Source of the DNA: Marinobacter sp. JH2
Lineage (GTDB): Bacteria; Pseudomonadota; Gammaproteobacteria; Pseudomonadales; Oleiphilaceae
Length of the DNA stretch: 64,000 nucleotides
Assembly: GCF_004353225.1 (NCBI RefSeq)
Contig: NZ_CP037934.1
Coordinates: 620,001 to 684,000, forward strand
Direction: 5' to 3'
The translations under genes and the position numbers were made by a program. The notes below the pieces were generated by a model that was not told where the DNA came from, made no database searches, and saw only the letters and a program-made list of their open reading frames with translations. Below, piece after piece: positions 1-64,000 of the stretch. Numbering within the stretch: position 1 is the stretch's first letter; every line of letters starts with the position of its first letter.

Positions 1-51
1 GCACGCTTTGTGTAGTAGACTGGGGTTATATTGATGGGAGGGTAAGTGACT

Positions 52-408
52 ATGCAAGTTCAGAATGCCATTGAAACTAAGCTTGCCGATGCATTCGAAG
101 TGCAGCATCTGATGGTGGAAAATGAAAGCCACATGCATTCGGTACCGCCGAATTCCGAAACGCATTTTAAAGTGACCTTGGTTTCTGGCGCGTTTAACGG
201 GACGATGAAAGTAAAGCGTCACCAGTTGATTTATAAAGTGTTGGCCGACGAGCTTGCCGGGCCAGTACATGCCTTGGCGTTGCATTTGTACACGCCAGAG
301 GAGTGGGCGAAAACCGGGCAGGCAACACCCGATTCGCCAAATTGTATGGGCGGTTCCAAAGGCGATGCCTCGATGGCCGCCAAGTTGAAACAGGGAGTTA
401 ATTCATGA
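52..408 (+). CDS. bolA: BolA family protein
   Basis: Small BolA-fold protein of 118 residues. BolA proteins pair with monothiol glutaredoxins in iron-sulfur and iron homeostasis and can affect morphology and stress genes. The sequence shows the family core HFKVTLVSGAF followed by a conserved RHQLIY segment around residues 55-60, and the helix that follows. I chose the ATG at 52 because GGGAGGG lies 9 bases upstream; a GTG two codons earlier is too close to that site. The stop overlaps the start of the next gene (ATGA), so the two are probably translated together. The C-terminal tail is slightly longer than in E. coli BolA. Cytoplasmic. Family assignment is firm; BolA versus IbaG subtype is less so. 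Confidence 0.85.
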   Translation: MQVQNAIETKLADAFEVQHLMVENESHMHSVPPNSETHFKVTLVSGAFNGTMKVKRHQLIYKVLADELAGPVHALALHLYTPEEWAKTGQATPDSPNCMGGSKGDASMAAKLKQGVNS

Positions 409-1028
409 GCCAGTTTTTTCAAATTCATCCCGAGAATCCGCAAAAGCGTTTGATCAAGCAGGCAGTGGACATCATCCGTAACGGCGGTGTGATTGTGTAC
501 CCAACCGACTCCGGCTATGCGCTGGGTTGTCATCTGGGGGATAAACAAGCCGCCGATCGGATCAAGCGTATTCGCAAGCTGGACGACAAGCACAACTTCA
601 CTCTGGTGTGCCGTGATCTCTCTGATATAGGCGTGTACGCCAAAGTCGATAACACCCAATATCGGCTCCTGAAAACATTCACCCCGGGGGCTTACACCTT
701 CATTTTGGATGCCACCAGTGAAGTGCCTCGCCGTTTATTGCACCCCAAGCGTCGTACCATAGGCGTTCGTGTTCCAGACAACGCCATTGTGCGAGAGCTT
801 TTGGGTGAATTGGGCGAACCGATCATGAGCAGCACGTTAATTTTGCCGGATGAAACCGAGCCCATGACGGACCCCGAAGAAATTCGTGATGCTTTGGAGA
901 AGGAGCTGGATTTGATCATCGATGGCGGGTTCTGCGGTATGGAAGCCACAACTGTGGTGAACTTCACCGGAGATGTACCCGAAGTGACTCGGGTCGGCAA
1001 AGGCGACCCGGCACCGTTTGAGGGATAA
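405..1028 (+). CDS. yciO: YciO-type Sua5/YrdC-fold protein
   Basis: Protein of 207 residues with the Sua5/YrdC/YciO fold, matching the usual YciO length. YrdC and Sua5 make threonylcarbamoyl-AMP for tRNA t6A; YciO has the same fold but a less certain role. Visible signatures are the N-terminal GGVIVYPTDSGYALGC nucleotide-binding segment, KRIRKLDD near residues 50-57, and SSTLILPDE near residue 145. It overlaps bolA by four bases and is followed by a strong hairpin shared with the convergent gene. The YciO subtype is inferred from length and the KRIRKLDD segment; a true YrdC/TsaC is the alternative. Confidence 0.82.
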   Translation: MSQFFQIHPENPQKRLIKQAVDIIRNGGVIVYPTDSGYALGCHLGDKQAADRIKRIRKLDDKHNFTLVCRDLSDIGVYAKVDNTQYRLLKTFTPGAYTFILDATSEVPRRLLHPKRRTIGVRVPDNAIVRELLGELGEPIMSSTLILPDETEPMTDPEEIRDALEKELDLIIDGGFCGMEATTVVNFTGDVPEVTRVGKGDPAPFEG

Positions 1029-1042
1029 TGTTCTAAGGTGTG

Positions 1043-1081
1043 CTTGAACGCCCGGCTTGAGATCAGGCCCGGGCGTTCAAG
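1043..1081. terminator. Bidirectional hairpin between convergent genes
   Basis: A 13-bp perfect stem, CTTGAACGCCCGG pairing with CCGGGCGTTCAAG across a 13-base loop. It sits just after the yciO-like gene and overlaps the last codons of the converging minus-strand gene. There is no long T run, so termination is inferred from position and stem strength. Confidence 0.55.
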
Positions 1082-1725
1082 TTAAAGGCATAGCGCTGTG
1101 AGTCACCTGCGGGCACGGATTGATTGGCGCTGGTGTTTCGGCGAAGGCTGTCATACCGATGGAGTACATCCTGCAGGCCGTTAAATTGCTGGTTTTCACT
1201 CACCAGTGCGCTTAGCAATGAGTTGCGAACGCCATAAGCCTGATTCAGCTTCAAAGCGTTATCCATGAAATGCAACGTCGGCTCGCTGACGCTCAGGCGA
1301 CTGAAGGCGTCTGTAAAATCCCGATTGTTGTTTAAATCCTGCTCTATTTTTCCGCGAATCTCGTCGGGTACCTTTCCTACAACAACTGTTTTTCCGTCTT
1401 CGCCTTTGCTGACGTTCAAGGCAGTAGCGGGATGTAAGTTGTACTCGGCAAGTTTGTGCCGCAACGTGTCTCGGATGTAGGAAAGATCCTGCGCCACGGT
1501 TTGCTTATATTGATTCAACGGTATTTTTTGTACCTTTACGTCGGCAGGATCCAGTGCCTTTTGCTCCGACGGCGTGAAACGGTCACCGTCTGGGCTGCCG
1601 GTAGCTTGGGGCTTCGGAGCTTCAGTCGTCACACCATCGTCGGTCTTACCCGAGGGAGCCTGGCGGGTGTCCATGGTTTGCTGAAAGCGAGTGCTGGCTT
1701 GGATCAATGATGTCAGCAACGACAT
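1063..1725 (-). CDS. Hypothetical cytoplasmic protein
   Basis: I do not recognise this 220-residue protein. The start at 1725 is supported by an AGGAGG-type site at 1735-1740; a longer reading to 1749 has no such support. There is no signal peptide or membrane segment. Residues about 15-65 form a proline-, threonine- and charge-rich linker, and the remainder looks largely helical with many charged and Leu/Asn/Arg residues. It stands alone between two convergent/divergent neighbours. Its 3' end is embedded in the hairpin at 1043-1081. Function unknown. Confidence 0.6.
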   Translation of the reverse strand: MSLLTSLIQASTRFQQTMDTRQAPSGKTDDGVTTEAPKPQATGSPDGDRFTPSEQKALDPADVKVQKIPLNQYKQTVAQDLSYIRDTLRHKLAEYNLHPATALNVSKGEDGKTVVVGKVPDEIRGKIEQDLNNNRDFTDAFSRLSVSEPTLHFMDNALKLNQAYGVRNSLLSALVSENQQFNGLQDVLHRYDSLRRNTSANQSVPAGDSQRYAFNLNARA

Positions 1726-1910
1726 GGTGTGTTTCCTCCTGGGTGGCAAAAGTCTGCCGGATTTCCGATGCCTGAGTGAGCTATTAGGTAAGAGGCAGTT
1801 TTCATGCCAGATAGTGCGGATTTGGTTTTAAGAAAAGTCTTTCTTTGTAAGGAAGCTATTTAATCATCCGATTGAATGACCTAAGTCACTAAAAATCAGA
1901 GTGGAACCTA

Positions 1911-1937
1911 TAAAGTTATGGCTCGACCTGCCGTCAT
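1911..1937 (+). promoter_or_regulatory. Sigma-28 (FliA)-like promoter of the chemoreceptor
   Basis: TAAAGTTA, an 11-base spacer, then GCCGTCAT. This closely fits the flagellar sigma-28 consensus (TAAAGTTT, N11, GCCGATAA) in spacing and in most positions. It lies 41 bases before the start codon of the chemoreceptor gene, which is a class commonly read by FliA. Sequence match is seen; use by FliA is inference. Confidence 0.6.
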
Positions 1938-1978
1938 ATCCTGTATCCCATCTTTTGATGATTCGCCGCCGGAGACAC

Positions 1979-3595
1979 ATGAAAAAACACTATTCCATTC
2001 GTTTTCTATTGCTAGCTGCATTGGCAACGGCATTCTCCGTGATATTGGTATTCACGGTGCTTTTTAGCGCCCAATCTCAGCGTGCGCATCTAGAAGAATA
2101 CAGTCAAAAATACGTCGAAGGCTTAGCGAAATCGTACTTTGATGGCCTTAATACCATGATGCTGACAGGTACTATTGGTAATCGGGACATGTTACGTGAC
2201 AAAGCGATAGCGTCTGACGAGGTTCTGGATGTTCGGGTTATTCGCAGCGATCAGTTGAATGCCATGTTTGGTGCTGGCAGTGCGTCGGAGCGGAAACGCG
2301 AACCACTGGATAGACGCGCTTTAACGGGTGAACGCGTGGAACAGTTTTCCAGTAATGAGAAGGGTCGAGTGTATACCTTGGTTGAGCCGGTCATTGCCCG
2401 ATCAGATTACCAGGGTGTGAATTGCCATAGCTGCCATCAGAGCCAGGATGGTGATGTTCTGGGCGCTATTCGGGTGGATTACTCACTGGCTAAAAGTGAT
2501 GCCCGACTTCAGACGCAGCTACTCTTCGGTGGTGGAGTGCAAGTCGCCATTTTGCTGGCGATCTTCATACTGACCGCTCTAGTGTTGGGCCGGTTGGTCT
2601 TCTCGCGTTTGCGTCGATTGCACGACAGCATGGATGAAATCTCCCGCAATTCCGATTTGACGGTTGAACTCGAAGTTTCTCGCAACGATGAAATCGGTTC
2701 TGTTTCCCGCGCCTTCAATCGTATGATGGCCAAGATTCGCGAGAGTATGCACACCGTCATGGAAAATGCGGCCGAAGTGGAATCCGCAGCGCGCTCTATC
2801 TCTGCAAAAGCAGAAACCACGGAACACGAGGTACTTGCTCAGAAAGACAATACTGATCAGGTTGCCAGTGCTACGACCGAGATGGCAGCATCGGCTGTGC
2901 AGGTTCGTGAGAACGCGGCGGATACCGCGCGAAAGTCGGCAGATACGGCTGCATCGGCAGAGGCGGGCGAGCAGTTAGCCCGTAACGCCGTTCAGGGCAT
3001 TGAACTGCTCAACGCCGAAGTGCAGAACGGAGCAGGGCGTATTGAGCAGCTTGATCAGCGCACCAGTGAAATGGCATCACGCTTGGCGCTCATTTCTGAA
3101 ATTGCTGATCAGACCAACCTACTTGCTCTAAACGCGGCGATTGAAGCAGCTCGAGCGGGTGAGCAAGGGCGGGGCTTTTCTGTTGTGGCAGATGAAGTTC
3201 GTGCACTGGCCTCTCGTACTCAGGATGCCACGGAAGACATTCGCAAAACCATTGATGGCCTGAAACAGGAAGTTGTGGATTGCGTGGGAACGATGCGCCA
3301 TGCCTCAGAGCTGGCACAGAATCAGGTAGACGCCATTCTTACAGTTGAACGTGAGTTGCAGGGCATTGCTGCTGCAGTGAGGGAAATCACTGGCTTGAAC
3401 GAGCAGATGGAAAACGCGTCTTACGAACAGAGCTCCGTCTCGGAGTCGATCAACCAAAACGTCATCGAAATCAGCCGTTCAGCTGAGCAAACCTCCAGTG
3501 ATGCGCAAGACACCGCCCGCATTGCCGGTGACCTTCTGGAAATGGCGGAAACCTTGCGCAAAACCGTGGAACAATTCCGTTTAACCCGGCTATGA
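1979..3595 (+). CDS. Methyl-accepting chemotaxis protein with c-haem sensor domain
   Basis: Inner-membrane chemoreceptor of 538 residues. The order is TM1 (about 10-30), a periplasmic domain (31-185), TM2 (about 187-210), HAMP (about 210-265) and a long signalling coiled coil. The signalling tip has the canonical [19 protein letters not shown] run ending in [18 protein letters not shown]. The periplasmic domain contains CHSCH at residues 149-153, a CXXCH c-type haem attachment motif, which is known in some chemoreceptor PAS-like sensor domains such as those from Geobacter. It may therefore sense redox state or a gas. I chose the ATG at 1979 because GGAG lies 5 bases upstream; a start at 1901 would precede TM1 with an unlikely extension. 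A sigma-28-like promoter precedes it. Confidence 0.88.
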
Positions 3596-3599
3596 TCTA

Positions 3600-3620
3600 G
3601 CCGGGGGGGAATTACCCCCG
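3600..3620. terminator. Convergent hairpin terminator
   Basis: CCGGGGG and CCCCCGG flank a short loop between the chemoreceptor stop and the converging hydrolase gene. It overlaps the hydrolase stop codon. T runs are short, so it is a structural call only. Confidence 0.4.
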
Positions 3621-4259
3621 GTGGTCAGATACGAACGGGTTGGTGGCTTTTTCATGGCCAAATGTCGACATCGGTCCGTGGCCCGAGATGAAGGTAATGC
3701 TGTCGCCCAGCGGGAAGAGCTTTTCACGGATAGATCGGATTAGCGTGCCGTGGTCACCTTTCGGAAAGTCGGTTCGGCCGATGGACCCGTTAAACAGAAC
3801 ATCACCTACCAGCGCCAGGTCAGAATCCCGGTGATAGAATACGACATGGCCTGGTGTGTGGCCCGGGCAGTGCAGGACTTCCAAGGTCTGGTTGCCTACG
3901 GTTGCCGAGTCACCATCTTCCAGCCAGCGGTCGGGAGTGAATACCTCTGGGGTTGCAAACCCGAACATCTGGGCTTGCATGGGTAGCCCCTGAATCCAGA
4001 AGTTCTCTTCTTTATGTGGCCCAACAATGGGAATGTCGGCGGTTCGGGCCAGCTCGGCTGTGCCCCCTGCATGGTCAATGTGAGCGTGGGTCAGTAAAAT
4101 TTTCTCAACCGTGACGCCTTCGGCTTCAATGGCTGCCTGAATACGGTCAAGATCCCCACCGGGGTCAACCACGGCCGCTTTCATGGTGTCTTCGCACCAG
4201 ATCAGTGTGCAGTTTTGTTCGAAAGGCGTTACCGGCACAATTCGGTACTTAAGGGACAT
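3612..4259 (-). CDS. MBL-fold hydrolase, YcbL/glyoxalase II-like
   Basis: Metallo-beta-lactamase-fold enzyme of 215 residues, the same length as E. coli YcbL, a type II glyoxalase relative that hydrolyses thioesters such as S-lactoylglutathione. The metal-binding signature LTHAHIDHAGG is present near residues 60-70. Further metal ligands are in PGHTPGH (about 130), GDVLFNGSIGRTD (about 160-172) and SGHGP near the C terminus. The ATG at 4259 begins the typical MSLKYRIVPVTPFEQNC N terminus; a longer frame to 4325 adds an uncharacteristic leader. Cytoplasmic and monocistronic. The exact substrate is not visible in the sequence. Confidence 0.85.
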   Translation of the reverse strand: MSLKYRIVPVTPFEQNCTLIWCEDTMKAAVVDPGGDLDRIQAAIEAEGVTVEKILLTHAHIDHAGGTAELARTADIPIVGPHKEENFWIQGLPMQAQMFGFATPEVFTPDRWLEDGDSATVGNQTLEVLHCPGHTPGHVVFYHRDSDLALVGDVLFNGSIGRTDFPKGDHGTLIRSIREKLFPLGDSITFISGHGPMSTFGHEKATNPFVSDHRG

Positions 4260-4430
4260 AATCGGCCTCAACTTGTATGGTTGGCAGTATGGTAATGGTA
4301 TTTGGCCGCAGGCTCGAGTTTTCAAGCTGGTTTACAAAAGCCGTCTCGCTGGCGGAAGATTTGGGGTTTGTTGGTTTGGCCCGGGCGTTTCGCAGTACGG
4401 GTAACTTTATGGAACAGGAGATGATTCTGG

Positions 4431-7370
4431 ATGACTGATTCACAGGCGAGCCCTAGCGCGTTTAACTTTGGCGTACGCCGCTTGGTGTTGGTGGATTCGG
4501 CCGGCTTCTGTTACGTGGAGATTCCCGTGACCCATCACGGCCTGATTTTGGGGCCGGGGAATCTGGGTAAGTCCAGTTTATTGAATTCTCTGCGTTTGTT
4601 CCTGTTGCCTGAAAACAACTTCAAGAACAGCCGGAAGAAGTTTGCATTCCGGAACGCCAGCGCCGGTAGTTTCTACAGTAACGAAGAAAGCTATCAGCAT
4701 TATTTTCCTGGCAAATACAGCTTTCTGATTATGGAAGCTGAAAACCCTGCGGGCACCCATTGCCAAATTTTGTACCGGGATAACAGCAGCCAGCTGAGCT
4801 ACGGTCGCGCGTTTGTGCCGGTGTCTTATGAGCAGTTACGGCCACTATTCTGGAATGGTGATGACCCAGACGGCATTGGTCAGGCAGTCCCGGAATTATC
4901 CTTCAGCCGGCTCTCTGAATCTCTGAAAAAGCTGTCGAAAGACACTCGGTTCGTGAATGACCCGGCGCGTCTGAAGTCGATGCTGTATAGCAGCGAGCTG
5001 ATGAACGCAGACGCGGTGCGCTACTCTGTTTTGCCTTTGGGTGAATCGGATGAGCGTAAGGTGCAATCGCTGCGCACGCTGATTCTGCTGCTGTTTGAGA
5101 TGAAGGCGGATGATCGCGCCATGGCCAATGCGGTGGCCAGTATTGTTGAGGCTGATAAGAAGTTTTCGGACGACGCCTTTGATTTCAATATCGATGAATT
5201 TCTGAATCATCATGATCACCTAAAACAGCAGCAAAACCAGCTCAATCGGATTGAAAAAGAACGCCCGCGCTTTGAAAAACTGAACGGTGCGTATCAGAAG
5301 TATCAAGCGCTGTTGCGAAGCCAGCATGATTTTGCGGCTTTTCGTGAGGGGCTCACTGTTGCATTGGAGCAAGTAGGCGTACAGCGACGAACCGGGGTGG
5401 AAGCCTATAACGAACAGAGTGAAATCCTGAAGCACGTTGTGCAAACCCTGAAAAAGCTGGAGCAGGAAACCAATAGCTTGAAAGGGGAGGTCCGTGCGGC
5501 CGAGCGAAACCTGAGCCGCGCTGAGCAGGACAAACAAAATGGCGAGTTGCTGATTGCCCAGTACGGCAGCATGACTCTGCAAGAAATCGATGAGGTCCTG
5601 AAAGAAGACCGGGAAAACAAACAGGGCCATTTAAACGCGCTGAAGAGTGCTGCCCAGGCAGAAATTCGCCTTGCGAAGATTGACGCCCAGAAGCGTAATC
5701 TGGAAAGCAAACTGGCAACGTTGACTGAACGGGAAAGCAAACAGCAGTGGCAATTGCAGAACCAGCTGGATGAGTCTGTCGCAGCCCCCTTGCGTGCCGT
5801 GGACCCGAAGCTGATGTTGGCCAGCCCCGGGCAAACGCTGGATTCCGCTAGTAAATCTGTTATCGAAGCCTTTGCTAATTTGTTTGCACCCAACGGCAAA
5901 GGGTACGACTGGTTTGATATCGAATACCCGGGGCAACCGGCACGGCAGGAAGACTATGCGGAACAGCGCCGGCGTTTGGACGGTGAGCTGAATGGCTTGG
6001 AGAAAGAACGTGGGGAATTGGCAGACACCACGGGCAACGAACAAGATCGACCCAGGTTGATTGAACGCACGGAAAAAGAAATTCGTGCCATCGATAAAGA
6101 CCTGGATACTCTGGCCCGTTACCCTGCGGCTGAAACCACTCTGCGAGATGCGACCGAGGAGCGTAAAGCTGCGGAAGAGGCGTTGGCCAAGCTGGACGAA
6201 CAAGCCCGGCTAGAGCAGGAAAAGATGGAAGCCGTTCAGCAAAAGGTTGCAAAGGCCCGGGCTGACAAAGAGCGCATCGAAGAGCGGGAGCGGGAGCTGG
6301 CGCAATTGAGCCGCAGTGTCGGCACCGCAGAACATCGATTCCAGCACCTGAAAACGGTTCAGGCTGAACAGGCGCTGGCGGTGGAAAAGGTTTCCGTGGC
6401 GGCCTTTGATGACCTGCAAAACCGACTGGATGAGCTGGACACCCTGCGCCGGAACATTCTCGATCACTTGCGCCAGTTTGTGTATGTGGGCGTTTACGAA
6501 GACACTGCCGGTGAGCTGCAAAAAGACAGCCCGTCTTCGGCGGTTATCCGTGACACATTCAAAGGTCTCTCAGATCTGTTTGCTGCGTTGACTGAGCGCT
6601 GGCGAGTGCTGAACGAACAGATCTCGGTTCACAACGAAACTGTGGCCAGCTACGTGCAGGCGTTGACCTCCAATCACGAATTTATCAGCCGCTTTGAAGC
6701 TCAGCTCAACCGTGAGCTGGAAGGGGTGCAGATCAATGATCTGGTGGAAATTCGGGTGGATATTCACACTGACCCGAAATTCCGCAATCTGGTGGAAGAA
6801 GCCAACAACATCGATCCCTATGGCAATCAGCTCCAGTCCGAAGCCTTCTATGATCGTCTACGGGTGTTTGTGGCGGACTTCTTTGGAGAGCATGGTAGCA
6901 AACGCCTGACCATGGACAAGGTGATCACCGGGATCTCCTATCGAACTCGTAAAGAAAACGCTACCAGCTTGGATAAAAAAGGCCAATCGACCTCTACGAC
7001 AGCGCTGATTAATCTGGAGTTGGTGTACCGTTTGCTCAAGCGAGTGCTGTACCCGGGTGTGAAACTGTCGTTCCCGCTGGTTCTGGACGAACTGGCCAGT
7101 GTTGACGTCAGTCAGATGCCTGGGTTGCTTGATCGGTTAAGTCAGCAGGGTTTTAACTTGTTTTCTGCGGCCACCCACAGTGCCAGTGCTGAAGTCATTT
7201 ATCTGATTGGACGCCACCTGGAAGTGGGCCAGATGCGTACGTCGCGTCCTTATAGCCCGCAACGAACATTGGTGTTCTGGGGCGGTGCCGAAGGCTTCAC
7301 CGGTGGCGAGCCTGTGAGTCATTGGGCGGACCATACTCAGAACAGTTTGTTGGAGCTGGCGGATGAGTAA
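4431..7370 (+). CDS. mksB: MksB-like SMC ATPase of a condensin complex
   Basis: SMC-like ATPase of 979 residues. The N-terminal Walker A is GPGNLGKS at residues 41-48. Long coiled coils cover roughly 250-450 and 510-700 (KELEQE-, RLDELD- and ERERELAQ-type heptads). Near the C terminus there is an ABC signature-like QSTSTTALINLEL, a Walker B LVLDELASVD and a switch ATHSAS. In MksBEF complexes this subunit extrudes or bridges DNA for chromosome organisation or plasmid control. It is followed by MksF- and MksE-sized genes with overlapping starts, a standard operon. No MksG/JetD nuclease gene follows, which argues for the chromosome-organising type rather than a Wadjet defence system. The first glycine loop has the unusual GPGNLG form. 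Confidence 0.82.
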   Translation: MTDSQASPSAFNFGVRRLVLVDSAGFCYVEIPVTHHGLILGPGNLGKSSLLNSLRLFLLPENNFKNSRKKFAFRNASAGSFYSNEESYQHYFPGKYSFLIMEAENPAGTHCQILYRDNSSQLSYGRAFVPVSYEQLRPLFWNGDDPDGIGQAVPELSFSRLSESLKKLSKDTRFVNDPARLKSMLYSSELMNADAVRYSVLPLGESDERKVQSLRTLILLLFEMKADDRAMANAVASIVEADKKFSDDAFDFNIDEFLNHHDHLKQQQNQLNRIEKERPRFEKLNGAYQKYQALLRSQHDFAAFREGLTVALEQVGVQRRTGVEAYNEQSEILKHVVQTLKKLEQETNSLKGEVRAAERNLSRAEQDKQNGELLIAQYGSMTLQEIDEVLKEDRENKQGHLNALKSAAQAEIRLAKIDAQKRNLESKLATLTERESKQQWQLQNQLDESVAAPLRAVDPKLMLASPGQTLDSASKSVIEAFANLFAPNGKGYDWFDIEYPGQPARQEDYAEQRRRLDGELNGLEKERGELADTTGNEQDRPRLIERTEKEIRAIDKDLDTLARYPAAETTLRDATEERKAAEEALAKLDEQARLEQEKMEAVQQKVAKARADKERIEERERELAQLSRSVGTAEHRFQHLKTVQAEQALAVEKVSVAAFDDLQNRLDELDTLRRNILDHLRQFVYVGVYEDTAGELQKDSPSSAVIRDTFKGLSDLFAALTERWRVLNEQISVHNETVASYVQALTSNHEFISRFEAQLNRELEGVQINDLVEIRVDIHTDPKFRNLVEEANNIDPYGNQLQSEAFYDRLRVFVADFFGEHGSKRLTMDKVITGISYRTRKENATSLDKKGQSTSTTALINLELVYRLLKRVLYPGVKLSFPLVLDELASVDVSQMPGLLDRLSQQGFNLFSAATHSASAEVIYLIGRHLEVGQMRTSRPYSPQRTLVFWGGAEGFTGGEPVSHWADHTQNSLLELADE

Positions 7371-8805
7371 GCGTTTCAGCACGCTGGATACGACGCGGCT
7401 GTTGTTCGATCACCCCAAAATTCTGTTTCGATTGATCGAACGAATGGATCGGTACGAAGCCCGTTACGTGCGTGAGAGTGATCTGGTGGCTGAGGTAATG
7501 GAGTACTCGCGCAGCTTGTCCGGCGCCGATCGCGATCGCGATCGCGTGCGATTAGCCATGAACACGGAAAATCTGTTCCGCTCCGGACTGGTAATCGACA
7601 TCATCAAAGCAGACGGCGAACGGCGACTGGTGTTTCAGGATGCGCTGATCAATCTGATGCGAGCCTGCAATGCTTCGCTGTATCAAGAGTTGACCGATGC
7701 ACGCCTGCGAGGCCATTTGGTGACCTTGCGGGATGTTCGAAACCGGCTGGAAATCAGCAGTTTTAGTGAAGCCGACCCGGATTTCACCGAATTGAGGGAT
7801 GACCTCAACGAGCGAGTTAGCCAGCTGATCGGTCTGTTACGCCAGAATGTGCTGCGTATGCAGACCATCAGCGCCCAGTTTGCGGAGTTGTCCGGTGACG
7901 CCAGCCGGGCCCCGGAGAAGTTTCTGGAATTCCGGCAGAACCTGCTGGAGCAGATCGTTACCCTCTATGAACGTCACATCAAGCCTACGCTGGTGTTTCT
8001 GAATCCGGATACTCGCCTACCCGATGGCAGCAATTTGTTTGAAACTCTGGATGCGATGGTTCGCCTTCTGGAAAACCACGGCGATCACGGCCTGGCGGAC
8101 CAGCTGTTTCGTTCGTCTCTCAGTCTCAATGCGCTCTACAAACCGATTCAAAGCGTTGCGCACGAGGTAGAGCATTTCCTGCGCAAAACCCGCAAGGGCA
8201 TGGTGCAGTACAACGCTATGGAGCATTTCTACGGCAAGCTGCGGGACCTTAAGGGAGAGACCGAAACCCTGAGCTTGCGCCGGAAGTGGCTGGAAGGCGG
8301 CGACTTCGCCCGAAGCACGGGTTTTCTGGTGGGGCTGCGGGCACAGCAGCGCCCAAAGCATTATGCTTTCGGCAATTCGTCCAGCTATTACCAGTTATTG
8401 TTCAGCGAACTGGATATGCGCCTGGCGGATCTGCGCCGCAAAGCGGAAGTGCCCGTGTTGCAGGAAGTGGCCGGGGCTGGCCGTTCGGCCCGCGTGGATA
8501 TGCAGCGCATCAATCAGCTCTACCAATGGCTCGAAACTCTGAAGCTTCGGCCAACCAATGATCTGGTGCGGGAGCTTCATGGCCGTTTGGAAGGGTTTCT
8601 TCCCGGGTATCGATTCCAGGATTTGTTGGCTGCTCTCAATCGCATGGTGAACACTCCGCCAGACGGTTATCAAGTAGTGACTACCAATCGTTTTCGCACA
8701 TTGGAAACCTCGCTGGAAACAGAGAAAACGAGTGAGCCTGCTATTGAGCAGTTCGTGTACCGAAAGCGCCGATTGGAACCACAATTAGAGAGCAATCATG
8801 ACTGA
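7363..8805 (+). CDS. mksF: MksF-like kleisin subunit
   Basis: Protein of 480 residues between mksB and mksE; its start overlaps the mksB stop by 8 bases, so translation is coupled. MksF is the kleisin-type bridge that joins the SMC heads, with winged-helix-like ends. The N-terminal segment (TRLLFDHPKILFRLIER) and the helical middle part fit MksF length and composition. A run of CGATCG-type repeats near 7527-7546 gives an Asp-Arg-Asp-Arg stretch. Assignment rests on position, size and family resemblance, since kleisins have little motif content. Confidence 0.75.
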   Translation: MSKRFSTLDTTRLLFDHPKILFRLIERMDRYEARYVRESDLVAEVMEYSRSLSGADRDRDRVRLAMNTENLFRSGLVIDIIKADGERRLVFQDALINLMRACNASLYQELTDARLRGHLVTLRDVRNRLEISSFSEADPDFTELRDDLNERVSQLIGLLRQNVLRMQTISAQFAELSGDASRAPEKFLEFRQNLLEQIVTLYERHIKPTLVFLNPDTRLPDGSNLFETLDAMVRLLENHGDHGLADQLFRSSLSLNALYKPIQSVAHEVEHFLRKTRKGMVQYNAMEHFYGKLRDLKGETETLSLRRKWLEGGDFARSTGFLVGLRAQQRPKHYAFGNSSSYYQLLFSELDMRLADLRRKAEVPVLQEVAGAGRSARVDMQRINQLYQWLETLKLRPTNDLVRELHGRLEGFLPGYRFQDLLAALNRMVNTPPDGYQVVTTNRFRTLETSLETEKTSEPAIEQFVYRKRRLEPQLESNHD

Positions 8806-9403
8806 CTTAAACAGCCCGCAACCGGACCAACCCACCAGCAGCTTCGATGAGATTTTGCCGGCGCATAGCACCGCTTTATACCGGGAGTTTCAGGCGGGCC
8901 GTGTCATTGTTCGGGAGTTATGGGACAGCAACCGCTCCGAATTGGTGGCGAACCCTTTGTATAACCTGCTGTACAACCAACTGTCACATTTCCGGACTTT
9001 CTACGAACATCTGGGGTGCGAGTTGGTGTTTAACGATGAAGGCTCCTTTTTCTTCTTAAAGGAAAGCAGCGACGATGAAATCGAAGAACACGATGAAAAT
9101 GCTTTTCGGGTGCAGGTAGTGCTTCTGCTGATAGGTCGTTACTTTGCTCGAAGTGGCCGTGATCTCGAGTATCTGGCGCGCCCTGAGGCGGGGCTCGGGG
9201 AGCAGGATCTGGAGCAGATAATCGCGGATGAAGAATACCTCGAAATTCTGCGTGCGGCGCGATTTGAGAAAGGGTTGCCAGACGCTTTGGATTATCTCGG
9301 TAAGCGTAATTTGATGTTCCGCAGTGGAGCAAACCGATATTTTTTGAGCTCGGCCGGGATGCACTTTCTGGAAGCGTTGGTCGGGGAATATGAACAAGCT
9401 TAA
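8798..9403 (+). CDS. mksE: MksE-like accessory subunit of the condensin
   Basis: Acidic protein of 201 residues overlapping mksF by 8 bases. MksE is a small winged-helix dimer that binds the kleisin. The internal FYEHLGCELVFNDEGSFFFLK segment followed by an acidic SSDDEIEEHDEN patch and a VVLLLIGRYF helix fits the MksE pattern. The order mksB-mksF-mksE is contiguous. The 3' end overlaps the start of the next gene by 14 bases. Confidence 0.75.
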   Translation: MTDLNSPQPDQPTSSFDEILPAHSTALYREFQAGRVIVRELWDSNRSELVANPLYNLLYNQLSHFRTFYEHLGCELVFNDEGSFFFLKESSDDEIEEHDENAFRVQVVLLLIGRYFARSGRDLEYLARPEAGLGEQDLEQIIADEEYLEILRAARFEKGLPDALDYLGKRNLMFRSGANRYFLSSAGMHFLEALVGEYEQA

Positions 9404-10403
9404 GCTTGTTTGGCCTGCGGCACTGGCTTTGCTGGTTGCGGCCCTGATTGCTGTCTTTGCCAAGTCCATGATGGTTGAAGAACGGTTAGTTTCTATTGCT
9501 GCCCACGATCAGTTAGGACACCATCCCGAATTACTCGAGCAGCCGCTGCCGATACAGGCGCTGTTGCTCGATTACCAAACAGATTCCCTGCTGTGGCTAA
9601 AAACACTATCCGCCCTGCATGTGTACCCCGAGTACACGCCCATGCTGCTTGAGTTTTTTGGTGAAGAGCCCGAGTTCAGGCGGGCGTTGAGGGCGCAGGG
9701 TGAAAACCTCATTCCGCCGGTTATTCACTTCTATCGAAACCCCGTGACCACTATTGAAGTATTGAACCGTATAACCGGTGGAGAGGCATCGTTGAGCCCT
9801 GAGCAGCGTGCCTGGTACGCAGTGAACTTTGCCAATAAAGAAGGCGATGACTTCACTGGCCAGTTTCGTGTGGCACCGGATGGTAGCATTGAATGGATTT
9901 GGACCGACCGAATCACCGAAGGAATTACTCAGTTCTTCACTAGCGGCATTCGCACGTTGGAAACCCGATATCGAACCGATCAGGAGATCCGGGCCAGCGA
10001 TTTGGGCTGGGCGGCCGTAGACGCGGTGATCATTGGCAGCGCAGTGAAGTTTCTCAAAGCGGGCAGGGTGGCGGCGAACACGGCTCGCACCGCGTCTGTG
10101 TCAACACGAACAGCCAGCTATTCCGCTCGGCTGGCGCGTGCCGGACAAATAGCTTCTGTCGTAGTAAGCAACGCCAAATGGCCTGCGCTGATAGCACTGG
10201 CCTATGTAACGGTGAACCACCCTGCCATCCTCAATGACCTGTTCGCCGGAGCTGCAGCGGTTTTGGGGGTTCCTGCATGGGCAGTGCAACTGCCGGGTTG
10301 GTTTCTTGTTCTTTTTCCCTTGCTTGTCGGGGTAAGTTGGCTGGCCAGAATGGTGCATAGAATGTTTGCTCCACGCGACATCAGGGGCGTCAGGCAAAAA
10401 TAG
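9390..10403 (+). CDS. Unknown membrane protein coupled to mksE
   Basis: I do not recognise this 337-residue protein. It has one N-terminal hydrophobic segment (residues 7-25), a soluble part of about 180 residues probably facing the periplasm, an Ala/Ser/Thr/Arg-rich stretch around 225-255, and two hydrophobic segments near the C terminus (about 258-300 and 305-325). Its start lies inside the last 14 bases of mksE, so it is probably the fourth gene of the operon. It overlaps the convergent asparaginase gene by 14 bases at its end. A role with the condensin is suggested only by gene order. Confidence 0.65.
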   Translation: MNKLKLVWPAALALLVAALIAVFAKSMMVEERLVSIAAHDQLGHHPELLEQPLPIQALLLDYQTDSLLWLKTLSALHVYPEYTPMLLEFFGEEPEFRRALRAQGENLIPPVIHFYRNPVTTIEVLNRITGGEASLSPEQRAWYAVNFANKEGDDFTGQFRVAPDGSIEWIWTDRITEGITQFFTSGIRTLETRYRTDQEIRASDLGWAAVDAVIIGSAVKFLKAGRVAANTARTASVSTRTASYSARLARAGQIASVVVSNAKWPALIALAYVTVNHPAILNDLFAGAAAVLGVPAWAVQLPGWFLVLFPLLVGVSWLARMVHRMFAPRDIRGVRQK

Positions 10404-11358
10404 ATTGCTCGATAGGCGTGTTCCCGGATAGGGCGCACATCAACCTGAGGCGCGCCTTCCGAGCATTCAAGTGAATCGCCTTCAGGACGCCCAGAGAAAC
10501 CTGTTCCTCCAGCGAGCCCGGGTACTCATAAACTTCTGCAATACGCCCCCAATGGGTTGAAGATGCGACTACTACCGGAATTCCAGCATTGATGGCCTTA
10601 CGTAAGGGCTCCATCCAACTGGGCGGAATATGGCCCCGGCCGATAGCATCAAGTACCAGACCTTGTGCGCCACTGGCCACCGAGGCTTCAAGCAATGCTG
10701 GCGAGGCATCGATCGCGACCGGTAAAATATCAACTCGGGGCAATTGCTCGCCCGGAACAATCGTGGACGAGCGGAGTTGTTTATGATGAAGGCGCACTTC
10801 ATCGCCGTCGACGAAGCCCAGAGGGCCAAGGCCCGGCGAACCAAAGCCGTTTAGCTGATAGCTGCTGACTTTGCGTACGGTTGCTGCCGCATGGATTTCT
10901 TCATTGAATACAACAAGTGTGCCTGTTCCACGGGCTGCGATGTTGCCAGCTACTTTTATGGCATCGCGTAGGTTGGGGCCCGCATCGGAACCGGGCGCAT
11001 AAGGCACCCGCTGGGCACCGGTAACCACCAATGCAGTGTCGGTCAGCGCCAGAGTGGTATCCAAAAAATAAGCCGTATCTTCCAGAGTATCAGTTCCTTG
11101 CGAAACAACTAATCCGGCAACCTCTGGGCGCTCTGCCAGCTCCAAACACAGGGTTCTGAGCTGCAACAGATCGGCGGTGGTAAGGGCGTTGCTGGGTTTT
11201 TGGAAGAGTGTAATGACTTCAACCGGGCCATCACTCTCGATCTTGAGCGTCTCCATTAACTCTTTGCCTGAAAGAGCGCCAGCAATGGCACGCCCGGAGC
11301 TGTCAGGAAGACTGGCAATAGTGCCGCCCAGAGAAATGAGTACGACGGTATTTTTCAT
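10390..11358 (-). CDS. L-asparaginase family amidohydrolase
   Basis: Asparaginase-type enzyme of 322 residues that hydrolyses L-asparagine to aspartate and ammonia. It carries both family active-site signatures: SLGGTIAS near residue 9, holding the nucleophilic Thr, and SQGTDTLEDTAYFL around residues 86-99, holding the second Thr-Asp pair. No signal peptide is visible, so a cytoplasmic location is likely. AGGATG lies just before the ATG. It converges on the mks operon with a small overlap. The last clear core-type gene on this side; the accessory region follows upstream of it. Type I versus type II cannot be decided by eye. Confidence 0.85.
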   Translation of the reverse strand: MKNTVVLISLGGTIASLPDSSGRAIAGALSGKELMETLKIESDGPVEVITLFQKPSNALTTADLLQLRTLCLELAERPEVAGLVVSQGTDTLEDTAYFLDTTLALTDTALVVTGAQRVPYAPGSDAGPNLRDAIKVAGNIAARGTGTLVVFNEEIHAAATVRKVSSYQLNGFGSPGLGPLGFVDGDEVRLHHKQLRSSTIVPGEQLPRVDILPVAIDASPALLEASVASGAQGLVLDAIGRGHIPPSWMEPLRKAINAGIPVVVASSTHWGRIAEVYEYPGSLEEQVSLGVLKAIHLNARKARLRLMCALSGNTPIEQSIFA

Positions 11359-11507
11359 GCGACATCCTATAGTTGATTGCTGGGTCAGCTGGTGGCGTCG
11401 AAGAGCTATCAGGGGATCATAATAAGTAGGATGGTACCCCCGGCAGGTATCGATTAGCTAAGTAAAGTATTGAAATATAAGTTGTATAAATTTATTTCGT
11501 TTGTTTT

Positions 11508-11550
11508 ATACCCCCAAATATACCCCCAGTTCCAGCTGTGCCACTGGGGG
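11508..11550. repeat. Tandem ATACCCCCA motifs and hairpin; candidate island end
   Basis: Two copies of ATACCCCCA, one base (A) apart with overlap of the T-A phase, are followed by a perfect 8-bp stem CCCCCAGT with ACTGGGGG over a 12-base loop. Such repeated TACCCCC motifs are often seen next to P4-type integrase attachment sites, where they may be arm sites. A tyrosine integrase end lies at the other edge of the window. The motif and hairpin are seen; the attachment role is inference. Confidence 0.35.
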
Positions 11551-11734
11551 TGATTCCCTTTTCCGAGTCTTTCCGCTCCCTGCTTAATGTTAGCATGCTA
11601 GCGTTATTTTAGTGCTTTCTATGGTTTCAGAGCCATTGCCATCCAGTGTCAACTAGTTAGCGTGCTCAACTCGTTCGCATGGATACGCTTCCATCAATGC
11701 TGAGATAGCTAGGAGGCTTCGTGCTGATGTAGGC

Positions 11735-12010
11735 CCTGAGTTTTATGTTTCAGGTAGTTAACAACGATTCGTGCGGCCTGTCCGTTATTGATAGACCACC
11801 CCAGTGCGGAGTGAAGCCTGACTTGATTATAGAACGTTCTCCAGAAGTCAATCTTCTACTCGGTATCGGTCAGTGACGGGAACCAGTTCTCGTCCAAGCA
11901 TTTCTGGCTGAGTCTGCCGTTGAACGACTCTCCAATCGCATTGACGATGGGCTGGCCGGGCCGAGAGAAATAGATTTCCATCTCTATTTCTTAGGCCCAC
12001 CAGTTCCTGA
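11735..12010 (-). pseudogene. IS3-family transposase remnant (DDE domain C-terminal part)
   Basis: Read on the minus strand, one frame gives the IS3 integrase-core tail: YFSRPGQP, then GESFNGRLSQKCLDENWF, SLTDTE, an in-frame TAG, then KIDFWRTFYNQVRLHSALGW. These are the hallmarks of the last third of an IS3-type DDE transposase (ARPG-P-N, ESFNGR, N-RPHSALG). An in-frame TAA also precedes the fragment. The first two thirds are missing and no inverted terminal repeats are clear. A dead insertion. Confidence 0.7.
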
Positions 12011-12375
12011 TCTGCCGGCCTGCGGCCTCCACCGGACGGCTCAATCGGTCCGCTGCTAAACAAAAGCGAACATTCGAGTCAGGCCTTCCTTCTCCCCCCC
12101 GAAGGTTCCAAGCTCGTCATTGGCCTTTGATTCATCATGGTTGATGGAGCAACTTTCAGGTGCCAACTAATTCCGGTATAGAGTTAGCGATAATGGGCTA
12201 AGCCGATGTTTACCCCGATTGACCTGCCCCCAGCTTTCCAAAGGCCAAAAAAACTGGATATGTGAAGCCCGGCAAAAGATGAACATAAGCGTCCGACAAT
12301 CAAATCTTGAGTCACGGGCTGCTGCCGTATTCCGCAGCAGCTAAGCATTACTTTCCAATGGCAAGCTTCGTTAAC

Positions 12376-12999
12376 TCAGGCATCCTCCTGAATAAGAGCA
12401 GCGAGGTCATGCCGAATTTCTTCCCCGCTCAAATCGGGCCGCATTAAAAGGCGAGGGTTACCTTCGCGATCAAATACATAAATCGCGCTGCTGTGTGACA
12501 CCGCATAATTTCCATCAGCGTCAGGTTCGTCATAACCGAAGGTTGTCCTATATCGTTTTGCCAGTTCACGAAGCTGGGGTTCTTTTCCAGTGAGCCCTAC
12601 AATATTGTCACCGAAGAAATCCACGTATTTTGCGAGGCGCTCGGGCGTGTCACGTTTCGGATCGACACTCACGAACAAAGTGAGTACTTCATCCTGAAGC
12701 TCGGGGTCCAGGCCACTGGTTACCTGATTGAGTTTTTGCAGGGCGGTCGGGCAAACATCGGGGCACGAGGTGAACCCGAAAAACAGCATTCTCACGCGGC
12801 CACTGTAATCATCGCCAGATACAGACTTGCCCTGGCTATTGATCAGGTCGAATTCCAGCTCAGGCATCAAGCCACTGATGTTTTTACCGTTCCAGTCTTC
12901 CTCGTCATTGCCAAAGCAACCAGTCAGCAATAGGGATGCTATCAGCGTTAAGGTCGCCGATATGATGTTGGTGCGCTGTCGCCAGAAGCGAGTTCTCAT
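12376..12999 (-). CDS. SCO1/SenC-type copper chaperone lipoprotein
   Basis: Protein of 207 residues of the SCO1/SenC/PrrC family, thioredoxin-fold proteins that bind copper and help assemble the CuA site of cytochrome oxidase. It has a lipobox (LLLTGC, Cys at about residue 28), the copper-binding CPDVC motif near residue 78 and the conserved downstream His in VSHSSAIYVFD. It should sit on the periplasmic face of the inner membrane. Its ATG overlaps the stop of the CtaG-type gene by four bases. In this island it travels with CtaG, a DsbA-like protein and metal transporters, suggesting copper handling under metal stress. Confidence 0.87.
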   Translation of the reverse strand: MRTRFWRQRTNIISATLTLIASLLLTGCFGNDEEDWNGKNISGLMPELEFDLINSQGKSVSGDDYSGRVRMLFFGFTSCPDVCPTALQKLNQVTSGLDPELQDEVLTLFVSVDPKRDTPERLAKYVDFFGDNIVGLTGKEPQLRELAKRYRTTFGYDEPDADGNYAVSHSSAIYVFDREGNPRLLMRPDLSGEEIRHDLAALIQEDA

Positions 13000-13838
13000 G
13001 ACGCTGTTTCCTCAAGTTGTTTGGATTGGTTGGTATATTTTCCGTCCTGATGCATGGCTCGCCGGAGCATCAGAAGAATGCCAAGAATGCTCATCATGGC
13101 CGGAGGAATATAGGTCAGCATGCCGCCCAGAAGCTGGTCGACTTCTGGATCCAGCGGCCAGGCCCTGCCACAGACTTCGTAAACGTCATAGACCATGTCA
13201 CGTGAGAACACGATCCACGCCCCAAGAAACATCTGAAGCACACCCGCGGCAGCCAGAACCAACATGCGTCTGCCATACCCCAACGATGAGGTGATCGCCG
13301 GCGGTCTTGGGTCAAAGATCAACCACCAGAAGAGAAGACCATCCAGCAACATGCTCCAGTTCATGACCCAGTACAGCTCCCGGCTGAGCATGGCGTCGAA
13401 ATGGATCGATGGCCACAGCCAGAAATAAATGAGCCCAACAAATAGGAAAAGGGCGATAAAAGGCTGTTGCAGAACGTTATAGACCCAGCCCAGAGGCCTC
13501 AATGTATGCCTCCAGCCCGGGCTGATTTTTGCGAACCAGAACCGCATGACCGGTAAAGGGTTGGACAGGGCGATCAGGATCGGACCGATATGATGAAGAA
13601 TCAGGTGCTGACCCCGATGGACGAAGAACATGTATTGTGCGTAGTAATCGAAGCGGGTCTGCATCACCGCATAACAGATCAGTACCCCCAGGGTGAACGC
13701 AAAGATCCGCAGTGAGCCTGGCCGGTCCTGTTCCGGCATCCGAATTAGCCCGACGCCATAGAATCCCATCACGAGCATGTAGCTGAGTATGGTCAGCGGC
13801 GAGAAATCGTAGGGTAAAAGGTAGTCAAGCAGTGACAT
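12996..13838 (-). CDS. CtaG-type cytochrome c oxidase assembly membrane protein
   Basis: Polytopic membrane protein of 280 residues of the caa3_CtaG family. About seven membrane segments are visible. A His-rich membrane stretch, HRGQHLILHHIGPILIAL around residues 75-92, is typical of the family and is likely to bind copper. Family members are linked to oxidase assembly or copper supply. It is co-transcribed with the SCO1-type gene (four-base overlap). No convincing ribosome site precedes the ATG at 13838. Confidence 0.82.
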   Translation of the reverse strand: MSLLDYLLPYDFSPLTILSYMLVMGFYGVGLIRMPEQDRPGSLRIFAFTLGVLICYAVMQTRFDYYAQYMFFVHRGQHLILHHIGPILIALSNPLPVMRFWFAKISPGWRHTLRPLGWVYNVLQQPFIALFLFVGLIYFWLWPSIHFDAMLSRELYWVMNWSMLLDGLLFWWLIFDPRPPAITSSLGYGRRMLVLAAAGVLQMFLGAWIVFSRDMVYDVYEVCGRAWPLDPEVDQLLGGMLTYIPPAMMSILGILLMLRRAMHQDGKYTNQSKQLEETAS

Positions 13839-13860
13839 AGCGTTGCCGGTTGTTTTGTTG

Positions 13861-14499
13861 TTATTTCAGTGACCCTACCTTGGATGTCACCAGGTCGTAC
13901 AGTTCCTGAGGCCCCAGGCGGCTCAAGGTGTCTCCGTTAACGTAGAATGTTGGGGTTCCGGAAATTCCAACCGCCTTAACGTCCGCAGCATCCTGTTGAA
14001 TAATGCCGTCAATCTCGGGTGAGTTCATACCGGCCCGAGCGGCTTCGACATCAAGTCCGGCTGACTCCGCCGCATCCCATGCTGCGGCGACCTTTGGATC
14101 ATCGTGCCATTTCGGTTGTGCTTCCATAACAGCGTCCAGTACCGGCTCATAGACCCCCTGTTCACGGGCGGTTTCCAGGATTCTGACGGCCTCTTCCGAG
14201 CCTTTGTGAAACAATACGTAGCGCAGTACCAGACGCACGTTGTCCGGGTAGGCAGCCTGAATCTGTTTCACATAGGGATGCATGGCGCGACAACCTTCGC
14301 AGGATGGGTCGAAGAACTCGACAATGGTTACCGGCGCGTCCTCAGGGCCAATAACGGGAGAGTAATCCCTCACCAGTGGCGTTTTTTCAACAACGGCGGG
14401 TTCATTAGTGCCCTGGGAGCGATCGTAAATAACAAAAGCACCAGCAAAGACAACCAGACAAAAAAGAAGGAGACTGATGACCAGGGTTCGGGTTTGCAC
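13861..14499 (-). CDS. DsbA/DsbG-like periplasmic thiol oxidoreductase
   Basis: Thioredoxin-fold protein of 212 residues with an N-terminal membrane anchor (residues 5-25). The active-site motif is CEGC in FFDPSCEGCRAMHPYV near residue 70, with the cis-proline loop GTPTFYVNG near residue 185. This places it among DsbA-family oxidoreductases with an unusual Cys-Glu-Gly-Cys centre. It starts with GTG, with AGGAAG upstream, and lies 22 bases before the CtaG-type gene. A likely role is keeping the copper-site cysteines of the neighbouring SCO1-type protein in the right redox state. Confidence 0.8.
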   Translation of the reverse strand: MQTRTLVISLLLFCLVVFAGAFVIYDRSQGTNEPAVVEKTPLVRDYSPVIGPEDAPVTIVEFFDPSCEGCRAMHPYVKQIQAAYPDNVRLVLRYVLFHKGSEEAVRILETAREQGVYEPVLDAVMEAQPKWHDDPKVAAAWDAAESAGLDVEAARAGMNSPEIDGIIQQDAADVKAVGISGTPTFYVNGDTLSRLGPQELYDLVTSKVGSLK

Positions 14500-14543
14500 G
14501 GGAGATCTTCCTATTTTAAATGAGTTTACGGGTTTCAGATTAT

Positions 14544-15554
14544 TCAGGTGTCCGGTAGCAGCCGACTAGGCACCCACCGCAGATAAAGCATCATTCCAAA
14601 CAGTTCCAACAAAGACTGGACGACAATCACCACGACGGCCACAGCCCAGGCCTCTGGCATTGACAGTGCCAAAGGTAAAACCACGAAGGAGTTGCGTGTT
14701 CCTAGGCTGAAGATGACGGTGCGACCGGTTTCTACCGGTAATCGAAAGACCCGGCGCAGAGCCTTTCCAACCAGAGCCGCAGCTAGAAGATAGGCCGGAA
14801 ACAGAATCATCAAGGGCCAGATAAGTGAGCCGGTACTGTCGATCTGGCTGACCTGTGTCATTGAGATGATGAACAGTACGACTGTCAGCAGAGGGACCGG
14901 CATCAGACCCATGAAGCGAATGAACCCGATGGCTTTTCTGGAGTTTTCGGCCCATTTTTCAGTCAGAAATGCCAGGATAAGCGGGACAATAATCAGCCCG
15001 CCAAAGGCCGGCAGGAGGTGCCGCCCAAGCTCAAGATTCACGTCGAACTGATTACCCATGAAAAGCCAGAGGTAAAGTGGAAGAAGACCCAGTTGAGCAA
15101 TCAGCAGAACCGGTGTTGCCGCAATGGCTCGGGTGCTGTCCCCCTTGCCTAGGTGAGTGAAGGTGACAAACCAGTCGGTACAGGGCATCAGCAATACCAG
15201 AAGCACTCCCAACTTCAGCGCGTCATTGTCCGGCAGCGCCAATATCAGCAAGGCAGTGATCGCCGGCATGACCAGAAAATTTCCGGTGAGCAAGGCACCC
15301 ATGAACCGACGGTCCCGGAACATATCAGACAGGTGGGTCAACGGTGTTTGAGTAAATGTGGCGTAGAGCAGAACTCCGAGCAACCCCCAGATTAAGTAAT
15401 CCGGCACACTGTCACCGAGGGACGATGTCCAATCCACAGACAGTCCGAAAACAACAGCGATGAGGTAGGCCCAGACCTGGTGGCGTTCAATTACGTCTCG
15501 CATGGCGTGCTCGTAACCGAGTGGAATGTCGGCCATTCGCAGCATATCTGCCAC
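14544..15554 (-). CDS. ArsB/ACR3-like permease of the bile acid:Na+ symporter superfamily
   Basis: Integral membrane protein of 336 residues with about ten membrane segments. The GVLLVLLMPCTDWFVTFTHLGKGD segment (split across residues about 140-162) resembles the conserved cysteine region of ACR3-type arsenite exporters (PC...). Arsenic or another anion is the likely substrate, but no arsR or arsC gene is nearby. It begins with GTG preceded by AAAGGG; an internal ATG (MRDVIERHQ) is an alternative start. It lies in a run of minus-strand metal genes. Confidence 0.7.
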   Translation of the reverse strand: MADMLRMADIPLGYEHAMRDVIERHQVWAYLIAVVFGLSVDWTSSLGDSVPDYLIWGLLGVLLYATFTQTPLTHLSDMFRDRRFMGALLTGNFLVMPAITALLILALPDNDALKLGVLLVLLMPCTDWFVTFTHLGKGDSTRAIAATPVLLIAQLGLLPLYLWLFMGNQFDVNLELGRHLLPAFGGLIIVPLILAFLTEKWAENSRKAIGFIRFMGLMPVPLLTVVLFIISMTQVSQIDSTGSLIWPLMILFPAYLLAAALVGKALRRVFRLPVETGRTVIFSLGTRNSFVVLPLALSMPEAWAVAVVVIVVQSLLELFGMMLYLRWVPSRLLPDT

Positions 15555-15578
15555 ACGGTACCCTTTTCAGCAGCCCTG

Positions 15579-16487
15579 CTAGCCATGGCCATAAGTATGG
15601 GCATCTTTGTGACTGTGATCAGGATGTTCAAACTCCAATGTTGAATGAGTGATGCCGAACTCGTTTTCCAAAGTTCGTTTTATCCCACCCTTGACTTTTT
15701 CAAGTTCATTCCAGGCACTTATTTCGACCACCACATGGGCGTCGAGGGAGGCATCATGCTCACCCATCTGCCAGAAATGTACGTGGTGAAGGTCTAAAAC
15801 GCCTTCTACGTTTGATAAAGCCTCGATGACAGAATCTGTGTCGATATCCAATGGACTACCCAGCATGAGTGTCCGGATGGTTCCGCCGATTTCCGTTAGA
15901 CCCAGGTAGAGAATATAGCTTGCGATACCAATTGTGATCGCGGGATCAACCCAACGCATGTCGTACAGGAGAATCAGGGCGCCGCCTACAACGACTGCAA
16001 TTGACGCAAACGCATCAGACAAGTTGTGTAGAAACAGCGCACGGATGTTGACGCTGTCCTTTTGCATGGAGTAAGTAAGCAGCGCGGTCAAACCATCCAC
16101 TACCAATGCGATAATGCCAAGCCAAACTACCCACCACCCCTTGATTTCCGGGGGATCTATGAATCGCATGCCACCTTCGTAGATCAAATATGCCCCGATC
16201 ATTATCAAAGTGGTGTAATTTATGAGTGCCGCAACAACCTCAATTCTCCCGTAGCCAAAGGTCATCTTCGAGTCGGCCGGGCGGCGTGCAATCTTCCGCG
16301 CCGCAAATGCGATAAATAGTGACGCCATATCCGAAAAGTTGTGTATAGCGTCGGCTATCAGCGCCAAGCTGCCAGCGAAGATCCCTCCAGCGATCTGAGC
16401 CAAGGTTAGGATACCGTTCGCCCAGATAGCTACTGCAACTCTCTTATCCTTAGTATCCGGTGACATGTGAGCATGCTCGTGGCCCAT
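15579..16487 (-). CDS. CDF family divalent metal exporter
   Basis: Cation diffusion facilitator of 302 residues. Six membrane segments are visible. The two metal-site motifs are HNFSD (about residue 48) and HNLSD (about residue 154). The C-terminal cytoplasmic domain follows, and His-rich ends (GHEHAH and HPDHSHKDAH) may help capture metal. CDF proteins export Zn, Co, Cd, Ni or Fe in exchange for protons. AGGAGA precedes the ATG. It stands downstream of lspA, separated by a 20-bp perfect hairpin. CzcD-like or DmeF-like; the exact metal cannot be read. Confidence 0.85.
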   Translation of the reverse strand: MGHEHAHMSPDTKDKRVAVAIWANGILTLAQIAGGIFAGSLALIADAIHNFSDMASLFIAFAARKIARRPADSKMTFGYGRIEVVAALINYTTLIMIGAYLIYEGGMRFIDPPEIKGWWVVWLGIIALVVDGLTALLTYSMQKDSVNIRALFLHNLSDAFASIAVVVGGALILLYDMRWVDPAITIGIASYILYLGLTEIGGTIRTLMLGSPLDIDTDSVIEALSNVEGVLDLHHVHFWQMGEHDASLDAHVVVEISAWNELEKVKGGIKRTLENEFGITHSTLEFEHPDHSHKDAHTYGHG

Positions 16488-16524
16488 TGTTTTCTCCTTG
16501 GTCGTTGCTGTTCAATTAAACGTA

Positions 16525-16574
16525 GTCGCAACACTCGCTAAGCCTGGCTCAGAGGGCTTAGCGAGTGTTGCGAC
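16525..16574 (-). terminator. Perfect 20-bp inverted repeat between lspA and the CDF gene
   Basis: GTCGCAACACTCGCTAAGCC is followed by a 10-base loop and its exact reverse complement. It lies 10 bases after the lspA stop on the minus strand. The T tract that follows is weak (TACGTTTAATT), so it may be an intercistronic processing or stabilising hairpin as easily as a terminator. Confidence 0.55.
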
Positions 16575-16584
16575 CGCGCGAAAA

Positions 16585-17100
16585 CTAGCCATTCTGGCGA
16601 TTTTCCATGTTATTCCCGGCACCTTTCTCGGCTGTGAAGCTCGTGACCAAAATCATGGCCACGCCCAGGACGATGAACACGTCGGCAAGGTTGAACGCCG
16701 GCCAGTGCCGGGATTGCCAATGAAAATCCAGGTAATCGACAACATAGCCTCGAAAAACTCGGTCGATGACATTTCCAAATGCACCGCCAAGTACCATCGA
16801 ATAGGCTAGTGCTTCGGTTCGCTTATGGCTGTCCCGAATCAATTTGACCAGAACAGCCGAGACGACAATGGCTATCGCAATAAAAAAATATCGCTGCCAG
16901 CCACCGCCATCGGCAAAGAGACTGAAGGCAGCGCCTTTATTCCATACGTGCACCCAATTAAAGAAAGGGGTGATCTCAACCGATTGTCCGTAAGCCATGG
17001 ATTGCTGGACGAGCCATTTAATAAGTTGGTCGGCCAGAGCTATAAGTGCCGAAAAGCCGAGAAAAGTGAGCGTAAAAAAGCGAGAACGGTCTTCAGACAT
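16585..17100 (-). CDS. lspA: Prolipoprotein signal peptidase (accessory LspA in metal operon)
   Basis: Signal peptidase II of 171 residues with four membrane segments. It cleaves the signal peptide of lipid-modified prolipoproteins in the inner membrane. The catalytic aspartates lie in GNVIDR (about residue 120) and FNLADVF (about residue 143). The conserved NKGAAFSL is near residue 55. It starts four bases after the stop of the HMA-CDF gene, with AAGGAT inside that gene, so the two are coupled. The pairing of lspA with a cation transporter behind a MerR operator resembles the pbr lead-resistance arrangement (PbrC), so it is probably an extra copy, not the housekeeping lspA next to ileS. Confidence 0.88.
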   Translation of the reverse strand: MSEDRSRFFTLTFLGFSALIALADQLIKWLVQQSMAYGQSVEITPFFNWVHVWNKGAAFSLFADGGGWQRYFFIAIAIVVSAVLVKLIRDSHKRTEALAYSMVLGGAFGNVIDRVFRGYVVDYLDFHWQSRHWPAFNLADVFIVLGVAMILVTSFTAEKGAGNNMENRQNG

Positions 17101-17104
17101 CGAA

Positions 17105-18001
17105 TTATCCTTTTAGCGCAAGGATGCGCTTGGCACCAATGAGTACAATGCCTCCCACAATACCGCCAATAACCAGATCCGGGTAGTTGGAGCCGGTCCA
17201 GGCAACAAGAAGGGCTGCAAGGATAACTCCCAGATTGATAACCACATCATTGGCCGAAAATATCCAGCTGGCTTTCATGTGAGCACCGCCGTCACGGTGT
17301 TTGGCGATCAGGAGCAGGCAACTGATGTTGGCAATAAGGGCCACAGATGCGACGGCCATCATCATTGACGACTGGGGATCACTGCCAAACAGAAAGCGCC
17401 TGCCAACTTCAACCAGTACCCCAGCGGCAAGGATAAGCTGGAGTATGCCAGCCACATGCGCCGCTCTGACCTGCATTTTGATGCCGTGCCCAACGGCGTA
17501 AAGCGCGAGACCGTAGACGGCGGCATCGGCAAGCATGTCTAGCGAGTCTGCAATCAGGCCAGCGGACTGGGCGATCAGGCCCATCGTCATCTCGACCAGA
17601 AACATCAGTGCGTTGATTGCCAGCAGTATCCATAAAGTGCCGGACTCTTCGCTTTCGTTGGCCTTAGAAGATTCAGCCGCTCTGACGGATTCAGCGCTGG
17701 CGTCTTCTGTCCTCTGCAAGGAAGCGCCCAGACCCAGGGTTTCCAGTTTGCTGGTAATAGGTCCGACTTCGCCTTGATGGATAATTTCCAGCTTTCGATT
17801 CGATAGGTCGAATGAGAGTGACTGAATGTTGTCAAAACCCGTGAGCGCCATTCGAATCATTCGCTCTTCTGAGGGGCAATCCATTTTCGGCACGCTGTAG
17901 GTGCTGAGCTGGCTGTCTGTTTCGGCGGTGACGGGGCTCTGAAGCTCATTGTTAACGACAGAATCTTCGCTGCCACACTGTCCATCGCAGGGTTTGCTCA
18001 T
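17105..18001 (-). CDS. HMA-CDF fusion cation transporter
   Basis: Protein of 298 residues. It starts with a short Cys motif (CDGQCGSED), followed by an HMA-like domain (about 28-100) in which the usual CXXC is reduced to MDCPSEE. Then comes a CDF membrane domain with LIADSLDMLADA near residue 145 and a second site FSANDVVINLG near residue 250. The cytoplasmic C-terminal domain found in most CDF proteins is missing. Proteins of this type are found in cadmium/lead resistance operons with lspA. I chose the ATG at 18001 (GGAG 8 bases upstream) over a GTG seven codons earlier. It is preceded by a MerR-type promoter. Confidence 0.78.
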   Translation of the reverse strand: MSKPCDGQCGSEDSVVNNELQSPVTAETDSQLSTYSVPKMDCPSEERMIRMALTGFDNIQSLSFDLSNRKLEIIHQGEVGPITSKLETLGLGASLQRTEDASAESVRAAESSKANESEESGTLWILLAINALMFLVEMTMGLIAQSAGLIADSLDMLADAAVYGLALYAVGHGIKMQVRAAHVAGILQLILAAGVLVEVGRRFLFGSDPQSSMMMAVASVALIANISCLLLIAKHRDGGAHMKASWIFSANDVVINLGVILAALLVAWTGSNYPDLVIGGIVGGIVLIGAKRILALKG

Positions 18002-18034
18002 TTTCGCGGCTCCGGTTCTCACACAAGTTCCGTT

Positions 18035-18065
18035 ATTTAAAACCCTGTAGTCACTACAGGGTCAA
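18035..18065 (-). promoter_or_regulatory. MerR-type (CadR/PbrR-like) promoter and operator
   Basis: Perfect palindrome ACCCTGTAGT, one base, ACTACAGGGT (18042-18062). On the minus strand it lies between a -35 TTGACC (18060-18065) and a -10 TTAAAT (18035-18040), separated by 19 bases, the long spacer typical of MerR-activated promoters. The operator closely resembles those bound by PbrR, CadR and ZntR. It would drive the HMA-CDF, lspA and downstream metal genes. Confidence 0.8.
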
Positions 18066-18128
18066 CGTTAAGTTGTTAGTTTTTGACGACACTGGTGAAC
18101 CCACCGCGATTCGACGACTTGCGGTATG

Positions 18129-18149
18129 ACCCTGTAGTAACTAAAGAGT
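18129..18149. promoter_or_regulatory. Second, degenerate MerR-type operator
   Basis: ACCCTGTAGT, one base, ACTAAAGAGT. It has the same 10-1-10 layout as the operator 87 bases away, with two mismatches in the right arm. It may once have served a divergent regulator promoter. No clear -35/-10 pair with 19-base spacing is seen on the plus strand. Confidence 0.5.
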
Positions 18150-18184
18150 TGAACTGGAGTACATTAAAAGGAGTTTGAGCAACG

Positions 18185-18370
18185 ATGAGGCAGGGCAACA
18201 AGAGCGTACTAATCCTTGGTAGCTACGGAGCTGCAGGGGCGGCTATTGCAACACTCTTGGGCAACGGATCGACAGCGACATTGTCTTGGCAGGCCGGTCG
18301 CTGGAAAAAGGGCGTGAACGGGCGGAACAATTAGATCGCCCGGGGAATACCGGGCAGAGCTGGCATCAAA
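18185..18370 (+). pseudogene. Frameshifted remnant of an NAD(P)-binding (saccharopine dehydrogenase-like) gene
   Basis: An ATG with AAGGAG upstream starts KSVLILGSYGAAGAAIATLL, a Rossmann-fold glycine motif. The frame then breaks near 18261. The +1 frame continues as SDIVLAGRSLEKGRERAEQL, the expected next beta strand and AGR motif of saccharopine dehydrogenase-like proteins. The rest of the gene is absent. It stands where the divergent MerR regulator gene would be expected. The sequence after about 18380 (GGTGTCCGGTTTAGCGG) may be an IS3-type end, but this is uncertain. Confidence 0.55.
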
Positions 18371-18499
18371 TTAACAAGGTGGTGTCCGGTTTAGCGGGGG
18401 CCACCACAGGGAGCGAACAGAAGAATTTAGTGAATGACCTGGCGTCAGACGGAAAGCGCTTCCGTGCCCACGACGCGATGTACGAAGACAGCCGCTTAT

Positions 18500-18532
18500 A
18501 TTCAAGTTCAATTCAGTGTCAAAGGATATAAT
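18500..18532 (+). promoter_or_regulatory. 11-bp direct-repeat box and promoter of the first porin
   Basis: ATTCAAGTTCA and ATTCAGTGTCA in direct tandem (18500-18521), followed by AAGG and a perfect -10 TATAAT (18527-18532), 16 bases from the start of the second repeat. There is no good -35, as expected for a promoter activated by an OmpR/PhoP-type regulator. Leader of about 138 bases to the porin. Confidence 0.65.
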
Positions 18533-18676
18533 AAAAGGTTTTGGTTTTAGGTTGTTGAAATACAAAGAAAAAATTTAAAAATGTAACAACTCTGCAATAA
18601 GTGCAAAGCGCCATCTACTCAGCATTTGAAAGACTTCAAGTGTCATTTTGAATCTATCTAATCTGAAGAGGTGTCC

Positions 18677-19666
18677 ATGAAAAAGTGTCTATCAATGTTG
18701 GTGTTTGGTGGGGTTGCAGTAACTTCAATGAATGCACTAGCGGGGGAAGGTCCTATCCTGTACGGCAAAGCCAATGTTTCGTATGAAAACCAGGACGACG
18801 GTAATAGCGATACCTGGAAGCTCCAGAGTAATGCGTCCCGTCTGGGGGTAAAAGGGGCGCTCAATACCGACCTCGAAGGCTTGGAGGCGATCTACAAGGC
18901 AGAATTTGAAATATCGATTGATGATGGAGATAAGGATGGCCAGACTTTCTCGCAGCGTAATATTTACGGTGGCTTCAAGCAGGCGAACCTCGGTGCACTG
19001 ATTGCGGGAAAATTTGACACACCTTTAAAGTCAGCGCAGGGCAAGGTTGACCAGTTCAACGACTTACAGGCGGATATAAAAAATATCATGGCTGGTGAAA
19101 ATCGGACCAGCAACATTGTTCAATACAGTTCTCCACGTCTGTTTGATGCTGTGGGCGTTAGTGTTGCCGTCATCCCGGGTGAAGAGCAGTCAGCTGGGGC
19201 AGAGAACGACGGACCTGCGGATGCAGTTTCCAGCTCTTTTACGTTTGAGAATGATCGTTTTTACGGAAGTATTGCCTACGATTCTGATATCGAAGATTCA
19301 CTGGAAGCCGATTCAAGTGGCGATAGTCGTCTTAATATCCTGCGAACCGTAGGGAAGGTCCGATTAAGCAACTTCGAGATCGGCGCAGTTTACCAGTTGG
19401 CAGAAGAAAGCGATGGCCCTGGAGAAGATACGTCTTATCTGGTTGGTGGTGCCGTTAATCTTGAGCGTTGGAAGATCAAGGCACAGTACGGACTGACCGA
19501 AGCCGAGACAACAAACGAGGAGCTAACCCTGCTGGCCTTGGGGCTCGATTATAAACTGGCGAGCAAGAGTAAGGTCTATGCGTATGTGTCTCAGGTGGAG
19601 GCGGACTTGGCCGACTCTGAGGACTCCACATTTGGTGTGGGCTTCGAGCATAAGTTTTCCATGTAG
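18677..19666 (+). CDS. Outer-membrane general porin
   Basis: Gram-negative porin of 329 residues. The signal peptide ends at about ...MNALA-GEG. The N terminus of the mature protein (ILYGKANVSYENQ, SNASRLGVKGALNTDLEGLEAIYKAEFEIS) is typical of trimeric 16-strand porins (Gram_neg porin). It ends in GFEHKFSM, with a penultimate Phe-Ser-Met rather than a terminal Phe. I chose the ATG at 18677 with GAAGAGG just upstream; a GTG two codons earlier is less likely. Transcribed from the direct-repeat box at 18500. Confidence 0.85.
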   Translation: MKKCLSMLVFGGVAVTSMNALAGEGPILYGKANVSYENQDDGNSDTWKLQSNASRLGVKGALNTDLEGLEAIYKAEFEISIDDGDKDGQTFSQRNIYGGFKQANLGALIAGKFDTPLKSAQGKVDQFNDLQADIKNIMAGENRTSNIVQYSSPRLFDAVGVSVAVIPGEEQSAGAENDGPADAVSSSFTFENDRFYGSIAYDSDIEDSLEADSSGDSRLNILRTVGKVRLSNFEIGAVYQLAEESDGPGEDTSYLVGGAVNLERWKIKAQYGLTEAETTNEELTLLALGLDYKLASKSKVYAYVSQVEADLADSEDSTFGVGFEHKFSM

Positions 19667-19722
19667 AGTCGAGCGTGATCGCTGAATACAGGGGGACCGA
19701 CGTATCTGAAATCTTTTCCGGA

Positions 19723-19758
19723 TTTCAAGCTCATTTAAGGTTCGTGTGAGAGTCTACT
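19723..19758 (+). promoter_or_regulatory. 11-bp direct-repeat box between two porin genes
   Basis: TTTCAAGCTCA and TTTAAGGTTCG in tandem (19723-19744), with a possible -10 TCTACT at 19753-19758, 19 bases from the start of the second repeat (16 at the other sites). A terminator lies 26 bases further on, before the next gene, so the product may be a short RNA or an attenuated leader. Confidence 0.5.
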
Positions 19759-19783
19759 TGTGAGTTAACTCAGGTTATTTAAT

Positions 19784-19814
19784 GGCGGGAATGCTTCATT
19801 CTCGCCTTTTTTTT
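19784..19814 (+). terminator. Rho-independent terminator
   Basis: GGCGGGAATG, three-base loop, CATTCTCGCC, then eight T residues. It lies 117 bases after the first porin stop and 100 bases before the next porin start. Confidence 0.8.
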
Positions 19815-19914
19815 GACCTTTAGTTCGTTGTTCTAGCTGGTTTTAAGATTTGCGCCACGATCCGTACGAATCGGATATCACAAACAATTAAGAAAGAAAC
19901 TGGAGGGGAATACG

Positions 19915-21321
19915 TTGAAGCGCAACATTCTGGCCACTGCGATTGCAGGGATGACAACACTGTCGGGAAGTTGGGCCGCGACGGCAGCGGAGGTTGAATT
20001 CCACGGTGATATGGATAACCGCTTTCAGGCCTACACCAATCAAAGAGACTGGTTTGCTGGTGGTAACTCAGGTGGCGGTACGCTGAAAGATGACGAGCCG
20101 ACCGAGAGCTTCGGCGAGGTCAAATATCGCTTCTGGGCGAAGGCAACTTCCGACGACAAGAAAGTTACCGGTGTATTCGCGACGGAGATTGGTGGCATCC
20201 GCTACGGTGAGGGGTCGGGTGGCGACTATTCCGGTGATGGTGTGAACATCGAAACACGGTGGGCTTATGTGGATTTCTTGGTGCCCAACACGCTAGACCA
20301 GCGCGTCTCGCTGGGCTTGCAGCCAGTGTCAGTGAACCGACATGTCTGGACTGAAACCGCCACAGCCGCTGTTTGGAAAGGCTCACTGGGCTCTGGATTT
20401 GACTATCAGTTGTTATGGGGGCGAGGTGACTCTTCCAATGAGAGCGGCGTCGACTCAGAACAGGACGAAGGCTGGGATGGCGCGGACAACTTCGCGATCA
20501 ACCTGAACAAGCGTTACTCACCGAACCTGAGCGCGGGCCTATTCTATCTCTATCAGATGAATGATCAAATTGCTGAGGGAGTAGGTACGGTAAATAGCAG
20601 GGAGTATGAACTGAAGAGTATCGCTGATAACTCCAAATATTCCGTTTCCAGCTTTGGGGTGGAGATGGATTATGGTCAAGAGACGTCGCTAGGCCGCATG
20701 TTCGTGAAGGGTACGGTGATTGGCCAAAGCGGAACAATAGAAGGTGTAAATTTCGTCCCATTGAATGGTGCTACGAATCCCAATACGAACTATGACCTTT
20801 CGACCGTTCTGGGACGCGGCGAGCTCGGGCTGCAATTTGGACCAAACCAACTGACGTACACCGTGCTCTACGCATCGGGCGATGGCAATGAGCAAGACGG
20901 GGACTTCGACGCCTTCATCGCCACGGATGTCGACTTCAGCGACAGTATGATTTTTCAGGAAAACATGACGAGCGATGACTACTTCGCCGAAACGCCCTAT
21001 ATCCTCGACAAAGGGTATTTCATGAACAAGCTACAGCTCGATCATAAAGTAGCGGCCAATATTACGGTCAGCGGAATGATTGTCTACAACCGCTTGGCTG
21101 AGGACATTGCACTTGCCGATGGATCGTCCTCAAAAGATCTCGGACTGGAATTTGGCTCCAAGGTCTCGTACTTCCCATACCCTTCGCTTGAGCTGTCGGC
21201 AGAAGCTGCATACCTGGCATCAGGCGATGCCATGGATGCGCTGGAGGAAACTGCCTTACAGGACGGCAAAAGCGATCAGGACATTGTTCATGTTGCCGGT
21301 CGGGTAAGGTACAAGTTCTAA
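19915..21321 (+). CDS. Outer-membrane porin-type beta-barrel protein
   Basis: Protein of 468 residues with a signal peptide (cleavage near ATAAEVEF). The rest is made of alternating hydrophobic strands, acidic turns and a C-terminal VHVAGRVRYKF with a terminal Phe, the marker for BAM-dependent barrels. It begins with TTG, supported by GGAGGGG 8 bases upstream. The substrate is unknown; the barrel is acidic in its loops. A strong hairpin terminator follows. It may be read from the box at 19723 if the intervening terminator is passed, or from an unseen promoter. Confidence 0.78.
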   Translation: MKRNILATAIAGMTTLSGSWAATAAEVEFHGDMDNRFQAYTNQRDWFAGGNSGGGTLKDDEPTESFGEVKYRFWAKATSDDKKVTGVFATEIGGIRYGEGSGGDYSGDGVNIETRWAYVDFLVPNTLDQRVSLGLQPVSVNRHVWTETATAAVWKGSLGSGFDYQLLWGRGDSSNESGVDSEQDEGWDGADNFAINLNKRYSPNLSAGLFYLYQMNDQIAEGVGTVNSREYELKSIADNSKYSVSSFGVEMDYGQETSLGRMFVKGTVIGQSGTIEGVNFVPLNGATNPNTNYDLSTVLGRGELGLQFGPNQLTYTVLYASGDGNEQDGDFDAFIATDVDFSDSMIFQENMTSDDYFAETPYILDKGYFMNKLQLDHKVAANITVSGMIVYNRLAEDIALADGSSSKDLGLEFGSKVSYFPYPSLELSAEAAYLASGDAMDALEETALQDGKSDQDIVHVAGRVRYKF

Positions 21322-21327
21322 CAAGAA

Positions 21328-21357
21328 CGGGGTGGTGGGAGCGCCACCCCGCTTTTG
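21328..21357 (+). terminator. Rho-independent terminator after the porin
   Basis: CGGGGTGG and CCACCCCG stem with an 8-base loop, followed by CTTTTGTT. Confidence 0.7.
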
Positions 21358-21394
21358 TTATACGAAATGAATCCGCATTAAGTGACTTTTTCCT

Positions 21395-22933
21395 ATGATG
21401 ACTCGTTCTGCAGTATTTGTGTTCCTGATGCTACTACTAGCTGGTGCGGTACAGGCGGTTGAGCGTGAGCATCCAGCAAAGGCAAAGGTCATTCAGGTAG
21501 ATCGTGATCAAAAAGTGCTTTCCCTCACAGTCGACGATGCCACTGTTGAGGTAGGTGATTTGTTTGTTGTGTTGCGGGAGCCTGATCATGCAGGCATCCC
21601 GGAGAAAAACCTTGCAGTCATCGGTATCGAGAGTATCGGAAAGGATCAAGCAGTAGGGAAAGTGCTGTTTGGAACGATGCCCTCCGTTGGCGCTGTATCG
21701 AAACGCTTCTACGGTATTCCGGCGGTGTTTACTGACAGAGTCGGCGATCCCACGCCGGTAACGCCGGCGTTGAAAGCCCGATTTCCTGATCTTTTGTGGC
21801 GGGACGAGCCAGAGGCGTCAAACGATGTGCCATTGGTGCGCTTTCAAGTTACCGGGAGAGGTCAAGCCGTTGCGACCTACAATAACACCTGGTTGGTCGG
21901 CATCGTACAGACCGATGCTGAAGCACATCGGGTAGGTTCAGTTGAGGGGGAGGCTTCATCGTCTCCATATGCGAAGCTGCCAATCAATGCAAAGTCGTTG
22001 TCCGCGTTTCGTTCTGGCAGCGATTACTATTTTGCGGCGGAGCATGGAAACAAACTCAGCTTTTTCCTTGTTGATTCCAGCGGGGCTGTTCAGAGCCTGG
22101 CGTCCATTGAGGTGCCCCGTCGGGAGAAAGTCATCCGAATGGACTGGTACGTTTCAGAGAACTCATATTACCTCATTTTGAATCAGTGGAATGGCCGTAG
22201 TGTTTCAAGTTCTTTGATCCAGTTGGCCGAGGGGAAGGCTGAAACCATCGGTTTCATTCCCTTAATCTTGGGATTGCAGGATTTGGACGCTGACGGTCGC
22301 CGGGAAACTATTCTCGGGCAGTCTTTCTACTCAGAGCAGGGGTTTGGTTCAGAGATCTATAAAATATCAATCTCACCGAACGGGCCTGATCTTGAGAAGG
22401 CCGTTCATGAAGAATTAAGCCAGTACACGCCAGTGTTCCGGGTAATCGGTGCCGTTGTTCAGAACGAACCGAGACCTTTGAATATGGTGACCGTCTCCCA
22501 AGGGAAGGTTTCATTTTTCCCTGCTGGCACCGAGGGCCCACATCTGGACTATGAGATTGGAAGCCGGGTGGCAGGCACGAGTATGACTTACGACGTGTCG
22601 CCTGAGTTGGTGTTTAGTCCGAGGCAAACACTATTTTTGCCGAACCTGCTCGTACGCTCCGGTGGGGACGCAGTTAATATCGGGATTCCACAGGAATCCA
22701 GTGCAGCCGAAGATATGATAGGTGTTTATGATACTCGAGTTGATTGGTTGACGCTGAGATCCGGGAAATCTCCCAAAACGCAGTCAACAAGTCTTCTAAC
22801 GTCGGTTCCGGTGTCCCCCGTATCAGGCAATACAGAGTTATTCTTTATGTCGCCGGATGAAAACTCAGTTCAAAGTGACAGTTTTGACGTTGAGACGTTG
22901 GTGTATCGGGCTGCTATGCCTACTGGTCGCTGA
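21395..22933 (+). CDS. Exported protein of unknown function
   Basis: Not recognised. 512 residues with a signal peptide (hydrophobic FVFLMLLLAGAVQA, cleavage before VEREH). A mature N-terminal part of about 90 residues looks beta-rich (VIQVDRDQKVLSLTVDDATVEVGDLFVV). The central part has a single LQDLDADGRRETILG segment that resembles the Ca-binding loop of FG-GAP/VCBS propeller repeats, so the middle may be a beta-propeller. It has two adjacent ATG codons and no clear ribosome site. It lies alone between the porin and a convergent histidine kinase. Confidence 0.55.
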   Translation: MMTRSAVFVFLMLLLAGAVQAVEREHPAKAKVIQVDRDQKVLSLTVDDATVEVGDLFVVLREPDHAGIPEKNLAVIGIESIGKDQAVGKVLFGTMPSVGAVSKRFYGIPAVFTDRVGDPTPVTPALKARFPDLLWRDEPEASNDVPLVRFQVTGRGQAVATYNNTWLVGIVQTDAEAHRVGSVEGEASSSPYAKLPINAKSLSAFRSGSDYYFAAEHGNKLSFFLVDSSGAVQSLASIEVPRREKVIRMDWYVSENSYYLILNQWNGRSVSSSLIQLAEGKAETIGFIPLILGLQDLDADGRRETILGQSFYSEQGFGSEIYKISISPNGPDLEKAVHEELSQYTPVFRVIGAVVQNEPRPLNMVTVSQGKVSFFPAGTEGPHLDYEIGSRVAGTSMTYDVSPELVFSPRQTLFLPNLLVRSGGDAVNIGIPQESSAAEDMIGVYDTRVDWLTLRSGKSPKTQSTSLLTSVPVSPVSGNTELFFMSPDENSVQSDSFDVETLVYRAAMPTGR

Positions 22934-22963
22934 CTAAAGCTGGATAAGTTGCCCTTGTAGTCG

Positions 22964-24277
22964 TCAAATGCTTCTGGGAAGCTCGATTAGAACCCGAAGA
23001 CCACCTTTGGGTGATAAAGAAAAATGCATGGCACCACCGTAGTCATTGATGATTTCCTCAACGATTGATAGGCCAAGGCCATAGCCAGGGGTTTTTTCGT
23101 CCAGTCTTTTCTGGCGCTTGGTAAGATCGGCGAGTTGGTGTGACGCTACTCCGGGGCCGTCATCTTCAACAAGAATGGTCAAAGTGTCATCGTGAAGTTT
23201 CAAGTGTAGATGAACTTCCTGAGAGCACCATTTGCTTGCGTTATCAAGCACATTACCCAAGATCTCATTAAAATCACGCTCATCAATTGGCCAGACAAGC
23301 TCTCTGGGTAATGTTTCTTGAAGATGGATCTGTTTGTAAGGATAGATTCGACTGACTACGTCCACCAGTGCCAGAGTTCTCTCAATGATCGGTGTCGCCT
23401 TTCCAATGTACTGACCGGACATTTCGGTTTTTCTCATTTGAGTGTCGATCAGCTCGTGCATTTCAGACAGTTGAGACTTAATTTGACTCGCGATTGTGGT
23501 GGGAATGGCTTCGTCATTGATCATGGAGTTTATGACGGCAAGGGGGGTTTTTAAGCTATGAGAAATATCTGCGGCTAGGTGGCGTGAACGGGTAAGTTTT
23601 TTGTCGTACGACTCTAATAGACGATTAAGATGTTTGACAAGTTCATTGAATTCTTCAGGTACGTTCTCATCCAGTCTATTACGCTGACCCTTTTTAAGCG
23701 ACGTTAATTGGGCACTCATCATTTTTAAGGGTTTTAGTGCGATAGTTACCCCAATAAATATGATCAATGATATCGTAACGAGAATTGTAAAAGATATTAT
23801 CCATATAAGAACGTGGATTTTGTCAAGCGTGTTTGGTGAGTAGGAGCTTTTTTCAATTATAGTAACGCTTAGTTTATCTTGTCTGTTATTAAATATTCTG
23901 TAGTAGCCAAGGATTGAGCGATCATCATCCGATATGTGAAAAATTCCAGGCTTTCTGAACGATTCTACCACCTGTAATTTCGGTTTAATGTTCTCGCTTG
24001 TAAAACTCCGACCTTGACTGTCTTCGATGTGAACTGAATATTGAGACAATGAAAAATTTCTGAGAGAGGATTTTGTAATTTCTTCTTTATCATTTGTTAG
24101 CATCTTTGAGAGTCGGTTAGCTGCAGCCTCTAGCTGCTGCCTGTGAAGCTCGTCATGGATATAGTCGATTAAAAGGGTGTGTGAGAAGAATATCAGCCCG
24201 GTACACGCGAAACCCGTTAGCGTCAGGAAAGTAAGCAGTTTCCGTTTTATTGAAGGGCGTTGTTGTTTTCTGGGCAT
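22964..24277 (-). CDS. PhoQ-like sensor histidine kinase (orphan)
   Basis: Histidine kinase of 437 residues: TM1 (about 20-40), a periplasmic domain of about 120 residues, TM2 (about 150-175), HAMP, an H box ADISHSLKTPLAVI with the phospho-acceptor His, an N box GNVLDNASKW, then DDGPGV and GYGLGLSI ATP-lid motifs. The N box GNVLDNA-KWC closely resembles PhoQ. No response-regulator gene is adjacent; the only one in the window is the PhoP-like gene at 41980. I prefer the ATG at 24277 over a TTG four codons upstream. It faces the exported protein convergently with only 30 bases between. Confidence 0.83.
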   Translation of the reverse strand: MPRKQQRPSIKRKLLTFLTLTGFACTGLIFFSHTLLIDYIHDELHRQQLEAAANRLSKMLTNDKEEITKSSLRNFSLSQYSVHIEDSQGRSFTSENIKPKLQVVESFRKPGIFHISDDDRSILGYYRIFNNRQDKLSVTIIEKSSYSPNTLDKIHVLIWIISFTILVTISLIIFIGVTIALKPLKMMSAQLTSLKKGQRNRLDENVPEEFNELVKHLNRLLESYDKKLTRSRHLAADISHSLKTPLAVINSMINDEAIPTTIASQIKSQLSEMHELIDTQMRKTEMSGQYIGKATPIIERTLALVDVVSRIYPYKQIHLQETLPRELVWPIDERDFNEILGNVLDNASKWCSQEVHLHLKLHDDTLTILVEDDGPGVASHQLADLTKRQKRLDEKTPGYGLGLSIVEEIINDYGGAMHFSLSPKGGLRVLIELPRSI

Positions 24278-24327
24278 GTTGTCTGCCAAGCAGGTGGTTA
24301 GAATTTGTTATCGACTAAATCTAGGCC

Positions 24328-24356
24328 TAAAAAAGTCGCACTACAAAAGTAGTGCG
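24328..24356 (-). terminator. Terminator of the small secreted-protein gene
   Basis: On the minus strand CGCACTAC, four bases, GTAGTGCG, then AC and six T residues. It lies between the small gene (ending at 24464) and the start of the kinase gene. Confidence 0.75.
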
Positions 24357-24463
24357 GCAAGACGGAATGGTGGAGACCATTCACGATGCAACTGGTTTTA
24401 GAATGTCGTGTATCGACAAGTTTCTATTATTCAATCGAAAAAGCTATTGGTGCGACATTATTT

Positions 24464-24760
24464 CTAATGAGTAAGCTGATCTTTTGAGAATTGGTCTGAT
24501 TTAGATAGATTAATATCGCCCGACTTCATCATCTCGTGATAAATGTCGTCTTTATTCGATTGCATCAATTTTCGGCGAGCTTCCATGCCTACTTCAGATA
24601 AGGCTGCCTGAGTCATTACCCTATGCTGTCTCTTCATGTCCTGAACGCTGCTTTCGGAGAGCATGTTTTGTGCCAGGCTGCCGTCATTGGCCTCAGAGGC
24701 ATGGAGACTTCCTGCCGCCAAGGTTAATGCTAGAGATGTGAGCAAGAGATGTTTTCTCAT
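24464..24760 (-). CDS. Small exported protein
   Basis: 98 residues. It starts at the ATG with AGGTGA upstream and has a clear signal peptide (RKHLLLTSLALTLAAGSLHA, cleaved before SEAND). The mature protein is about 77 residues, charged and mostly helical, without cysteines. Function unknown. Its promoter carries the same 11-bp repeat box as the porins and efflux operons, so it belongs to the same presumed regulon. Compare the 76-residue exported protein at 40368. Confidence 0.7.
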   Translation of the reverse strand: MRKHLLLTSLALTLAAGSLHASEANDGSLAQNMLSESSVQDMKRQHRVMTQAALSEVGMEARRKLMQSNKDDIYHEMMKSGDINLSKSDQFSKDQLTH

Positions 24761-24805
24761 AGAGTCACCTTTAAGTTGAATGGTCTGCATCCCGATGGAA
24801 ACAGA

Positions 24806-24827
24806 TGAACTTTAACTCAGCTTGAAA
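24806..24827 (-). promoter_or_regulatory. 11-bp direct-repeat box of the small exported protein
   Basis: On the minus strand TTTCAAGCTGA and GTTAAAGTTCA in tandem. A weak -10-like TTCCAT follows at the usual 16-base distance from the start of the second repeat. The gene starts 46 bases from the box. Confidence 0.6.
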
Positions 24828-24913
24828 AAATAAAATTAGATGATGAAAAGAGAGCACGGCTAGAAAAGCGGGGGCGACGGGGTCGTTAATACAAAGGTGT
24901 TAAGGAGGCGTTT

Positions 24914-24957
24914 TTTCAATTTCGTTTCAATTTCGTTTCAAGTTCATCTGCTATCAA
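24914..24957 (+). promoter_or_regulatory. Triple 11-bp direct-repeat box and promoter of the DcaP-type porin
   Basis: Three exact-register repeats: TTTCAATTTCG twice, then TTTCAAGTTCA. A -10 TATCAA follows at 24952-24957, 16 bases from the start of the last repeat. This is the strongest of the repeat boxes and leaves a leader of about 143 bases. Confidence 0.7.
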
Positions 24958-25106
24958 TGGCAAGTCGTTGTTCTGGCGGAAAGAGCGAGAACAATGAACC
25001 ACTTACCGGTAGTGGCCGACAACTGAAGCGCATTAGCTGTCTGTTTGTTCAGGGCCAAGTACCGGTCTGATGACATACAACGAAAGCCCATGGAGACTGA
25101 TTTACA

Positions 25107-26360
25107 ATGCAAACTAATAAACTCAGGTTAGCGATTAGAGCAACACTAGCGCTTTCGGTTACGGGTCTGCTGGCCCCGTCTGTTCATGCGCAATCTGCAA
25201 CTGAACTTCAGACACAGATTAATGATTTGCAGCGCCAATTGGATGACATGGCGGAAAGTAAGGGGGCGGAAGGTTGGATGGTGCCTGGCACCAACACCAC
25301 TGTAACAATCGGTGGCTATGTCAAGCTGGACATGATCTATGATTTTGATCAGGACATGGGTGACAGCCTGTTCGTAGCAGGCCTTGATACTGCTAATAGC
25401 GATAGCGACCCTTCATTCCGAGCCCATGCTCGACAATCACGGGTTCGCATTAAGACAACCACGCCAACCGAAGTGGGTGATGTCAAAACGACCGTTGAAG
25501 GTGACTTCTACGGTGGTGGCGGTGATGAAGTTTTCTCCAACTCCAGAGGGCTGCGTCTTCGTCACGCCTATGGTGAGCTGAACGGCCTGCTCGCCGGTCA
25601 AACCTGGAGTAACTTCATGCAATTTACCGCCTATCCGTCCACGGTTGATTTCGACGGCCCAGTAGGTGTTTCTTTTATTCGTCAGGCACAGTTGCGCTAC
25701 ACCATGCCTCTTGGCGGCGGTGCTAATTTTTCCGTTTCTGCTGAGAATCCGGAAACAACGGGTTTTGACGGCTCCCGCGATAATGCGCCGGATCTGACTG
25801 CCAAGTACAAGTGGGCCGGCAGTGCTGGTGGCATTGAAGTTGCCGGTCTGGCACGTTCGCTTCAGACTGACTCTGCAGCTGCTACGGGCGACGATAACGC
25901 CTTTGGTTATGGCGTTTTGATTGCTGGTCGGCTAAGCCTGACCGACGCCACCACGGTCATGGCAGGGGCGATCTTTGGTGACGGCGTGGGTCGTTACATC
26001 TACAGTTCCTTCAGCAATAATGACAGCAGCGCTAGCCGCACTGGTATTGGTGAAGCATACATCGACGCCAACGGCGATCTTGAAACCATTGAGGCATACG
26101 GTGCCAACGTTGCTATCAGTCAGCAGTGGACGCCGAAGTTCTCCTCTGGTCTGTCCTATGGGCGCGTAGAGGGCGATCAGCCAGCAGATCTGTTCCCGAA
26201 CTCCTTTGAAACCCTGCAAAGCGTTCACTTCAGCAACTTCTACAAAGTTGCTGACCCGGTAACGCTGGGATTGGAGCTTTCCTTCGCAGACAAAGAGTTG
26301 GCCAATGGCGAATCTGCTGATAACACTCGCCTGCAACTGGCTGCGCAGTTCGATTTTTAA
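25107..26360 (+). CDS. DcaP-like trimeric outer-membrane porin
   Basis: Protein of 417 residues. The signal peptide ends at ...SVHA-QSAT. It is followed by a short coiled coil (TELQTQINDLQRQLDDMAES) that fits the N-terminal periplasmic coil of DcaP-type porins. Then comes the barrel start VTIGGYVKLDMIYDFDQDMGDS and SRVRIKTTTPTEVGDVKTTVEGDF. The C-terminal strand ends in LQLAAQFDF with terminal Phe. DcaP-like channels take up organic acids or dicarboxylates. It is read from the triple repeat box upstream and followed by a hairpin terminator. Confidence 0.8.
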   Translation: MQTNKLRLAIRATLALSVTGLLAPSVHAQSATELQTQINDLQRQLDDMAESKGAEGWMVPGTNTTVTIGGYVKLDMIYDFDQDMGDSLFVAGLDTANSDSDPSFRAHARQSRVRIKTTTPTEVGDVKTTVEGDFYGGGGDEVFSNSRGLRLRHAYGELNGLLAGQTWSNFMQFTAYPSTVDFDGPVGVSFIRQAQLRYTMPLGGGANFSVSAENPETTGFDGSRDNAPDLTAKYKWAGSAGGIEVAGLARSLQTDSAAATGDDNAFGYGVLIAGRLSLTDATTVMAGAIFGDGVGRYIYSSFSNNDSSASRTGIGEAYIDANGDLETIEAYGANVAISQQWTPKFSSGLSYGRVEGDQPADLFPNSFETLQSVHFSNFYKVADPVTLGLELSFADKELANGESADNTRLQLAAQFDF

Positions 26361-26394
26361 TCGTTCATAGTGTTGCTTCACATAATTGGACCCA

Positions 26395-26427
26395 ACGACG
26401 GGCTGAAATAGGCCCGTCGTTTCTTAT
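26395..26427 (+). terminator. Terminator after the DcaP-type porin
   Basis: ACGACGGGC and GCCCGTCGT stem with an 8-base loop, followed by TTCTT. Confidence 0.65.
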
Positions 26428-26551
26428 CTGCGCTCCCTCCCATGCGCTGGACGATGCCCTCCTCTTTTGTCTCTTTCTTTCACCTCTTTTTGGCGTATAC
26501 CCCGCCATAGTTTCGTTGAACTCCGTACGAGTTTAGGTGTGATGGCGCCGA

Positions 26552-26584
26552 ATTCAGACTGATTTAAAGGTCTGTCTGTAGGGT
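26552..26584 (+). promoter_or_regulatory. 11-bp direct-repeat box of the first RND operon
   Basis: ATTCAGACTGA and TTTAAAGGTCT in tandem (26552-26573), with TAGGGT at the 16-base position as a weak -10. It lies 68 bases before the TolC-type gene. Confidence 0.55.
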
Positions 26585-26650
26585 CGTCCTGGCATTTACG
26601 GCGAAAACGCTGATTCATGTATCTCAGTCAAATAGCCAGGATGATATTGA

Positions 26651-27952
26651 ATGAACAAACGACTGTTGTTGTGGGTGCTGATAGTACCCGGAGTCTTGAA
26701 CGTCATGCCTTCGGCGGCGGCCACCGCCGGGGAGAGCGTTTCACTCAAGGAGTACCAGCAAGCCAAGGCCAGACAGGCTGTCTCTTTGAATGAGGCAATG
26801 GTAATGGCATTTGAGAATAGCCCGATATTGGCTTTAAGGCGGGCTGCGGTGTCCATGCAGGAAGCCGAGCTCGATCATGCCAGCCGCTGGGCGCCCAGCA
26901 ACCCGGAGCTTGAGCTGAGTGGCCGTGATAATCCAGATAAGGCAGATCAGTCACTGAATTACGAGGTTCGGGTTACTCAGGAAGTCTGGATGGGCAATCG
27001 GGGCGATCTCGGTCAGTCGCGTGCTCAGAGCACTCTCACTTCTCAACAGCAGGAACTTGAATACCTGAAGGTGGCGACCAAGGCCCGAGTGCGGTCAGCC
27101 TACTTCAAAATACTGCTTGCACAGAAAGAACTGGAAACGGCAAGCCGCACCGTTGAGCTGATGCAGCGAACCAAAGAGCTGGTCGAGGTGTCCGTTGAGC
27201 GGGGCAAACAGACCCGGATTGACCTCAATACCGCTGTCATTGGCTTGGCAAGAGCTAAGAGCCAGAAGGCCGAAGCGGAGCAAAAGCTTAGGCAATCAAA
27301 AATTGACCTGACGGAAGTTCTTGGGGTGTCCCCCTCCGATGCGGTAGGGGTCGTGGGAGAACTCAATGTAGCTCGTGCCAACTTGCCACCAACTAATCGC
27401 CTGGTCGCGCTGGCTCAGCGCCAGAGAGGGGATCTGAAGGCGGCAGCAGCCAGAATTGCTGCGAATGAGTCCGGCCTGGAACTGGCCAAGAGTCTAAGTA
27501 TTCCGAACCTGAAAGTGTTCGGGTTCTACGAGCGGGAGGAAAGATCCAACCTTTTTGGTGCGGGTGTGTCGATGCCTCTGACTGTGTTTCATGATTATTC
27601 CGGTGAAAAAAGGAAGGCCTCGGCTCAGTTGAAAATGTCCGAGCTTGAGGCCGAGGCACTGCGTTTGGCGACTGAACGCCAGGTCGTATCTGCTGTAGCT
27701 CAGTACGAATCCGCCGTACGCAGATTGCGCCAGATGAACGAGTCGATTCTCGAGCGTTCGGAGGAAACGCTGCAACTTATGCAGAAAGCTCTTCAAGCGG
27801 GAAAAGTCGATGCTTCCGATGTCCTGTCCGCTCAGGACAATCTTTTGTCGGTGAGGAAGGAATACGTCAAAGTGCAACACGACTATATCGACGCCGTCCG
27901 GGCGTTGGAAGTGAGCACCGGCGGTGCCCTTTCAATGTCATCCGGTTCCTGA
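26651..27952 (+). CDS. CzcC-like TolC-family outer-membrane efflux protein (RND operon 1)
   Basis: Outer-membrane channel of 433 residues with a signal peptide (ending near PSAAATA). It has the two long helical repeats of OEP proteins, visible as LNEAMVMAFENSPILALRRAAVSMQEAELDHASRW split by short turns, and NPELELSGRDN typical of CzcC/CusC homologs. It forms the exit duct with the adaptor and pump encoded next. AGGATG precedes the ATG. The adaptor gene follows 49 bases later. Metal specificity is not readable. Confidence 0.85.
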   Translation: MNKRLLLWVLIVPGVLNVMPSAAATAGESVSLKEYQQAKARQAVSLNEAMVMAFENSPILALRRAAVSMQEAELDHASRWAPSNPELELSGRDNPDKADQSLNYEVRVTQEVWMGNRGDLGQSRAQSTLTSQQQELEYLKVATKARVRSAYFKILLAQKELETASRTVELMQRTKELVEVSVERGKQTRIDLNTAVIGLARAKSQKAEAEQKLRQSKIDLTEVLGVSPSDAVGVVGELNVARANLPPTNRLVALAQRQRGDLKAAAARIAANESGLELAKSLSIPNLKVFGFYEREERSNLFGAGVSMPLTVFHDYSGEKRKASAQLKMSELEAEALRLATERQVVSAVAQYESAVRRLRQMNESILERSEETLQLMQKALQAGKVDASDVLSAQDNLLSVRKEYVKVQHDYIDAVRALEVSTGGALSMSSGS

Positions 27953-28001
27953 TGACAAGAAAATTAATGGTTGAACGTTCTCTTATATCGAAGGTGTTTA
28001 G

Positions 28002-29186
28002 ATGATTCGAAATCTGCAGATATTGTTTGTCGCGATCAGTTTTCTGGTCTATCAGCCACTGGCGTACGGCGCCGAAGAAGCCGAAGGAGGGCAGCACCAA
28101 AAGGGTGAGGCTGGGCACTCGGCTGAAGGCAGTGAGGCCCGCGAAGTTCATCTGACTCCAGAGCAGAGGGAGTTGCTCTCCGTGCAGACTGTAACGGTGC
28201 CCCGAGGTCGTGCTGATAATATCGTTACTGCGCCAGCTGAAGTTCATTATGTTCCGGATCGCGTCGCTGAGGTAGGGCCGCTATTGCAGGGAAAGCTTAC
28301 GAGACTGGCTGTTGATCTGGGGGACCAGGTTGAAAAAGGCCAGTTGTTGGCCACGTTAAACAGCGTTGAGTTGGCTCGCATTCGTTCCCGCCTGAACTCG
28401 TTGAAAGCTCGGAAAGAAGCCGCGACTGCGGAGTATCAGCGAGAAAAGCAATTGCGGAGTGAAAGCTTCACCAGCGAAGAAGAGTTCCTGGACGCCAAGG
28501 CCGCTTATCTTGAGATTACAGCGGAGTACGATTCAATTCGTGAGCAACTGGAGGTTTTTGGCAGTGATTCGACAGGCGCAGATAGCAGTCTTGCACAGTA
28601 CGCGCTCCGTTCTCCTATCCAGGGGCGCATTGAGCGCATGGATGCCCGGTTGGGCCAAACCTTAAGCTCTTCAGATACGCCTTTTACCGTAGCTGATACC
28701 TCTGTGGTGTGGGTGATGTTGCAAGTTGCCGAAACTGACATTGGCAGGGTATCCGTCGGAGATGAAGTTCAGGTCTTCTCAAAGTCGGTTGCAGACCGCT
28801 TTCACACCGGGGAAGTGTCCTGGATCTCAAATGAGCTTGATGAGGAAACCCGCACCATTACGGTTCGCGTTGTACTCGAATCCCCCAACGGCGACCTTCG
28901 TCCAAATACCTATGCCAAAGCGAGAGTCATGACTCAATCGGCGGCATCACTGCCCCTAGTTCCACACGATGCCGTGCAAACCATCGATGACGAGTCCGTT
29001 GTATTTGTTCCGGGTAATGAAGGGGGAGCCTACAAGGCGGTTCCAGTCACTCTTGGTAAGGAGGCTAACGACTGGATAGAGATTAAGTCCGGCATCAGCG
29101 CAAACACGGAAGTGGTCTCAGTGGGCGCTTTTGATCTGATGTCGGCCATTACCGCCAGTGGCCGCAGCGCCGCTCACGGACACTAA
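28002..29186 (+). CDS. CzcB-like periplasmic adaptor (RND operon 1)
   Basis: Membrane-fusion protein of 394 residues. The N-terminal signal peptide is followed by a short His/Glu-rich segment (EGGQHQKGEAGHSAEG), then barrel-sandwich, helical-hairpin and beta-barrel domains. Typical segments are VAEVGPLLQGKLTRLAVDLGDQVEKGQLL and SPIQGRIERMDARLGQ. It links the pump to the TolC-type channel. AAGGTG lies 5 bases before the ATG, and 14 bases separate it from the pump gene. Confidence 0.87.
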   Translation: MIRNLQILFVAISFLVYQPLAYGAEEAEGGQHQKGEAGHSAEGSEAREVHLTPEQRELLSVQTVTVPRGRADNIVTAPAEVHYVPDRVAEVGPLLQGKLTRLAVDLGDQVEKGQLLATLNSVELARIRSRLNSLKARKEAATAEYQREKQLRSESFTSEEEFLDAKAAYLEITAEYDSIREQLEVFGSDSTGADSSLAQYALRSPIQGRIERMDARLGQTLSSSDTPFTVADTSVVWVMLQVAETDIGRVSVGDEVQVFSKSVADRFHTGEVSWISNELDEETRTITVRVVLESPNGDLRPNTYAKARVMTQSAASLPLVPHDAVQTIDDESVVFVPGNEGGAYKAVPVTLGKEANDWIEIKSGISANTEVVSVGAFDLMSAITASGRSAAHGH

Positions 29187-29200
29187 TACTCGGGGGGAGC

Positions 29201-32200
29201 ATGATCAACGCAATTGTGAATTATGCGCTGAACAATCGTTTGATGACGCTTGTCTTTGCTATCGCCGTGATCGTTGCCGGCGTATTTTCATTTCAAAAAC
29301 TGCCGGTGGATGCGTTTCCGGACGCGACACCGACCATGGTTCAGGTATTCACTACCAGTCCTGGATTGTCGCCGGTTGATATCGAAACGCTGATTTCCTA
29401 TCCCGTTGAGATCAGCATGTATGGTATTCCCAAGTTAGAAAAAGTGCAGAGCACGTCGATTTTCGGACTTTCGCGGGTGACCATCTATTTCGAAGATGGC
29501 ACCGATATCTACTTCGCCAGGCGGCTGGTAAACGAACGGCTATCCGAGGCCAAGCGCCAGATTCCCAAAGGGATGGGGGAACCCGAACTCGGGCCCATCG
29601 CAAGCGGTCTTGGGCGCATCCTGATGTATTCCCTGGAAGCTGAGGATAAAGATCAATACAGCCTGCAGGAAATTCGCACGATTCAGGACTGGATTGTCAA
29701 ACCCCAGCTCAGGACCGTGCCGGGCGTAACCGGTGTGCTTTCTATCGGCGGCGAGGTAAAGCAGTACCAGGTCAATATTGATGCGCAGAAGCTTCAGGCA
29801 AGGAACCTGACGGTGTCTGATGTTCGCGGTGCCCTCACCCAGAATAATCGTAACGTTGGCGCCTCATTCATTACTCGAGGAGGTGAAGAGTACATTGTCC
29901 GTGGTTACGGCTGGGTCAACTCCGGTACCGCAGGCATCAAAGATATCCGGAACATCATTGTGTCCAAGAGTGAGGGAGAATCTCCTATTTACGTCAAGGA
30001 TGTGGCGGAGGTTGGCCTTGGACCGGCAATTCGCCGTGGCGCAGAGGTGTCCTCAGGTGAGGAGTCCGTGGGCGGCTACGTGATGAAATTGATTGGTACC
30101 AACACCAGTCAGGTTCTAGAGGATGTCAACTCAAAAATCGATGATCTGAACAAGTCACTTCCTGAAGGGCTGAAAATAGAAGCGTATTACTCTCAGGCAG
30201 ACTTGGTGGGCAAGGCTATAGGCACTGTCGAGAAAGCGCTGCTTGAAGGCTCGGTTCTGGTGCTGGTTTTTCTCTATCTGTTCCTGGGTAATATTCGTTC
30301 CACACTGATCGTGGTGGCGACGTTGCCGTTGTCTGTACTCTTTGCGTTCATTGCTATGCGCATGTCGGGCCTGTCGGCCAACCTGATGAGTCTGGGGGGG
30401 CTGGCTATTGGCATCGGCATGATGGTGGACGGCGCTGTCGTGATGATAGAGAACATCTTCCGACACCTTGAGGAGCGATCCGATGAAAAGATCAGCGTTC
30501 TGAGGCTTGTAGGTGAGTCAGCCCGGGAAGTGGCTCGTCCGATCGTGTTTGCCATAGGCATCATCATTATCGTTTTCCTTCCACTGTTTACGCTACAGGG
30601 CGTCGAGGGCAAGCTGTTTTCGCCCATGGCCTACACCATCAGCTTTGCTCTGATCGGTGCGCTTTTGCTCGCGTTAACGTTGGTGCCGGTTCTGGCCTCC
30701 CTGTCATTCAAGATGGGCGGGCGTCACAAAGAGCCAAAGCTGGTTCTGTTCCTGAACCGGCTATACAAGCCGGTAGTGAATACTGTCGTCAAAGCCCCTA
30801 AGATTGTGATGGGCGTTGCCGTCATTGCTTTTGCCGGCAGTCTTCTGCTGTTTCCCTATCTCGGGAGCGAATTCGTGCCCACGCTCAGGGAAGGCACTTT
30901 CCAGATTCGCTCGACACTGCCTCCTGGAGCCAGTCTTGAATCCGCCATCAAATATGGCAAACGGATTCAGTCCGTTGTAGACGAATTTCCAGAAGTCACC
31001 GGCACCTATGCCAGGATCGGTCGTGCCGAGGTCGGTGGTGATCCTGAACCTGTGAACGTTGTCGCGACGCTTGTCAATCTGAAGCCCCTGGATCAATGGC
31101 GAGAGGACGTGAGCTACGAGGATCTCCAAAGCAGGATTGCCGATGCTTTGGATGATCGGGTTCCTGGGCTTGCCAACAATCTGTCCCAACCGATTCAGCT
31201 CAGAACCGACGAACTCCTGTCAGGCGTTCAGGCGCAACTGGTTGCCAGCATTTTCGGCGACGACTTGGACGAGTTGGGCCGGATCGGCAGGGAAGTGGCG
31301 GCACTGGCGCAAGAGGTGCCGGGTGCAACGGACGTCCGCGCTCAGCAGAGTGCGGGTAAAAAACAGATCGTGATTCGCCCCGACCGTGAAGTACTGGCGC
31401 AGTTCGGCATCAGCGTCGATAACCTGATGAGTACGGTTGAAACCGGTATAGGTGGTAAAGGCGCCGGGCTGGTCTTCGACGGTGTCCGTCGATTTGAGAT
31501 TTTCGCCCGGCTGCAAGAGTCCTATCGCGGGTCCATCGATGAAATCAGAAAGCTTCCCCTCAGGGGCAACAGTGGCGAGCTTATCCCGCTTGCACGGGTG
31601 GCCGATGTTGAAATGTACGCAGGCCCCAAGAAAATTTCACGCTCCAATGCCAGTCGCCGTCAGTACGTGCAGATGAACGTGCGTGGTCGCGATATGGGCG
31701 GTGTTGTTCAGGATTTGCGCAAGCGGATCGAGGAGCAAGTGGATATGCCGCCGGGGTATTTCGTGGAGTTCGGCGGTCAGTTTGAGAACCAAGAAAGGGC
31801 CATGGCGCGGCTAGCGATCGTTGTGCCCATTACCCTGGCGCTTATTTTCCTGCTTCTCTTTTCTGCATTCAGTAGTCTTCGCTATGCGGCGCTGATCTTC
31901 ATGAATGTGCCCTTTGCGGTTACTGGTGGCATTGTCGCGTTGTTTGTGACGGGGCTTTACCTCTCCGTGCCCGCTGCTGTGGGGTTCATTGCGGTGTTTG
32001 GCGTAGCCGTACTGAACGGTGTGGTAATGGTGAGCTACATCAATCAGTTGCGGGACGAAGGCTACGAAGTCACTGAAGCAGTCAAGCTGGGCGCTCAACG
32101 TCGTTTGCGGCCGGTTCTGATGACAGCCTCTGTGGCTATTCTGGGGCTGATTCCCCTGCTGCTGGCCGATGGCATTGGCTCTAATGTCCAACGGCCACTG

Positions 32201-32308
32201 GCAACGGTTGTGGTTGGCGGTCTGATCACGTCAACGCTGCTGACGTTGGTAGTGTTGCCCAGCGTGTATCAATGGTTTGCATCCGAACGTCGTGACGTTG
32301 AAGTCTGA
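29201..32308 (+). CDS. CzcA-like HME-RND metal efflux pump (RND operon 1)
   Basis: Inner-membrane proton/metal antiporter of 1035 residues. It has twelve membrane segments in two halves with two large periplasmic loops. TM4 carries the proton-relay segment GIGMMVDGAVVMIEN, and the NPVP-type turn is present. The FGVAVLNGVVMVSYINQL segment in TM10 is family-typical. The TM4 pattern differs from the DFGIIVDG form of CzcA of the zinc/cobalt/cadmium type and from CusA, so it belongs to another heavy-metal branch. The PII-like gene follows 17 bases later. Confidence 0.88.
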   Translation: MINAIVNYALNNRLMTLVFAIAVIVAGVFSFQKLPVDAFPDATPTMVQVFTTSPGLSPVDIETLISYPVEISMYGIPKLEKVQSTSIFGLSRVTIYFEDGTDIYFARRLVNERLSEAKRQIPKGMGEPELGPIASGLGRILMYSLEAEDKDQYSLQEIRTIQDWIVKPQLRTVPGVTGVLSIGGEVKQYQVNIDAQKLQARNLTVSDVRGALTQNNRNVGASFITRGGEEYIVRGYGWVNSGTAGIKDIRNIIVSKSEGESPIYVKDVAEVGLGPAIRRGAEVSSGEESVGGYVMKLIGTNTSQVLEDVNSKIDDLNKSLPEGLKIEAYYSQADLVGKAIGTVEKALLEGSVLVLVFLYLFLGNIRSTLIVVATLPLSVLFAFIAMRMSGLSANLMSLGGLAIGIGMMVDGAVVMIENIFRHLEERSDEKISVLRLVGESAREVARPIVFAIGIIIIVFLPLFTLQGVEGKLFSPMAYTISFALIGALLLALTLVPVLASLSFKMGGRHKEPKLVLFLNRLYKPVVNTVVKAPKIVMGVAVIAFAGSLLLFPYLGSEFVPTLREGTFQIRSTLPPGASLESAIKYGKRIQSVVDEFPEVTGTYARIGRAEVGGDPEPVNVVATLVNLKPLDQWREDVSYEDLQSRIADALDDRVPGLANNLSQPIQLRTDELLSGVQAQLVASIFGDDLDELGRIGREVAALAQEVPGATDVRAQQSAGKKQIVIRPDREVLAQFGISVDNLMSTVETGIGGKGAGLVFDGVRRFEIFARLQESYRGSIDEIRKLPLRGNSGELIPLARVADVEMYAGPKKISRSNASRRQYVQMNVRGRDMGGVVQDLRKRIEEQVDMPPGYFVEFGGQFENQERAMARLAIVVPITLALIFLLLFSAFSSLRYAALIFMNVPFAVTGGIVALFVTGLYLSVPAAVGFIAVFGVAVLNGVVMVSYINQLRDEGYEVTEAVKLGAQRRLRPVLMTASVAILGLIPLLLADGIGSNVQRPLATVVVGGLITSTLLTLVVLPSVYQWFASERRDVEV

Positions 32309-32325
32309 TAGTCAGGAGGCGGTTT

Positions 32326-32670
32326 ATGTATGAAATAAAAGCGTATGTCAGAGAAGTGATGGCAGAGCATGTGGTTGATGCTCTGGCCAAAGTTAAGGGG
32401 GTGGCAAGCATTGCTGTCGTGTCTCTCAACGAATTTGGTCATCTGGTTGGCGATGAATCGCCTCTGGAGAAAGTGCAGATGGTCAAGCTGGAAGTAGATG
32501 TAGCGACCGATGCTGTTGCCGATGAAGTTGTGGACATCATTGTGCGAACGAGCAGGACCCGGGATGGACACCCGGGGGACGGCAAGGTACTGGTATCCCG
32601 CCTGGTTCAGGCCGTTCGTATTGAAGACGGGGCGACCGACGAAAGCGCACTCCAACCCACTTCAATCTAG
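32326..32670 (+). CDS. PII-like signalling protein of the efflux operon
   Basis: Small protein of 114 residues with the PII ferredoxin-like pattern (KAYVREVMAEHVVDALAKVKGV at the start, VKLEVDVATDAVADEVVDIIVRTSRT in the second half, DGKVLV near residue 85). A long loop (about 35-50) corresponds to the T loop. AGGAGG precedes the ATG. PII-like proteins without the classical glutamine-signalling sequence are known in heavy-metal RND operons. It could sense metal or nucleotide and tune the pump. The nucleotide-binding residues are not complete enough to name the ligand. Confidence 0.7.
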   Translation: MYEIKAYVREVMAEHVVDALAKVKGVASIAVVSLNEFGHLVGDESPLEKVQMVKLEVDVATDAVADEVVDIIVRTSRTRDGHPGDGKVLVSRLVQAVRIEDGATDESALQPTSI

Positions 32671-32788
32671 CCCCTTCCTGAAATGAGACGGTGGCATCGC
32701 GGCGATTGGTCGCGAGCTGCCGTTCTTAGCCTCATTGAGAAGCGCTACAAAGAGTTTTTAGCGACTCATATCTGAACTGTTTTTCCGA

Positions 32789-32821
32789 ATTCAAACTCAT
32801 TTCAAAGTTTGCACTTATTAT
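32789..32821 (+). promoter_or_regulatory. 11-bp direct-repeat box and promoter of the second RND operon
   Basis: ATTCAAACTCA and TTTCAAAGTTT in tandem (32789-32810), with -10 TATTAT at 32816-32821, exactly 16 bases from the second repeat. Leader of about 70 bases. Confidence 0.7.
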
Positions 32822-32897
32822 CTCGATCTTTTCCTGCCTCGTCATAGGCGCCTTACACCTATGATTTTTGGCTATTAATCGCTTCGGGAGAAAGTCG

Positions 32898-34115
32898 ATG
32901 AAGGCAAGCAAGCACTCGCCTCGGGCGTTGCTGTGTTCAGTACTATTGTCCATTCCTCTGTTCGGTCAAGCTGAGACTGTTAATTGGGCGAATTGGCTCA
33001 CTGGCCAGATAAGCAAGCACCCGGAGGTACTGGCAGCGACAGAGCAGGCGGCAGCGCGGAAAGAGGACGCTGAGGCAAGCGAACAACCGCTGTATAACCC
33101 AGAGTTGTCCGTAGGAGCAGACAGAACGGGCAGTGAGAATAACTTTGAGGCAGGGCTGTCACAAACGATCGATTGGTCTGATCAACAGGGCGCATTACAG
33201 GAGAAGGCAAAGCTGATCAGGCTGTCTGCGCAAGCTGGCTTGAGCGAAGCAGTTCTGACACAAACGTCTGAATCATTGTTTGCGCTTGTCGAGTGGCGCG
33301 CCACTACGCTGTTTGAGGAAATTGCTGAATCCCAACAGCAGCGCCTGGATGCTTTGCTGGACCAGGTTGAACAGCGCCAGCAGGCAGGTGATCTGGGGCG
33401 TGCCGATGCAGAGCTTCTGTTTCTAAATCTATCCCGTCAGTTGAGCGAAGTCGCCCAGGCAAAGGCCGCAGTTGATCGGGCAGAAACTCAGGTTCAAGAA
33501 CGTCTGCCGGACTGGAGGCCTCAGGATGGGGGAATCCCCGAGTATATATGGCCAGCGCTGGAGTCCCAGCTTGGTGAGGCTGATCTGCTGTCACACCCGT
33601 CAATTGCAGTCGCTCGATCCGAGTGGCAGGTGCTGAAAAGTGAGGCAGAGGTTGCGAGACGCAAAGCCACAGCATCGCCGACAGTAGGGCTGAGCGGAGG
33701 GCGTGACGGTGGCGAGAACGTGGTTGGCCTGACATTCTCGATCCCTCTGAACGTCCGTAATAACTACAGCGCTGAAATCCGGGCCGCGAATCGACGGGCT
33801 CTGGAGGCCGAAGCGCGGTTTCAGGCGCTCTACCGGAAACAACAATATGACCTGGCAGGCGCTCGCGCTTCCTGGAAGCGATACGACAAGCAACTTCGTC
33901 GATGGAAAGAACTATCCCAGGGGCGTGTACAGCGAAGTGCCGATTTGCTTGAGAAGCAGTGGCAGGTCGGCGACCTCTCCACCTCTGAGTATCTCCAGGC
34001 GTTAGGCCAGCGCGCGGAGAGCCTGAAAACCGGTATTGAACTGGAAAAGCTGGCGCAGCTGGGCCTGATTGAACTCTTGAGCCAGTCTGGCGAACTGATC
34101 ACCCCCTTCCAATAA
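32898..34115 (+). CDS. CzcC-like TolC-family outer-membrane efflux protein (RND operon 2)
   Basis: Channel protein of 405 residues, with a signal peptide ending near LFGQAETV. OEP helical repeats and YNPELSVGADRTGSENNFEAGLSQT fit CzcC-type channels. I chose the ATG at 32898 with GGGAGAAAG upstream; the longer reading starts with an unlikely TTG. The adaptor follows 24 bases later. It is not closely identical to the channel at 26651, so the two operons are old paralogs, not a recent duplication. Confidence 0.83.
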   Translation: MKASKHSPRALLCSVLLSIPLFGQAETVNWANWLTGQISKHPEVLAATEQAAARKEDAEASEQPLYNPELSVGADRTGSENNFEAGLSQTIDWSDQQGALQEKAKLIRLSAQAGLSEAVLTQTSESLFALVEWRATTLFEEIAESQQQRLDALLDQVEQRQQAGDLGRADAELLFLNLSRQLSEVAQAKAAVDRAETQVQERLPDWRPQDGGIPEYIWPALESQLGEADLLSHPSIAVARSEWQVLKSEAEVARRKATASPTVGLSGGRDGGENVVGLTFSIPLNVRNNYSAEIRAANRRALEAEARFQALYRKQQYDLAGARASWKRYDKQLRRWKELSQGRVQRSADLLEKQWQVGDLSTSEYLQALGQRAESLKTGIELEKLAQLGLIELLSQSGELITPFQ

Positions 34116-34139
34116 TATTCTGGAAACTGGATAGTCATC

Positions 34140-35390
34140 ATGAAAAAAACTCTGATTTCAGTATTTGTATTGACGCTGTTTATAGCTCCCCCTTCATTGG
34201 TGCAGGCCGAGGAAGATGCGCATAACGAGGCGGGCCATGATCATGCCGCCGGTGGCGACGATCATCGAGAAGGTACCGGTGAAGAGGATGAGCATGAGGG
34301 CGGGCATGCTGAAGAACGTGAGCATGAAGAGGAACAAGGTCATGGCCACGAAGAGGAGAGCGATGGTGGTCATGAAGAATCAACTACCGCAAGCATCAAT
34401 GCCAAACAGAAAGAGCTCGCCGGCATTGAGGTAGCAACCCTCGAGAGCAAGCGCGTTGACTATGAAATCTACGCTCCCGGTGAGCTGCTGACCAACGGCT
34501 ATACCAGCTATCACGTGTCCCCCCGGGTTGCCTCGGTGGTGTTGAGACGTCACGTGGAATTGGGTGAGCACGTAACCAAAGGTCAGCAACTGGTAACCCT
34601 GTTCAGTGAGACGGTGGCACAGGCGCAGGCTGATTACAGGAAGGCTTTTCCTGAATGGGAGCGAATCAGCGGGCTGGGTCGTTCCGTGGTTGGTGATCAG
34701 CGGTTCAATACGGCGAAAGCGAATATTGAAGCGGCGAGGGCGACTCTGCTTGCTTATGGGCTAAACGATGATGACATTGGTGCGTTGAAGGCCAGCGGCG
34801 TAGGTAGTCTCGGTGAATACACGCTCAGAGCTCGCGTGGATGGCGCAGTGCTGACCGATGAGTTTGAGCAAGGACAAAGAGTTGAGGCAGGCCAACCGCT
34901 GGTGACTCTGGCTAATGAAAGCGAACTTTGGGTAGAGGCTCACCTGCCAGCAAACTCCGACATTGTCCTTAAGCAAGGGGCCGAAGCGGAAGTAAGAGTT
35001 GCAGGCCGAGTAGCTGTGGCAACGGTATCCCAGGAAGCTCATACCATTGACGCTGTGACCCGCACGCGAATTGTTCGGTTGGAGCTGGACAATCCGGAAG
35101 ATCGTTTTCATCCCGGAATGTTTGCAGATGTGTATTTCCTTTTTAAAACCACGGAGCCGGTGCTTGCGGTGCCGGAGAGTGCGTTGATGCGAGGCGCCGA
35201 TGGCGACTGGACGGTCTATGTGGAAGAGGCTGAAGGGGAGTACGAGCCTGTGGAAGTGGAACTGGGTCGCGCAATTGGCGGACTCCGTGAAATTTCGGGC
35301 CTGACTGCGGGCCAACGGATCGTTTCGCGGGGCGCATTTTTTGTGGCCTCTGAAATTGCCAAAGGCGGCTTTGACCCACACAACCACTGA
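34140..35390 (+). CDS. CzcB-like adaptor with His/Glu-rich N terminus (RND operon 2)
   Basis: Adaptor of 416 residues. After the signal peptide (cleaved near VQAEEDA), residues 24-80 are extremely rich in His, Glu, Asp and Gly (for example HNEAGHDHAAGGDDHREG), a likely periplasmic metal-collecting segment. Then follow the barrel-sandwich and hairpin domains (YHVSPRVASVVLRRHVELGEHVTKGQ, ARVDGAVLTDEFEQGQRVEAGQ). Such His-rich tails occur in CzcB-type adaptors and are likely to load metal into the pump. It is 14 bases before the pump gene. Confidence 0.86.
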   Translation: MKKTLISVFVLTLFIAPPSLVQAEEDAHNEAGHDHAAGGDDHREGTGEEDEHEGGHAEEREHEEEQGHGHEEESDGGHEESTTASINAKQKELAGIEVATLESKRVDYEIYAPGELLTNGYTSYHVSPRVASVVLRRHVELGEHVTKGQQLVTLFSETVAQAQADYRKAFPEWERISGLGRSVVGDQRFNTAKANIEAARATLLAYGLNDDDIGALKASGVGSLGEYTLRARVDGAVLTDEFEQGQRVEAGQPLVTLANESELWVEAHLPANSDIVLKQGAEAEVRVAGRVAVATVSQEAHTIDAVTRTRIVRLELDNPEDRFHPGMFADVYFLFKTTEPVLAVPESALMRGADGDWTVYVEEAEGEYEPVEVELGRAIGGLREISGLTAGQRIVSRGAFFVASEIAKGGFDPHNH

Positions 35391-35404
35391 TTCCGGGAGC
35401 CATT

Positions 35405-38400
35405 ATGTTCAACCGAGTTGTCGACTGGGCGGTTCAGAACCGCCTGTTGGTTCTTATTGCGCTTGCAGTGCTTATCGCCACGGCCGCGTTTCAGATCCCA
35501 AAACTGAATCTTGATGCTTTCCCTGACGTTACAAACGTCCAGGTCGCTGTTAATACAGAGGCGCCCGGACTTGCGGCCGAGGAAGTCGAGCAACTGATCA
35601 CCTATCCCATTGAAGCGGTGATGTATGCGTTGCCGGATGTTGAGGAGGTTCGGTCCATCTCCAAAACCGGGTTGTCTGGTGTCACCGTGGTCTTTAAAGA
35701 GGGCTCGGATATCTATTTCGCGCGCCAACTGGTGTTCGAGCGGTTGCAGGCCGCGCGGGAGCTGATTCCGGACGGGGTCGGGGTGCCTGAAATGGGCCCG
35801 AATACGTCCGGTCTCGGCCAGGTCTACCAGTACTTGCTGATAGCGGACCCGGATTCGGGGTACGACGCAATGGAATTACGCAGCTTGCACGACTGGCTGG
35901 TCAAGCTGTTGCTGATACCTGCTGAAGGGGTAACAGAGATTCTGTCGTTTGGCGGAGAGGTCCGCCAGTACCAGGTCAATCTGAACCCGGCGCGAATGCT
36001 GTCCTATGACTTATCACAGAACGACGTCATGGACGCCCTGGAGAACAACAACTCCAATGTTGGGGGCTGGTATATGGGCCGTGGACAGGAGCAGTTGGTT
36101 ATTCGCGGTATGGGCTGGCTGGGTAATGGCGAGCAGGGGCTGGAGCAGATCCGTCAAGTGCCCGTTAAAACCAGTGATGGCATTACAGTGACGGTGAGCG
36201 ATGTCGCCCAGGTAGCGCTGGGCACTGAAATTCGCCAGGGTGCGGTGACCATGACCCGGAAGGATGAAGACGGTCAGGTTGAACAACTGGGTGAAGTGGT
36301 TTCTGGCATTGTACTCAAACGAATGGGGGCCAATACAAAAGCCACCATCGACGGCATCGAGGCCCGCATTGATCGCATAAATCAGGCGCTTCCGAGTGGG
36401 GTTCGTTTTGAGCCCTATTACAACCAGGCGGATCTGGTGACCAAGGCCGTAGAGACGGTGACCAATGCACTTCTGTTGGCTTTTGTGTTTATTGCGATCG
36501 TGCTTGCCCTGTTTCTGATGAATCTTCGGGCAACAACGCTCGTGCTGCTTTCTATACCGATTTCTATCGGTATTGCGCTGATGATCATGGCCTGGTTCGG
36601 TCTCTCGGCCAACTTGATGTCTCTGGGCGGCATTGCTGTGGCAATTGGCATGCTGGTGGACGGCTCTGTTGTTATGGTCGAGAACATGTTCAAACATCTG
36701 ACGCATCCGGATGCTGAGCATGACGCCCGTCGGGATGAATTGGTGAAAAACGACCCTGACCCATTGGACGCGTCACACGATGACCATGGCATTGCGCTTC
36801 GACTGCAGGAGGCAGGCCGGGAAGTGGCGCGACCAATTTTTTTCGCGACGGCGATTATCCTGGTCGTTTTCATGCCTTTATTCAGCTTTGAAGGTGTGGA
36901 AGCCAAGCTTTTTCAGCCAATGGCGATCAGCATAATGTTGGCCATCGTGTCCGCTGTGATCGTTGCTCTGGTGGTTGTGCCGGCCTTGGCATCGTTTATG
37001 TTTCGCAAGGGTATTCGGGAGCGGGAAAGTTTCATTTTAAAGCCCCTCGAAAAGCTTTATCGCAAGGGCCTTGACTGGTCGTTGAAACACACCCGCTCTG
37101 TTGTCGGTGCAGCAGCTGTCCTTGTTGTGCTGGCGGCCTTGGTCGTGCCGCGACTCGGTACTGAGTTTGTCCCCGAATTGGAAGAGGGGACCATTAACCT
37201 CCGGGTAACGCTAGCCCCCTCATCAAGCCTTGATACCGCGCTTGAAGTGGCGCCGAAACTGGAGGCCATGCTGATGGAATTTCCAGAGGTGACCTACGCC
37301 CTGTCCCGGGCTGGCCGAGCGGAAATAGGCGGCGATCCGGAACCAGTCAATAACATCGAGATATATATTGGTCTCAAACCAACAGCCGAGTGGACCAGCG
37401 CCAGTAATCGCTATGAATTGCAGGCTTTGATTGAGGAGAAGCTCGAACAACACCCGGGGCTACTGTTTAACTTTTCTCAGCCTATCGCGACTCGGGTTGA
37501 TGAATTGCTGTCAGGTGTCCGCGCGCAACTGGCCATCAAACTCTTTGGCCCGGATCTCGACGTACTGGCGGAGAAAGGCCAGCAGATTGAAGCGGCGGTC
37601 CGAACAGTTCAGGGAACACGAGACGTGGCCATGGAGCAGATTGCTGGTGAAGCGCAGTTGGTGGTTCAGCCTGACCGTCAGGCACTATCCCGGTACGGAC
37701 TTGCCGTGTCTGATGTGATGAGTGTCGTCCGGGATGGACTGGGTGGTGCCGCCGCGGGCCAGATCATCAACGGAAATGAGCGGTACGATATCTATGTGCG
37801 TCTGGCCAAACGTTTCCGGGAAGACCGGGATGCCATTGCCGATTTCAGGTTACAGGCGCCGTCTGGAGCCTGGGTGAGACTCGGTGATGTGGCCGATGTG
37901 TCTATTGAGTCCGGCCCGCCTCAGGTGCGCCGCGATGACGTTCAGCGCCGTGTGGTCATTCAGTCTAATGTGCAGGGTCGTGACATGGGCAGTGTGGTTG
38001 CCGATATTCAGGATACCATCGCGACAGAAGTGAACCTTCCCCCCGGCTATTCGGTGGATATTGGTGGTCAGTTTGAAAACCAGCAACGAGCTCAGAAGCG
38101 ATTGACCATTGTGGTACCTGTATCTCTGGGCCTGATCGCGCTGTTGCTGTACTTTGCTTTCAGTTCGGTTGGTCAAGCGCTGTTGATTCTGGTCAACGTG
38201 CCGCTTGCCGTTATTGGTGGCGTCTTTTCACTCTGGATCTCCGGCCAGTATCTTTCGGTGCCCAGTTCCGTTGGATTTATCACACTGTTTGGTGTGGCGG
38301 TGCTTAACGGGGTCGTAATGGTCGAAAGCATCAATCAGCGAATACAGGATGGGTTGAACGTGGATACTGCGGTGTTTGAAGGTGCCGTCTCCCGTTTGCG

Positions 38401-38602
38401 TCCTGTCTTGATGACAGCAATAACCTCGGCACTCGGTTTGATACCGATGCTATTGTCGACGGGCGTGGGTGCGGAAATCCAGAAGCCATTGGCCAGCGTG
38501 ATTGTAGGTGGTCTCGTGACTGCGACTTTCCTAACGCTTTTTGTTTTGCCGGCTCTATTCACGCGCTTCTCAAGGGCTAAACTCGATGATATGCAACGGT
38601 AG
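35405..38602 (+). CDS. CzcA-like HME-RND metal efflux pump (RND operon 2)
   Basis: Pump of 1065 residues with the same layout as the first (twelve TM segments, two periplasmic loops). TM4 has AIGMLVDGSVVMVENMFKHL. An extra acidic/His insert (HPDAEHDARRDELVKNDPDP) lies between TM4 and TM5 around residues 435-460, absent from the other pump. The FGVAVLNGVVMVESINQRI motif is present in TM10. The downstream region has no PII-like gene. Paralog of the pump at 29201, with the same general role in metal export. Confidence 0.87.
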   Translation: MFNRVVDWAVQNRLLVLIALAVLIATAAFQIPKLNLDAFPDVTNVQVAVNTEAPGLAAEEVEQLITYPIEAVMYALPDVEEVRSISKTGLSGVTVVFKEGSDIYFARQLVFERLQAARELIPDGVGVPEMGPNTSGLGQVYQYLLIADPDSGYDAMELRSLHDWLVKLLLIPAEGVTEILSFGGEVRQYQVNLNPARMLSYDLSQNDVMDALENNNSNVGGWYMGRGQEQLVIRGMGWLGNGEQGLEQIRQVPVKTSDGITVTVSDVAQVALGTEIRQGAVTMTRKDEDGQVEQLGEVVSGIVLKRMGANTKATIDGIEARIDRINQALPSGVRFEPYYNQADLVTKAVETVTNALLLAFVFIAIVLALFLMNLRATTLVLLSIPISIGIALMIMAWFGLSANLMSLGGIAVAIGMLVDGSVVMVENMFKHLTHPDAEHDARRDELVKNDPDPLDASHDDHGIALRLQEAGREVARPIFFATAIILVVFMPLFSFEGVEAKLFQPMAISIMLAIVSAVIVALVVVPALASFMFRKGIRERESFILKPLEKLYRKGLDWSLKHTRSVVGAAAVLVVLAALVVPRLGTEFVPELEEGTINLRVTLAPSSSLDTALEVAPKLEAMLMEFPEVTYALSRAGRAEIGGDPEPVNNIEIYIGLKPTAEWTSASNRYELQALIEEKLEQHPGLLFNFSQPIATRVDELLSGVRAQLAIKLFGPDLDVLAEKGQQIEAAVRTVQGTRDVAMEQIAGEAQLVVQPDRQALSRYGLAVSDVMSVVRDGLGGAAAGQIINGNERYDIYVRLAKRFREDRDAIADFRLQAPSGAWVRLGDVADVSIESGPPQVRRDDVQRRVVIQSNVQGRDMGSVVADIQDTIATEVNLPPGYSVDIGGQFENQQRAQKRLTIVVPVSLGLIALLLYFAFSSVGQALLILVNVPLAVIGGVFSLWISGQYLSVPSSVGFITLFGVAVLNGVVMVESINQRIQDGLNVDTAVFEGAVSRLRPVLMTAITSALGLIPMLLSTGVGAEIQKPLASVIVGGLVTATFLTLFVLPALFTRFSRAKLDDMQR

Positions 38603-38689
38603 AAGATAGGTGGAAATACACAGTTTTGATCGCGAGCAGGGGAGGGTAATCCCTCCGTCATAGCGGGGCGGAGGAATTATGGTTGTGCT

Positions 38690-40012
38690 CTACTCTGGGA
38701 AAGGAAGCACAACTGTAATTCTGGCGCCCCCTGTTTCTGAGGGGCCAATGTTCATCCGTCCGAAATTGTCTTCTAGTATTTCGGACACGATGGACAGTCC
38801 CAATCCAAATCCAGAAACGGTTTCGTCAAGCCGGGAACCTCTATCCATCACTTTTGAGGCCGCTTCTGGAGTAATCCCAGGGCCGTCGTCTGCAACTTCT
38901 ATCGTTAGCCCGGAATCGGTCTGGCTTATTGAAACGTCAATCTCAGCCTGACTCCATTTCCCGCCGTTTTCGAGCAGGTTACCGAATAACTCTGATAGGT
39001 CCTGACGCTCCATGGGCCAACTGAAGTTATTCGGCAAGGATGTATTAATACGGAAACTCTTATCGGGAAAGATTTTTTCCATGACAGAAATGACGTTGTT
39101 CGCTATTTCAATCGGCAAACATGTTTGCCCCATCTGCCTGCCGGAGATATCTGCCTTGCTCATGCGGTAGTTCAAGGACCGGCTTAGATCCTTTAGGTTG
39201 GAGGCCATGAACTCTATGTCGTCGCGGGACGGAGGTAATGAACCAGTGTCTGACAAGATTGCGAGATTGGCAGAGATCGAGGTCTTGACCATGTGAGAAA
39301 GATCGGAATTGAGGCGGCGGTGGCGGTCAAGGCGACGACTTGCTAGTTCAAGTAGGTTATTGAACTGTTTGATCAGCGGACTGAACTCCTCTGGTGCGTC
39401 AGGATTCAAACGAGGTTGTTTGCCAGATTGCAGTCTCCTCATGTCTTCCTTGATGTGTTCGATCGGTTTCAAAGCGAGGTAAGTAGTGGTGCCTACCAGA
39501 GCCAAGAGAACAACAAGTAATAATGCGGAGGCAGCCAGCAAGGTCAGGTGAGCCCCACTGGATCGCTCGGCGAGTCCGCTTTCCATTTCCAGGATGGTGA
39601 CTGACGAAAGCGGACTATCAATTCCGCCACCTCGTTTCAATCCAAGAAGGCCATCTGCACCTTGGGATATTTCTACAAAGCCCGCCGGCTTTCTTGAAAC
39701 CATGCGCAACGTTGTTTGATCTATGTTGCTACTGGCAATGATGCTTCCGTCTTTCATTTCGACGACGAGCGCGTGCTCCAGTAGCAATTGGAATCGATCA
39801 ATCATGCTGCCAATCTCGTCGGGCGTCGGAACTTCGTTTTCAATGATGGTTTGAAAACTCTCCACCTCCTTGTCAAGGCGATGTTTTCTGGACTCGTTCG
39901 AAAGCTGCTCTATTACATAAGTGTGCGAGAAAAAAATTAGTAAAAAATACAAGAGGCTGAAAGCGATGCCATATTGGAGGACAGTTTTTCGGATGCTTTT
40001 CTGCGCTGTCAT
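38690..40012 (-). CDS. PhoQ-like sensor histidine kinase (second)
   Basis: Kinase of 440 residues from the ATG at 40012, close in length to the paralog at 22964. TM1 (about 12-35), a periplasmic domain (36-150), TM2, HAMP, an H box with SDLSHMVKTSISANLAIL, an N box LFGNLLENGGKWSQAEI, then DDGPGITPEAA and GFGLGLSI. The usual H-box Pro (HELRTPL) is replaced by HMVKTSISA. A GTG 15 codons upstream is an alternative start. Neither is adjacent to a regulator gene; the response regulator at 41980 is the likely partner. Confidence 0.82.
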   Translation of the reverse strand: MTAQKSIRKTVLQYGIAFSLLYFLLIFFSHTYVIEQLSNESRKHRLDKEVESFQTIIENEVPTPDEIGSMIDRFQLLLEHALVVEMKDGSIIASSNIDQTTLRMVSRKPAGFVEISQGADGLLGLKRGGGIDSPLSSVTILEMESGLAERSSGAHLTLLAASALLLVVLLALVGTTTYLALKPIEHIKEDMRRLQSGKQPRLNPDAPEEFSPLIKQFNNLLELASRRLDRHRRLNSDLSHMVKTSISANLAILSDTGSLPPSRDDIEFMASNLKDLSRSLNYRMSKADISGRQMGQTCLPIEIANNVISVMEKIFPDKSFRINTSLPNNFSWPMERQDLSELFGNLLENGGKWSQAEIDVSISQTDSGLTIEVADDGPGITPEAASKVMDRGSRLDETVSGFGLGLSIVSEILEDNFGRMNIGPSETGGARITVVLPFPE

Positions 40013-40201
40013 GAAGGTGCTTTTGTCGATTGAGCGGAAGGCTTCAGTTGAAGGCACATAGAGGTGCTCTGATTGGAAAGCATAGTTGGAATCGAAGCGT
40101 GCCGCAACGGGTGCGAGCCGGAGGGAGGGCCGCTCTGGGCTTCAGATCGGTCTGGCTTGGTCTTATCGTTCTTAGGCATTTGAATAACTTGATTTAGTGT
40201 C

Positions 40202-40234
40202 ATCAAATCAAAGCCGACCTAAATGGCTTTTGAG
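40202..40234 (-). promoter_or_regulatory. Weak 11-bp box before the second kinase gene
   Basis: On the minus strand CTCAAAAGCCA and TTTAGGTCGGC, with TTTGAT at the 16-base position. The first half fits poorly. A candidate only. Confidence 0.3.
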
Positions 40235-40275
40235 CTAGTGGTAACCGCTGAAAAAATCGTTTCATCAGCATATAT

Positions 40276-40308
40276 TTTCAAGTGTGTTTAAAGTTTCGAT
40301 GTTCTACT
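40276..40308 (+). promoter_or_regulatory. 11-bp direct-repeat box of the 76-residue exported protein
   Basis: TTTCAAGTGTG and TTTAAAGTTTC in tandem (40276-40297), with TCTACT at 40303-40308, 16 bases from the second repeat. Leader of about 53 bases. Confidence 0.62.
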
Positions 40309-40367
40309 AAACACTCAAGGCCACTGAATGTTGCTGGTCTAATTGAAACAAATATCGGAGCCGTTTT

Positions 40368-40598
40368 ATGAAGAAAGTATCCATGATTATAGTAGCTTCT
40401 TTCGTGGCAAGTGGTGCTTCTATAGCCCACGCAGGAGGGCAAGCGGACAGATACAACGAGGCAAGAAGCTATCCTAATAAGAGCATAGATGAACGTTCCT
40501 CCCAGTATCGTGTGGAAGAGAGCGAGACCATCAAAAAACTGAAGGAAGAACATAGATTGATTAAAGAGTTGATTGGGGGTCTCTTGGAAAAGCAATAA
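40368..40598 (+). CDS. Small exported protein
   Basis: 76 residues with a signal peptide (MKKVSMIIVASFVASGASIAHA) and a mature part of about 54 residues. That part is a helical, charged segment (EESETIKKLKEEHRLIKELIGGLLEKQ) that could form a coiled coil. No cysteines. It lies between the second kinase gene and the TorF-type porin and has a repeat box upstream. Function unknown. Confidence 0.68.
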   Translation: MKKVSMIIVASFVASGASIAHAGGQADRYNEARSYPNKSIDERSSQYRVEESETIKKLKEEHRLIKELIGGLLEKQ

Positions 40599-41127
40599 CA
40601 TTTATCGTTGTTTACATGGAGCCAGACGGGCAATTACGTGGCTCCAAGATTAATTTAATGGTAGATTTTTGTTAATTTTCCCAAAATTGCGAAAGTCGCG
40701 CTTTAGTATTGATGAATCTCGTAAGGAAGACAGAGCGCAAAATGTTGGAAAGCTGCATTCTTAACTAAGATATTTTGCAGTATTCATGGCTAATTCAGAC
40801 CTCCCTCGATTTTTCATAAAACCATATCTAATCTAGAATTACCAAGTTAAAAATAGTTCTATTTTAGTCATCGTTTTTTCAATTCTTGTTCCTATTTGGT
40901 GCGCATTATTGATGAGCGCACTATCGACGAGCAATGCAACACTTGAAGCAGAGTGCTTATTGCATTGAATTGTTAAATATTTAATCATTTTTATGAACTG
41001 CGGCCCTGATTTGACAATAATTGCTCATAGAATAAGTTTTTTAAAAGGTGGCACAAAACGTGTATGCATTATAGGTGCGTTATTCAATGCGCAAATAACT
41101 AAGCTGCCCAAATAGAAGGTAAAAACG
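40599..41127. other. AT-rich intergenic region before the TorF-type gene
   Basis: About 530 bases with no gene. It contains a TGGAGCCA/TGGCTCCA stem at 40618-40647 shortly after the small gene, two further short inverted repeats around 40907-40975, and a sigma-70-type promoter at 41011-41038 (TTGACA, 16 bases, TAAGTT) placed for the TorF-type gene. No repeat box was found. Confidence 0.5.
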
Positions 41128-41856
41128 ATGAAAAGACGTATCTCGACTAAAGATTGTTTGCTAAGTGTTGGTTTGCTCGTAACTCTCCAAGCGGTCCCGT
41201 TAATTGCCAGCGCAGGTGTTAGTGCTAATTTGGGCATAACAAGCAACTACTTATTTCGCGGTGTGACACAAACAGATGGCTCAACGGCGACGCAAGGCGG
41301 GCTTGACTACGAACATGCGTCGGGGCTTTATGTTGGCGGCTGGGGCTCCAATGTGGATTTCGGCGATGGGACGAGCTACGAGCTTGATCTTTATGCTGGC
41401 TTCTCCGGTGTAATTGAGGATATCGGTTACGATGTTGGCTACATTTATTACTCTTACCCTGATGCTCCTGAATCTATTGATTTTGGCGAAATATACGGAG
41501 AGTTGAGTTACAGCATTGTATCTATAGGTGTTGCTTACACAGCAAACAGCGACGTAAGCGGCGAAGGGCTGTTCGTTCCAGGCGATATCTATTATTACGC
41601 ATCAGTTGATGTGCCACTGGAAGACGATTTCAGCACAGGTGTTTTGATTGGCTATTATGATTTCACTGATGATGGCAAGGCGTCTATTGGCGAGGCGAGC
41701 TACGGACATGCAGCTGTTAACGTCACCAAAGATGCGGGAAGCTTTGGAGCTTTTAGTGTTAATCTGGAGTACGCTGATATCGATTCAAGTAACGCACTTG
41801 GTTCGGTCAATTCGGACGACCCGAAGTTTTGGCTGGGCTGGACTAAGTCTTTTTAA
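41128..41856 (+). CDS. TorF-family putative porin
   Basis: Protein of 242 residues with a signal peptide (ending near LIASA-GVSA). The hallmark start is GVSANLGITSNYLFRGVTQT, followed by a regular series of acidic, Tyr-rich beta strands and WLGWTKSF with terminal Phe. This is the TIGR02001/TorF family of small barrels of uncertain substrate. AAGGTA lies before the ATG. A GC-rich hairpin (41899-41921) follows. Confidence 0.82.
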   Translation: MKRRISTKDCLLSVGLLVTLQAVPLIASAGVSANLGITSNYLFRGVTQTDGSTATQGGLDYEHASGLYVGGWGSNVDFGDGTSYELDLYAGFSGVIEDIGYDVGYIYYSYPDAPESIDFGEIYGELSYSIVSIGVAYTANSDVSGEGLFVPGDIYYYASVDVPLEDDFSTGVLIGYYDFTDDGKASIGEASYGHAAVNVTKDAGSFGAFSVNLEYADIDSSNALGSVNSDDPKFWLGWTKSF

Positions 41857-41898
41857 TCTATTTGGTATTTTTCACCGAAATGGTTAATCGTTGAGAAA

Positions 41899-41921
41899 GC
41901 TGGCCCGGTTTATGGGCCAGC
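41899..41921 (+). terminator. Hairpin after the TorF-type gene
   Basis: GCTGGCCC and GGGCCAGC with a 7-base loop, followed by a short T-rich stretch. Confidence 0.5.
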
Positions 41922-41979
41922 GCATTTATCTGGCGAGCCCTGGTTCTTGAGGAAAATGGTTAAATCACAGTAAAATCAT

Positions 41980-42666
41980 TTAAGCTTCAACCCTTTTTTG
42001 AAGAGAATCTCTTGCAAAGTAATATCCTTGTCCTCTCAATGTTTTTATTCGTTTTTTTCCGAGTATCTTTCTGAGCCTGGCTATGTAGACTTGAACGACA
42101 TTTCTGGTTGGGCACCTTTCGATATTATAGAGTGCTTCAACAAGTTCGTCCTGTGAGAAAACTCTGTCAGGAGAGCGAAGAAAGCATTGTAAAAGGCGGT
42201 ACTCCGTTGCGGTTAGTCTGAACTCTTTATGATCGGGAGTTGTTAGGGTTCTATAGGTTGCATTAAGTAGAAAACCATCCACGATGATCTTATCAGTTGC
42301 TCGCCCGTCTTTTCTTCGTATTATGGCGCTAAGTCGAGCTTTTAGTTCATCGAATTCGAAGGGTTTTGGAAGATAATCGTCTGCCCCGGCATTCAAGCCC
42401 TCAACTCTCTCTGTCCAGTTGGAGCGGGCAGTTAAAATAAGAATAGCTTCATCTCTGCCACTGCTTCTCCATTTTTGCATCAAAGAAAGCCCGTTCTCGT
42501 CGGGCAGTCCTATATCCAGAATGATCGCCTGATAACTGCTTGTCTCTACGAAGAAATTTGCCTCTTTTCCGTTTTGGGCAACATCTACAGTAAAGTTTTC
42601 CTTCGCAAGCCAAACGGAGATTTTTTCTGCGAGTACCGCGTTGTCTTCGACAATTAGAACCTTCAT
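41980..42666 (-). CDS. PhoP/OmpR-family response regulator
   Basis: Response regulator of 228 residues. The receiver domain has the acidic pocket VEDN, the phospho-acceptor Asp in IILDIGLPDENG (about residue 51), the Thr in ILTARS (about 79) and Lys in YLPKPFE (about 101). The C-terminal winged helix has FRLTATEYRLLQCFLRSPDRVFSQDELVEALY and RTLRGQGYYF-type recognition elements. It is the only response regulator in the window, and its own promoter has the repeat box. It is therefore the most likely DNA-binding protein for the boxes found upstream of porins and efflux operons. Confidence 0.88.
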   Translation of the reverse strand: MKVLIVEDNAVLAEKISVWLAKENFTVDVAQNGKEANFFVETSSYQAIILDIGLPDENGLSLMQKWRSSGRDEAILILTARSNWTERVEGLNAGADDYLPKPFEFDELKARLSAIIRRKDGRATDKIIVDGFLLNATYRTLTTPDHKEFRLTATEYRLLQCFLRSPDRVFSQDELVEALYNIERCPTRNVVQVYIARLRKILGKKRIKTLRGQGYYFARDSLQKRVEA

Positions 42667-42764
42667 CTATAAGCGCCGTCTCTGGATGTTGGAAAATTGT
42701 GGCTGTCGCCCTTCTCGAGAGCAAATCAAAATTAGCTAAGAGACCGGACTTCAAGCGACCCGCT

Positions 42765-42797
42765 ATAACAACAGACGAAGCTGAATCTAGCTTGAAA
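42765..42797 (-). promoter_or_regulatory. 11-bp direct-repeat box of the response regulator gene
   Basis: On the minus strand TTTCAAGCTAG and ATTCAGCTTCG (42776-42797), with -10 TGTTAT at 42765-42770, 16 bases from the second repeat. It suggests autoregulation of the response regulator. Confidence 0.6.
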
Positions 42798-42867
42798 AAG
42801 GCATTACGGTGAGGAAAGTTTTCTATACAAACACTATCCACTGGGCGCGCAAAGATCTGTCGCCGAA

Positions 42868-43947
42868 ATGTCAGAAGCCAAAGTGGAGGGCTCAGATACT
42901 TGGGCCGACCCGGTCATCAAGTATGGCATTGCGCCTGAAACTCTAGAGGGACCTAATACAGTTGGGCATCGCTTTGAGGTAAGCCAGCAGCTGCCCTGGC
43001 CGGATCATCTGTCGGCGTCTCGCAAGGCAGCGGAGGCCGGAATGCTTGCCGCCCAGCAGGAGACTCAGTGGCTAATAAGGCAGCTGACAGCTCGCGTTAA
43101 GGAGGCGTATGCATATTGGTGGTATACCAATGAAGCGATCAATCTCCATCATGAGACACGCGCTTTGGTAGAGCAACTGGCCACCGTAACGGAACAGAGG
43201 CTTGACTATGGCATCGGCTCGCAAAGTGAAATGCTCAGGGTCAAAACGGAGTTGGACACTCTAGATGCCAGACTAGTAGAGCTGCAAGCGGAAAAGGCCG
43301 GGCTAGCCAGCGACCTGATTCCTCTGCTTGGGCGTCGTCCGACGGGGGCCAGTTTGCAACTGACGGAGGCATCTGAAACGCTTCTGTTCGCCGATGGACA
43401 GTTGGAACCAGATCATCCGCTGATTCGGGCAGCCGAGGCAAGGGAAGCCGAGGCGCGCGCGCGGCTGGATGTTGCCGAAGTCGATCGTAGACCTACGTTC
43501 ACAGCTAATGCCGGCTATAACAGCCTGTGGGCTGACGAGAGAAAACGTTGGGTCGTCGGCATTGGCGTTCGGATTCCATTTAGTGGGCAGCGCCAGCACA
43601 GCGCCGTTCGAAAGGCGACTGCCGAAGCCTCACAAAAACGATGGCTGGCCACTCAGGCTCAGCGGGAATGGCGGGCTTCGATCGCTAAACTGAGGGCAAG
43701 CGTTGAGGCCGGCCATGGTCGCCTGAACATCCTCAACGAGCGACACTTGCCAAACCAGCGCGCGCACTGGGAAGCCAGTCTGAACGAGCTGGCCAGTGGC
43801 ACTGGCAGACTGGAGGACGCAATAAATAGCGCAAGACAGCTTACTGGGGTCAAACTCCGTCGAGCTGGGGTGATCCGTGATCTATATAGTGCCTCGGCCG
43901 GATACGAAGCCCTGATACCGGTGCGTACTATCAATGCGTTAAATTAA
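42868..43947 (+). pseudogene. TolC-family efflux protein, truncated at the 5' end
   Basis: Open frame of 359 residues matching the second and later parts of a CusC/CzcC-type channel (DPVIKYGIAPETLEGPNTVGHRFEVSQQLPWP, then helical OEP repeats). The signal peptide and about the first 60 residues are missing. Reading further upstream in frame meets a TGA near 42792, and the sequence before it belongs to the response-regulator promoter. No adaptor or pump follows. It may still be translated from the ATG at 42868 but would not be exported. A left junction of an insertion is likely between 42797 and 42868. Confidence 0.7.
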
Positions 43948-43968
43948 AGAGGTAATTCAATGGTCAAG

Positions 43969-44020
43969 TCTTCGGGCATTTTGGATAGCACCAGAAAGTT
44001 CCATTCCAAATGCCCGAAGA
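43969..44020. repeat. Long hairpin after the TolC remnant
   Basis: TCTTCGGGCATTT and AAATGCCCGAAGA form a 13-bp perfect stem, extended by TGGA/TCCA with one bulged T. The loop is about 19 bases. It lies inside a short reading frame of 30 codons that has the same AGAGGTAATTC leader as the gene at 44267. No T run follows. Confidence 0.55.
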
Positions 44021-44207
44021 CTCGAAAAAACCACTTGGACCAAAACTCATGAACCTTCCTGAATGTTCGCTTTGCGACCAATGTGGCCACCAGGGCAATA
44101 CAATGGGCGCGGTCTGGAGTGGTGTCCCAGGTTCAGGATCATCAGTTCATCCGCCTCGGTGCGGCCCTGCCAGGCATCGTTATTCGAACTAATCTCAAAC
44201 CTATATC

Positions 44208-44259
44208 ACCTCTGTGAACCAAGGCGCCAACGGTGCCTTCCCTCCCAATTCACAGAGGT
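44208..44259 (+). promoter_or_regulatory. Leader hairpin masking the ribosome site of the zinc-ribbon gene
   Basis: ACCTCTGTGAA pairs with TTCACAGAGGT (11 bp), enclosing a second stem AAGGCGCC with GGTGCCTT. The 3' arm includes the AGAGGT ribosome site 7 bases before the ATG at 44267, so the fold would block translation when closed. Confidence 0.55.
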
Positions 44260-44266
44260 AATTCCA

Positions 44267-44635
44267 ATGTCCGAACAATGCCCCAGATGCCTGTCCACCC
44301 GGATTGGCAGGAACAACTACGGAAAAAAGGCGGCTGGCGTGGTCGGTGCTGCCGCTGGCGTGTATGGCGGCTACGCCTCCGCAATTGCAGGTGCTCGAAC
44401 AGGTGCTGTCGTTGGAGCGATGGCTGGCCCGGTGAGTGGTATCGGTGGTGCGGTGATCGGCGGTTTGCTGGGCGGTGTCACCGGTGTCTCCGCTGGCATC
44501 ATCCTGGGCGATGTGCTCGATGAAGTCGTGCTTGATAATTACCGCTGCCTGGAGTGTGGTCATTCGTTCAGCATCGAACCTGACCCGGAAGACGAGACCA
44601 CCGATAACCCCACCTCAAAATTCCCTAAGGAGTAA
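44267..44635 (+). CDS. Zinc-ribbon protein with glycine-zipper membrane segment
   Basis: Protein of 122 residues. The N-terminal CPRC (residues 5-8) and the C-terminal CLEC (about 94-97) can make a split four-cysteine zinc ribbon. The middle part (about 20-85) is Gly/Ala-rich with repeated GAxxG patterns (VVGAAAGVYGGYASAIAG, GGAVIGGLLGGVTG), a glycine zipper likely to insert in a membrane. The tail is acidic. Not a recognised named protein; its neighbours are plasmid/ICE-type genes. A leader hairpin covers its ribosome site. Confidence 0.6.
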   Translation: MSEQCPRCLSTRIGRNNYGKKAAGVVGAAAGVYGGYASAIAGARTGAVVGAMAGPVSGIGGAVIGGLLGGVTGVSAGIILGDVLDEVVLDNYRCLECGHSFSIEPDPEDETTDNPTSKFPKE

Positions 44636-44639
44636 CCCC

Positions 44640-45602
44640 ATGGCTCATCTGATCGAGCAAATGGCCTACGTTGGCCAAACCCCTTGGCATGGCCTGGGGA
44701 ATGAACTCACCTCCAATCAACCACTCGAAGTCTGGGCCAGGCAGGCCGGCCTCGACTGGCAGATCCAGGAAAGCCCTGTTCGCTACGTGACTAATGCCGG
44801 AAGCCCGCTGGGCGAGATCTTGTCCTACCCGGATTCCAAGGTGCTGTATCGCTCGGATACCAAAGCGCCGCTGTCTGTCGTCGGTAACAGGTTCAAGGTG
44901 GTGCAGCCGGAAGAAATACTGGAGTTCTACCGGGATCTCACCGAGGTCTCCGGCTTTGAGCTGGAAACAGCCGGTGTCCTGAAAGGTGGCCGGAAAATGT
45001 GGGCGCTGGCCCGTACCGGCCAATCGGGCGTGCTCAAGGGCAACGATCAAACTAATGCCTACGTCCTGTTGGCCACAGCCTGTGATGGCACCATGGCCAC
45101 CACGGCTCAGTTCACCAGCATACGGGTGGTGTGTAACAACACCCTGGCTGTGGCCCTGAAGGATTCCACGGCCAATGCAGTGAAGGTGAAGCACAACACG
45201 GCGTTCGATGCAGACCTGGTGAAGAAGCAACTCGGCATTTCCGTTTCTGCCTGGGACGATTTCATGTACCGCCTGAAAACCCTGAGCGAGCGGAAGGTGA
45301 AAACCACTGAGGCCAGGAATTACTTCCTGAAAGTATTCACCGACGATTCCGGAACCGGCGTTGGCAAAACCCACGAGCGGTCCATGGCCAAGGTTCTGTC
45401 CTTGTATGAAGGGGAGGGCATGGGCGCAACGCTGGCATCGTCGGATGGCACTGCCTATGGCTTGCTGAACGCAGTCACCGAGTTTATTGACCATCAACGC
45501 CGCGCCAAAACCGTTGACCACCGGCTGGATTCCGCCTGGTTCGGTAATGGCGCTTCCATCAAAAACCGCGCCCTCGAACAGGCCATGTCACTTGTGGCCT
45601 GA
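44640..45602 (+). CDS. DUF932 phage/plasmid-like protein
   Basis: Protein of 320 residues of the DUF932 family (TIGR03299-type). The family start MAHLIEQMAYVGQTPWHGLG is clear, followed by LGEILSYPDSKVLYRSDT, VGNRFKVVQPEEILEFYRDL and TSIRVVCNNTLAVAL. These genes are common on plasmids, ICEs and large phages; function is unknown, possibly linked to DNA recombination since they lie next to YqaJ-type nucleases. AAGGAG lies 7 bases before the ATG at 44640. Confidence 0.85.
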   Translation: MAHLIEQMAYVGQTPWHGLGNELTSNQPLEVWARQAGLDWQIQESPVRYVTNAGSPLGEILSYPDSKVLYRSDTKAPLSVVGNRFKVVQPEEILEFYRDLTEVSGFELETAGVLKGGRKMWALARTGQSGVLKGNDQTNAYVLLATACDGTMATTAQFTSIRVVCNNTLAVALKDSTANAVKVKHNTAFDADLVKKQLGISVSAWDDFMYRLKTLSERKVKTTEARNYFLKVFTDDSGTGVGKTHERSMAKVLSLYEGEGMGATLASSDGTAYGLLNAVTEFIDHQRRAKTVDHRLDSAWFGNGASIKNRALEQAMSLVA

Positions 45603-45631
45603 ACCCAGTCTCACACACCTAAAACCGCCAT

Positions 45632-45670
45632 AAAGCCCACCGGAGCCTCGTGCTCTGGTGGGCTTTTTTT
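45632..45670 (+). terminator. Rho-independent terminator after the DUF932 gene
   Basis: AAAGCCCACC-GGAGC and GCTC-TGGTGGGCTTT arms, followed by seven T residues. Confidence 0.75.
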
Positions 45671-45689
45671 ATGTCTGGAGGAAAACACC

Positions 45690-46691
45690 ATGGGCATGAG
45701 CGCAAACGTACTTCCCAAGCAACGGCCAGCACTGCGGCTGGTTTCAACCAAAGGCCTCAGCCGTGACGAATGGCTGAAAGTCCGTAAACAAGGCATTGGC
45801 AGTAGTGATGCTGCGGCAGCGGTGGGTATGAATCCCTACCAGTCTCAGCTGGAGCTCTGGATGGTCAAAACCGGTCGAGATGCCGGCATGCCAAAACCGG
45901 ACTCTGATGATCCGGAATCACCGGTCTACTGGGGCCATATCCTGGAACCCATTGTGGCTGAGCAGTACAGCCGACAAACCGGGCGTAAGGTCCGGCGAGT
46001 GAATGCGGTGCTGCAGCATCCTGATCCGGACAAGCACTGGATGTTGGCCAACCTGGATTATTCCGTGGTGGCCGATGACGAAGTGCAAGTCCTGGAATGC
46101 AAAACCGCTGGAGAGTTTGGGGCGCGTCTCTGGAAAGACGGTGTGCCCGACTACATCCAGTGCCAAGTTCAGCACCAGCTGGCAGTCACGGGCAAGCAGG
46201 CTGCGGATGTCTGTGTGTTGCTGTGTGGCCAGTCACTCAAGATCTTCCGAATCGAGCGAAACGAAGAGCTAATCGAAGCGTTGATCACACTGGAACGCCA
46301 GTTTTGGGATTACGTGGAGACGGATACGCCACCCCCGATGGATGGCACGGCGTCGGCAGAACGTGCGCTGCGACATCTCTATCCCGAAGACCAAGGCGAG
46401 ACCCTGGACTTCAGTGATAGCAAGGAGCTGGCCGATGCCTTCAGCGAACTGCTGGCGATTCGCTCTGAAATGGAAACCCTCAAGTCAACTGAATCCCATC
46501 TGAAGCAGCGCATTCAAAGCCACATGGGCGAGGCCTCTAAGGCCACGTTCCCGGATGGCTGCGTGAGCTGGAAACGGAGCAAGGATTCCGTGGGGCTCAA
46601 CGTCAAACAGCTACTGAAAGACCAGCCGGAATTGCTGGAGCAGTATCCCCTCACCAAGCCGGGCAGTCGTCGGTTTCTGATCCATGCCTAA
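45690..46691 (+). CDS. YqaJ-type viral recombinase nuclease
   Basis: Protein of 333 residues of the YqaJ family, lambda-exonuclease-like PD-(D/E)XK nucleases that work with a single-strand annealing protein. It has GIGSSDAAAAVGMNPY near residue 36, the WGHILEPIVAEQY helix near residue 88, and the catalytic D...ECKTA (ANLDYSVV then LECKTAGEFG) around residues 120-140. A coiled-coil C-terminal part follows. No annealing-protein gene is recognisable next to it. CTGGAGG lies before the ATG. Confidence 0.85.
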   Translation: MGMSANVLPKQRPALRLVSTKGLSRDEWLKVRKQGIGSSDAAAAVGMNPYQSQLELWMVKTGRDAGMPKPDSDDPESPVYWGHILEPIVAEQYSRQTGRKVRRVNAVLQHPDPDKHWMLANLDYSVVADDEVQVLECKTAGEFGARLWKDGVPDYIQCQVQHQLAVTGKQAADVCVLLCGQSLKIFRIERNEELIEALITLERQFWDYVETDTPPPMDGTASAERALRHLYPEDQGETLDFSDSKELADAFSELLAIRSEMETLKSTESHLKQRIQSHMGEASKATFPDGCVSWKRSKDSVGLNVKQLLKDQPELLEQYPLTKPGSRRFLIHA

Positions 46692-46700
46692 TGTCCCCTT

Positions 46701-46738
46701 GGCCACGCGGGCGTAACGAGTGCCCCGTGGCCCTTTTT
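46701..46738 (+). terminator. Hairpin terminator after yqaJ-type gene
   Basis: GGCCACGCGGGC and GCCCCGTGGCC form a stem with one mismatch, followed by CTTTTTC. Confidence 0.6.
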
Positions 46739-46751
46739 CAGGAGAATCACC

Positions 46752-47639
46752 ATGATTAAAGGGTTAGCCATCACGCCTCCCGTGTTGGGGCGTATCAGTA
46801 TCGGTCGGGTCGTTGAGAAGAACGGCATCCGGCTGCCACAAAAAGACAATCAATTCACCATCACCTCCCAGATCCAGGAAAAGGATGGCTGGGTGCTGCA
46901 CCCACTGGACGAAGAGCTGAGAAAAGGCGCGCCCAATAGCAAGCTGCGGACCATTCCGGTGCGCATGCTGTTCAATGAAGCGGATCTCAATCTGCGCGCT
47001 GAATACACCATGTTCGACCGCAAAAGCGGGCGGCCTATGTGTGTGGGGAACGGCGATACCTGCAAGCGCCTGACGCAATCCGGTGTCCAGTCATTACCGT
47101 GCCCTGGGCCAACGCTGTGCGAGTTCGGCAAAGGTGGCCTGTGCAAGCCCTACGGCCGTCTGAACGTGAAGATCGGTGACGACGACGATCTCGGCACCTT
47201 CATTTTCCGCACGACCGGTTACAACAGCATCCGGACGCTTGCGGCCCGGCTGAGCTATTACCAGGCAGTGTCCGGCGGTTTGCTGGCTTACATGCCGCTG
47301 GAGCTGAAGCTAAGGGGTAAAAGCACGACGCAGAGCCGGCGAACGCCCATTTTCTATGTGGATCTGGTGATCAAGGAAGGGTTGTCATTGCAGGAGGCGG
47401 TGGCAGAAGCGAAGGAAACAGCCAACAAGGTGGCAGAGGAGGGCATTGACCAGGCCGCGCTGGATGCGGCGGCTGGCAAGGGATTTGGGAATGCGTTGTT
47501 TGAGTATGACGACGATGAGATGAGTCAGCTGGTGGAAGAATTTTTTCCAGCTAATACAGCGGAGGGCGCGCCGGGTACTTCCACGGTAGTCTCAAAGCTG
47601 AGGAAAGATCTAGACATAAATCGGTCGGCTTCAGGATAG
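46752..47639 (+). CDS. Conserved ICE/plasmid protein with cysteine cluster
   Basis: Protein of 295 residues found with DUF932 and YqaJ genes on mobile elements; databases often call it a hydrolase or metal-binding protein. Residues about 95-135 carry a cysteine cluster (CVGNGDTCKRL, LPCPGPTLCEFGKGGLCKPYG) that could bind zinc or a cluster. The start VLGRISIGRVVEKNGIRLPQKDNQFTIT is beta-rich. Function not known; a role in recombination is inferred only from its neighbours. AGGAG precedes the ATG. A strong terminator follows. Confidence 0.65.
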   Translation: MIKGLAITPPVLGRISIGRVVEKNGIRLPQKDNQFTITSQIQEKDGWVLHPLDEELRKGAPNSKLRTIPVRMLFNEADLNLRAEYTMFDRKSGRPMCVGNGDTCKRLTQSGVQSLPCPGPTLCEFGKGGLCKPYGRLNVKIGDDDDLGTFIFRTTGYNSIRTLAARLSYYQAVSGGLLAYMPLELKLRGKSTTQSRRTPIFYVDLVIKEGLSLQEAVAEAKETANKVAEEGIDQAALDAAAGKGFGNALFEYDDDEMSQLVEEFFPANTAEGAPGTSTVVSKLRKDLDINRSASG

Positions 47640-47643
47640 AGGT

Positions 47644-47691
47644 AGGCGAGTGACCCACCGGGGTCACTCGCCTATGTCAGTTTATTTTTTT
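47644..47691 (+). terminator. Strong terminator after the mobile-element operon
   Basis: AGGCGAGTGACCC and GGGTCACTCGCCT, 13-bp perfect stem with a 4-base loop, followed shortly by TTTATTTTTTT. Confidence 0.78.
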
Positions 47692-48030
47692 CTCAGCGTT
47701 TGCCTGAAACCAGGCATTTGAAGGGAGAGCCGGGCATGATAGCCGTCGTTCATGCCTGGAGATAGAACCCGAGTTGCCATTTTTACGTGCATTGCCTGAT
47801 TTCGGGCGGTGGGCTCACTAAAGGGGACAATGGCATCATTCCATGCACTAGTACCTGTTCCCGGTGAGGGCACTGTCCAGCTGTTTTCGCGGCCGAAAGG
47901 CGGGGGTTCTCAGAAGCTCTGTTAGGACTGGCGAGCTGCACAGGCTCATAGAACCGGGTTCTATCGATGAATTGTTCAACGAAGTGACGTAGAAAGGGGG
48001 TACGCCCGACGCTGCCTAAACTAGGCGGAG

Positions 48031-48309
48031 CAAGTGGTGAATTACCTGGCCCGTTACACTCATCGCATTGCCATCAGCAACGGTCACAGGCAGGTAACCG
48101 GATCAAGCTCAGGTACAGGGATTACTGGGAGGACGGAGCGTCATAAGACCCTGCAACTGGAAGAAACGGAACTAATTACCCGGTTTCAAGTATGGAGTGG
48201 GAGTGACGGGGTAGCCGCTGTTACTGGCGGTTACCAGCGAGCGTTACATTTCCGGAGGGGCTGGGCTTCGTCCGGGTTATGGCTGGAAATTAAAGAATCA
48301 GCCGGGTAG
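48031..48309 (+). pseudogene. IS91-family transposase C-terminal remnant
   Basis: The frame starting near 48031 gives EQVVNYLARYTHRIAISN, the conserved IS91 tail segment. A second frame continues with NRIKLRYRDYWEDGAS before a stop, and a third with RHKTLQLEETELITRF, in the order expected for IS91-type transposases (FRWKDYR, KTMTL, EFIRRF). Two frameshifts and missing N terminus make it inactive. Confidence 0.7.
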
Positions 48310-48549
48310 TCTGACCCGAAATACTCAGGGAAGAGGCATTTTATGATGACCATCAGGACGATACACAGTTTCTGTGAGCGTGCTTGTTGCCCACTCGGGT
48401 TGACGTTCCATCATCCGTCCAATCTTTATTTTAACCGTATACGTTGCCCGGTGGCCTAGGTGGCAGCGGTTTGGTCCAACGCATATTTAAAGGCCATGCT
48501 ACGCACGACCTTTAAATGCTTAAGTGTTATTTGAAAAAAGGGAGTTACC

Positions 48550-49440
48550 GTGCAGGTATTGGATGTAAGGGAATTTGAGACAGATTTTGTCGTTTATTTT
48601 AGCGGAGAGCCGAGACGAATAAATGCATACACCTTGGCTTCCTCGCTCGTCTCCCTCGCAGATGCGGTAAAAGCAGCAAACTCCCTGGTAAACCCCGGTT
48701 ACGATGTTGAAGTTGTCGTTGAGGCATTTGGTGAGGGTAGTTTCAAGGCACATGTTCGTGCTCTATACAGCGGCGCATCCAACCTATTTTCGGCGGAAAA
48801 CCTCAAGGCGGTAGCTTTCAGCATCATCGCGACGTACGTTTATGAGAACACTCTCGCTCCTGATAATGATGTGAATGTAACAGTGAACACCGATGAGGTG
48901 GTTGTGGAGCAGGGAGGTAAACGGGTTGTCGTTCCTAGAGAAGTTCATGAGAGAGTGAAGGAGCTGGAAAAATCAGAGAAGTTCACTCGAAGCATTGGGA
49001 AAACATTCCAAGCTGTAGAAAGAGACAAGAATGTCACAGGGCTGGGATTTTGCCCAAATTTTAATGACGATTTCCCTGCCATACTGATACCGCGTGAACG
49101 ATTCCACCTGTTGTCTGAGCCACCACAACTAGAGGACAACCAAAGGACTGTCGTAGAACCCGCCGACTTGCAAATCCTGCGCGCGATTCTGGAGCGCGGG
49201 AATAGAAAATGGGAGTTCGTCTGGCGCGGCATCAAAATATCAGCACCGGTCTTGGACGAAAAGTTCTTTGATGACTTTTTCGCCCACAAAATAATGATTG
49301 CTCCAGGGGATGCCGTAGAAGTTAAGCTGAAGATCTATCAAACGCGAGACGAAGATACCGGAATATTCACTAATAGTCGCTATGAGGTCGTCGAGGTAGT
49401 TCGCCATATTCCGAGAATGAAACAGACGAACTTGGAATGA
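48550..49440 (+). CDS. Unknown protein encoded with a SIR2-like gene
   Basis: Protein of 296 residues, not recognised. It begins with GTG with GGGAG 5 bases upstream. A short hydrophobic segment at about residues 93-110 (VAFSIIATYVYE) splits an alpha/beta N-terminal half from the C-terminal half, where WEFVWRGIKISAPVLDEKFFDDF and VEVKLKIYQTRDEDTGIFTNSRYEVVEVV look like one compact beta domain. The SIR2 gene follows 74 bases later on the same strand. The pair lies next to a restriction-modification operon, suggesting defence, with this protein as a possible sensor or partner. Confidence 0.6.
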   Translation: MQVLDVREFETDFVVYFSGEPRRINAYTLASSLVSLADAVKAANSLVNPGYDVEVVVEAFGEGSFKAHVRALYSGASNLFSAENLKAVAFSIIATYVYENTLAPDNDVNVTVNTDEVVVEQGGKRVVVPREVHERVKELEKSEKFTRSIGKTFQAVERDKNVTGLGFCPNFNDDFPAILIPRERFHLLSEPPQLEDNQRTVVEPADLQILRAILERGNRKWEFVWRGIKISAPVLDEKFFDDFFAHKIMIAPGDAVEVKLKIYQTRDEDTGIFTNSRYEVVEVVRHIPRMKQTNLE

Positions 49441-49513
49441 TTTCTAAATGATCAGGCGCTCCTGCCGCTGATGCGTAATCTGAGCTTTTCCATTAAAACT
49501 AAGGTGATAAAAA

Positions 49514-50818
49514 TTGAGTGAGATGTTTGAAATAGCCTATGCGGCTGCATCGAATAGGCTATGTTTTTTTACGGGAACAGGGTTTTCAAAAGCTGCCTCC
49601 GATAATTCTGCACCGAGCTGGCAGGGTCTTCTTGAGGAAGTTTGTGGATTACTTCCAAACGAGGATGGTTTAAGAAATGGTTTGTTCCCAGAAGGGAAGG
49701 TTAGCCCCTTGAGTCTGGAAGAGGCAGCTCAGGTGATTTCAATTGAACTAAATTCGTATGGAAAAAGCATTTACGATGAGGTTTCTAAAATAATTTCAAG
49801 AATTAAACTAAAAGGCGATAACGACCATCTTAGTGAGTTTTTTTCTTCAAGAGCGTTTAGAGTTGTCACCACAAATTACGATAAGCTCGCAGAAGAACTT
49901 ACGTCCGACAATGAGTGCCACTCAATAGCGCCCGGGTTGCCAATTCCCAAATCGCCCGCGAGCGTTAAAGTCTATCATGTCCATGGATCGGTAGATTCTC
50001 CGCAAAATATGGTTCTAACGTCCGATGACTATTTTAATTTTATAAATAATCATTCATATTTTTCGAGAAAGTTAAGCACAGTTTTGCACGAGAATACTGT
50101 CGTTATATTGGGTTACTCTCTCGGTGATACCAACCTAAAAGCAATAATGAGCGACTATAAAGGCTTTTCGAAAAGCCATGTTGTGGGAAGCAATATTTTT
50201 CTCGTTGCTAGGTCTTCAGTAGACCAACATGTAAAAGACTACTATTCTCATTGTTACGGGATAAGAGTTATTGATGGTCTTGATGTTCATGATTTCTTTG
50301 AGGAGTTGAATGAGACAATACCTAGAGTAGAACGCATTGTTGAAAGGTCGATAAAAAGCATTAGGAAAGTTGTTTATGAGGGTAGGTCATTCAAAAAGAG
50401 TTACCTTAGTCTCGAAGACTCTTTTTCAAAAATAATTTCTTCCTTGTCGGCAGAGGGTTTAAGCCTGGAGAACGAAAGAGTGGTTGAAGTCCTAGGCGAT
50501 ATTATTGATTCCAAACGCGAGCTTACTACTGAGGACAATGCCTGGGATCAATATGTGCATCTTGCGAAGTGGCTTATTTACCTGGGAACTATTTTTGAGA
50601 TAGAGGGAACATCTATAGAAAAAGTATACTTGACTGCTGTTTTGCGATCGATGGAAACAATGAGTAAGAGGTTAATAATTGGATATTCATGGCATGCCTA
50701 TAAGGCATGGAATGCCAGATGGCCGTCTATAATTTCATCGAATCGCTCCTTGATTCGTAAATACATTGAAGAAAAAACCAGCGATGCCAACGCTTTAGCT
50801 GTAGTTAATAGTATTTAG
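49514..50818 (+). CDS. SIR2-like NAD-binding effector
   Basis: Protein of 434 residues with an N-terminal SIR2 (sirtuin-like) domain. Motifs: FFTGTGFSKAA (residues 18-28), TTNYDKLAEE (119-128, with the Asn and Asp of the NAD site), VYHVHGSVDS (153-162, catalytic-type His157), and ILGYSLGDTNLKAIM (about 198-212). Bacterial SIR2-domain proteins act as NADases that deplete NAD during phage attack (ThsA, DSR, SIR2-HerA). The C-terminal half (about 260-434) is helical and unknown. It starts with TTG with AAGGTGA upstream. It is AT-richer than the neighbouring genes, suggesting separate acquisition. Confidence 0.78.
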   Translation: MSEMFEIAYAAASNRLCFFTGTGFSKAASDNSAPSWQGLLEEVCGLLPNEDGLRNGLFPEGKVSPLSLEEAAQVISIELNSYGKSIYDEVSKIISRIKLKGDNDHLSEFFSSRAFRVVTTNYDKLAEELTSDNECHSIAPGLPIPKSPASVKVYHVHGSVDSPQNMVLTSDDYFNFINNHSYFSRKLSTVLHENTVVILGYSLGDTNLKAIMSDYKGFSKSHVVGSNIFLVARSSVDQHVKDYYSHCYGIRVIDGLDVHDFFEELNETIPRVERIVERSIKSIRKVVYEGRSFKKSYLSLEDSFSKIISSLSAEGLSLENERVVEVLGDIIDSKRELTTEDNAWDQYVHLAKWLIYLGTIFEIEGTSIEKVYLTAVLRSMETMSKRLIIGYSWHAYKAWNARWPSIISSNRSLIRKYIEEKTSDANALAVVNSI

Positions 50819-50838
50819 GGATCGCAAGGCATTCGTAT

Positions 50839-51537
50839 TCAATCAATCCCCTCTACCCCAATTCCATTCTTAGCCAACCAGCCTTTCCTCCGCTCATAAT
50901 CCGGCAGAACCCTCTCCACGCGCTTCCAGAACTGCGGCGTATGGTGCGGTTCATGCAGATGCGTCAGCTCGTGTACCACCACATACTCCACAATCTCGCG
51001 CGGTAAAAGGATGGTCTTCCAGTTGAAGTAGAGGCGGTTTCCCCGGCCGCAAGAGCCCCAGCGGTAACCCAGATCCTGGATTTTTACGCCTGCTGGCTCC
51101 ACTCCCATACGTGCGGCGAGTGTCTGGACTTTTTCGTTCAGGTAAATCTGGGCCTTGGTGCTGTACCAGTGAATGAAGTGCAATTTTGCGTCAGGCTGCA
51201 GGTCTCTGCGTAGGCAAAATCGACCTGCTACCAACTTGAGGGGAGTTTGCTGGTCATCAACGAGTTTCAGGCGATAGCTCCGGCCCAGGTAAAGGAAGCC
51301 TTCACCATTCACGTACTCCTTCCGAGGCTGAGGCTTTTGCAGCTCGGCTTTCTCTGCCAGCTTCTGGTAGATCCAAAATTTTTTCTCTTGAACGAAGTCC
51401 TTGAGCAGTTGATCTTCGACACCTTTGGGGGCGGCAATCACCAAGTCGCCCTCGCGATCTACGATGATTTCCAGGGTCTTTCGCCGTTTGCTTTGGCGCA
51501 CCTCGAAAGTCAGATCGTCTACCTGCAATTCTATCAC
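50839..51537 (-). CDS. YgjP-like metallopeptidase-type protein of the type I RM operon
   Basis: Protein of 232 residues of the YgjP/WLM-like metallopeptidase family. The zinc motif HELTHLHEPHH is near residue 185 and the family WGSCG segment (YRWGSCGRGNRLYFNWKTILLP) precedes it. It starts with GTG, overlapping the hsdR stop by four bases, so it is the last gene of the restriction operon. Such proteins are often encoded with hsdR; their role in restriction is not settled (possible turnover or protease effector). Confidence 0.82.
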   Translation of the reverse strand: MIELQVDDLTFEVRQSKRRKTLEIIVDREGDLVIAAPKGVEDQLLKDFVQEKKFWIYQKLAEKAELQKPQPRKEYVNGEGFLYLGRSYRLKLVDDQQTPLKLVAGRFCLRRDLQPDAKLHFIHWYSTKAQIYLNEKVQTLAARMGVEPAGVKIQDLGYRWGSCGRGNRLYFNWKTILLPREIVEYVVVHELTHLHEPHHTPQFWKRVERVLPDYERRKGWLAKNGIGVEGID

Positions 51538-54500
51538 GCGTTTACCAACTTGCTGTGATTGGCTTTGGCCAGGTCAATCAGTTTGTCCAGCAATCCATCC
51601 AGTTTATCCATGGGGAATAAGTCGAGTTCGAACAGTTCTTCGAACAGCCTGCCTCGTAAACGCTCCTGGTCCGGCAGGTGGGCTGGTTTCCAGAAATCCG
51701 GGATTCGCAGTTCTTCCTGGATAATTTGAACGGTTGATGCAGTGGCTTGCTCCAGGCTCTCCTGCTCATCGGCTGCAGGGACCGAATCGGTTTCGTATTT
51801 CACTTCGCTCATCAGCCTCAAAAACGGTAGATGATTGGAGGGAAGGGCAGACGTCGGTTCATCGTCCGGTGCTTCGTCGTCCTTCAACTGTTTGACCAAA
51901 CTCGATAACGCGTCCACTTGCTCCTGCCAGAGCCCATCCAGCTGTTCCAGGATTTCCTTCAGGCGTTCGCTTAACTTGGTGTATTTCACCGGGTCTTCGT
52001 CCAGGTGCTTGCGCACGTGAGAGCGCACCGCATGCTCCATTTCGGATGCTTTGGCTCGATCACTGACTTGCCGGCTTATGTGCTGATCAAAATCGGTGTC
52101 GGTTAATTGCACCGGCGGAATCTTCGGGTTGATGCCCAGAGAGATCATGTAGTCGTCGATCAGTTTGCGGACTTTGTTGCCTACATCCTTGCCGAGTTCC
52201 GGGCTGTCTTTGTAGCGATTTCGCGCCAGGGCGTGAATGTAGGCCAGTTGTTTTGCATCGTTTACAAATTCCAGCGCTTCCGGGCGGGGCAGTACGTCGT
52301 CCAGCGTTCGGTTGAATTCCTTCAGTTTAACGATGAACTCGGCTCTCAATCTTTCATCGCCCAATGCCGTAACTGCCTCCTCTGCATCCTCCAGGCTATC
52401 AACGCCCTGTTTTCTCAGCACATCGACGACACGGAGGTGGCGGTCCCGTAGCATCGGGATTTCGTCTTTCAGGCTTTGCAGTGCGCCTTCGACATCCTCA
52501 TCACTGTAGGCGGCAAGTGCCTCTTTCAGGTGATTGGCAACGCCATAGTAGTCCACCACAATCCCACAGCGTTTCCCGAAGCCGGTACGGTTCACCCGGG
52601 CAACTGCTTGCAGCAATTCGGCCTCACGGATAGGCCGGTCCAGATACATCACGCCCGCGATTGGGGCGTCAAAACCAGTTAGCAGCATGGATTTGACGAT
52701 CAGGAAACTGAGCGGGTCCGCCTTTTCAGGATCTTTATGAAACAGCGGTTTCTTGAACCGGCTGATGTTGTGCTCGATTTCCGCCCTGTCACTCCATTGC
52801 GCCCAGCCGCTGTCATCGTTGTTGCTGCTACTGAATACCACCGCAAAATCCAGTTTCTGCAACAGGTCGCGATATTGCCAGGCTTTAATGGCGGCCTGAA
52901 CTCGCGGTGGTCGAGTAATTACGTCGGTTTCAGCGATGTTCTTGTCTTCAGCCGGCAGTGCCATGGCCTCTTCAAGTAGCTTTGATCGGGCCTGTTTGAG
53001 TGCTTCCAAGTACCGGATAGCAGCGCGACGACTGTAGGCGACTAACTGTGCCTTGAAACCATTTGGAAGAATGTTGGTTACGTAGTGGCGGAGAATGTCG
53101 GCGGCCTTTTCCTCGATGAGCAGAGGTGCTTCAAAAATCTGGCCCTTGGTCGCGTATTTCTTTTTGATCAATTCCAGTTCATCTTTGGTTCGCTCCTTGA
53201 ATAGATCCTCAAACAGATCGTCGAGATTGGCGCCTTCCTTGACGGCACCTTCTGCCGTTCGACCTTCATAGAGGATGGGTACCGTGGCGCCATCTTCTTC
53301 CGCTTCTTTGATGGTGTAGCGGTCAATGTACTCGCCAAAGATATCGCTGGTTTGTTTCTTCTTGCCCATGATGATGGGCGTGCCCGTAAACCCAATTCGG
53401 GCAGCATTGGGTACAGCCTGCAGTAGGTTGGCGTGCAGATCACCCGCCTGGGTCCGATGAGCCTCATCGATCATCACCAGAATATCGGGACTGTCGTTGA
53501 TCAGCCCCAGTGGTTTTGCGGGAATGGGTTTTACCGGTGTGCTGTCAGTTTCTTCCGCCGCATCTCGGCGGTTGAGCTCAAGCCCACGTTCCTCTTTGGG
53601 AGGTGGGTATGCGGCAGAAACGCTCTCATGCTCACGGTATTTCTGAATGGTTGCGAAAACGAGTCCCGGGCCGGGCTGCCCGAGAAGTGATTTCAGTTTG
53701 CCGGTGTTGTTGGCGATCTTGACCGTTTCACCAGTCAGAGTAGCAGTGCTAGACAACTGATCCTGGAGATCCTTTCGATCGGTGATCACGACGACTTTGA
53801 ATCGGCGAAGATCCGGGTCGGTTCTCATCTTGAGAACCAGGAATACCATCGTGAGGCTTTTGCCGCTGCCCTGGGTGTGCCAGATGATGCCGCCCCGGCG
53901 GTCATGCTCGCCGTCCTCAATTCGGGTTTTGCCGGTTTTCAGGCGCTGGACGGCGAGTGTCACTGCTCGGTACTGCTGGTACCGGCATACGAGTTTAATG
54001 GTTTGGCCACCCGTGCTCATGAACAGCATAAAGTGGCGGACGATATCGAGCAGATTGGCCGGTGGCAGCATGCCAGCGATCAACCGTTGTTGAGAGGACA
54101 GTGAACTAACACCGAGCTTTTCTGCTACTTCGGCTTCTGACCGAGGCACCACAGTTTTCCAATTCAGGTAATGGCCGAATCCGGCACCGATCGTTCCCAC
54201 TCGTGCATCGTCAAAATTCGAGGCCACCATAAACTGATTGGTAGAGAACAGGGCAGGGGCGCCCTCGTGTTCTTCCACTTCGAGATCGTGGTAGCGCTGA
54301 TCATGATAACGGCGTAACTGGTCTACAGCGTCGGTAAGGCCCTCGGGTACCGTGCGGCCTTTGCATTCGATGACGACGAGGGGGATGCCGTTAACAAAAA
54401 GAACCAGGTCCGGGATCACGTGGCCCTTCCAGCCATCGTGCCCGGGTGGGCATTTGACCTTGAACTGATTCACTACAGTGAAGGTGTTGTTCTCAGGGTT

Positions 54501-54866
54501 TACCCAGTCAATGAACTGGATGGTTTGCCCCCTGCCGCCGTCCCAGTCTGGCAGGCCCTCGACAGTGATTCCGCCGTGAAGTAGCTCAGTGGCCAGTTGA
54601 TTGGCTTCCATCACTTTATTGGCGGGAAGGCGTGTGATGGCTGAAACCGCCTGATCAACCCGCCGCTCATCCAGCCATAGCGAGCCGTTCCGGTTATTGA
54701 TGGCCACAAGTCGTTCCCGAAGCAACGACTCCATGACCACCTGGGCAAAGGTTTCACGATGGGTAACAGCGGGCTCTTCCAGCGAGCCCTCAATGTAATC
54801 CCAGCCTTCCTGTTCCAGTTGTCGAATGAAAGGGAGCTCGACTTCAGTAAATTCCGGGCCGGGCAT
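51534..54866 (-). CDS. hsdR: Type I restriction enzyme subunit R
   Basis: Restriction/translocase subunit of 1110 residues. Order: an N-terminal PD-(D/E)XK nuclease with PD (152-153) and ECKG (167-170); a superfamily 2 helicase with HTQGSGKS (Walker A), MIDEAHRTQ (DEAH box), IGFTGTP (motif III), and LLTGFDAP with AVARVNRTG (motifs V and VI); and a helical C-terminal part for HsdM contact. I chose the ATG at 54866 with AAGGAG 5 bases upstream, not the GTG at 54908. It is separated from the upstream DUF262 gene by the opposite-strand module at 55044-55925. Confidence 0.92.
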   Translation of the reverse strand: MPGPEFTEVELPFIRQLEQEGWDYIEGSLEEPAVTHRETFAQVVMESLLRERLVAINNRNGSLWLDERRVDQAVSAITRLPANKVMEANQLATELLHGGITVEGLPDWDGGRGQTIQFIDWVNPENNTFTVVNQFKVKCPPGHDGWKGHVIPDLVLFVNGIPLVVIECKGRTVPEGLTDAVDQLRRYHDQRYHDLEVEEHEGAPALFSTNQFMVASNFDDARVGTIGAGFGHYLNWKTVVPRSEAEVAEKLGVSSLSSQQRLIAGMLPPANLLDIVRHFMLFMSTGGQTIKLVCRYQQYRAVTLAVQRLKTGKTRIEDGEHDRRGGIIWHTQGSGKSLTMVFLVLKMRTDPDLRRFKVVVITDRKDLQDQLSSTATLTGETVKIANNTGKLKSLLGQPGPGLVFATIQKYREHESVSAAYPPPKEERGLELNRRDAAEETDSTPVKPIPAKPLGLINDSPDILVMIDEAHRTQAGDLHANLLQAVPNAARIGFTGTPIIMGKKKQTSDIFGEYIDRYTIKEAEEDGATVPILYEGRTAEGAVKEGANLDDLFEDLFKERTKDELELIKKKYATKGQIFEAPLLIEEKAADILRHYVTNILPNGFKAQLVAYSRRAAIRYLEALKQARSKLLEEAMALPAEDKNIAETDVITRPPRVQAAIKAWQYRDLLQKLDFAVVFSSSNNDDSGWAQWSDRAEIEHNISRFKKPLFHKDPEKADPLSFLIVKSMLLTGFDAPIAGVMYLDRPIREAELLQAVARVNRTGFGKRCGIVVDYYGVANHLKEALAAYSDEDVEGALQSLKDEIPMLRDRHLRVVDVLRKQGVDSLEDAEEAVTALGDERLRAEFIVKLKEFNRTLDDVLPRPEALEFVNDAKQLAYIHALARNRYKDSPELGKDVGNKVRKLIDDYMISLGINPKIPPVQLTDTDFDQHISRQVSDRAKASEMEHAVRSHVRKHLDEDPVKYTKLSERLKEILEQLDGLWQEQVDALSSLVKQLKDDEAPDDEPTSALPSNHLPFLRLMSEVKYETDSVPAADEQESLEQATASTVQIIQEELRIPDFWKPAHLPDQERLRGRLFEELFELDLFPMDKLDGLLDKLIDLAKANHSKLVNA

Positions 54867-55043
54867 TACAACTCCTTTTGAGGCGCCATGTTGATCTGTG
54901 AGCTTCACCGAGGGCTTTTTCCGCCAGTAATATACGTTCGCCCATTAACAGTTGCAGTTCAACCTATTATGCTTGGCCAGCAAAGATCATGCGAATACCA
55001 TTCTGGCGTGTTGGTGTATGGTACTAACCCTAAAGGAAGCAGT

Positions 55044-55616
55044 TTGACTTCTCAAAGTTTGGAAAAACGCGAAGCCTGGAAGCGTTATCTGCTTATCAGG
55101 CAAAAAGCTTACAAGATCTGCATGGACGAGTTTCATGATGTCTTTGGTGAGCGCTTGATGCTCGATGCCTTGAGTGAAAGCAACGTTCGAGACGAGGTTG
55201 CCGGGTGGGGCTCAGGCCTTGATTGGCATGGGCTTTTGTCCAAGACCAACAACATCAAAAGACCGCGTAACTTCGACCTTGGTATTTTCCATGTTTCAGA
55301 AGGCCGAGAGTCAGCGAAGCTCGTCGGTGCTGCGCAAGGGCGTGTTTCAAAAGGTCATAAGGCGTTAAGCCACGTTCGCATAGATTTTCTGGCCAGAAAG
55401 CCGACTGACAACCCTTTTCAAGGCTATATCACTGATATCGCCGTTCACTGCGCGGCACATTACGCATCCTTGATTGACAAGAAGCGGGTCTTACTCACAA
55501 ATCCGAGTAAAAATGTACAGGCCTTTCAGCATTTTATGGATGTTTTTGAAGGAAAATATCGAGAACATGACAAAAATTTCCCCTATGACTACTTCTATCT
55601 CAATCTTGAAGGGTAA
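55044..55616 (+). CDS. GNAT-like protein of unknown function in the RM locus
   Basis: Protein of 190 residues starting with TTG, with AGGAAG upstream. The middle part (about 95-175) has a pattern reminiscent of GNAT acetyltransferases: AKLVGAAQGRVSKGHKALSHVRIDFLA, then FQGYITDIAVHCAAHYASLI, then KRVLLTNPSKNVQAFQ. The usual acetyl-CoA Q/RxxGxG/A loop is not clear, so catalytic activity is doubtful. It is transcribed against the restriction operon that flanks it and is followed by a small gene. It could be a toxin-antitoxin or modification module; that is speculative. Confidence 0.5.
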   Translation: MTSQSLEKREAWKRYLLIRQKAYKICMDEFHDVFGERLMLDALSESNVRDEVAGWGSGLDWHGLLSKTNNIKRPRNFDLGIFHVSEGRESAKLVGAAQGRVSKGHKALSHVRIDFLARKPTDNPFQGYITDIAVHCAAHYASLIDKKRVLLTNPSKNVQAFQHFMDVFEGKYREHDKNFPYDYFYLNLEG

Positions 55617-55703
55617 AGTGGCTCAGGGAATCCCCTCATTTGCCTTTCAGGACTGTGTTGGGCAAAATGAGTGTATATTGATATCTATACGGGAGGTGGT
55701 GCT

Positions 55704-55925
55704 ATGAGCGCCGCAAGAGAAATGCACCAAGGCGAGCAACATAGGCCGTCTGGCTGCAAGGTTTCCGTACCAGAGAATCCGACAGATCAGCAGCTTGAGC
55801 AGGCTAGGCAAGATCTGGGCTTGCCGAAAAAGCCCAGATACAAGGTTGCGGCATTCAAAATGCGCAAACTCAAGCAGCGCTGGGCTGAAGAGCCTGTAGC
55901 TATGGCTGGTCGGAAGGCCGGATAG
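55704..55925 (+). CDS. Small basic protein after the GNAT-like gene
   Basis: 73 residues beginning at an ATG with GGGAGGTGG upstream, a strong ribosome site. Pro/Lys/Arg-rich in the middle (LGLPKKPRYKVAAFKMRKLKQRW) and without hydrophobic segments. It lies 87 bases after the GNAT-like gene and before a perfect terminator, so the two probably form one unit. Not recognised; an antitoxin or accessory role is possible but unproved. Confidence 0.5.
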   Translation: MSAAREMHQGEQHRPSGCKVSVPENPTDQQLEQARQDLGLPKKPRYKVAAFKMRKLKQRWAEEPVAMAGRKAG

Positions 55926-55953
55926 CCAAAATTATTCTACTATGTTCTTTAAA

Positions 55954-55985
55954 AGAGGCCTGCCGGAAAGCAGGCCTCTTTTTTT
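55954..55985. terminator. Bidirectional terminator between the small gene and the DUF262 gene
   Basis: AGAGGCCTGC, six bases, GCAGGCCTCT, then seven T residues, with AAAA on the other flank. It serves both converging transcripts. Confidence 0.85.
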
Positions 55986-57771
55986 AGGTCAGTGACTTTT
56001 TGCCCATTGCTTTCTCGATTAACCCCAGCAAAAGCTGCTTCCGTTCCTCAAAAAAGCCCGGAAAATCATCCGCTCGCAGCAATTCAGTAGGGATGAAATG
56101 CCCTTCCAGAATGGCATTCATCTCCGGGTCCTCGAGCTGCACCTGATCATGATTCTGCAGCTTCGCCAGGTAACGTGATGGCGCATCCCCACCAATCATC
56201 CGGTTGGCCTTATAGGAAATTGGGGTTTTGTTGATGATCGAGTCATAGACCTTGGGCGGGATGCCGTTGGCCTCACACCAGGCGCGAGGGAAGATGTGGT
56301 GAATATCCAGCGCGACTTCCTGTTTGTCCAGGTCTTGGATTCGGCCTTTCCAGAAGAAATCGGAGGCGCCTTCACGCAGGATCAGGACGTTGATGCCCTT
56401 GTACGCTGCGCTCAAACGGCTACGTAGAGACTCAAGGCGTTCCGGGTCAAAGGACGCATCGGTGACGGTACGGGGCGTTGCGCTGTCATCCCCGAACCAG
56501 TTCATCAGTTCTTCGAGATCCACCGCTATGCGGGTTTCAACGGCGCCACCGTAGAGCTCGCCCAATACGCCAGACCAGAACCAGCGGGTCAGCTTTTGGT
56601 GAACCTTTGGCTCTCGCCAGCGTTTACCCAGCAAGGTCAGTGTCGCAGCAAGTGGCACGAGTTGGGTACCGTAAGGCAGTTCTTTCCGGCTGAAGAAACA
56701 TTCACCCGCCAGGAATTTGGAAGCTTCAATGAAACCGGCCTCAACTTCATCGGCCCATTTCTGGTAAGCGCTCAGCGGCAGATCCAATACGGAGGCCCGC
56801 TTGGCGCTGACCGGTCGCACCTGCTTGCCCTGTTTCCCGCTTGCGATGTCCTGGTATTTGCGCTGGCGCGTGTGCAGCAAGGTAATGGCTTGCAGAAAAT
56901 CGGTGCTCTCGACACCTTTCAGCAATTCGTGTTTGGCCAAGCGTTCACGGCGTGAAGCTTCATTACGAATATCAGAGCCAAACCAATCGTCGCGAAGGTT
57001 GTAGCTCTCGGCGGCGTAGCTGGCTGTCATCAGTTCAAAGACAGAAAGCTGAACGCCGCCTGTGTTCACCTTTTCGAAAACCAGGCACACGGCCTCTTTT
57101 GAGGTTTCTTTTTTCAGTTCAATGATCGGGATCTGGTAGGCGACGAACGCGCCAATGATCTTCTGTTTGAACTTCAGGAACTGTTCCATGCCTTCCGGAT
57201 TAAATTGAAACAGATCCTGCAACCACTGGGAGTCGTCCAGAATCTTGTCGCAGGGGAAATGCAGTTGCTGGCACTCCAGCTCACGGGTGGAAAGATCCAG
57301 CTCCACGTCGCGGCCAAAATTGCTGCGGACCTGGCGATCTTTGTCCACCGCTTTGACGGCTTCGTCCAGACGGTCATCACCTTCCAAGGCCATCGCAATA
57401 TCGAAGTAATAATGACGAAGGATGTCCTTGCCTTTGGCGGTGCGCGTGTCCACCGGGGTAGTCAGGGCAATGGCTTGCGTCAGGCTCGTCAGGCGTTGCT
57501 GGCCGTCCAGGATGAGTTGTTCGGGGTTATCTGTAACATCGTTTGCGGATATGCCCTCAACCGGCCGCACCTGGAACTGCACTTCACCACCGGTCTCCAT
57601 AAGCATGACCGCACCCACAGGAAACGACCGTGCGACACTGACCAGAAGGCTCTTTACGTGCTCATCGTCCCACACCCAGCCACGCTGGAAGTCCGGCAGC
57701 TGAATCTTGCCGCTCGTGATGTCTTTGAGCAATTCCGGTAGAGAACGTTTGGTGCTGTCGAAGGTGGTCAT
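55984..57771 (-). CDS. DUF262/HNH (GmrSD-like) protein in the type I RM operon
   Basis: Protein of 595 residues. The N-terminal DUF262 domain has QLPDFQRGWVWDDEHVKSLL and ILDGQQRLTSL (DGQQR at about 89-93), a nucleotide-hydrolysing signature in this family. The C terminus (about 500-560) has an HNH-type DUF1524 nuclease motif DIHHIFPRAWC with KTPISYKANR downstream. Such fusions act as type IV restriction enzymes (GmrSD) against modified phage DNA. The start at 57771 overlaps the hsdS stop by four bases, so it is in the operon. It may add a second nuclease to the type I system. Confidence 0.83.
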   Translation of the reverse strand: MTTFDSTKRSLPELLKDITSGKIQLPDFQRGWVWDDEHVKSLLVSVARSFPVGAVMLMETGGEVQFQVRPVEGISANDVTDNPEQLILDGQQRLTSLTQAIALTTPVDTRTAKGKDILRHYYFDIAMALEGDDRLDEAVKAVDKDRQVRSNFGRDVELDLSTRELECQQLHFPCDKILDDSQWLQDLFQFNPEGMEQFLKFKQKIIGAFVAYQIPIIELKKETSKEAVCLVFEKVNTGGVQLSVFELMTASYAAESYNLRDDWFGSDIRNEASRRERLAKHELLKGVESTDFLQAITLLHTRQRKYQDIASGKQGKQVRPVSAKRASVLDLPLSAYQKWADEVEAGFIEASKFLAGECFFSRKELPYGTQLVPLAATLTLLGKRWREPKVHQKLTRWFWSGVLGELYGGAVETRIAVDLEELMNWFGDDSATPRTVTDASFDPERLESLRSRLSAAYKGINVLILREGASDFFWKGRIQDLDKQEVALDIHHIFPRAWCEANGIPPKVYDSIINKTPISYKANRMIGGDAPSRYLAKLQNHDQVQLEDPEMNAILEGHFIPTELLRADDFPGFFEERKQLLLGLIEKAMGKKSLT

Positions 57772-59027
57772 ACTGCATCCTTGAGTAGTGGGGTGACGCG
57801 GACTCGGCCGGTGAGGAGGTCGTCCATTAAGCCGGGTTTCTGAGATTGTAATTTGGACAATTCTGCACGTTCTGATCCCAGTCGTTTGGAACAATGCTGA
57901 AGGATGTCGAGAATCCGAGCCTGTTCCTCGGTGCTGGGTATCGCGATCTTCAGGCTTCTCACATCTTTCAGTGTGACTTTGGGCCTAGTGACACCAGCAG
58001 TGATACCTCTTACTTGCGCCTTTACGTATTCGGAATTCACGAAGTACTGAGCCCATTTCGGGGTTACGGCGGCATTAAGTCGGAGGCGAACGATGTCTGC
58101 AGTAATTATTCCCGCAGGTTCGTTTTCGGGGTATACGGCAGATATGCAGGGTGGCAACCCCATTTTCGTCAGAAGTAAATCGCCGGCCTTTACTTCATGA
58201 GCTGATAGAGCAAGCGCCTTTTTATGGCTTACAAAGACCCGGCTTACTCGGTTGTATCGTGCCCCTGCAATGTCTCGCACGAATACAACCGGAACCCCTT
58301 CACTACGGTAATCCGATGCGACCAAGTCACTGCCGAATGGACCAATTACTGAAGAGGTTGTGACGGTTCCGAGTTCCGAAACATCCCACTCTCGTGGGAT
58401 TAGCCCCAAAGCTGACTCCTTATAAAGCTCCGGCGCCTGTTCCTGCATGGGGCGTAGCTGGCCGTTATGGTCGATACCTCGGGTGAGCAGGTCGTGGAGC
58501 AGACCTTCCTTTATTTTTTCCAGTTTGGCGATCAGGGCCTCGGTTTTCTGGATTTGGGTGTCCAGGATGTCGAGCACACTTTCGATGAGATTAGCCTCTG
58601 CATTCGGTATCCGAGGCACCTGCAAAGAAAGCAGGTCATCACGACTAATCGCTTCGAACGTCGTTCCTTGAGATACCTTTTTCAATGTTACAGCTTTATA
58701 AGCCATAATTGCTCGACACAGTGCCGGACCATATTCACGGGCCTTGACCGCAGCCAATCCTCGACCGATGCAGTAATCCCTGTCTGCAATATTTGTTTGG
58801 CCAACGGGGGCGCGCACAGAAATGAGAGTGGCTCCTGTTTCACCGACACGAGGCGGCCTGATACACGAGTACTTTGGAGATGGATGTTTATCGCCGAACT
58901 CCGCATTCCCTTGTAGGAACGGCATCCCCACCGAGTTGATCTCATTTACAGTTGATGAATCGGGCGACTGTCCCATGCTGATTTCCGCAACTTGGTATAG
59001 CGGGATAGTGGGGAAAAGTTTAGACAT
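57768..59027 (-). CDS. hsdS: Type I restriction specificity subunit S
   Basis: Specificity subunit of 419 residues with two target-recognition domains separated and followed by conserved helices. The first TRD (about 1-165) starts [22 protein letters not shown] and ends before [34 protein letters not shown] (about 165-205). The second TRD (about 215-365) precedes a second helix with [38 protein letters not shown]. It overlaps hsdM by 8 bases. It determines the DNA sequence methylated and cut; the target cannot be predicted. Confidence 0.9.
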
Positions 59028-61425
59028 ATCCCAGCCCCGCCAGGAATCCCTTCAGTTCAGAGGCAGCTTCATTCCGCTCCGCCTCAATATCCGCTAACGT
59101 CACCCGGTACCTATCCCACCACGTTTCAAATGCCTCAATCACGTACTGCCGCTTCTGGCGAATGTAAGCGTTCAATATCCCCAGCATGTCGTTGTGCAGA
59201 ATGGTAAGAACTAACTCGGCGGCGCCGGCTTCGTCCAGGTCATCTACCGCTTCGTTCAGATGCGCCTCAAAGCTGGCCTGTTTGGCTTTCAGGTTTTTGG
59301 AGGCTTTGGTCCGTTCGGATTTCCAGGCTTTAATATCCGCCTCTGTGGGTGCGTCTTCATCCGGTTCCCCCTCGTCGTCGTCCTCAGGCTGTGCAGTGGC
59401 GGCTTTGATGCGGGCATCCAATTCGGCCTTTTTGGCTTGCAGGTTTTCCAATTCGGCTACGTAGTCTGCAAGCAGGAAGGCCACCAGTTTGTGGTCCAAC
59501 GGATTGGTCTTCTGCTGGTCGTCTTCCAGCAACGTGATGACGCTGGTACGCCAGGCATCTACCACGCCGAGCACGCCGCGAGCCTGCAGGGTGCGGAATT
59601 CGTTTTTGTTCTGATCCCAGAAGCCGGCGATGATGCCGCGTACCGCAAACCGGTCCAGCATTCCGATGGGGTCCAGGGCGTGGGTGAAGGTGCCTATCAG
59701 TTCATCCCGCAGAGCACTCAGTTGCTGGCCATTGCCGGAGAGCTGGGCAATATGGGGAGCTCGTTGCTGCCACCAGGTTTCGAAGCTGTCCTTGAGCCGA
59801 GCCTCTTTGTGTTGAACGCCGGCATTTTGTTCGATGGCTGGTTTAATCGCGGTTTTATCAGTGAGTTCATCCCGGAAGTCCACATAGTCTTCTTCACCAG
59901 GCTTGGGTGTGAGTAGGTCCATGGGATCAAGACCCTGGGCATCAAACAGAGGTTGCTTGGCCCGAACTTCTTTCAGGGGGATACCGCCCACCAGGTGTGC
60001 ATGCACGTCCTGGGGTTCCGGTGGTGGGGCGTTATCCGCATAGCGGCGGATGTTGAGGTTGTAGTCGTTTTCCCGCAGCTCCTCCAGGCTAACAATGCGC
60101 GAGAAATTGTCTGCCTCGGCAAAGGCCTCAAAGGTGCTGGCGATTTTCTCGATATGCTCCGGCAGCAAGTGGTTCTGTGCCCGGCCTTCATAGTATTCCC
60201 GGTCTGCATTGATGAAGAGCACCTTGCCTTTGCGTTCCGGCGCTTTGGCACCTTTGTTGCGCAATACCAGGATGCAGGCAGGGATGCCCGTGCCGTAAAA
60301 CAGGTTGGGGGCGAGGCCGATCACGGCTTCAACCAGGTCGTTCTCCAGTAGCCCGGCCCGGATGCGTTTTTCATCACCACCCCGGAACAGCACGCCGTGG
60401 GGCATAACAGTGGCCAGCATGCCGTCGGATTTAAGGCTGGCGACCATGTGTTGCAGGAACATCAGGTCGGCTTTCTTCGCGCCCTCCGGTACCTGGCCAT
60501 ACTGGAATCGTTCCGGGAACTGGTTGCTGGGGGTGAAGCCGATAGAGAAGGGCGGGTTGGTGAGGATGCGGTCAAAACGCATCAGCTCACCGCCTTCAAC
60601 GTGCTGGGGATCAGTAAGAGTGTCTTCGTTACGCAGATCGGCGCTGGTGATACCATGCAGCAGCATGTTCATTTTGGCGATGGCCCAGACGGAACCAGAC
60701 GCTTCCTGGCCGAACAATGACAGCAGGTTTGGATCGCCACCTTGTTCTTCCAGGTACTCCTTGGACATGATCAGCATGCCGCCAGAGCCACAGCATGGAT
60801 CGTAAACGCTTTGGCCTTCCTGGGGATTGGTTAGCCGCACCATCATCCGCACGACCGAGCGGGGCGTGTAGAACTCGCCACCTTTCTTGCCGGCAGAGTC
60901 GGCAAAGTCGCCAATCAGGTATTCGTAGGCTGCACCCAGCAGGTCCGGGAACTCAAAGTCTTCGTTCCGCAAACGGTACTGACTGAAATGCACGATCAGA
61001 TCCCGCAGCTTCTTATCCGGTAAAGTGGTGGAGCCGACCTTCCGGGTGAAGTCGATATGCTCCAATACGCCTGCCAGGCTTACGTTGTGCTCTTCCAGGC
61101 CTGCCAGCGCCTTGTTCAGATAGTTGCCCACGCCATGGTGGGCATCGTTCATCAGGAACTCCCAGCGGGACTGCTTGGGCACATAGAAGGTGGACTTGTA
61201 CCAGTTCTCCATGTCTGCAATGGCTCTCGCCTCCACCTCGCCTTTGCCTTTTGCCAGTTGGTTGGAGACAACTTCCTGGTAGCGCTGCTCGAATACATCA
61301 GAGCAGCGCTTGAGGAACAGCATGCCGAAGATGTATTCCTTGAACTCCGAGGCATCCATCTTGCCCCGGAGAATGTCAGCAGCTTTGAACAGGTGACGTT
61401 CGAGTTGTTCGAGCGTTAAGGCCAT
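59020..61425 (-). CDS. hsdM: Type I restriction-modification methyltransferase subunit M
   Basis: Adenine methyltransferase subunit of 801 residues, longer than the usual 480-550. The N-terminal HsdM_N domain is followed by motif I DPCCGSGG (209-216) and motif IV NPPF (290-293), marking an N6-adenine methylase. The C-terminal extension (about 550-801) is helical/coiled coil with an acidic stretch ([15 protein letters not shown]) and may replace or join an extra subunit. GGAAG precedes the ATG. First gene of the operon hsdM-hsdS-DUF262-(module)-hsdR-ygjP. Confidence 0.92.
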
Positions 61426-61597
61426 GGGTACTTCCGTTTGGTGTTTCTGGGAACGCTATTCGAAAGGTGCGACAGTTTGAGTCGGAGGGTGTCGCGAATG
61501 TTGCGTTTAGTGGGGTGATATTGCCCGCTAGTGGAGGGATGATCAACCAGCGGATGAGAGTTCGCCGGTTGAGAGTGCTAACTCAGTTGGTGGTGCT

Positions 61598-62236
61598 TCA
61601 TCGTCTGCTTGCTCCAAAATTGTGGCTGGCTAACCCCCACACCTTGGTGTCGTGTTTCGCCAGATAGCTGGCGCGCTTGAACAAGTCATCGTACCGCTCT
61701 CCCTGACGAAGATGGTAAAGGTGGTTCTGTGGGACGTGAACGAGTCCGTCACCTTCTTCCTGGGTGCAGTTCAATGCGCTGCACCAGGCCCTGCTGATCA
61801 TTCCATACAAGCCGGTACTACCAACCCCTAATTCACCCAGTCCCCGAAAGGTTTGTTTGTTGAAGAACAGGATGCAGTGATAGTGGGGATAATTAGGGTT
61901 GGTGAACTCTCTGCACCAGATGAAGCCAACATTGGTTGGATGAAATCGTTTGCCTTGACGGGACAGTGATTTTCCATAGGCCTTGATCTTCGCTTTTAAC
62001 GAGTCGATAAATCTGTTGAACAAAGGCCGGCCGGCTTCATTGCGCCAGTCGTACCAGCAGGGAAGTCTGAAATCTATTCTTATAGCAATTGAATGGGGGT
62101 GGTTAATAACCGCCTGATTGATGGTGCCCTCTATCCGATTAAGATAACTTTCTATGTATGGGCCGTGCTTTGGAAGGAGGGGCTTTGTATTAAACATGCC
62201 CTCTGTAGTGAGGGGCATGTTGTATGCGTGGTTCAT
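61598..62236 (-). CDS. YagK/YfjJ-type (inovirus Gp2-like) replication protein
   Basis: Protein of 212 residues of the YagK/YfjJ C-terminal family, found in prophages, P4-like satellites and inoviruses and thought to be a replication initiator. Visible segments: IAIRIDFRLPCWYD, KRFHPTNVGFIWCREFTNPNYPHYHCILFFN (an HYH pair like the HUH motif of rolling-circle initiators) and RASYLAKHDTK. The ATG at 62236 has GGAG 8 bases upstream. It lies downstream of AlpA on the same strand. Confidence 0.75.
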   Translation of the reverse strand: MNHAYNMPLTTEGMFNTKPLLPKHGPYIESYLNRIEGTINQAVINHPHSIAIRIDFRLPCWYDWRNEAGRPLFNRFIDSLKAKIKAYGKSLSRQGKRFHPTNVGFIWCREFTNPNYPHYHCILFFNKQTFRGLGELGVGSTGLYGMISRAWCSALNCTQEEGDGLVHVPQNHLYHLRQGERYDDLFKRASYLAKHDTKVWGLASHNFGASRR

Positions 62237-62449
62237 TGTTATGGTCTCCATATCTAATTTTGGTTTATGGTCCTTTCTCTATTTAGTGTGTGGTTGGTTG
62301 TTAATGTAAGTTGTTAATAATATTTAAAACCTACATGTATTTTTATTTTTAAAGTGTTTATAGCCTAGAAGCTAGGCTGTGGAGGGTGTGTTGGATTAGT
62401 AGGTTTTTGGTCTGCAAAAATCTTGCAGGATCTGAAAGAGGGTTCCTGT

Positions 62450-62638
62450 TCACTGACAGGAGTCACGCTGGTTAACCTTCTCCAGTATCCAATCATTTAT
62501 TTCTTCGTCTACCCAGCCTACAGACCTACCGCCTAAATCAATTGGCTTAGGGAAAGTGCCTGCTTCGATGTATTTGTAAACTGTCGAGCGGGCAAGGCCT
62601 GTCTTTTCAATTACGTCTCTGAGTCTGAGAATTCTCAT
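62450..62638 (-). CDS. AlpA family excision/regulatory protein
   Basis: 62-residue winged-helix protein of the AlpA family (MRILRLRDVIEKTGLARSTVYKYI, then FPKPIDLGGRSVGW). AlpA proteins act as regulators or excisionases of P4-like elements and often lie near a tyrosine integrase, as here. A short CCTGT/ACAGG hairpin overlaps its 3' end. Confidence 0.85.
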   Translation of the reverse strand: MRILRLRDVIEKTGLARSTVYKYIEAGTFPKPIDLGGRSVGWVDEEINDWILEKVNQRDSCQ

Positions 62639-62988
62639 GGCTGATCTCCTGAACGGTTCGTCTCAGAAGATCCAGGGAGCTCAGTAGAAATTTATCGATG
62701 CTCATGATGGTGGGTTCAACATGGCTCGGGGTCGTGAGGCTCTCTAGCCGTGCTGGGCTCACTGCCGATGCCAAGCTAGTTCCTAGATTTACCTCGATTT
62801 TTTAGTCTGTAACTCTCTGTTTTGCATAGAGGTTGGTGAACTAGTTCGCATAGAAGGTCAGTATTAACGCACTAGAAACCATATAGAAATGTTACAGATA
62901 TCGTACAGAAACGTGGTAGAAAGATAATAGAGGTGTGCTAAGCTGGATCGTGTGCTTATCGTTCTTCTTTTGAAATTTCAGGTGTTGT
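62639..62988. other. Regulatory region between AlpA and the 283-residue gene
   Basis: About 350 bases with no gene. Its right half contains the phased 11-bp repeats described separately; the left half shows nothing distinctive. Confidence 0.6.
62851..62938 (+). repeat. Eight 11-bp phased YAGAAA repeats
   Basis: Eight direct units start every 11 bases at 62851, 62862, 62873, 62884, 62895, 62906, 62917 and 62928. Heads read TAGAAG, TATTAA, TAGAAA, TAGAAA, CAGATA, CAGAAA, TAGAAA and TAGAGG. The spacing of one helical turn puts every unit on the same DNA face. The array ends 51 bases before the next gene start and is likely an operator for a cooperative binder, or a phased, bent DNA. Confidence 0.65.
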
Positions 62989-63840
62989 ATGGCAGTTCAT
63001 GACAGAAACCGAGACGTGTTACCCAAAAGATTTCAGTCCTTTTCCGATCAGGATCTAGTATGGCTTTGGTCTGTTCTTGGGCGTGACTTTACGATCAGTC
63101 ACCCCGAGTCTTTTAAAAACCCGTTGGGATTGGCAGAGTCTTGTGCAAAAGCGCTCGAATCTAAAGGTGAAGCGTATGCTGACTGGGTTTTTAATTGTTA
63201 TCAGCAGCATGTCGTTAATGGCGAGCTGAGCAGTATTATAGGTGATGCTGGAAAAAGATTAATTAGTTTTCTTATGTATAAGCTTGTGGTCTATAATGGT
63301 TTCGATTTTGAGCTAGGGAGCCTTAAGTATTACTTGGATGATCGGTCATGCTTTCTTTTGGCTGTAGACCTCGATGCCAGGCTTGGTTCAGATAAGTTGC
63401 GTATCATTCGAGAGATAGCTTCTATTTGGAACCTTCGCATGTTAAAGGATTACTCTTTAAGCTGGGTGGATGGCAATAATCCTGAGCAAGTATCATGGCT
63501 TATTAATGAAGGCCTAAAGGCTGGATTGCCGAATCTAGTTCCAGGCAGTGTAAATAACCCATTATCAATAAATGAAAGTCTCTTGAAGTTTCAGTGTATG
63601 TTAGATCAGTCGAGCCTCAATCCAAAGATGGAAGAAATGCTCATTAAAGACTTAAGGCGGAAATGGAGCATAAAAACCAATAAGAAAAGATGTGAGCGGT
63701 CTCAGGTTAACGTCTTATTACTCCCTGAAACTAAAGAAGGTATAAAACAGCTGATGAGGCGAGATGGGTATAAGACTCAAGGAGAACTCGTAGATGCTCT
63801 CGTGAGTAAGGCGCTATCCGGTGAAAAGGGTTCTTTGTAG
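62989..63840 (+). CDS. Unknown protein with RHH-like C terminus next to the integrase
   Basis: Protein of 283 residues, not recognised. The N-terminal 200 residues are helical with aromatic patches (YADWVFNCYQQHVVNGELSSII). Residues about 235-275 (QVNVLLLPETKEGIKQLMRRDGYKTQGELVDALVSKAL) resemble a ribbon-helix-helix fold: a short strand, then two helices. It has its own repeat array upstream, which an RHH protein could bind. It is convergent with the integrase. Confidence 0.5.
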   Translation: MAVHDRNRDVLPKRFQSFSDQDLVWLWSVLGRDFTISHPESFKNPLGLAESCAKALESKGEAYADWVFNCYQQHVVNGELSSIIGDAGKRLISFLMYKLVVYNGFDFELGSLKYYLDDRSCFLLAVDLDARLGSDKLRIIREIASIWNLRMLKDYSLSWVDGNNPEQVSWLINEGLKAGLPNLVPGSVNNPLSINESLLKFQCMLDQSSLNPKMEEMLIKDLRRKWSIKTNKKRCERSQVNVLLLPETKEGIKQLMRRDGYKTQGELVDALVSKALSGEKGSL

Positions 63841-63879
63841 TGTTCATTAATCCAAAACCAAGAGTTTGCCAGTATGCGG

Positions 63880-64000
63880 TCACGCCTTTAGTTTGGTGAG
63901 GTAATCTGCCCATGCTTGCATCATCTGCGTCCGCTCTTTCAAGCGAGCAGAGCGGTTATATGCTGCAGCAACCTGGTTGCGCTGTTTGTGCGCAAGCTGT
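63880..64000 (-). CDS. int: Tyrosine integrase, C-terminal end (runs off the right edge)
   Basis: On the minus strand from the window edge the frame reads QLAHKQRNQVAAAYNRSARLKERTQ-MMQAWADYLTKLKA then stop. The AAAYNRS segment with the R/Y near the catalytic tail and MMQ-WADYL is the typical end of P4-type integrases. Only 39 codons are visible; the catalytic residues are outside. It is the most likely integrase of the accessory island. Confidence 0.8.
   Translation of the reverse strand, partial: QLAHKQRNQVAAAYNRSARLKERTQMMQAWADYLTKLKA

Follow-up and report, generated by a model that had tools for sequence, protein, structure and literature searches.

An 11-bp tandem box shared by eight promoters of an accessory metal-efflux island in Marinobacter sp. 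JH2

The closest described counterparts of the locus analyzed here are two-component systems of the PhoP/PhoQ and PmrA type and those encoded beside RND metal efflux genes. The Pseudomonas aeruginosa PhoP consensus is given as GTTCAGNNNNNRTTCAG, with an 11-bp period (PMC3156716), and the Acinetobacter baumannii PmrA box as TTTAAGNNNNNTTTAAG, with the same period (PMC10927774). Salmonella PhoP promoters of architecture I carry the box 11 to 12 nt upstream of the −10 element and are predicted to be of class II (PMC3335776). CzcR of P. aeruginosa is reported to induce czcCBA and to repress the porin OprD (PMC3362554). No description of the box or system presented below was found in open-licence PMC papers, an absence that is not proof.

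We analyzed a window of 64,000 nucleotides from Marinobacter sp. JH2 (contig NZ_CP037934.1, positions 620,001 to 684,000), to which all coordinates below refer unless another contig label is given, and focused on the island spanning positions 18500 to 42797.

A tandem box at eight island promoters

A tandem 11-bp box is common to eight promoters (boxes A to H) and is concentrated in the island. Two direct units were read at each promoter, on the strands and at the places where the earlier note had put eight promoters with two or three such units, and the box at 24914 has three (24914, 24925, and 24936). Core positions 1 to 4 are TTCA and positions 12 to 15 are TT[A/C]A, with a period of 11, at all eight sites. 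Each site, when held out of the matrix, ranked between 3 and 11 among the 127,958 window positions on both strands (A, 9; B, 3; C, 8; D, 7; E, 9; F, 9; G, 11; H, 9), with held-out scores ranging from 14.9 (G) to 26.1 (B). The matrix built from all eight sites returned, as its top nine positions (scores of at least 21.9), the eight sites and 24915, the second register of the triple box; the next-best window position scored 16.5.

Reduced patterns were too loose for the genome scan, with TTNANNNTNNNTTNANNTTC giving 15 matches (5 in the island; control, 6) and TTYARN6TTYAR giving 151 versus 105 for the control, and we therefore used a pattern fitted after the fact to all eight sites, TTCARDYKNRDTTMARNKTY, both exactly and with one mismatch, with the reversed pattern as control. 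Across the 3.72-Mb genome, the exact pattern matched 9 times, always within the island (control, 0), and one mismatch gave 24 matches (control, 5), 15 of which lie in the remaining 3.7 Mb, including three in the core copper cluster considered below. The equal frequency of matching repeats elsewhere, which the earlier note had named as an observation that would speak against a regulon, was not what the genome contained. Models R1 and R2 each yielded 8 matches at E ≤ 10, all within the island; R1 was scored on 150 of its 335 first-look candidates and R2 on 150 of its 375. No Rfam match over positions 17000 to 44000 reached its gathering score, and ARAGORN detected no tRNA in the window.

The spacing between box and −10 hexamer is expressed as an offset, the distance from the start of the last unit to the hexamer. 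Matches to TATAAT summed over the eight sites peak at offset 16 (31 of 48), compared with at most 23 at the 21 other offsets tested, and the six hexamers quoted in the earlier note lie exactly at this offset. Box A (18500–18532, plus strand; units at 18500–18521, −10 TATAAT at 18527–18532) precedes a gene for a Gram-negative porin of the Porin_4 family (18671–19666, plus), and box D (24914–24957, plus; three units, −10 TATCAA at 24952–24957) precedes the gene for a DcaP-family outer membrane porin (25107–26360, plus), both assigned by family matches. Boxes E (26552–26584, plus; two units, −10-like TAGGGT, 3/6) and F (32789–32821, plus; two units, −10 TATTAT) precede two operons assigned by family matches to the CusA/CzcA family, TolC1-MFP1-RND1-P-II-like (26651–32670, plus) and TolC2-MFP2-RND2 (32868–38602, plus), respectively. 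Both pumps score above the cut-off of 701 of TIGR00914, the CusA/CzcA heavy-metal RND model (1132 and 1065). Their transmembrane motifs, AIGIGMMVDGAVVMIEN and AVAIGMLVDGSVVMVEN, resemble the HME3 class, without pointing to a firm metal.

Box G (40276–40308, plus; two units, −10 TCTACT) precedes the gene for small protein 2 (40368–40598, plus), and box C (24795–24827, minus; units at 24827–24806, weak −10 TTCCAT, 3/6 at offset 16) precedes that for small protein 1 (24464–24790, minus), downstream of which lies the gene for the sensor kinase HK1 (22964–24289, minus); by inspection, both small proteins have a signal-peptide-like start. Box H (42765–42797, minus; units at 42797–42776, −10 TGTTAT) precedes the gene of a response regulator (41980–42666, minus). 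Box B (19723–19744, plus; two units) precedes a gene with a TTG start for a 468-aa protein (19915–21321, plus), which has no Pfam match and is outer-membrane-like by inspection only. At offset 16, this promoter has GAGTCT (2/6), and TCTACT at 19753–19758, offset 19, is a better −10. An intrinsic terminator-like hairpin followed by T8 (19784–19806, plus) separates box B from the 468-aa gene.

The regulator at 41980 and its association with the box

The product of the gene at 41980 matched the receiver domain PF00072 and the winged-helix Trans_reg_C domain PF00486 above cut-off and is a member of the OmpR/PhoB family, with receiver residues E7, D8, D51, T79, and K101 present and invariant in 12 aligned relatives. 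Of 41 places in the genome that matched it, only its own lies in the window; as the earlier note had claimed, no other OmpR-family regulator turned up there, and it has its own box. Its best NCBIfam and PDB relative is PmrA/BasR; it nonetheless lies outside the PmrA equivalog NF007928 (195.5 bits; cut-off, 330) and the PhoP equivalog NF008078 (180.3; cut-off, 336), and assignment to the CzcR/CusR family was rejected on the score against TIGR01387, cztR_silR_copR (143.4; cut-off, 279.2). The PmrA/PhoP-like character of the regulator and the 11-bp period at all eight sites bear out the earlier reading of the boxes as OmpR/PhoP-type. HK1 and a second kinase, HK2 (38690–40057, minus), are PhoQ-like by family match, with scores of 173.5 and 150 that place both outside the PhoQ family NF008077 (cut-off, 497). 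In loci of the clade with an 84% identical regulator, the HK2 homologue is encoded directly 3′ of the regulator on the same strand.

The box accompanies the regulator gene (41980) across genomes and is kept at orthologous promoters. In a survey of 124 genomes, at least three TTCARDYKNRDTTMARNKTY matches were present in all 18 genomes with a regulator orthologue of at least 92% identity (median, 8), versus 2 of the 92 genomes lacking the regulator (median, 1); because the former often carry near-identical island DNA, their counts are not independent. Matches in the 92 regulator-less genomes sum to 67, whereas the reversed control gave 3 over all 124. Seven of these 92 have an R1 match at E ≤ 0.05, against an expectation of approximately 4.6 should the E-values be accurate. 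We inspected two of the seven: in one (G050), a box-H-like copy lies next to a 47% identical regulator, and in the other (G076), such a copy lies upstream of a regulator piece aligned over residues 1 to 61 only.

Some orthologous promoters retain a box, with unchanged or similar spacing, in loci whose regulator shares only 84% or 53% to 58% identity. Orthologous promoters carry the box at −169 to −171 for A (L020, L022, L023), −191 for B (L020, L022, L023, L025), −181 for D (L017, L021, L023), −98 for E (L017, L019, L021, L023), and −128 to −130 for H (L017, L019, L021, L024, L025). For F, the box lies −72 to −78 from TolC2 in five loci of the 84% clade (L018, L026, L028, L029, L038), and for G it lies at −90 from a 51% identical small-protein homologue in two loci (L033, L034). 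Eleven matches scoring at least 20 fell in 14 diverged loci, where 200 matrices with permuted columns gave a mean of 0.02 and a maximum of 1. In the 84% clade, no box scoring above 14 lies on the regulator's own strand directly upstream of it, and 5 of 7 loci have only a 14.6 match there, on the opposite strand.

Proposed regulation and competing explanations

We consider it likely that the island is a mobile, largely self-contained, probably activated metal-response regulon, in which binding, metal, and activation are putative. Metal stress would activate one or both PhoQ-like kinases, leading to phosphorylation of the PmrA/PhoP-like regulator, two DNA-binding domains of which (three at 24914) would bind head to tail to TTYAAG-like half-sites one helical turn apart. 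Since the −10 hexamer follows 16 bp after the start of the last unit, and this unit covers the −35 region, we infer that the bound regulator may recruit RNA polymerase directly, that is, by class II activation. Activation would raise both RND operons, the three outer membrane proteins, the two small proteins, and HK1, as well as the regulator itself, which would constitute positive feedback, and the pumps and outer membrane pores of the island could probably be switched on jointly. If so, the regulator and the eight promoters that match it arrive together on a 24-kb mobile unit as a defined, portable metal-response circuit, and outer membrane porins would be induced together with metal efflux rather than shut.

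Several observations count against this explanation, namely the poor −10 elements at offset 16 of B and C, the terminator-like hairpin downstream of box B, the 15 one-mismatch places outside the island, the score of the paralogue box described below, the 84% clade without an own-strand regulator box scoring above 14, the 67 matches in genomes lacking the regulator, and the non-independent counts from near-identical island DNA. That the regulator binds but represses some promoters, such as those of the porins, is rather unlikely. It would parallel CzcR, for which czcCBA is described as going up and OprD down (PMC3362554), and the off spacing and downstream hairpin at site B would suit it; the porin boxes A and D, however, have −10 hexamers (6/6 and 4/6) at exactly the offset of the efflux promoters, and given this identity, a single geometry with a single sign of control is the more economical interpretation. 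Far less probable still is that the boxes are shared merely through duplication or chance and have no regulatory role. The sites were originally picked by eye, and the conservation counts are inflated by near-identical island copies, but site similarity resides mainly at half-site positions while other positions differ, boxes at orthologous promoters survive strong divergence, and chance is rejected by the leave-one-out ranks, the permuted matrices, and the genome pattern scan.

A further candidate binder is a chromosomal paralogue of the regulator with 46% identity (C1:1490218–1490871), which is likewise PmrA/PhoP-like, lies among copper-resistance genes, and is core, being found in 111 of 124 genomes at E ≤ 1e-70. 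The box of its promoter, TTCAGGCTGAATTCAGGTTAAT, is one base off the fitted pattern and scores 21.3 by the island matrix, where the weakest island site scores 21.9 in-sample. Five of the eight island sites score lower than this when held out, which makes crosstalk a real rival. The proposal in the earlier note that the product of the gene at 41980 probably controls the boxes stands as regards its own box, its PmrA/PhoP-like character, and the co-occurrence across 124 genomes, whereas its control may not be exclusive. The paralogue might bind the boxes wholly or partly, the island being an extension of the core copper regulon, and Halomonas KO116, in which a multicopper oxidase gene and an azurin-like gene are preceded by box-like sites, is in line with this. 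We nevertheless regard it as improbable, given that box clusters track the island regulator: 79 of the 92 genomes without it have the paralogue, and the median in the 92 is the single match noted above. Moreover, the paralogue's six other cluster sites, of the form TTCAG-N6-TTCAG, score low with the island matrix (five at 11.2 to 15.5, one below 11), and the recognition helices differ (NVVQVYIARLR in the island regulator versus NVIEAYIRRLR in the paralogue).

Because the same cell also contains the core copper paralogue, the question of how regulators arising by duplication keep their sites separate becomes directly testable. Tentatively, and with some doubt, we suggest that two paralogous PmrA/PhoP-like metal systems could coexist in one cell through separate dialects, TTCAG for the core copper system and TTYAA for the island, which a single residue of the recognition helix, E or Q, would partly determine, such that the private, insulated island regulon of pumps and co-induced porins might work on arrival in a new host and leave the core copper response undisturbed.

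Relation to known two-component systems

An 11-bp-period direct repeat over the −35 region, as in PhoP/PmrA-type boxes, occurs at all eight sites, with B and C being poor −10 fits. The island resembles PhoP/PhoQ in the PhoQ-like catalytic halves of its kinases and in its tandem half-sites of 11-bp period, and the placement of its box, overlapping −35 and at 11 to 12 nt from the −10, matches that of architecture I promoters. In contrast, neither the island regulator nor the kinases come close to the equivalog cut-offs, the targets are metal efflux and porin genes on an accessory island, and the half-site favors TTYAA. The A. baumannii PmrA box cited above is very close to the island TTYAAG-N5-TTYAAG, whereas the genes behind the island boxes are, by the family matches made, not lipid A genes. 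As for CzcRS, CopRS, and CusRS, the two-component genes of the island lie next to RND metal efflux genes, and CzcR also controls a porin (PMC3362554); the island regulator differs in reaching a score of only 143 against the family cut-off of 279. The core copper cluster of the same genome (C1:1470–1492 kb) likewise combines a PmrA/PhoP-like regulator and a PhoQ-like kinase with 11-bp-period boxes, but it uses the TTCAG-N6-TTCAG dialect, contains genes for CopA, CopB, a CopI-like protein, and a copper ATPase, and is core in the genus.

Direct-repeat boxes in the metal-resistance island

All eight box sites claimed by the earlier note (A to H, at 18500, 19723, 24806 (-), 24914, 26552, 32789, 40276 and 42776 (-)) were read in the window and align without gaps, sharing TTCA at core positions 1-4 and TT[A/C]A at positions 12-15. 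When each site was held out in turn and a matrix built from the remaining seven was scanned over both window strands (127,958 positions), the left-out sites, in the order A to H, scored 17.5, 26.1, 23.4, 22.9, 19.1, 19.1, 14.9 and 17.6 and ranked 9, 3, 8, 7, 9, 9, 11 and 9. When all eight sites entered the matrix, their scores and that of the triple repeat at D in its second register were 21.9-28.9; the next window position reached 16.5.

Because the sites had been chosen by eye, a genome-wide pattern search was run. The pattern TTCARDYKNRDTTMARNKTY, composed to fit the eight sites, had 9 exact matches in the 3.72-Mb genome, every one an island site, and none when reversed; allowing one mismatch gave 24 matches, 15 of them beyond the island (control, 5), including 3 in the core copper cluster. 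Exact matches are confined to the island, which counts against such repeats being equally frequent elsewhere. The models R1 (33 columns) and R2 (24 columns) each had 8 genome matches at E ≤ 10, all in the island, among the 150 first-look candidates scored of 335 and 375, respectively.

Box A precedes a Porin_4 gene, B a gene for a 468-aa protein of outer-membrane-like appearance and without a Pfam match, C a small-protein gene followed by that of the kinase HK1 (22964-24289 (-)), and D a DcaP porin gene. Boxes E and F precede 2 CusA/CzcA-type RND operons (26651-32670 and 32868-38602), the first closed by a P-II-like gene; G and H precede a second small-protein gene (Small2, 40368-40598) and the gene of the response regulator itself (41980-42666 (-)), respectively. 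Judged by eye from their N-termini, the small proteins are probably exported. Counting offsets from the first base of the last unit, TATAAT agreement summed over the eight sites peaked at offset 16 (31/48); the best of 21 other offsets was 19, with a sum of 23. All six -10 hexamers named in the earlier note lie at offset 16, the one called weak (E) agreeing at 3/6 positions, and the fit at this offset is poor at sites B (2/6) and C (3/6).

A strong terminator-like hairpin (19784-19806 (+); fold z-score -4.3), with a 10-bp stem followed by T8, is located some 20 nt past the predicted box-B transcript start and ahead of the 468-aa gene; a short RNA or attenuated leader may be produced from box B. 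The hairpin is retained in the window, L020, L022, L023 and L025, and is absent from L028; beyond it, at 19831, is a weaker box-like match, present in L023 too. To the left of the boxes are 2 cation-diffusion-facilitator-type genes (15579-18022 (-)), one with a weak HMA match, upstream of which the window matrix scan found no island-strength box. To the right of the metal genes, 44475-61425 is a mobile-element and defence stretch with DUF932, YqaJ-recombinase and Gp3-like genes, followed by SIR2-like, type I restriction-modification and GmrSD-like genes.

Boxes and regulator across relatives

The region recurs in three pieces on a conjugative Marinobacter salarius plasmid (L017), with 98% of 24.5 kb aligned at 92.7% identity, and in part on a Halomonas KO116 plasmid (L018; regulator 84% identical). 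In the loci with 92-96% regulators (L017, L019/L020, L021/L022, L023/L024 and L025), the boxes keep their distances from the corresponding genes: 128-130 bp to the regulator (5 loci), 98 to TolC1, the first gene of the first RND operon (4), 191 to the 468-aa gene (4), 169-171 to Porin_4 (3), 181 to DcaP (3), 90-91 to Small2 (4) and 78-79 to TolC2, which opens the second RND operon (3). Deviating distances (TolC2, 19 in L019 and 109 in L025; Small2, 36 in L025) fit different starts in crude gene calls, and the L025 gene called DcaP, with its box at 243, is just 31% identical.

The 84% clade comprises 7 loci (L018, L026-L029, L037 and L038), in 5 of which TolC2 has a box 72-78 bp ahead of it; the stretches of L027 and L037 do not reach that promoter. 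In L028, a 76% homologue of the 468-aa gene has a box at 213 bp upstream. No same-strand box scoring above 14 was found ahead of the regulator in this clade; on the opposite strand, 5/7 loci show a match scoring 14.6. In L030, of the 70% clade, a weak match (14.6) precedes TolC1 by 76 bp and a further match is intragenic; L031, of the same clade, has an intragenic match only. Among loci with 53-58% regulators, Small2 homologues have a box at 90 bp upstream (L033 and L034) and TolC1-type genes one at 60-90 bp (L032, L035 and L036). Over 14 diverged loci (257,232 bases), the island matrix gave 33 matches of at least 14 and 11 of at least 20, the latter not independent because several loci have closely similar DNA; 200 column-permuted matrices gave means of 2.2 and 0.02 (maxima, 15 and 1).

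Within the genus, the regulator is matched at E ≤ 1e-75 in 32/124 genomes. Pattern matches numbered 3 to 14 (median, 8) in the 18 genomes with a regulator at least 92% identical, whereas the 92 genomes without a regulator match had a median of 1 and a maximum of 4, with at least 3 in 2 genomes (rank test, p about 1e-12, relatedness ignored). Medians were likewise 1 in the 8 genomes with 83-85% regulators (maximum, 4; at least 3 in 2) and the 6 with 53-71% regulators (maximum, 3; at least 3 in 1). At E ≤ 0.05, R1 matched 30/124 genomes, distributed as 18/18, 3/8, 2/6 and, without a regulator match, 7/92. The no-match genomes total 67 pattern matches against 3 for the reversed control across all 124; there is, therefore, a background of similar boxes beyond the island, often of the TTCAG kind among those listed.

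The L017 plasmid has a TonB-dependent receptor gene (30270-32324) between the RND operons, which the window does not. On L018, an azurin-like gene is preceded at 66 bp by a box-like site at 15223 (19.3), and a multicopper oxidase gene at 62 bp by another at 31356 (20.3). These sites hint at a copper link, and a second regulator on the same plasmid could be the binder.

A parallel core copper system

As the earlier note held, the island regulator is the only one of its kind in the window, which contains 1 of the 41 genome places matching it. The genome's second-best match, the paralogue at C1:1490218-1490871 (46% identical), neighbours genes for CopA, CopB, a CopI-like protein, a copper ATPase and CusB-like parts, and is present in 111/124 genomes at E ≤ 1e-70. 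Around this core copper-resistance region (C1:1470918-1490167; also L045/L043) is a second cluster of 11-bp-period boxes, TTCAG-N6-TTCAG; the whole genome has 27 copies of TTCAGN6TTCAG (control, 3), seven of them in this cluster.

Among the 30 best-scoring paralogue loci, often near-identical, the helix is NVIEAYIRRLR or NIIEAYIRRLR in 30/30; TTCAGN6TTCAG lies on the gene strand within 140 bases of the assigned start in 20/30, on the other strand nearby in 24/30 and on neither in 6/30. In the island regulator and in its relatives at 53-84% identity, the helix is NV[V/I]QVY[I/V]. The Q/E difference appears to track the box dialects here, a fit with few independent events behind it. It is no simple code, because E occupies this position in PmrA/BasR of the structure library, yet PmrA boxes in the literature are TTAA-like (PMC10927774). 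With the island matrix, the box of the core regulator itself reaches 21.3, beating 5/8 held-out island sites, which counts against full insulation of the two systems.

Proposed regulation and known systems

The best curated and structural relatives of the island regulator are PmrA and PhoP, with scores under the equivalog cut-offs; membership in the heavy-metal CzcR/SilR/CopR family was rejected, the score falling under the family cut-off. PhoQ is the closest family for HK1 and HK2 (38690-40057 (-)), both under its cut-off. The HK1 H-box is SHSLKTP and that of HK2 SHMVKTS (SHLVKTS in the 84% clade), with Ser in place of the usual Pro in 14/14 HK2 copies matched by pattern, which does not catch remoter homologues.

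The boxes, concentrated in the island, regularly spaced from the -10, conserved in relatives and co-occurring with the regulator, would be bound by its phosphorylated form, which would activate the promoters in response to an inducing metal. In view of the box-to--10 geometry, activation would be of class II. No description of this box or system was found in searches of open-licence PMC papers. The geometry resembles that of the Salmonella PhoP architecture I promoters, for which class II activation is predicted (PMC3335776), the gap to the -10 being about 11 nt if TTYA is equated with the TTTA of PhoP in our own alignment. CzcRS is reported as a metal two-component system over RND efflux and a porin (PMC3362554), and tandem 11-bp-period boxes have been described for PhoP (PMC3156716) and PmrA (PMC10927774); what seems new is an island-borne PmrA/PhoP-like regulon of eight promoters with its own box dialect.
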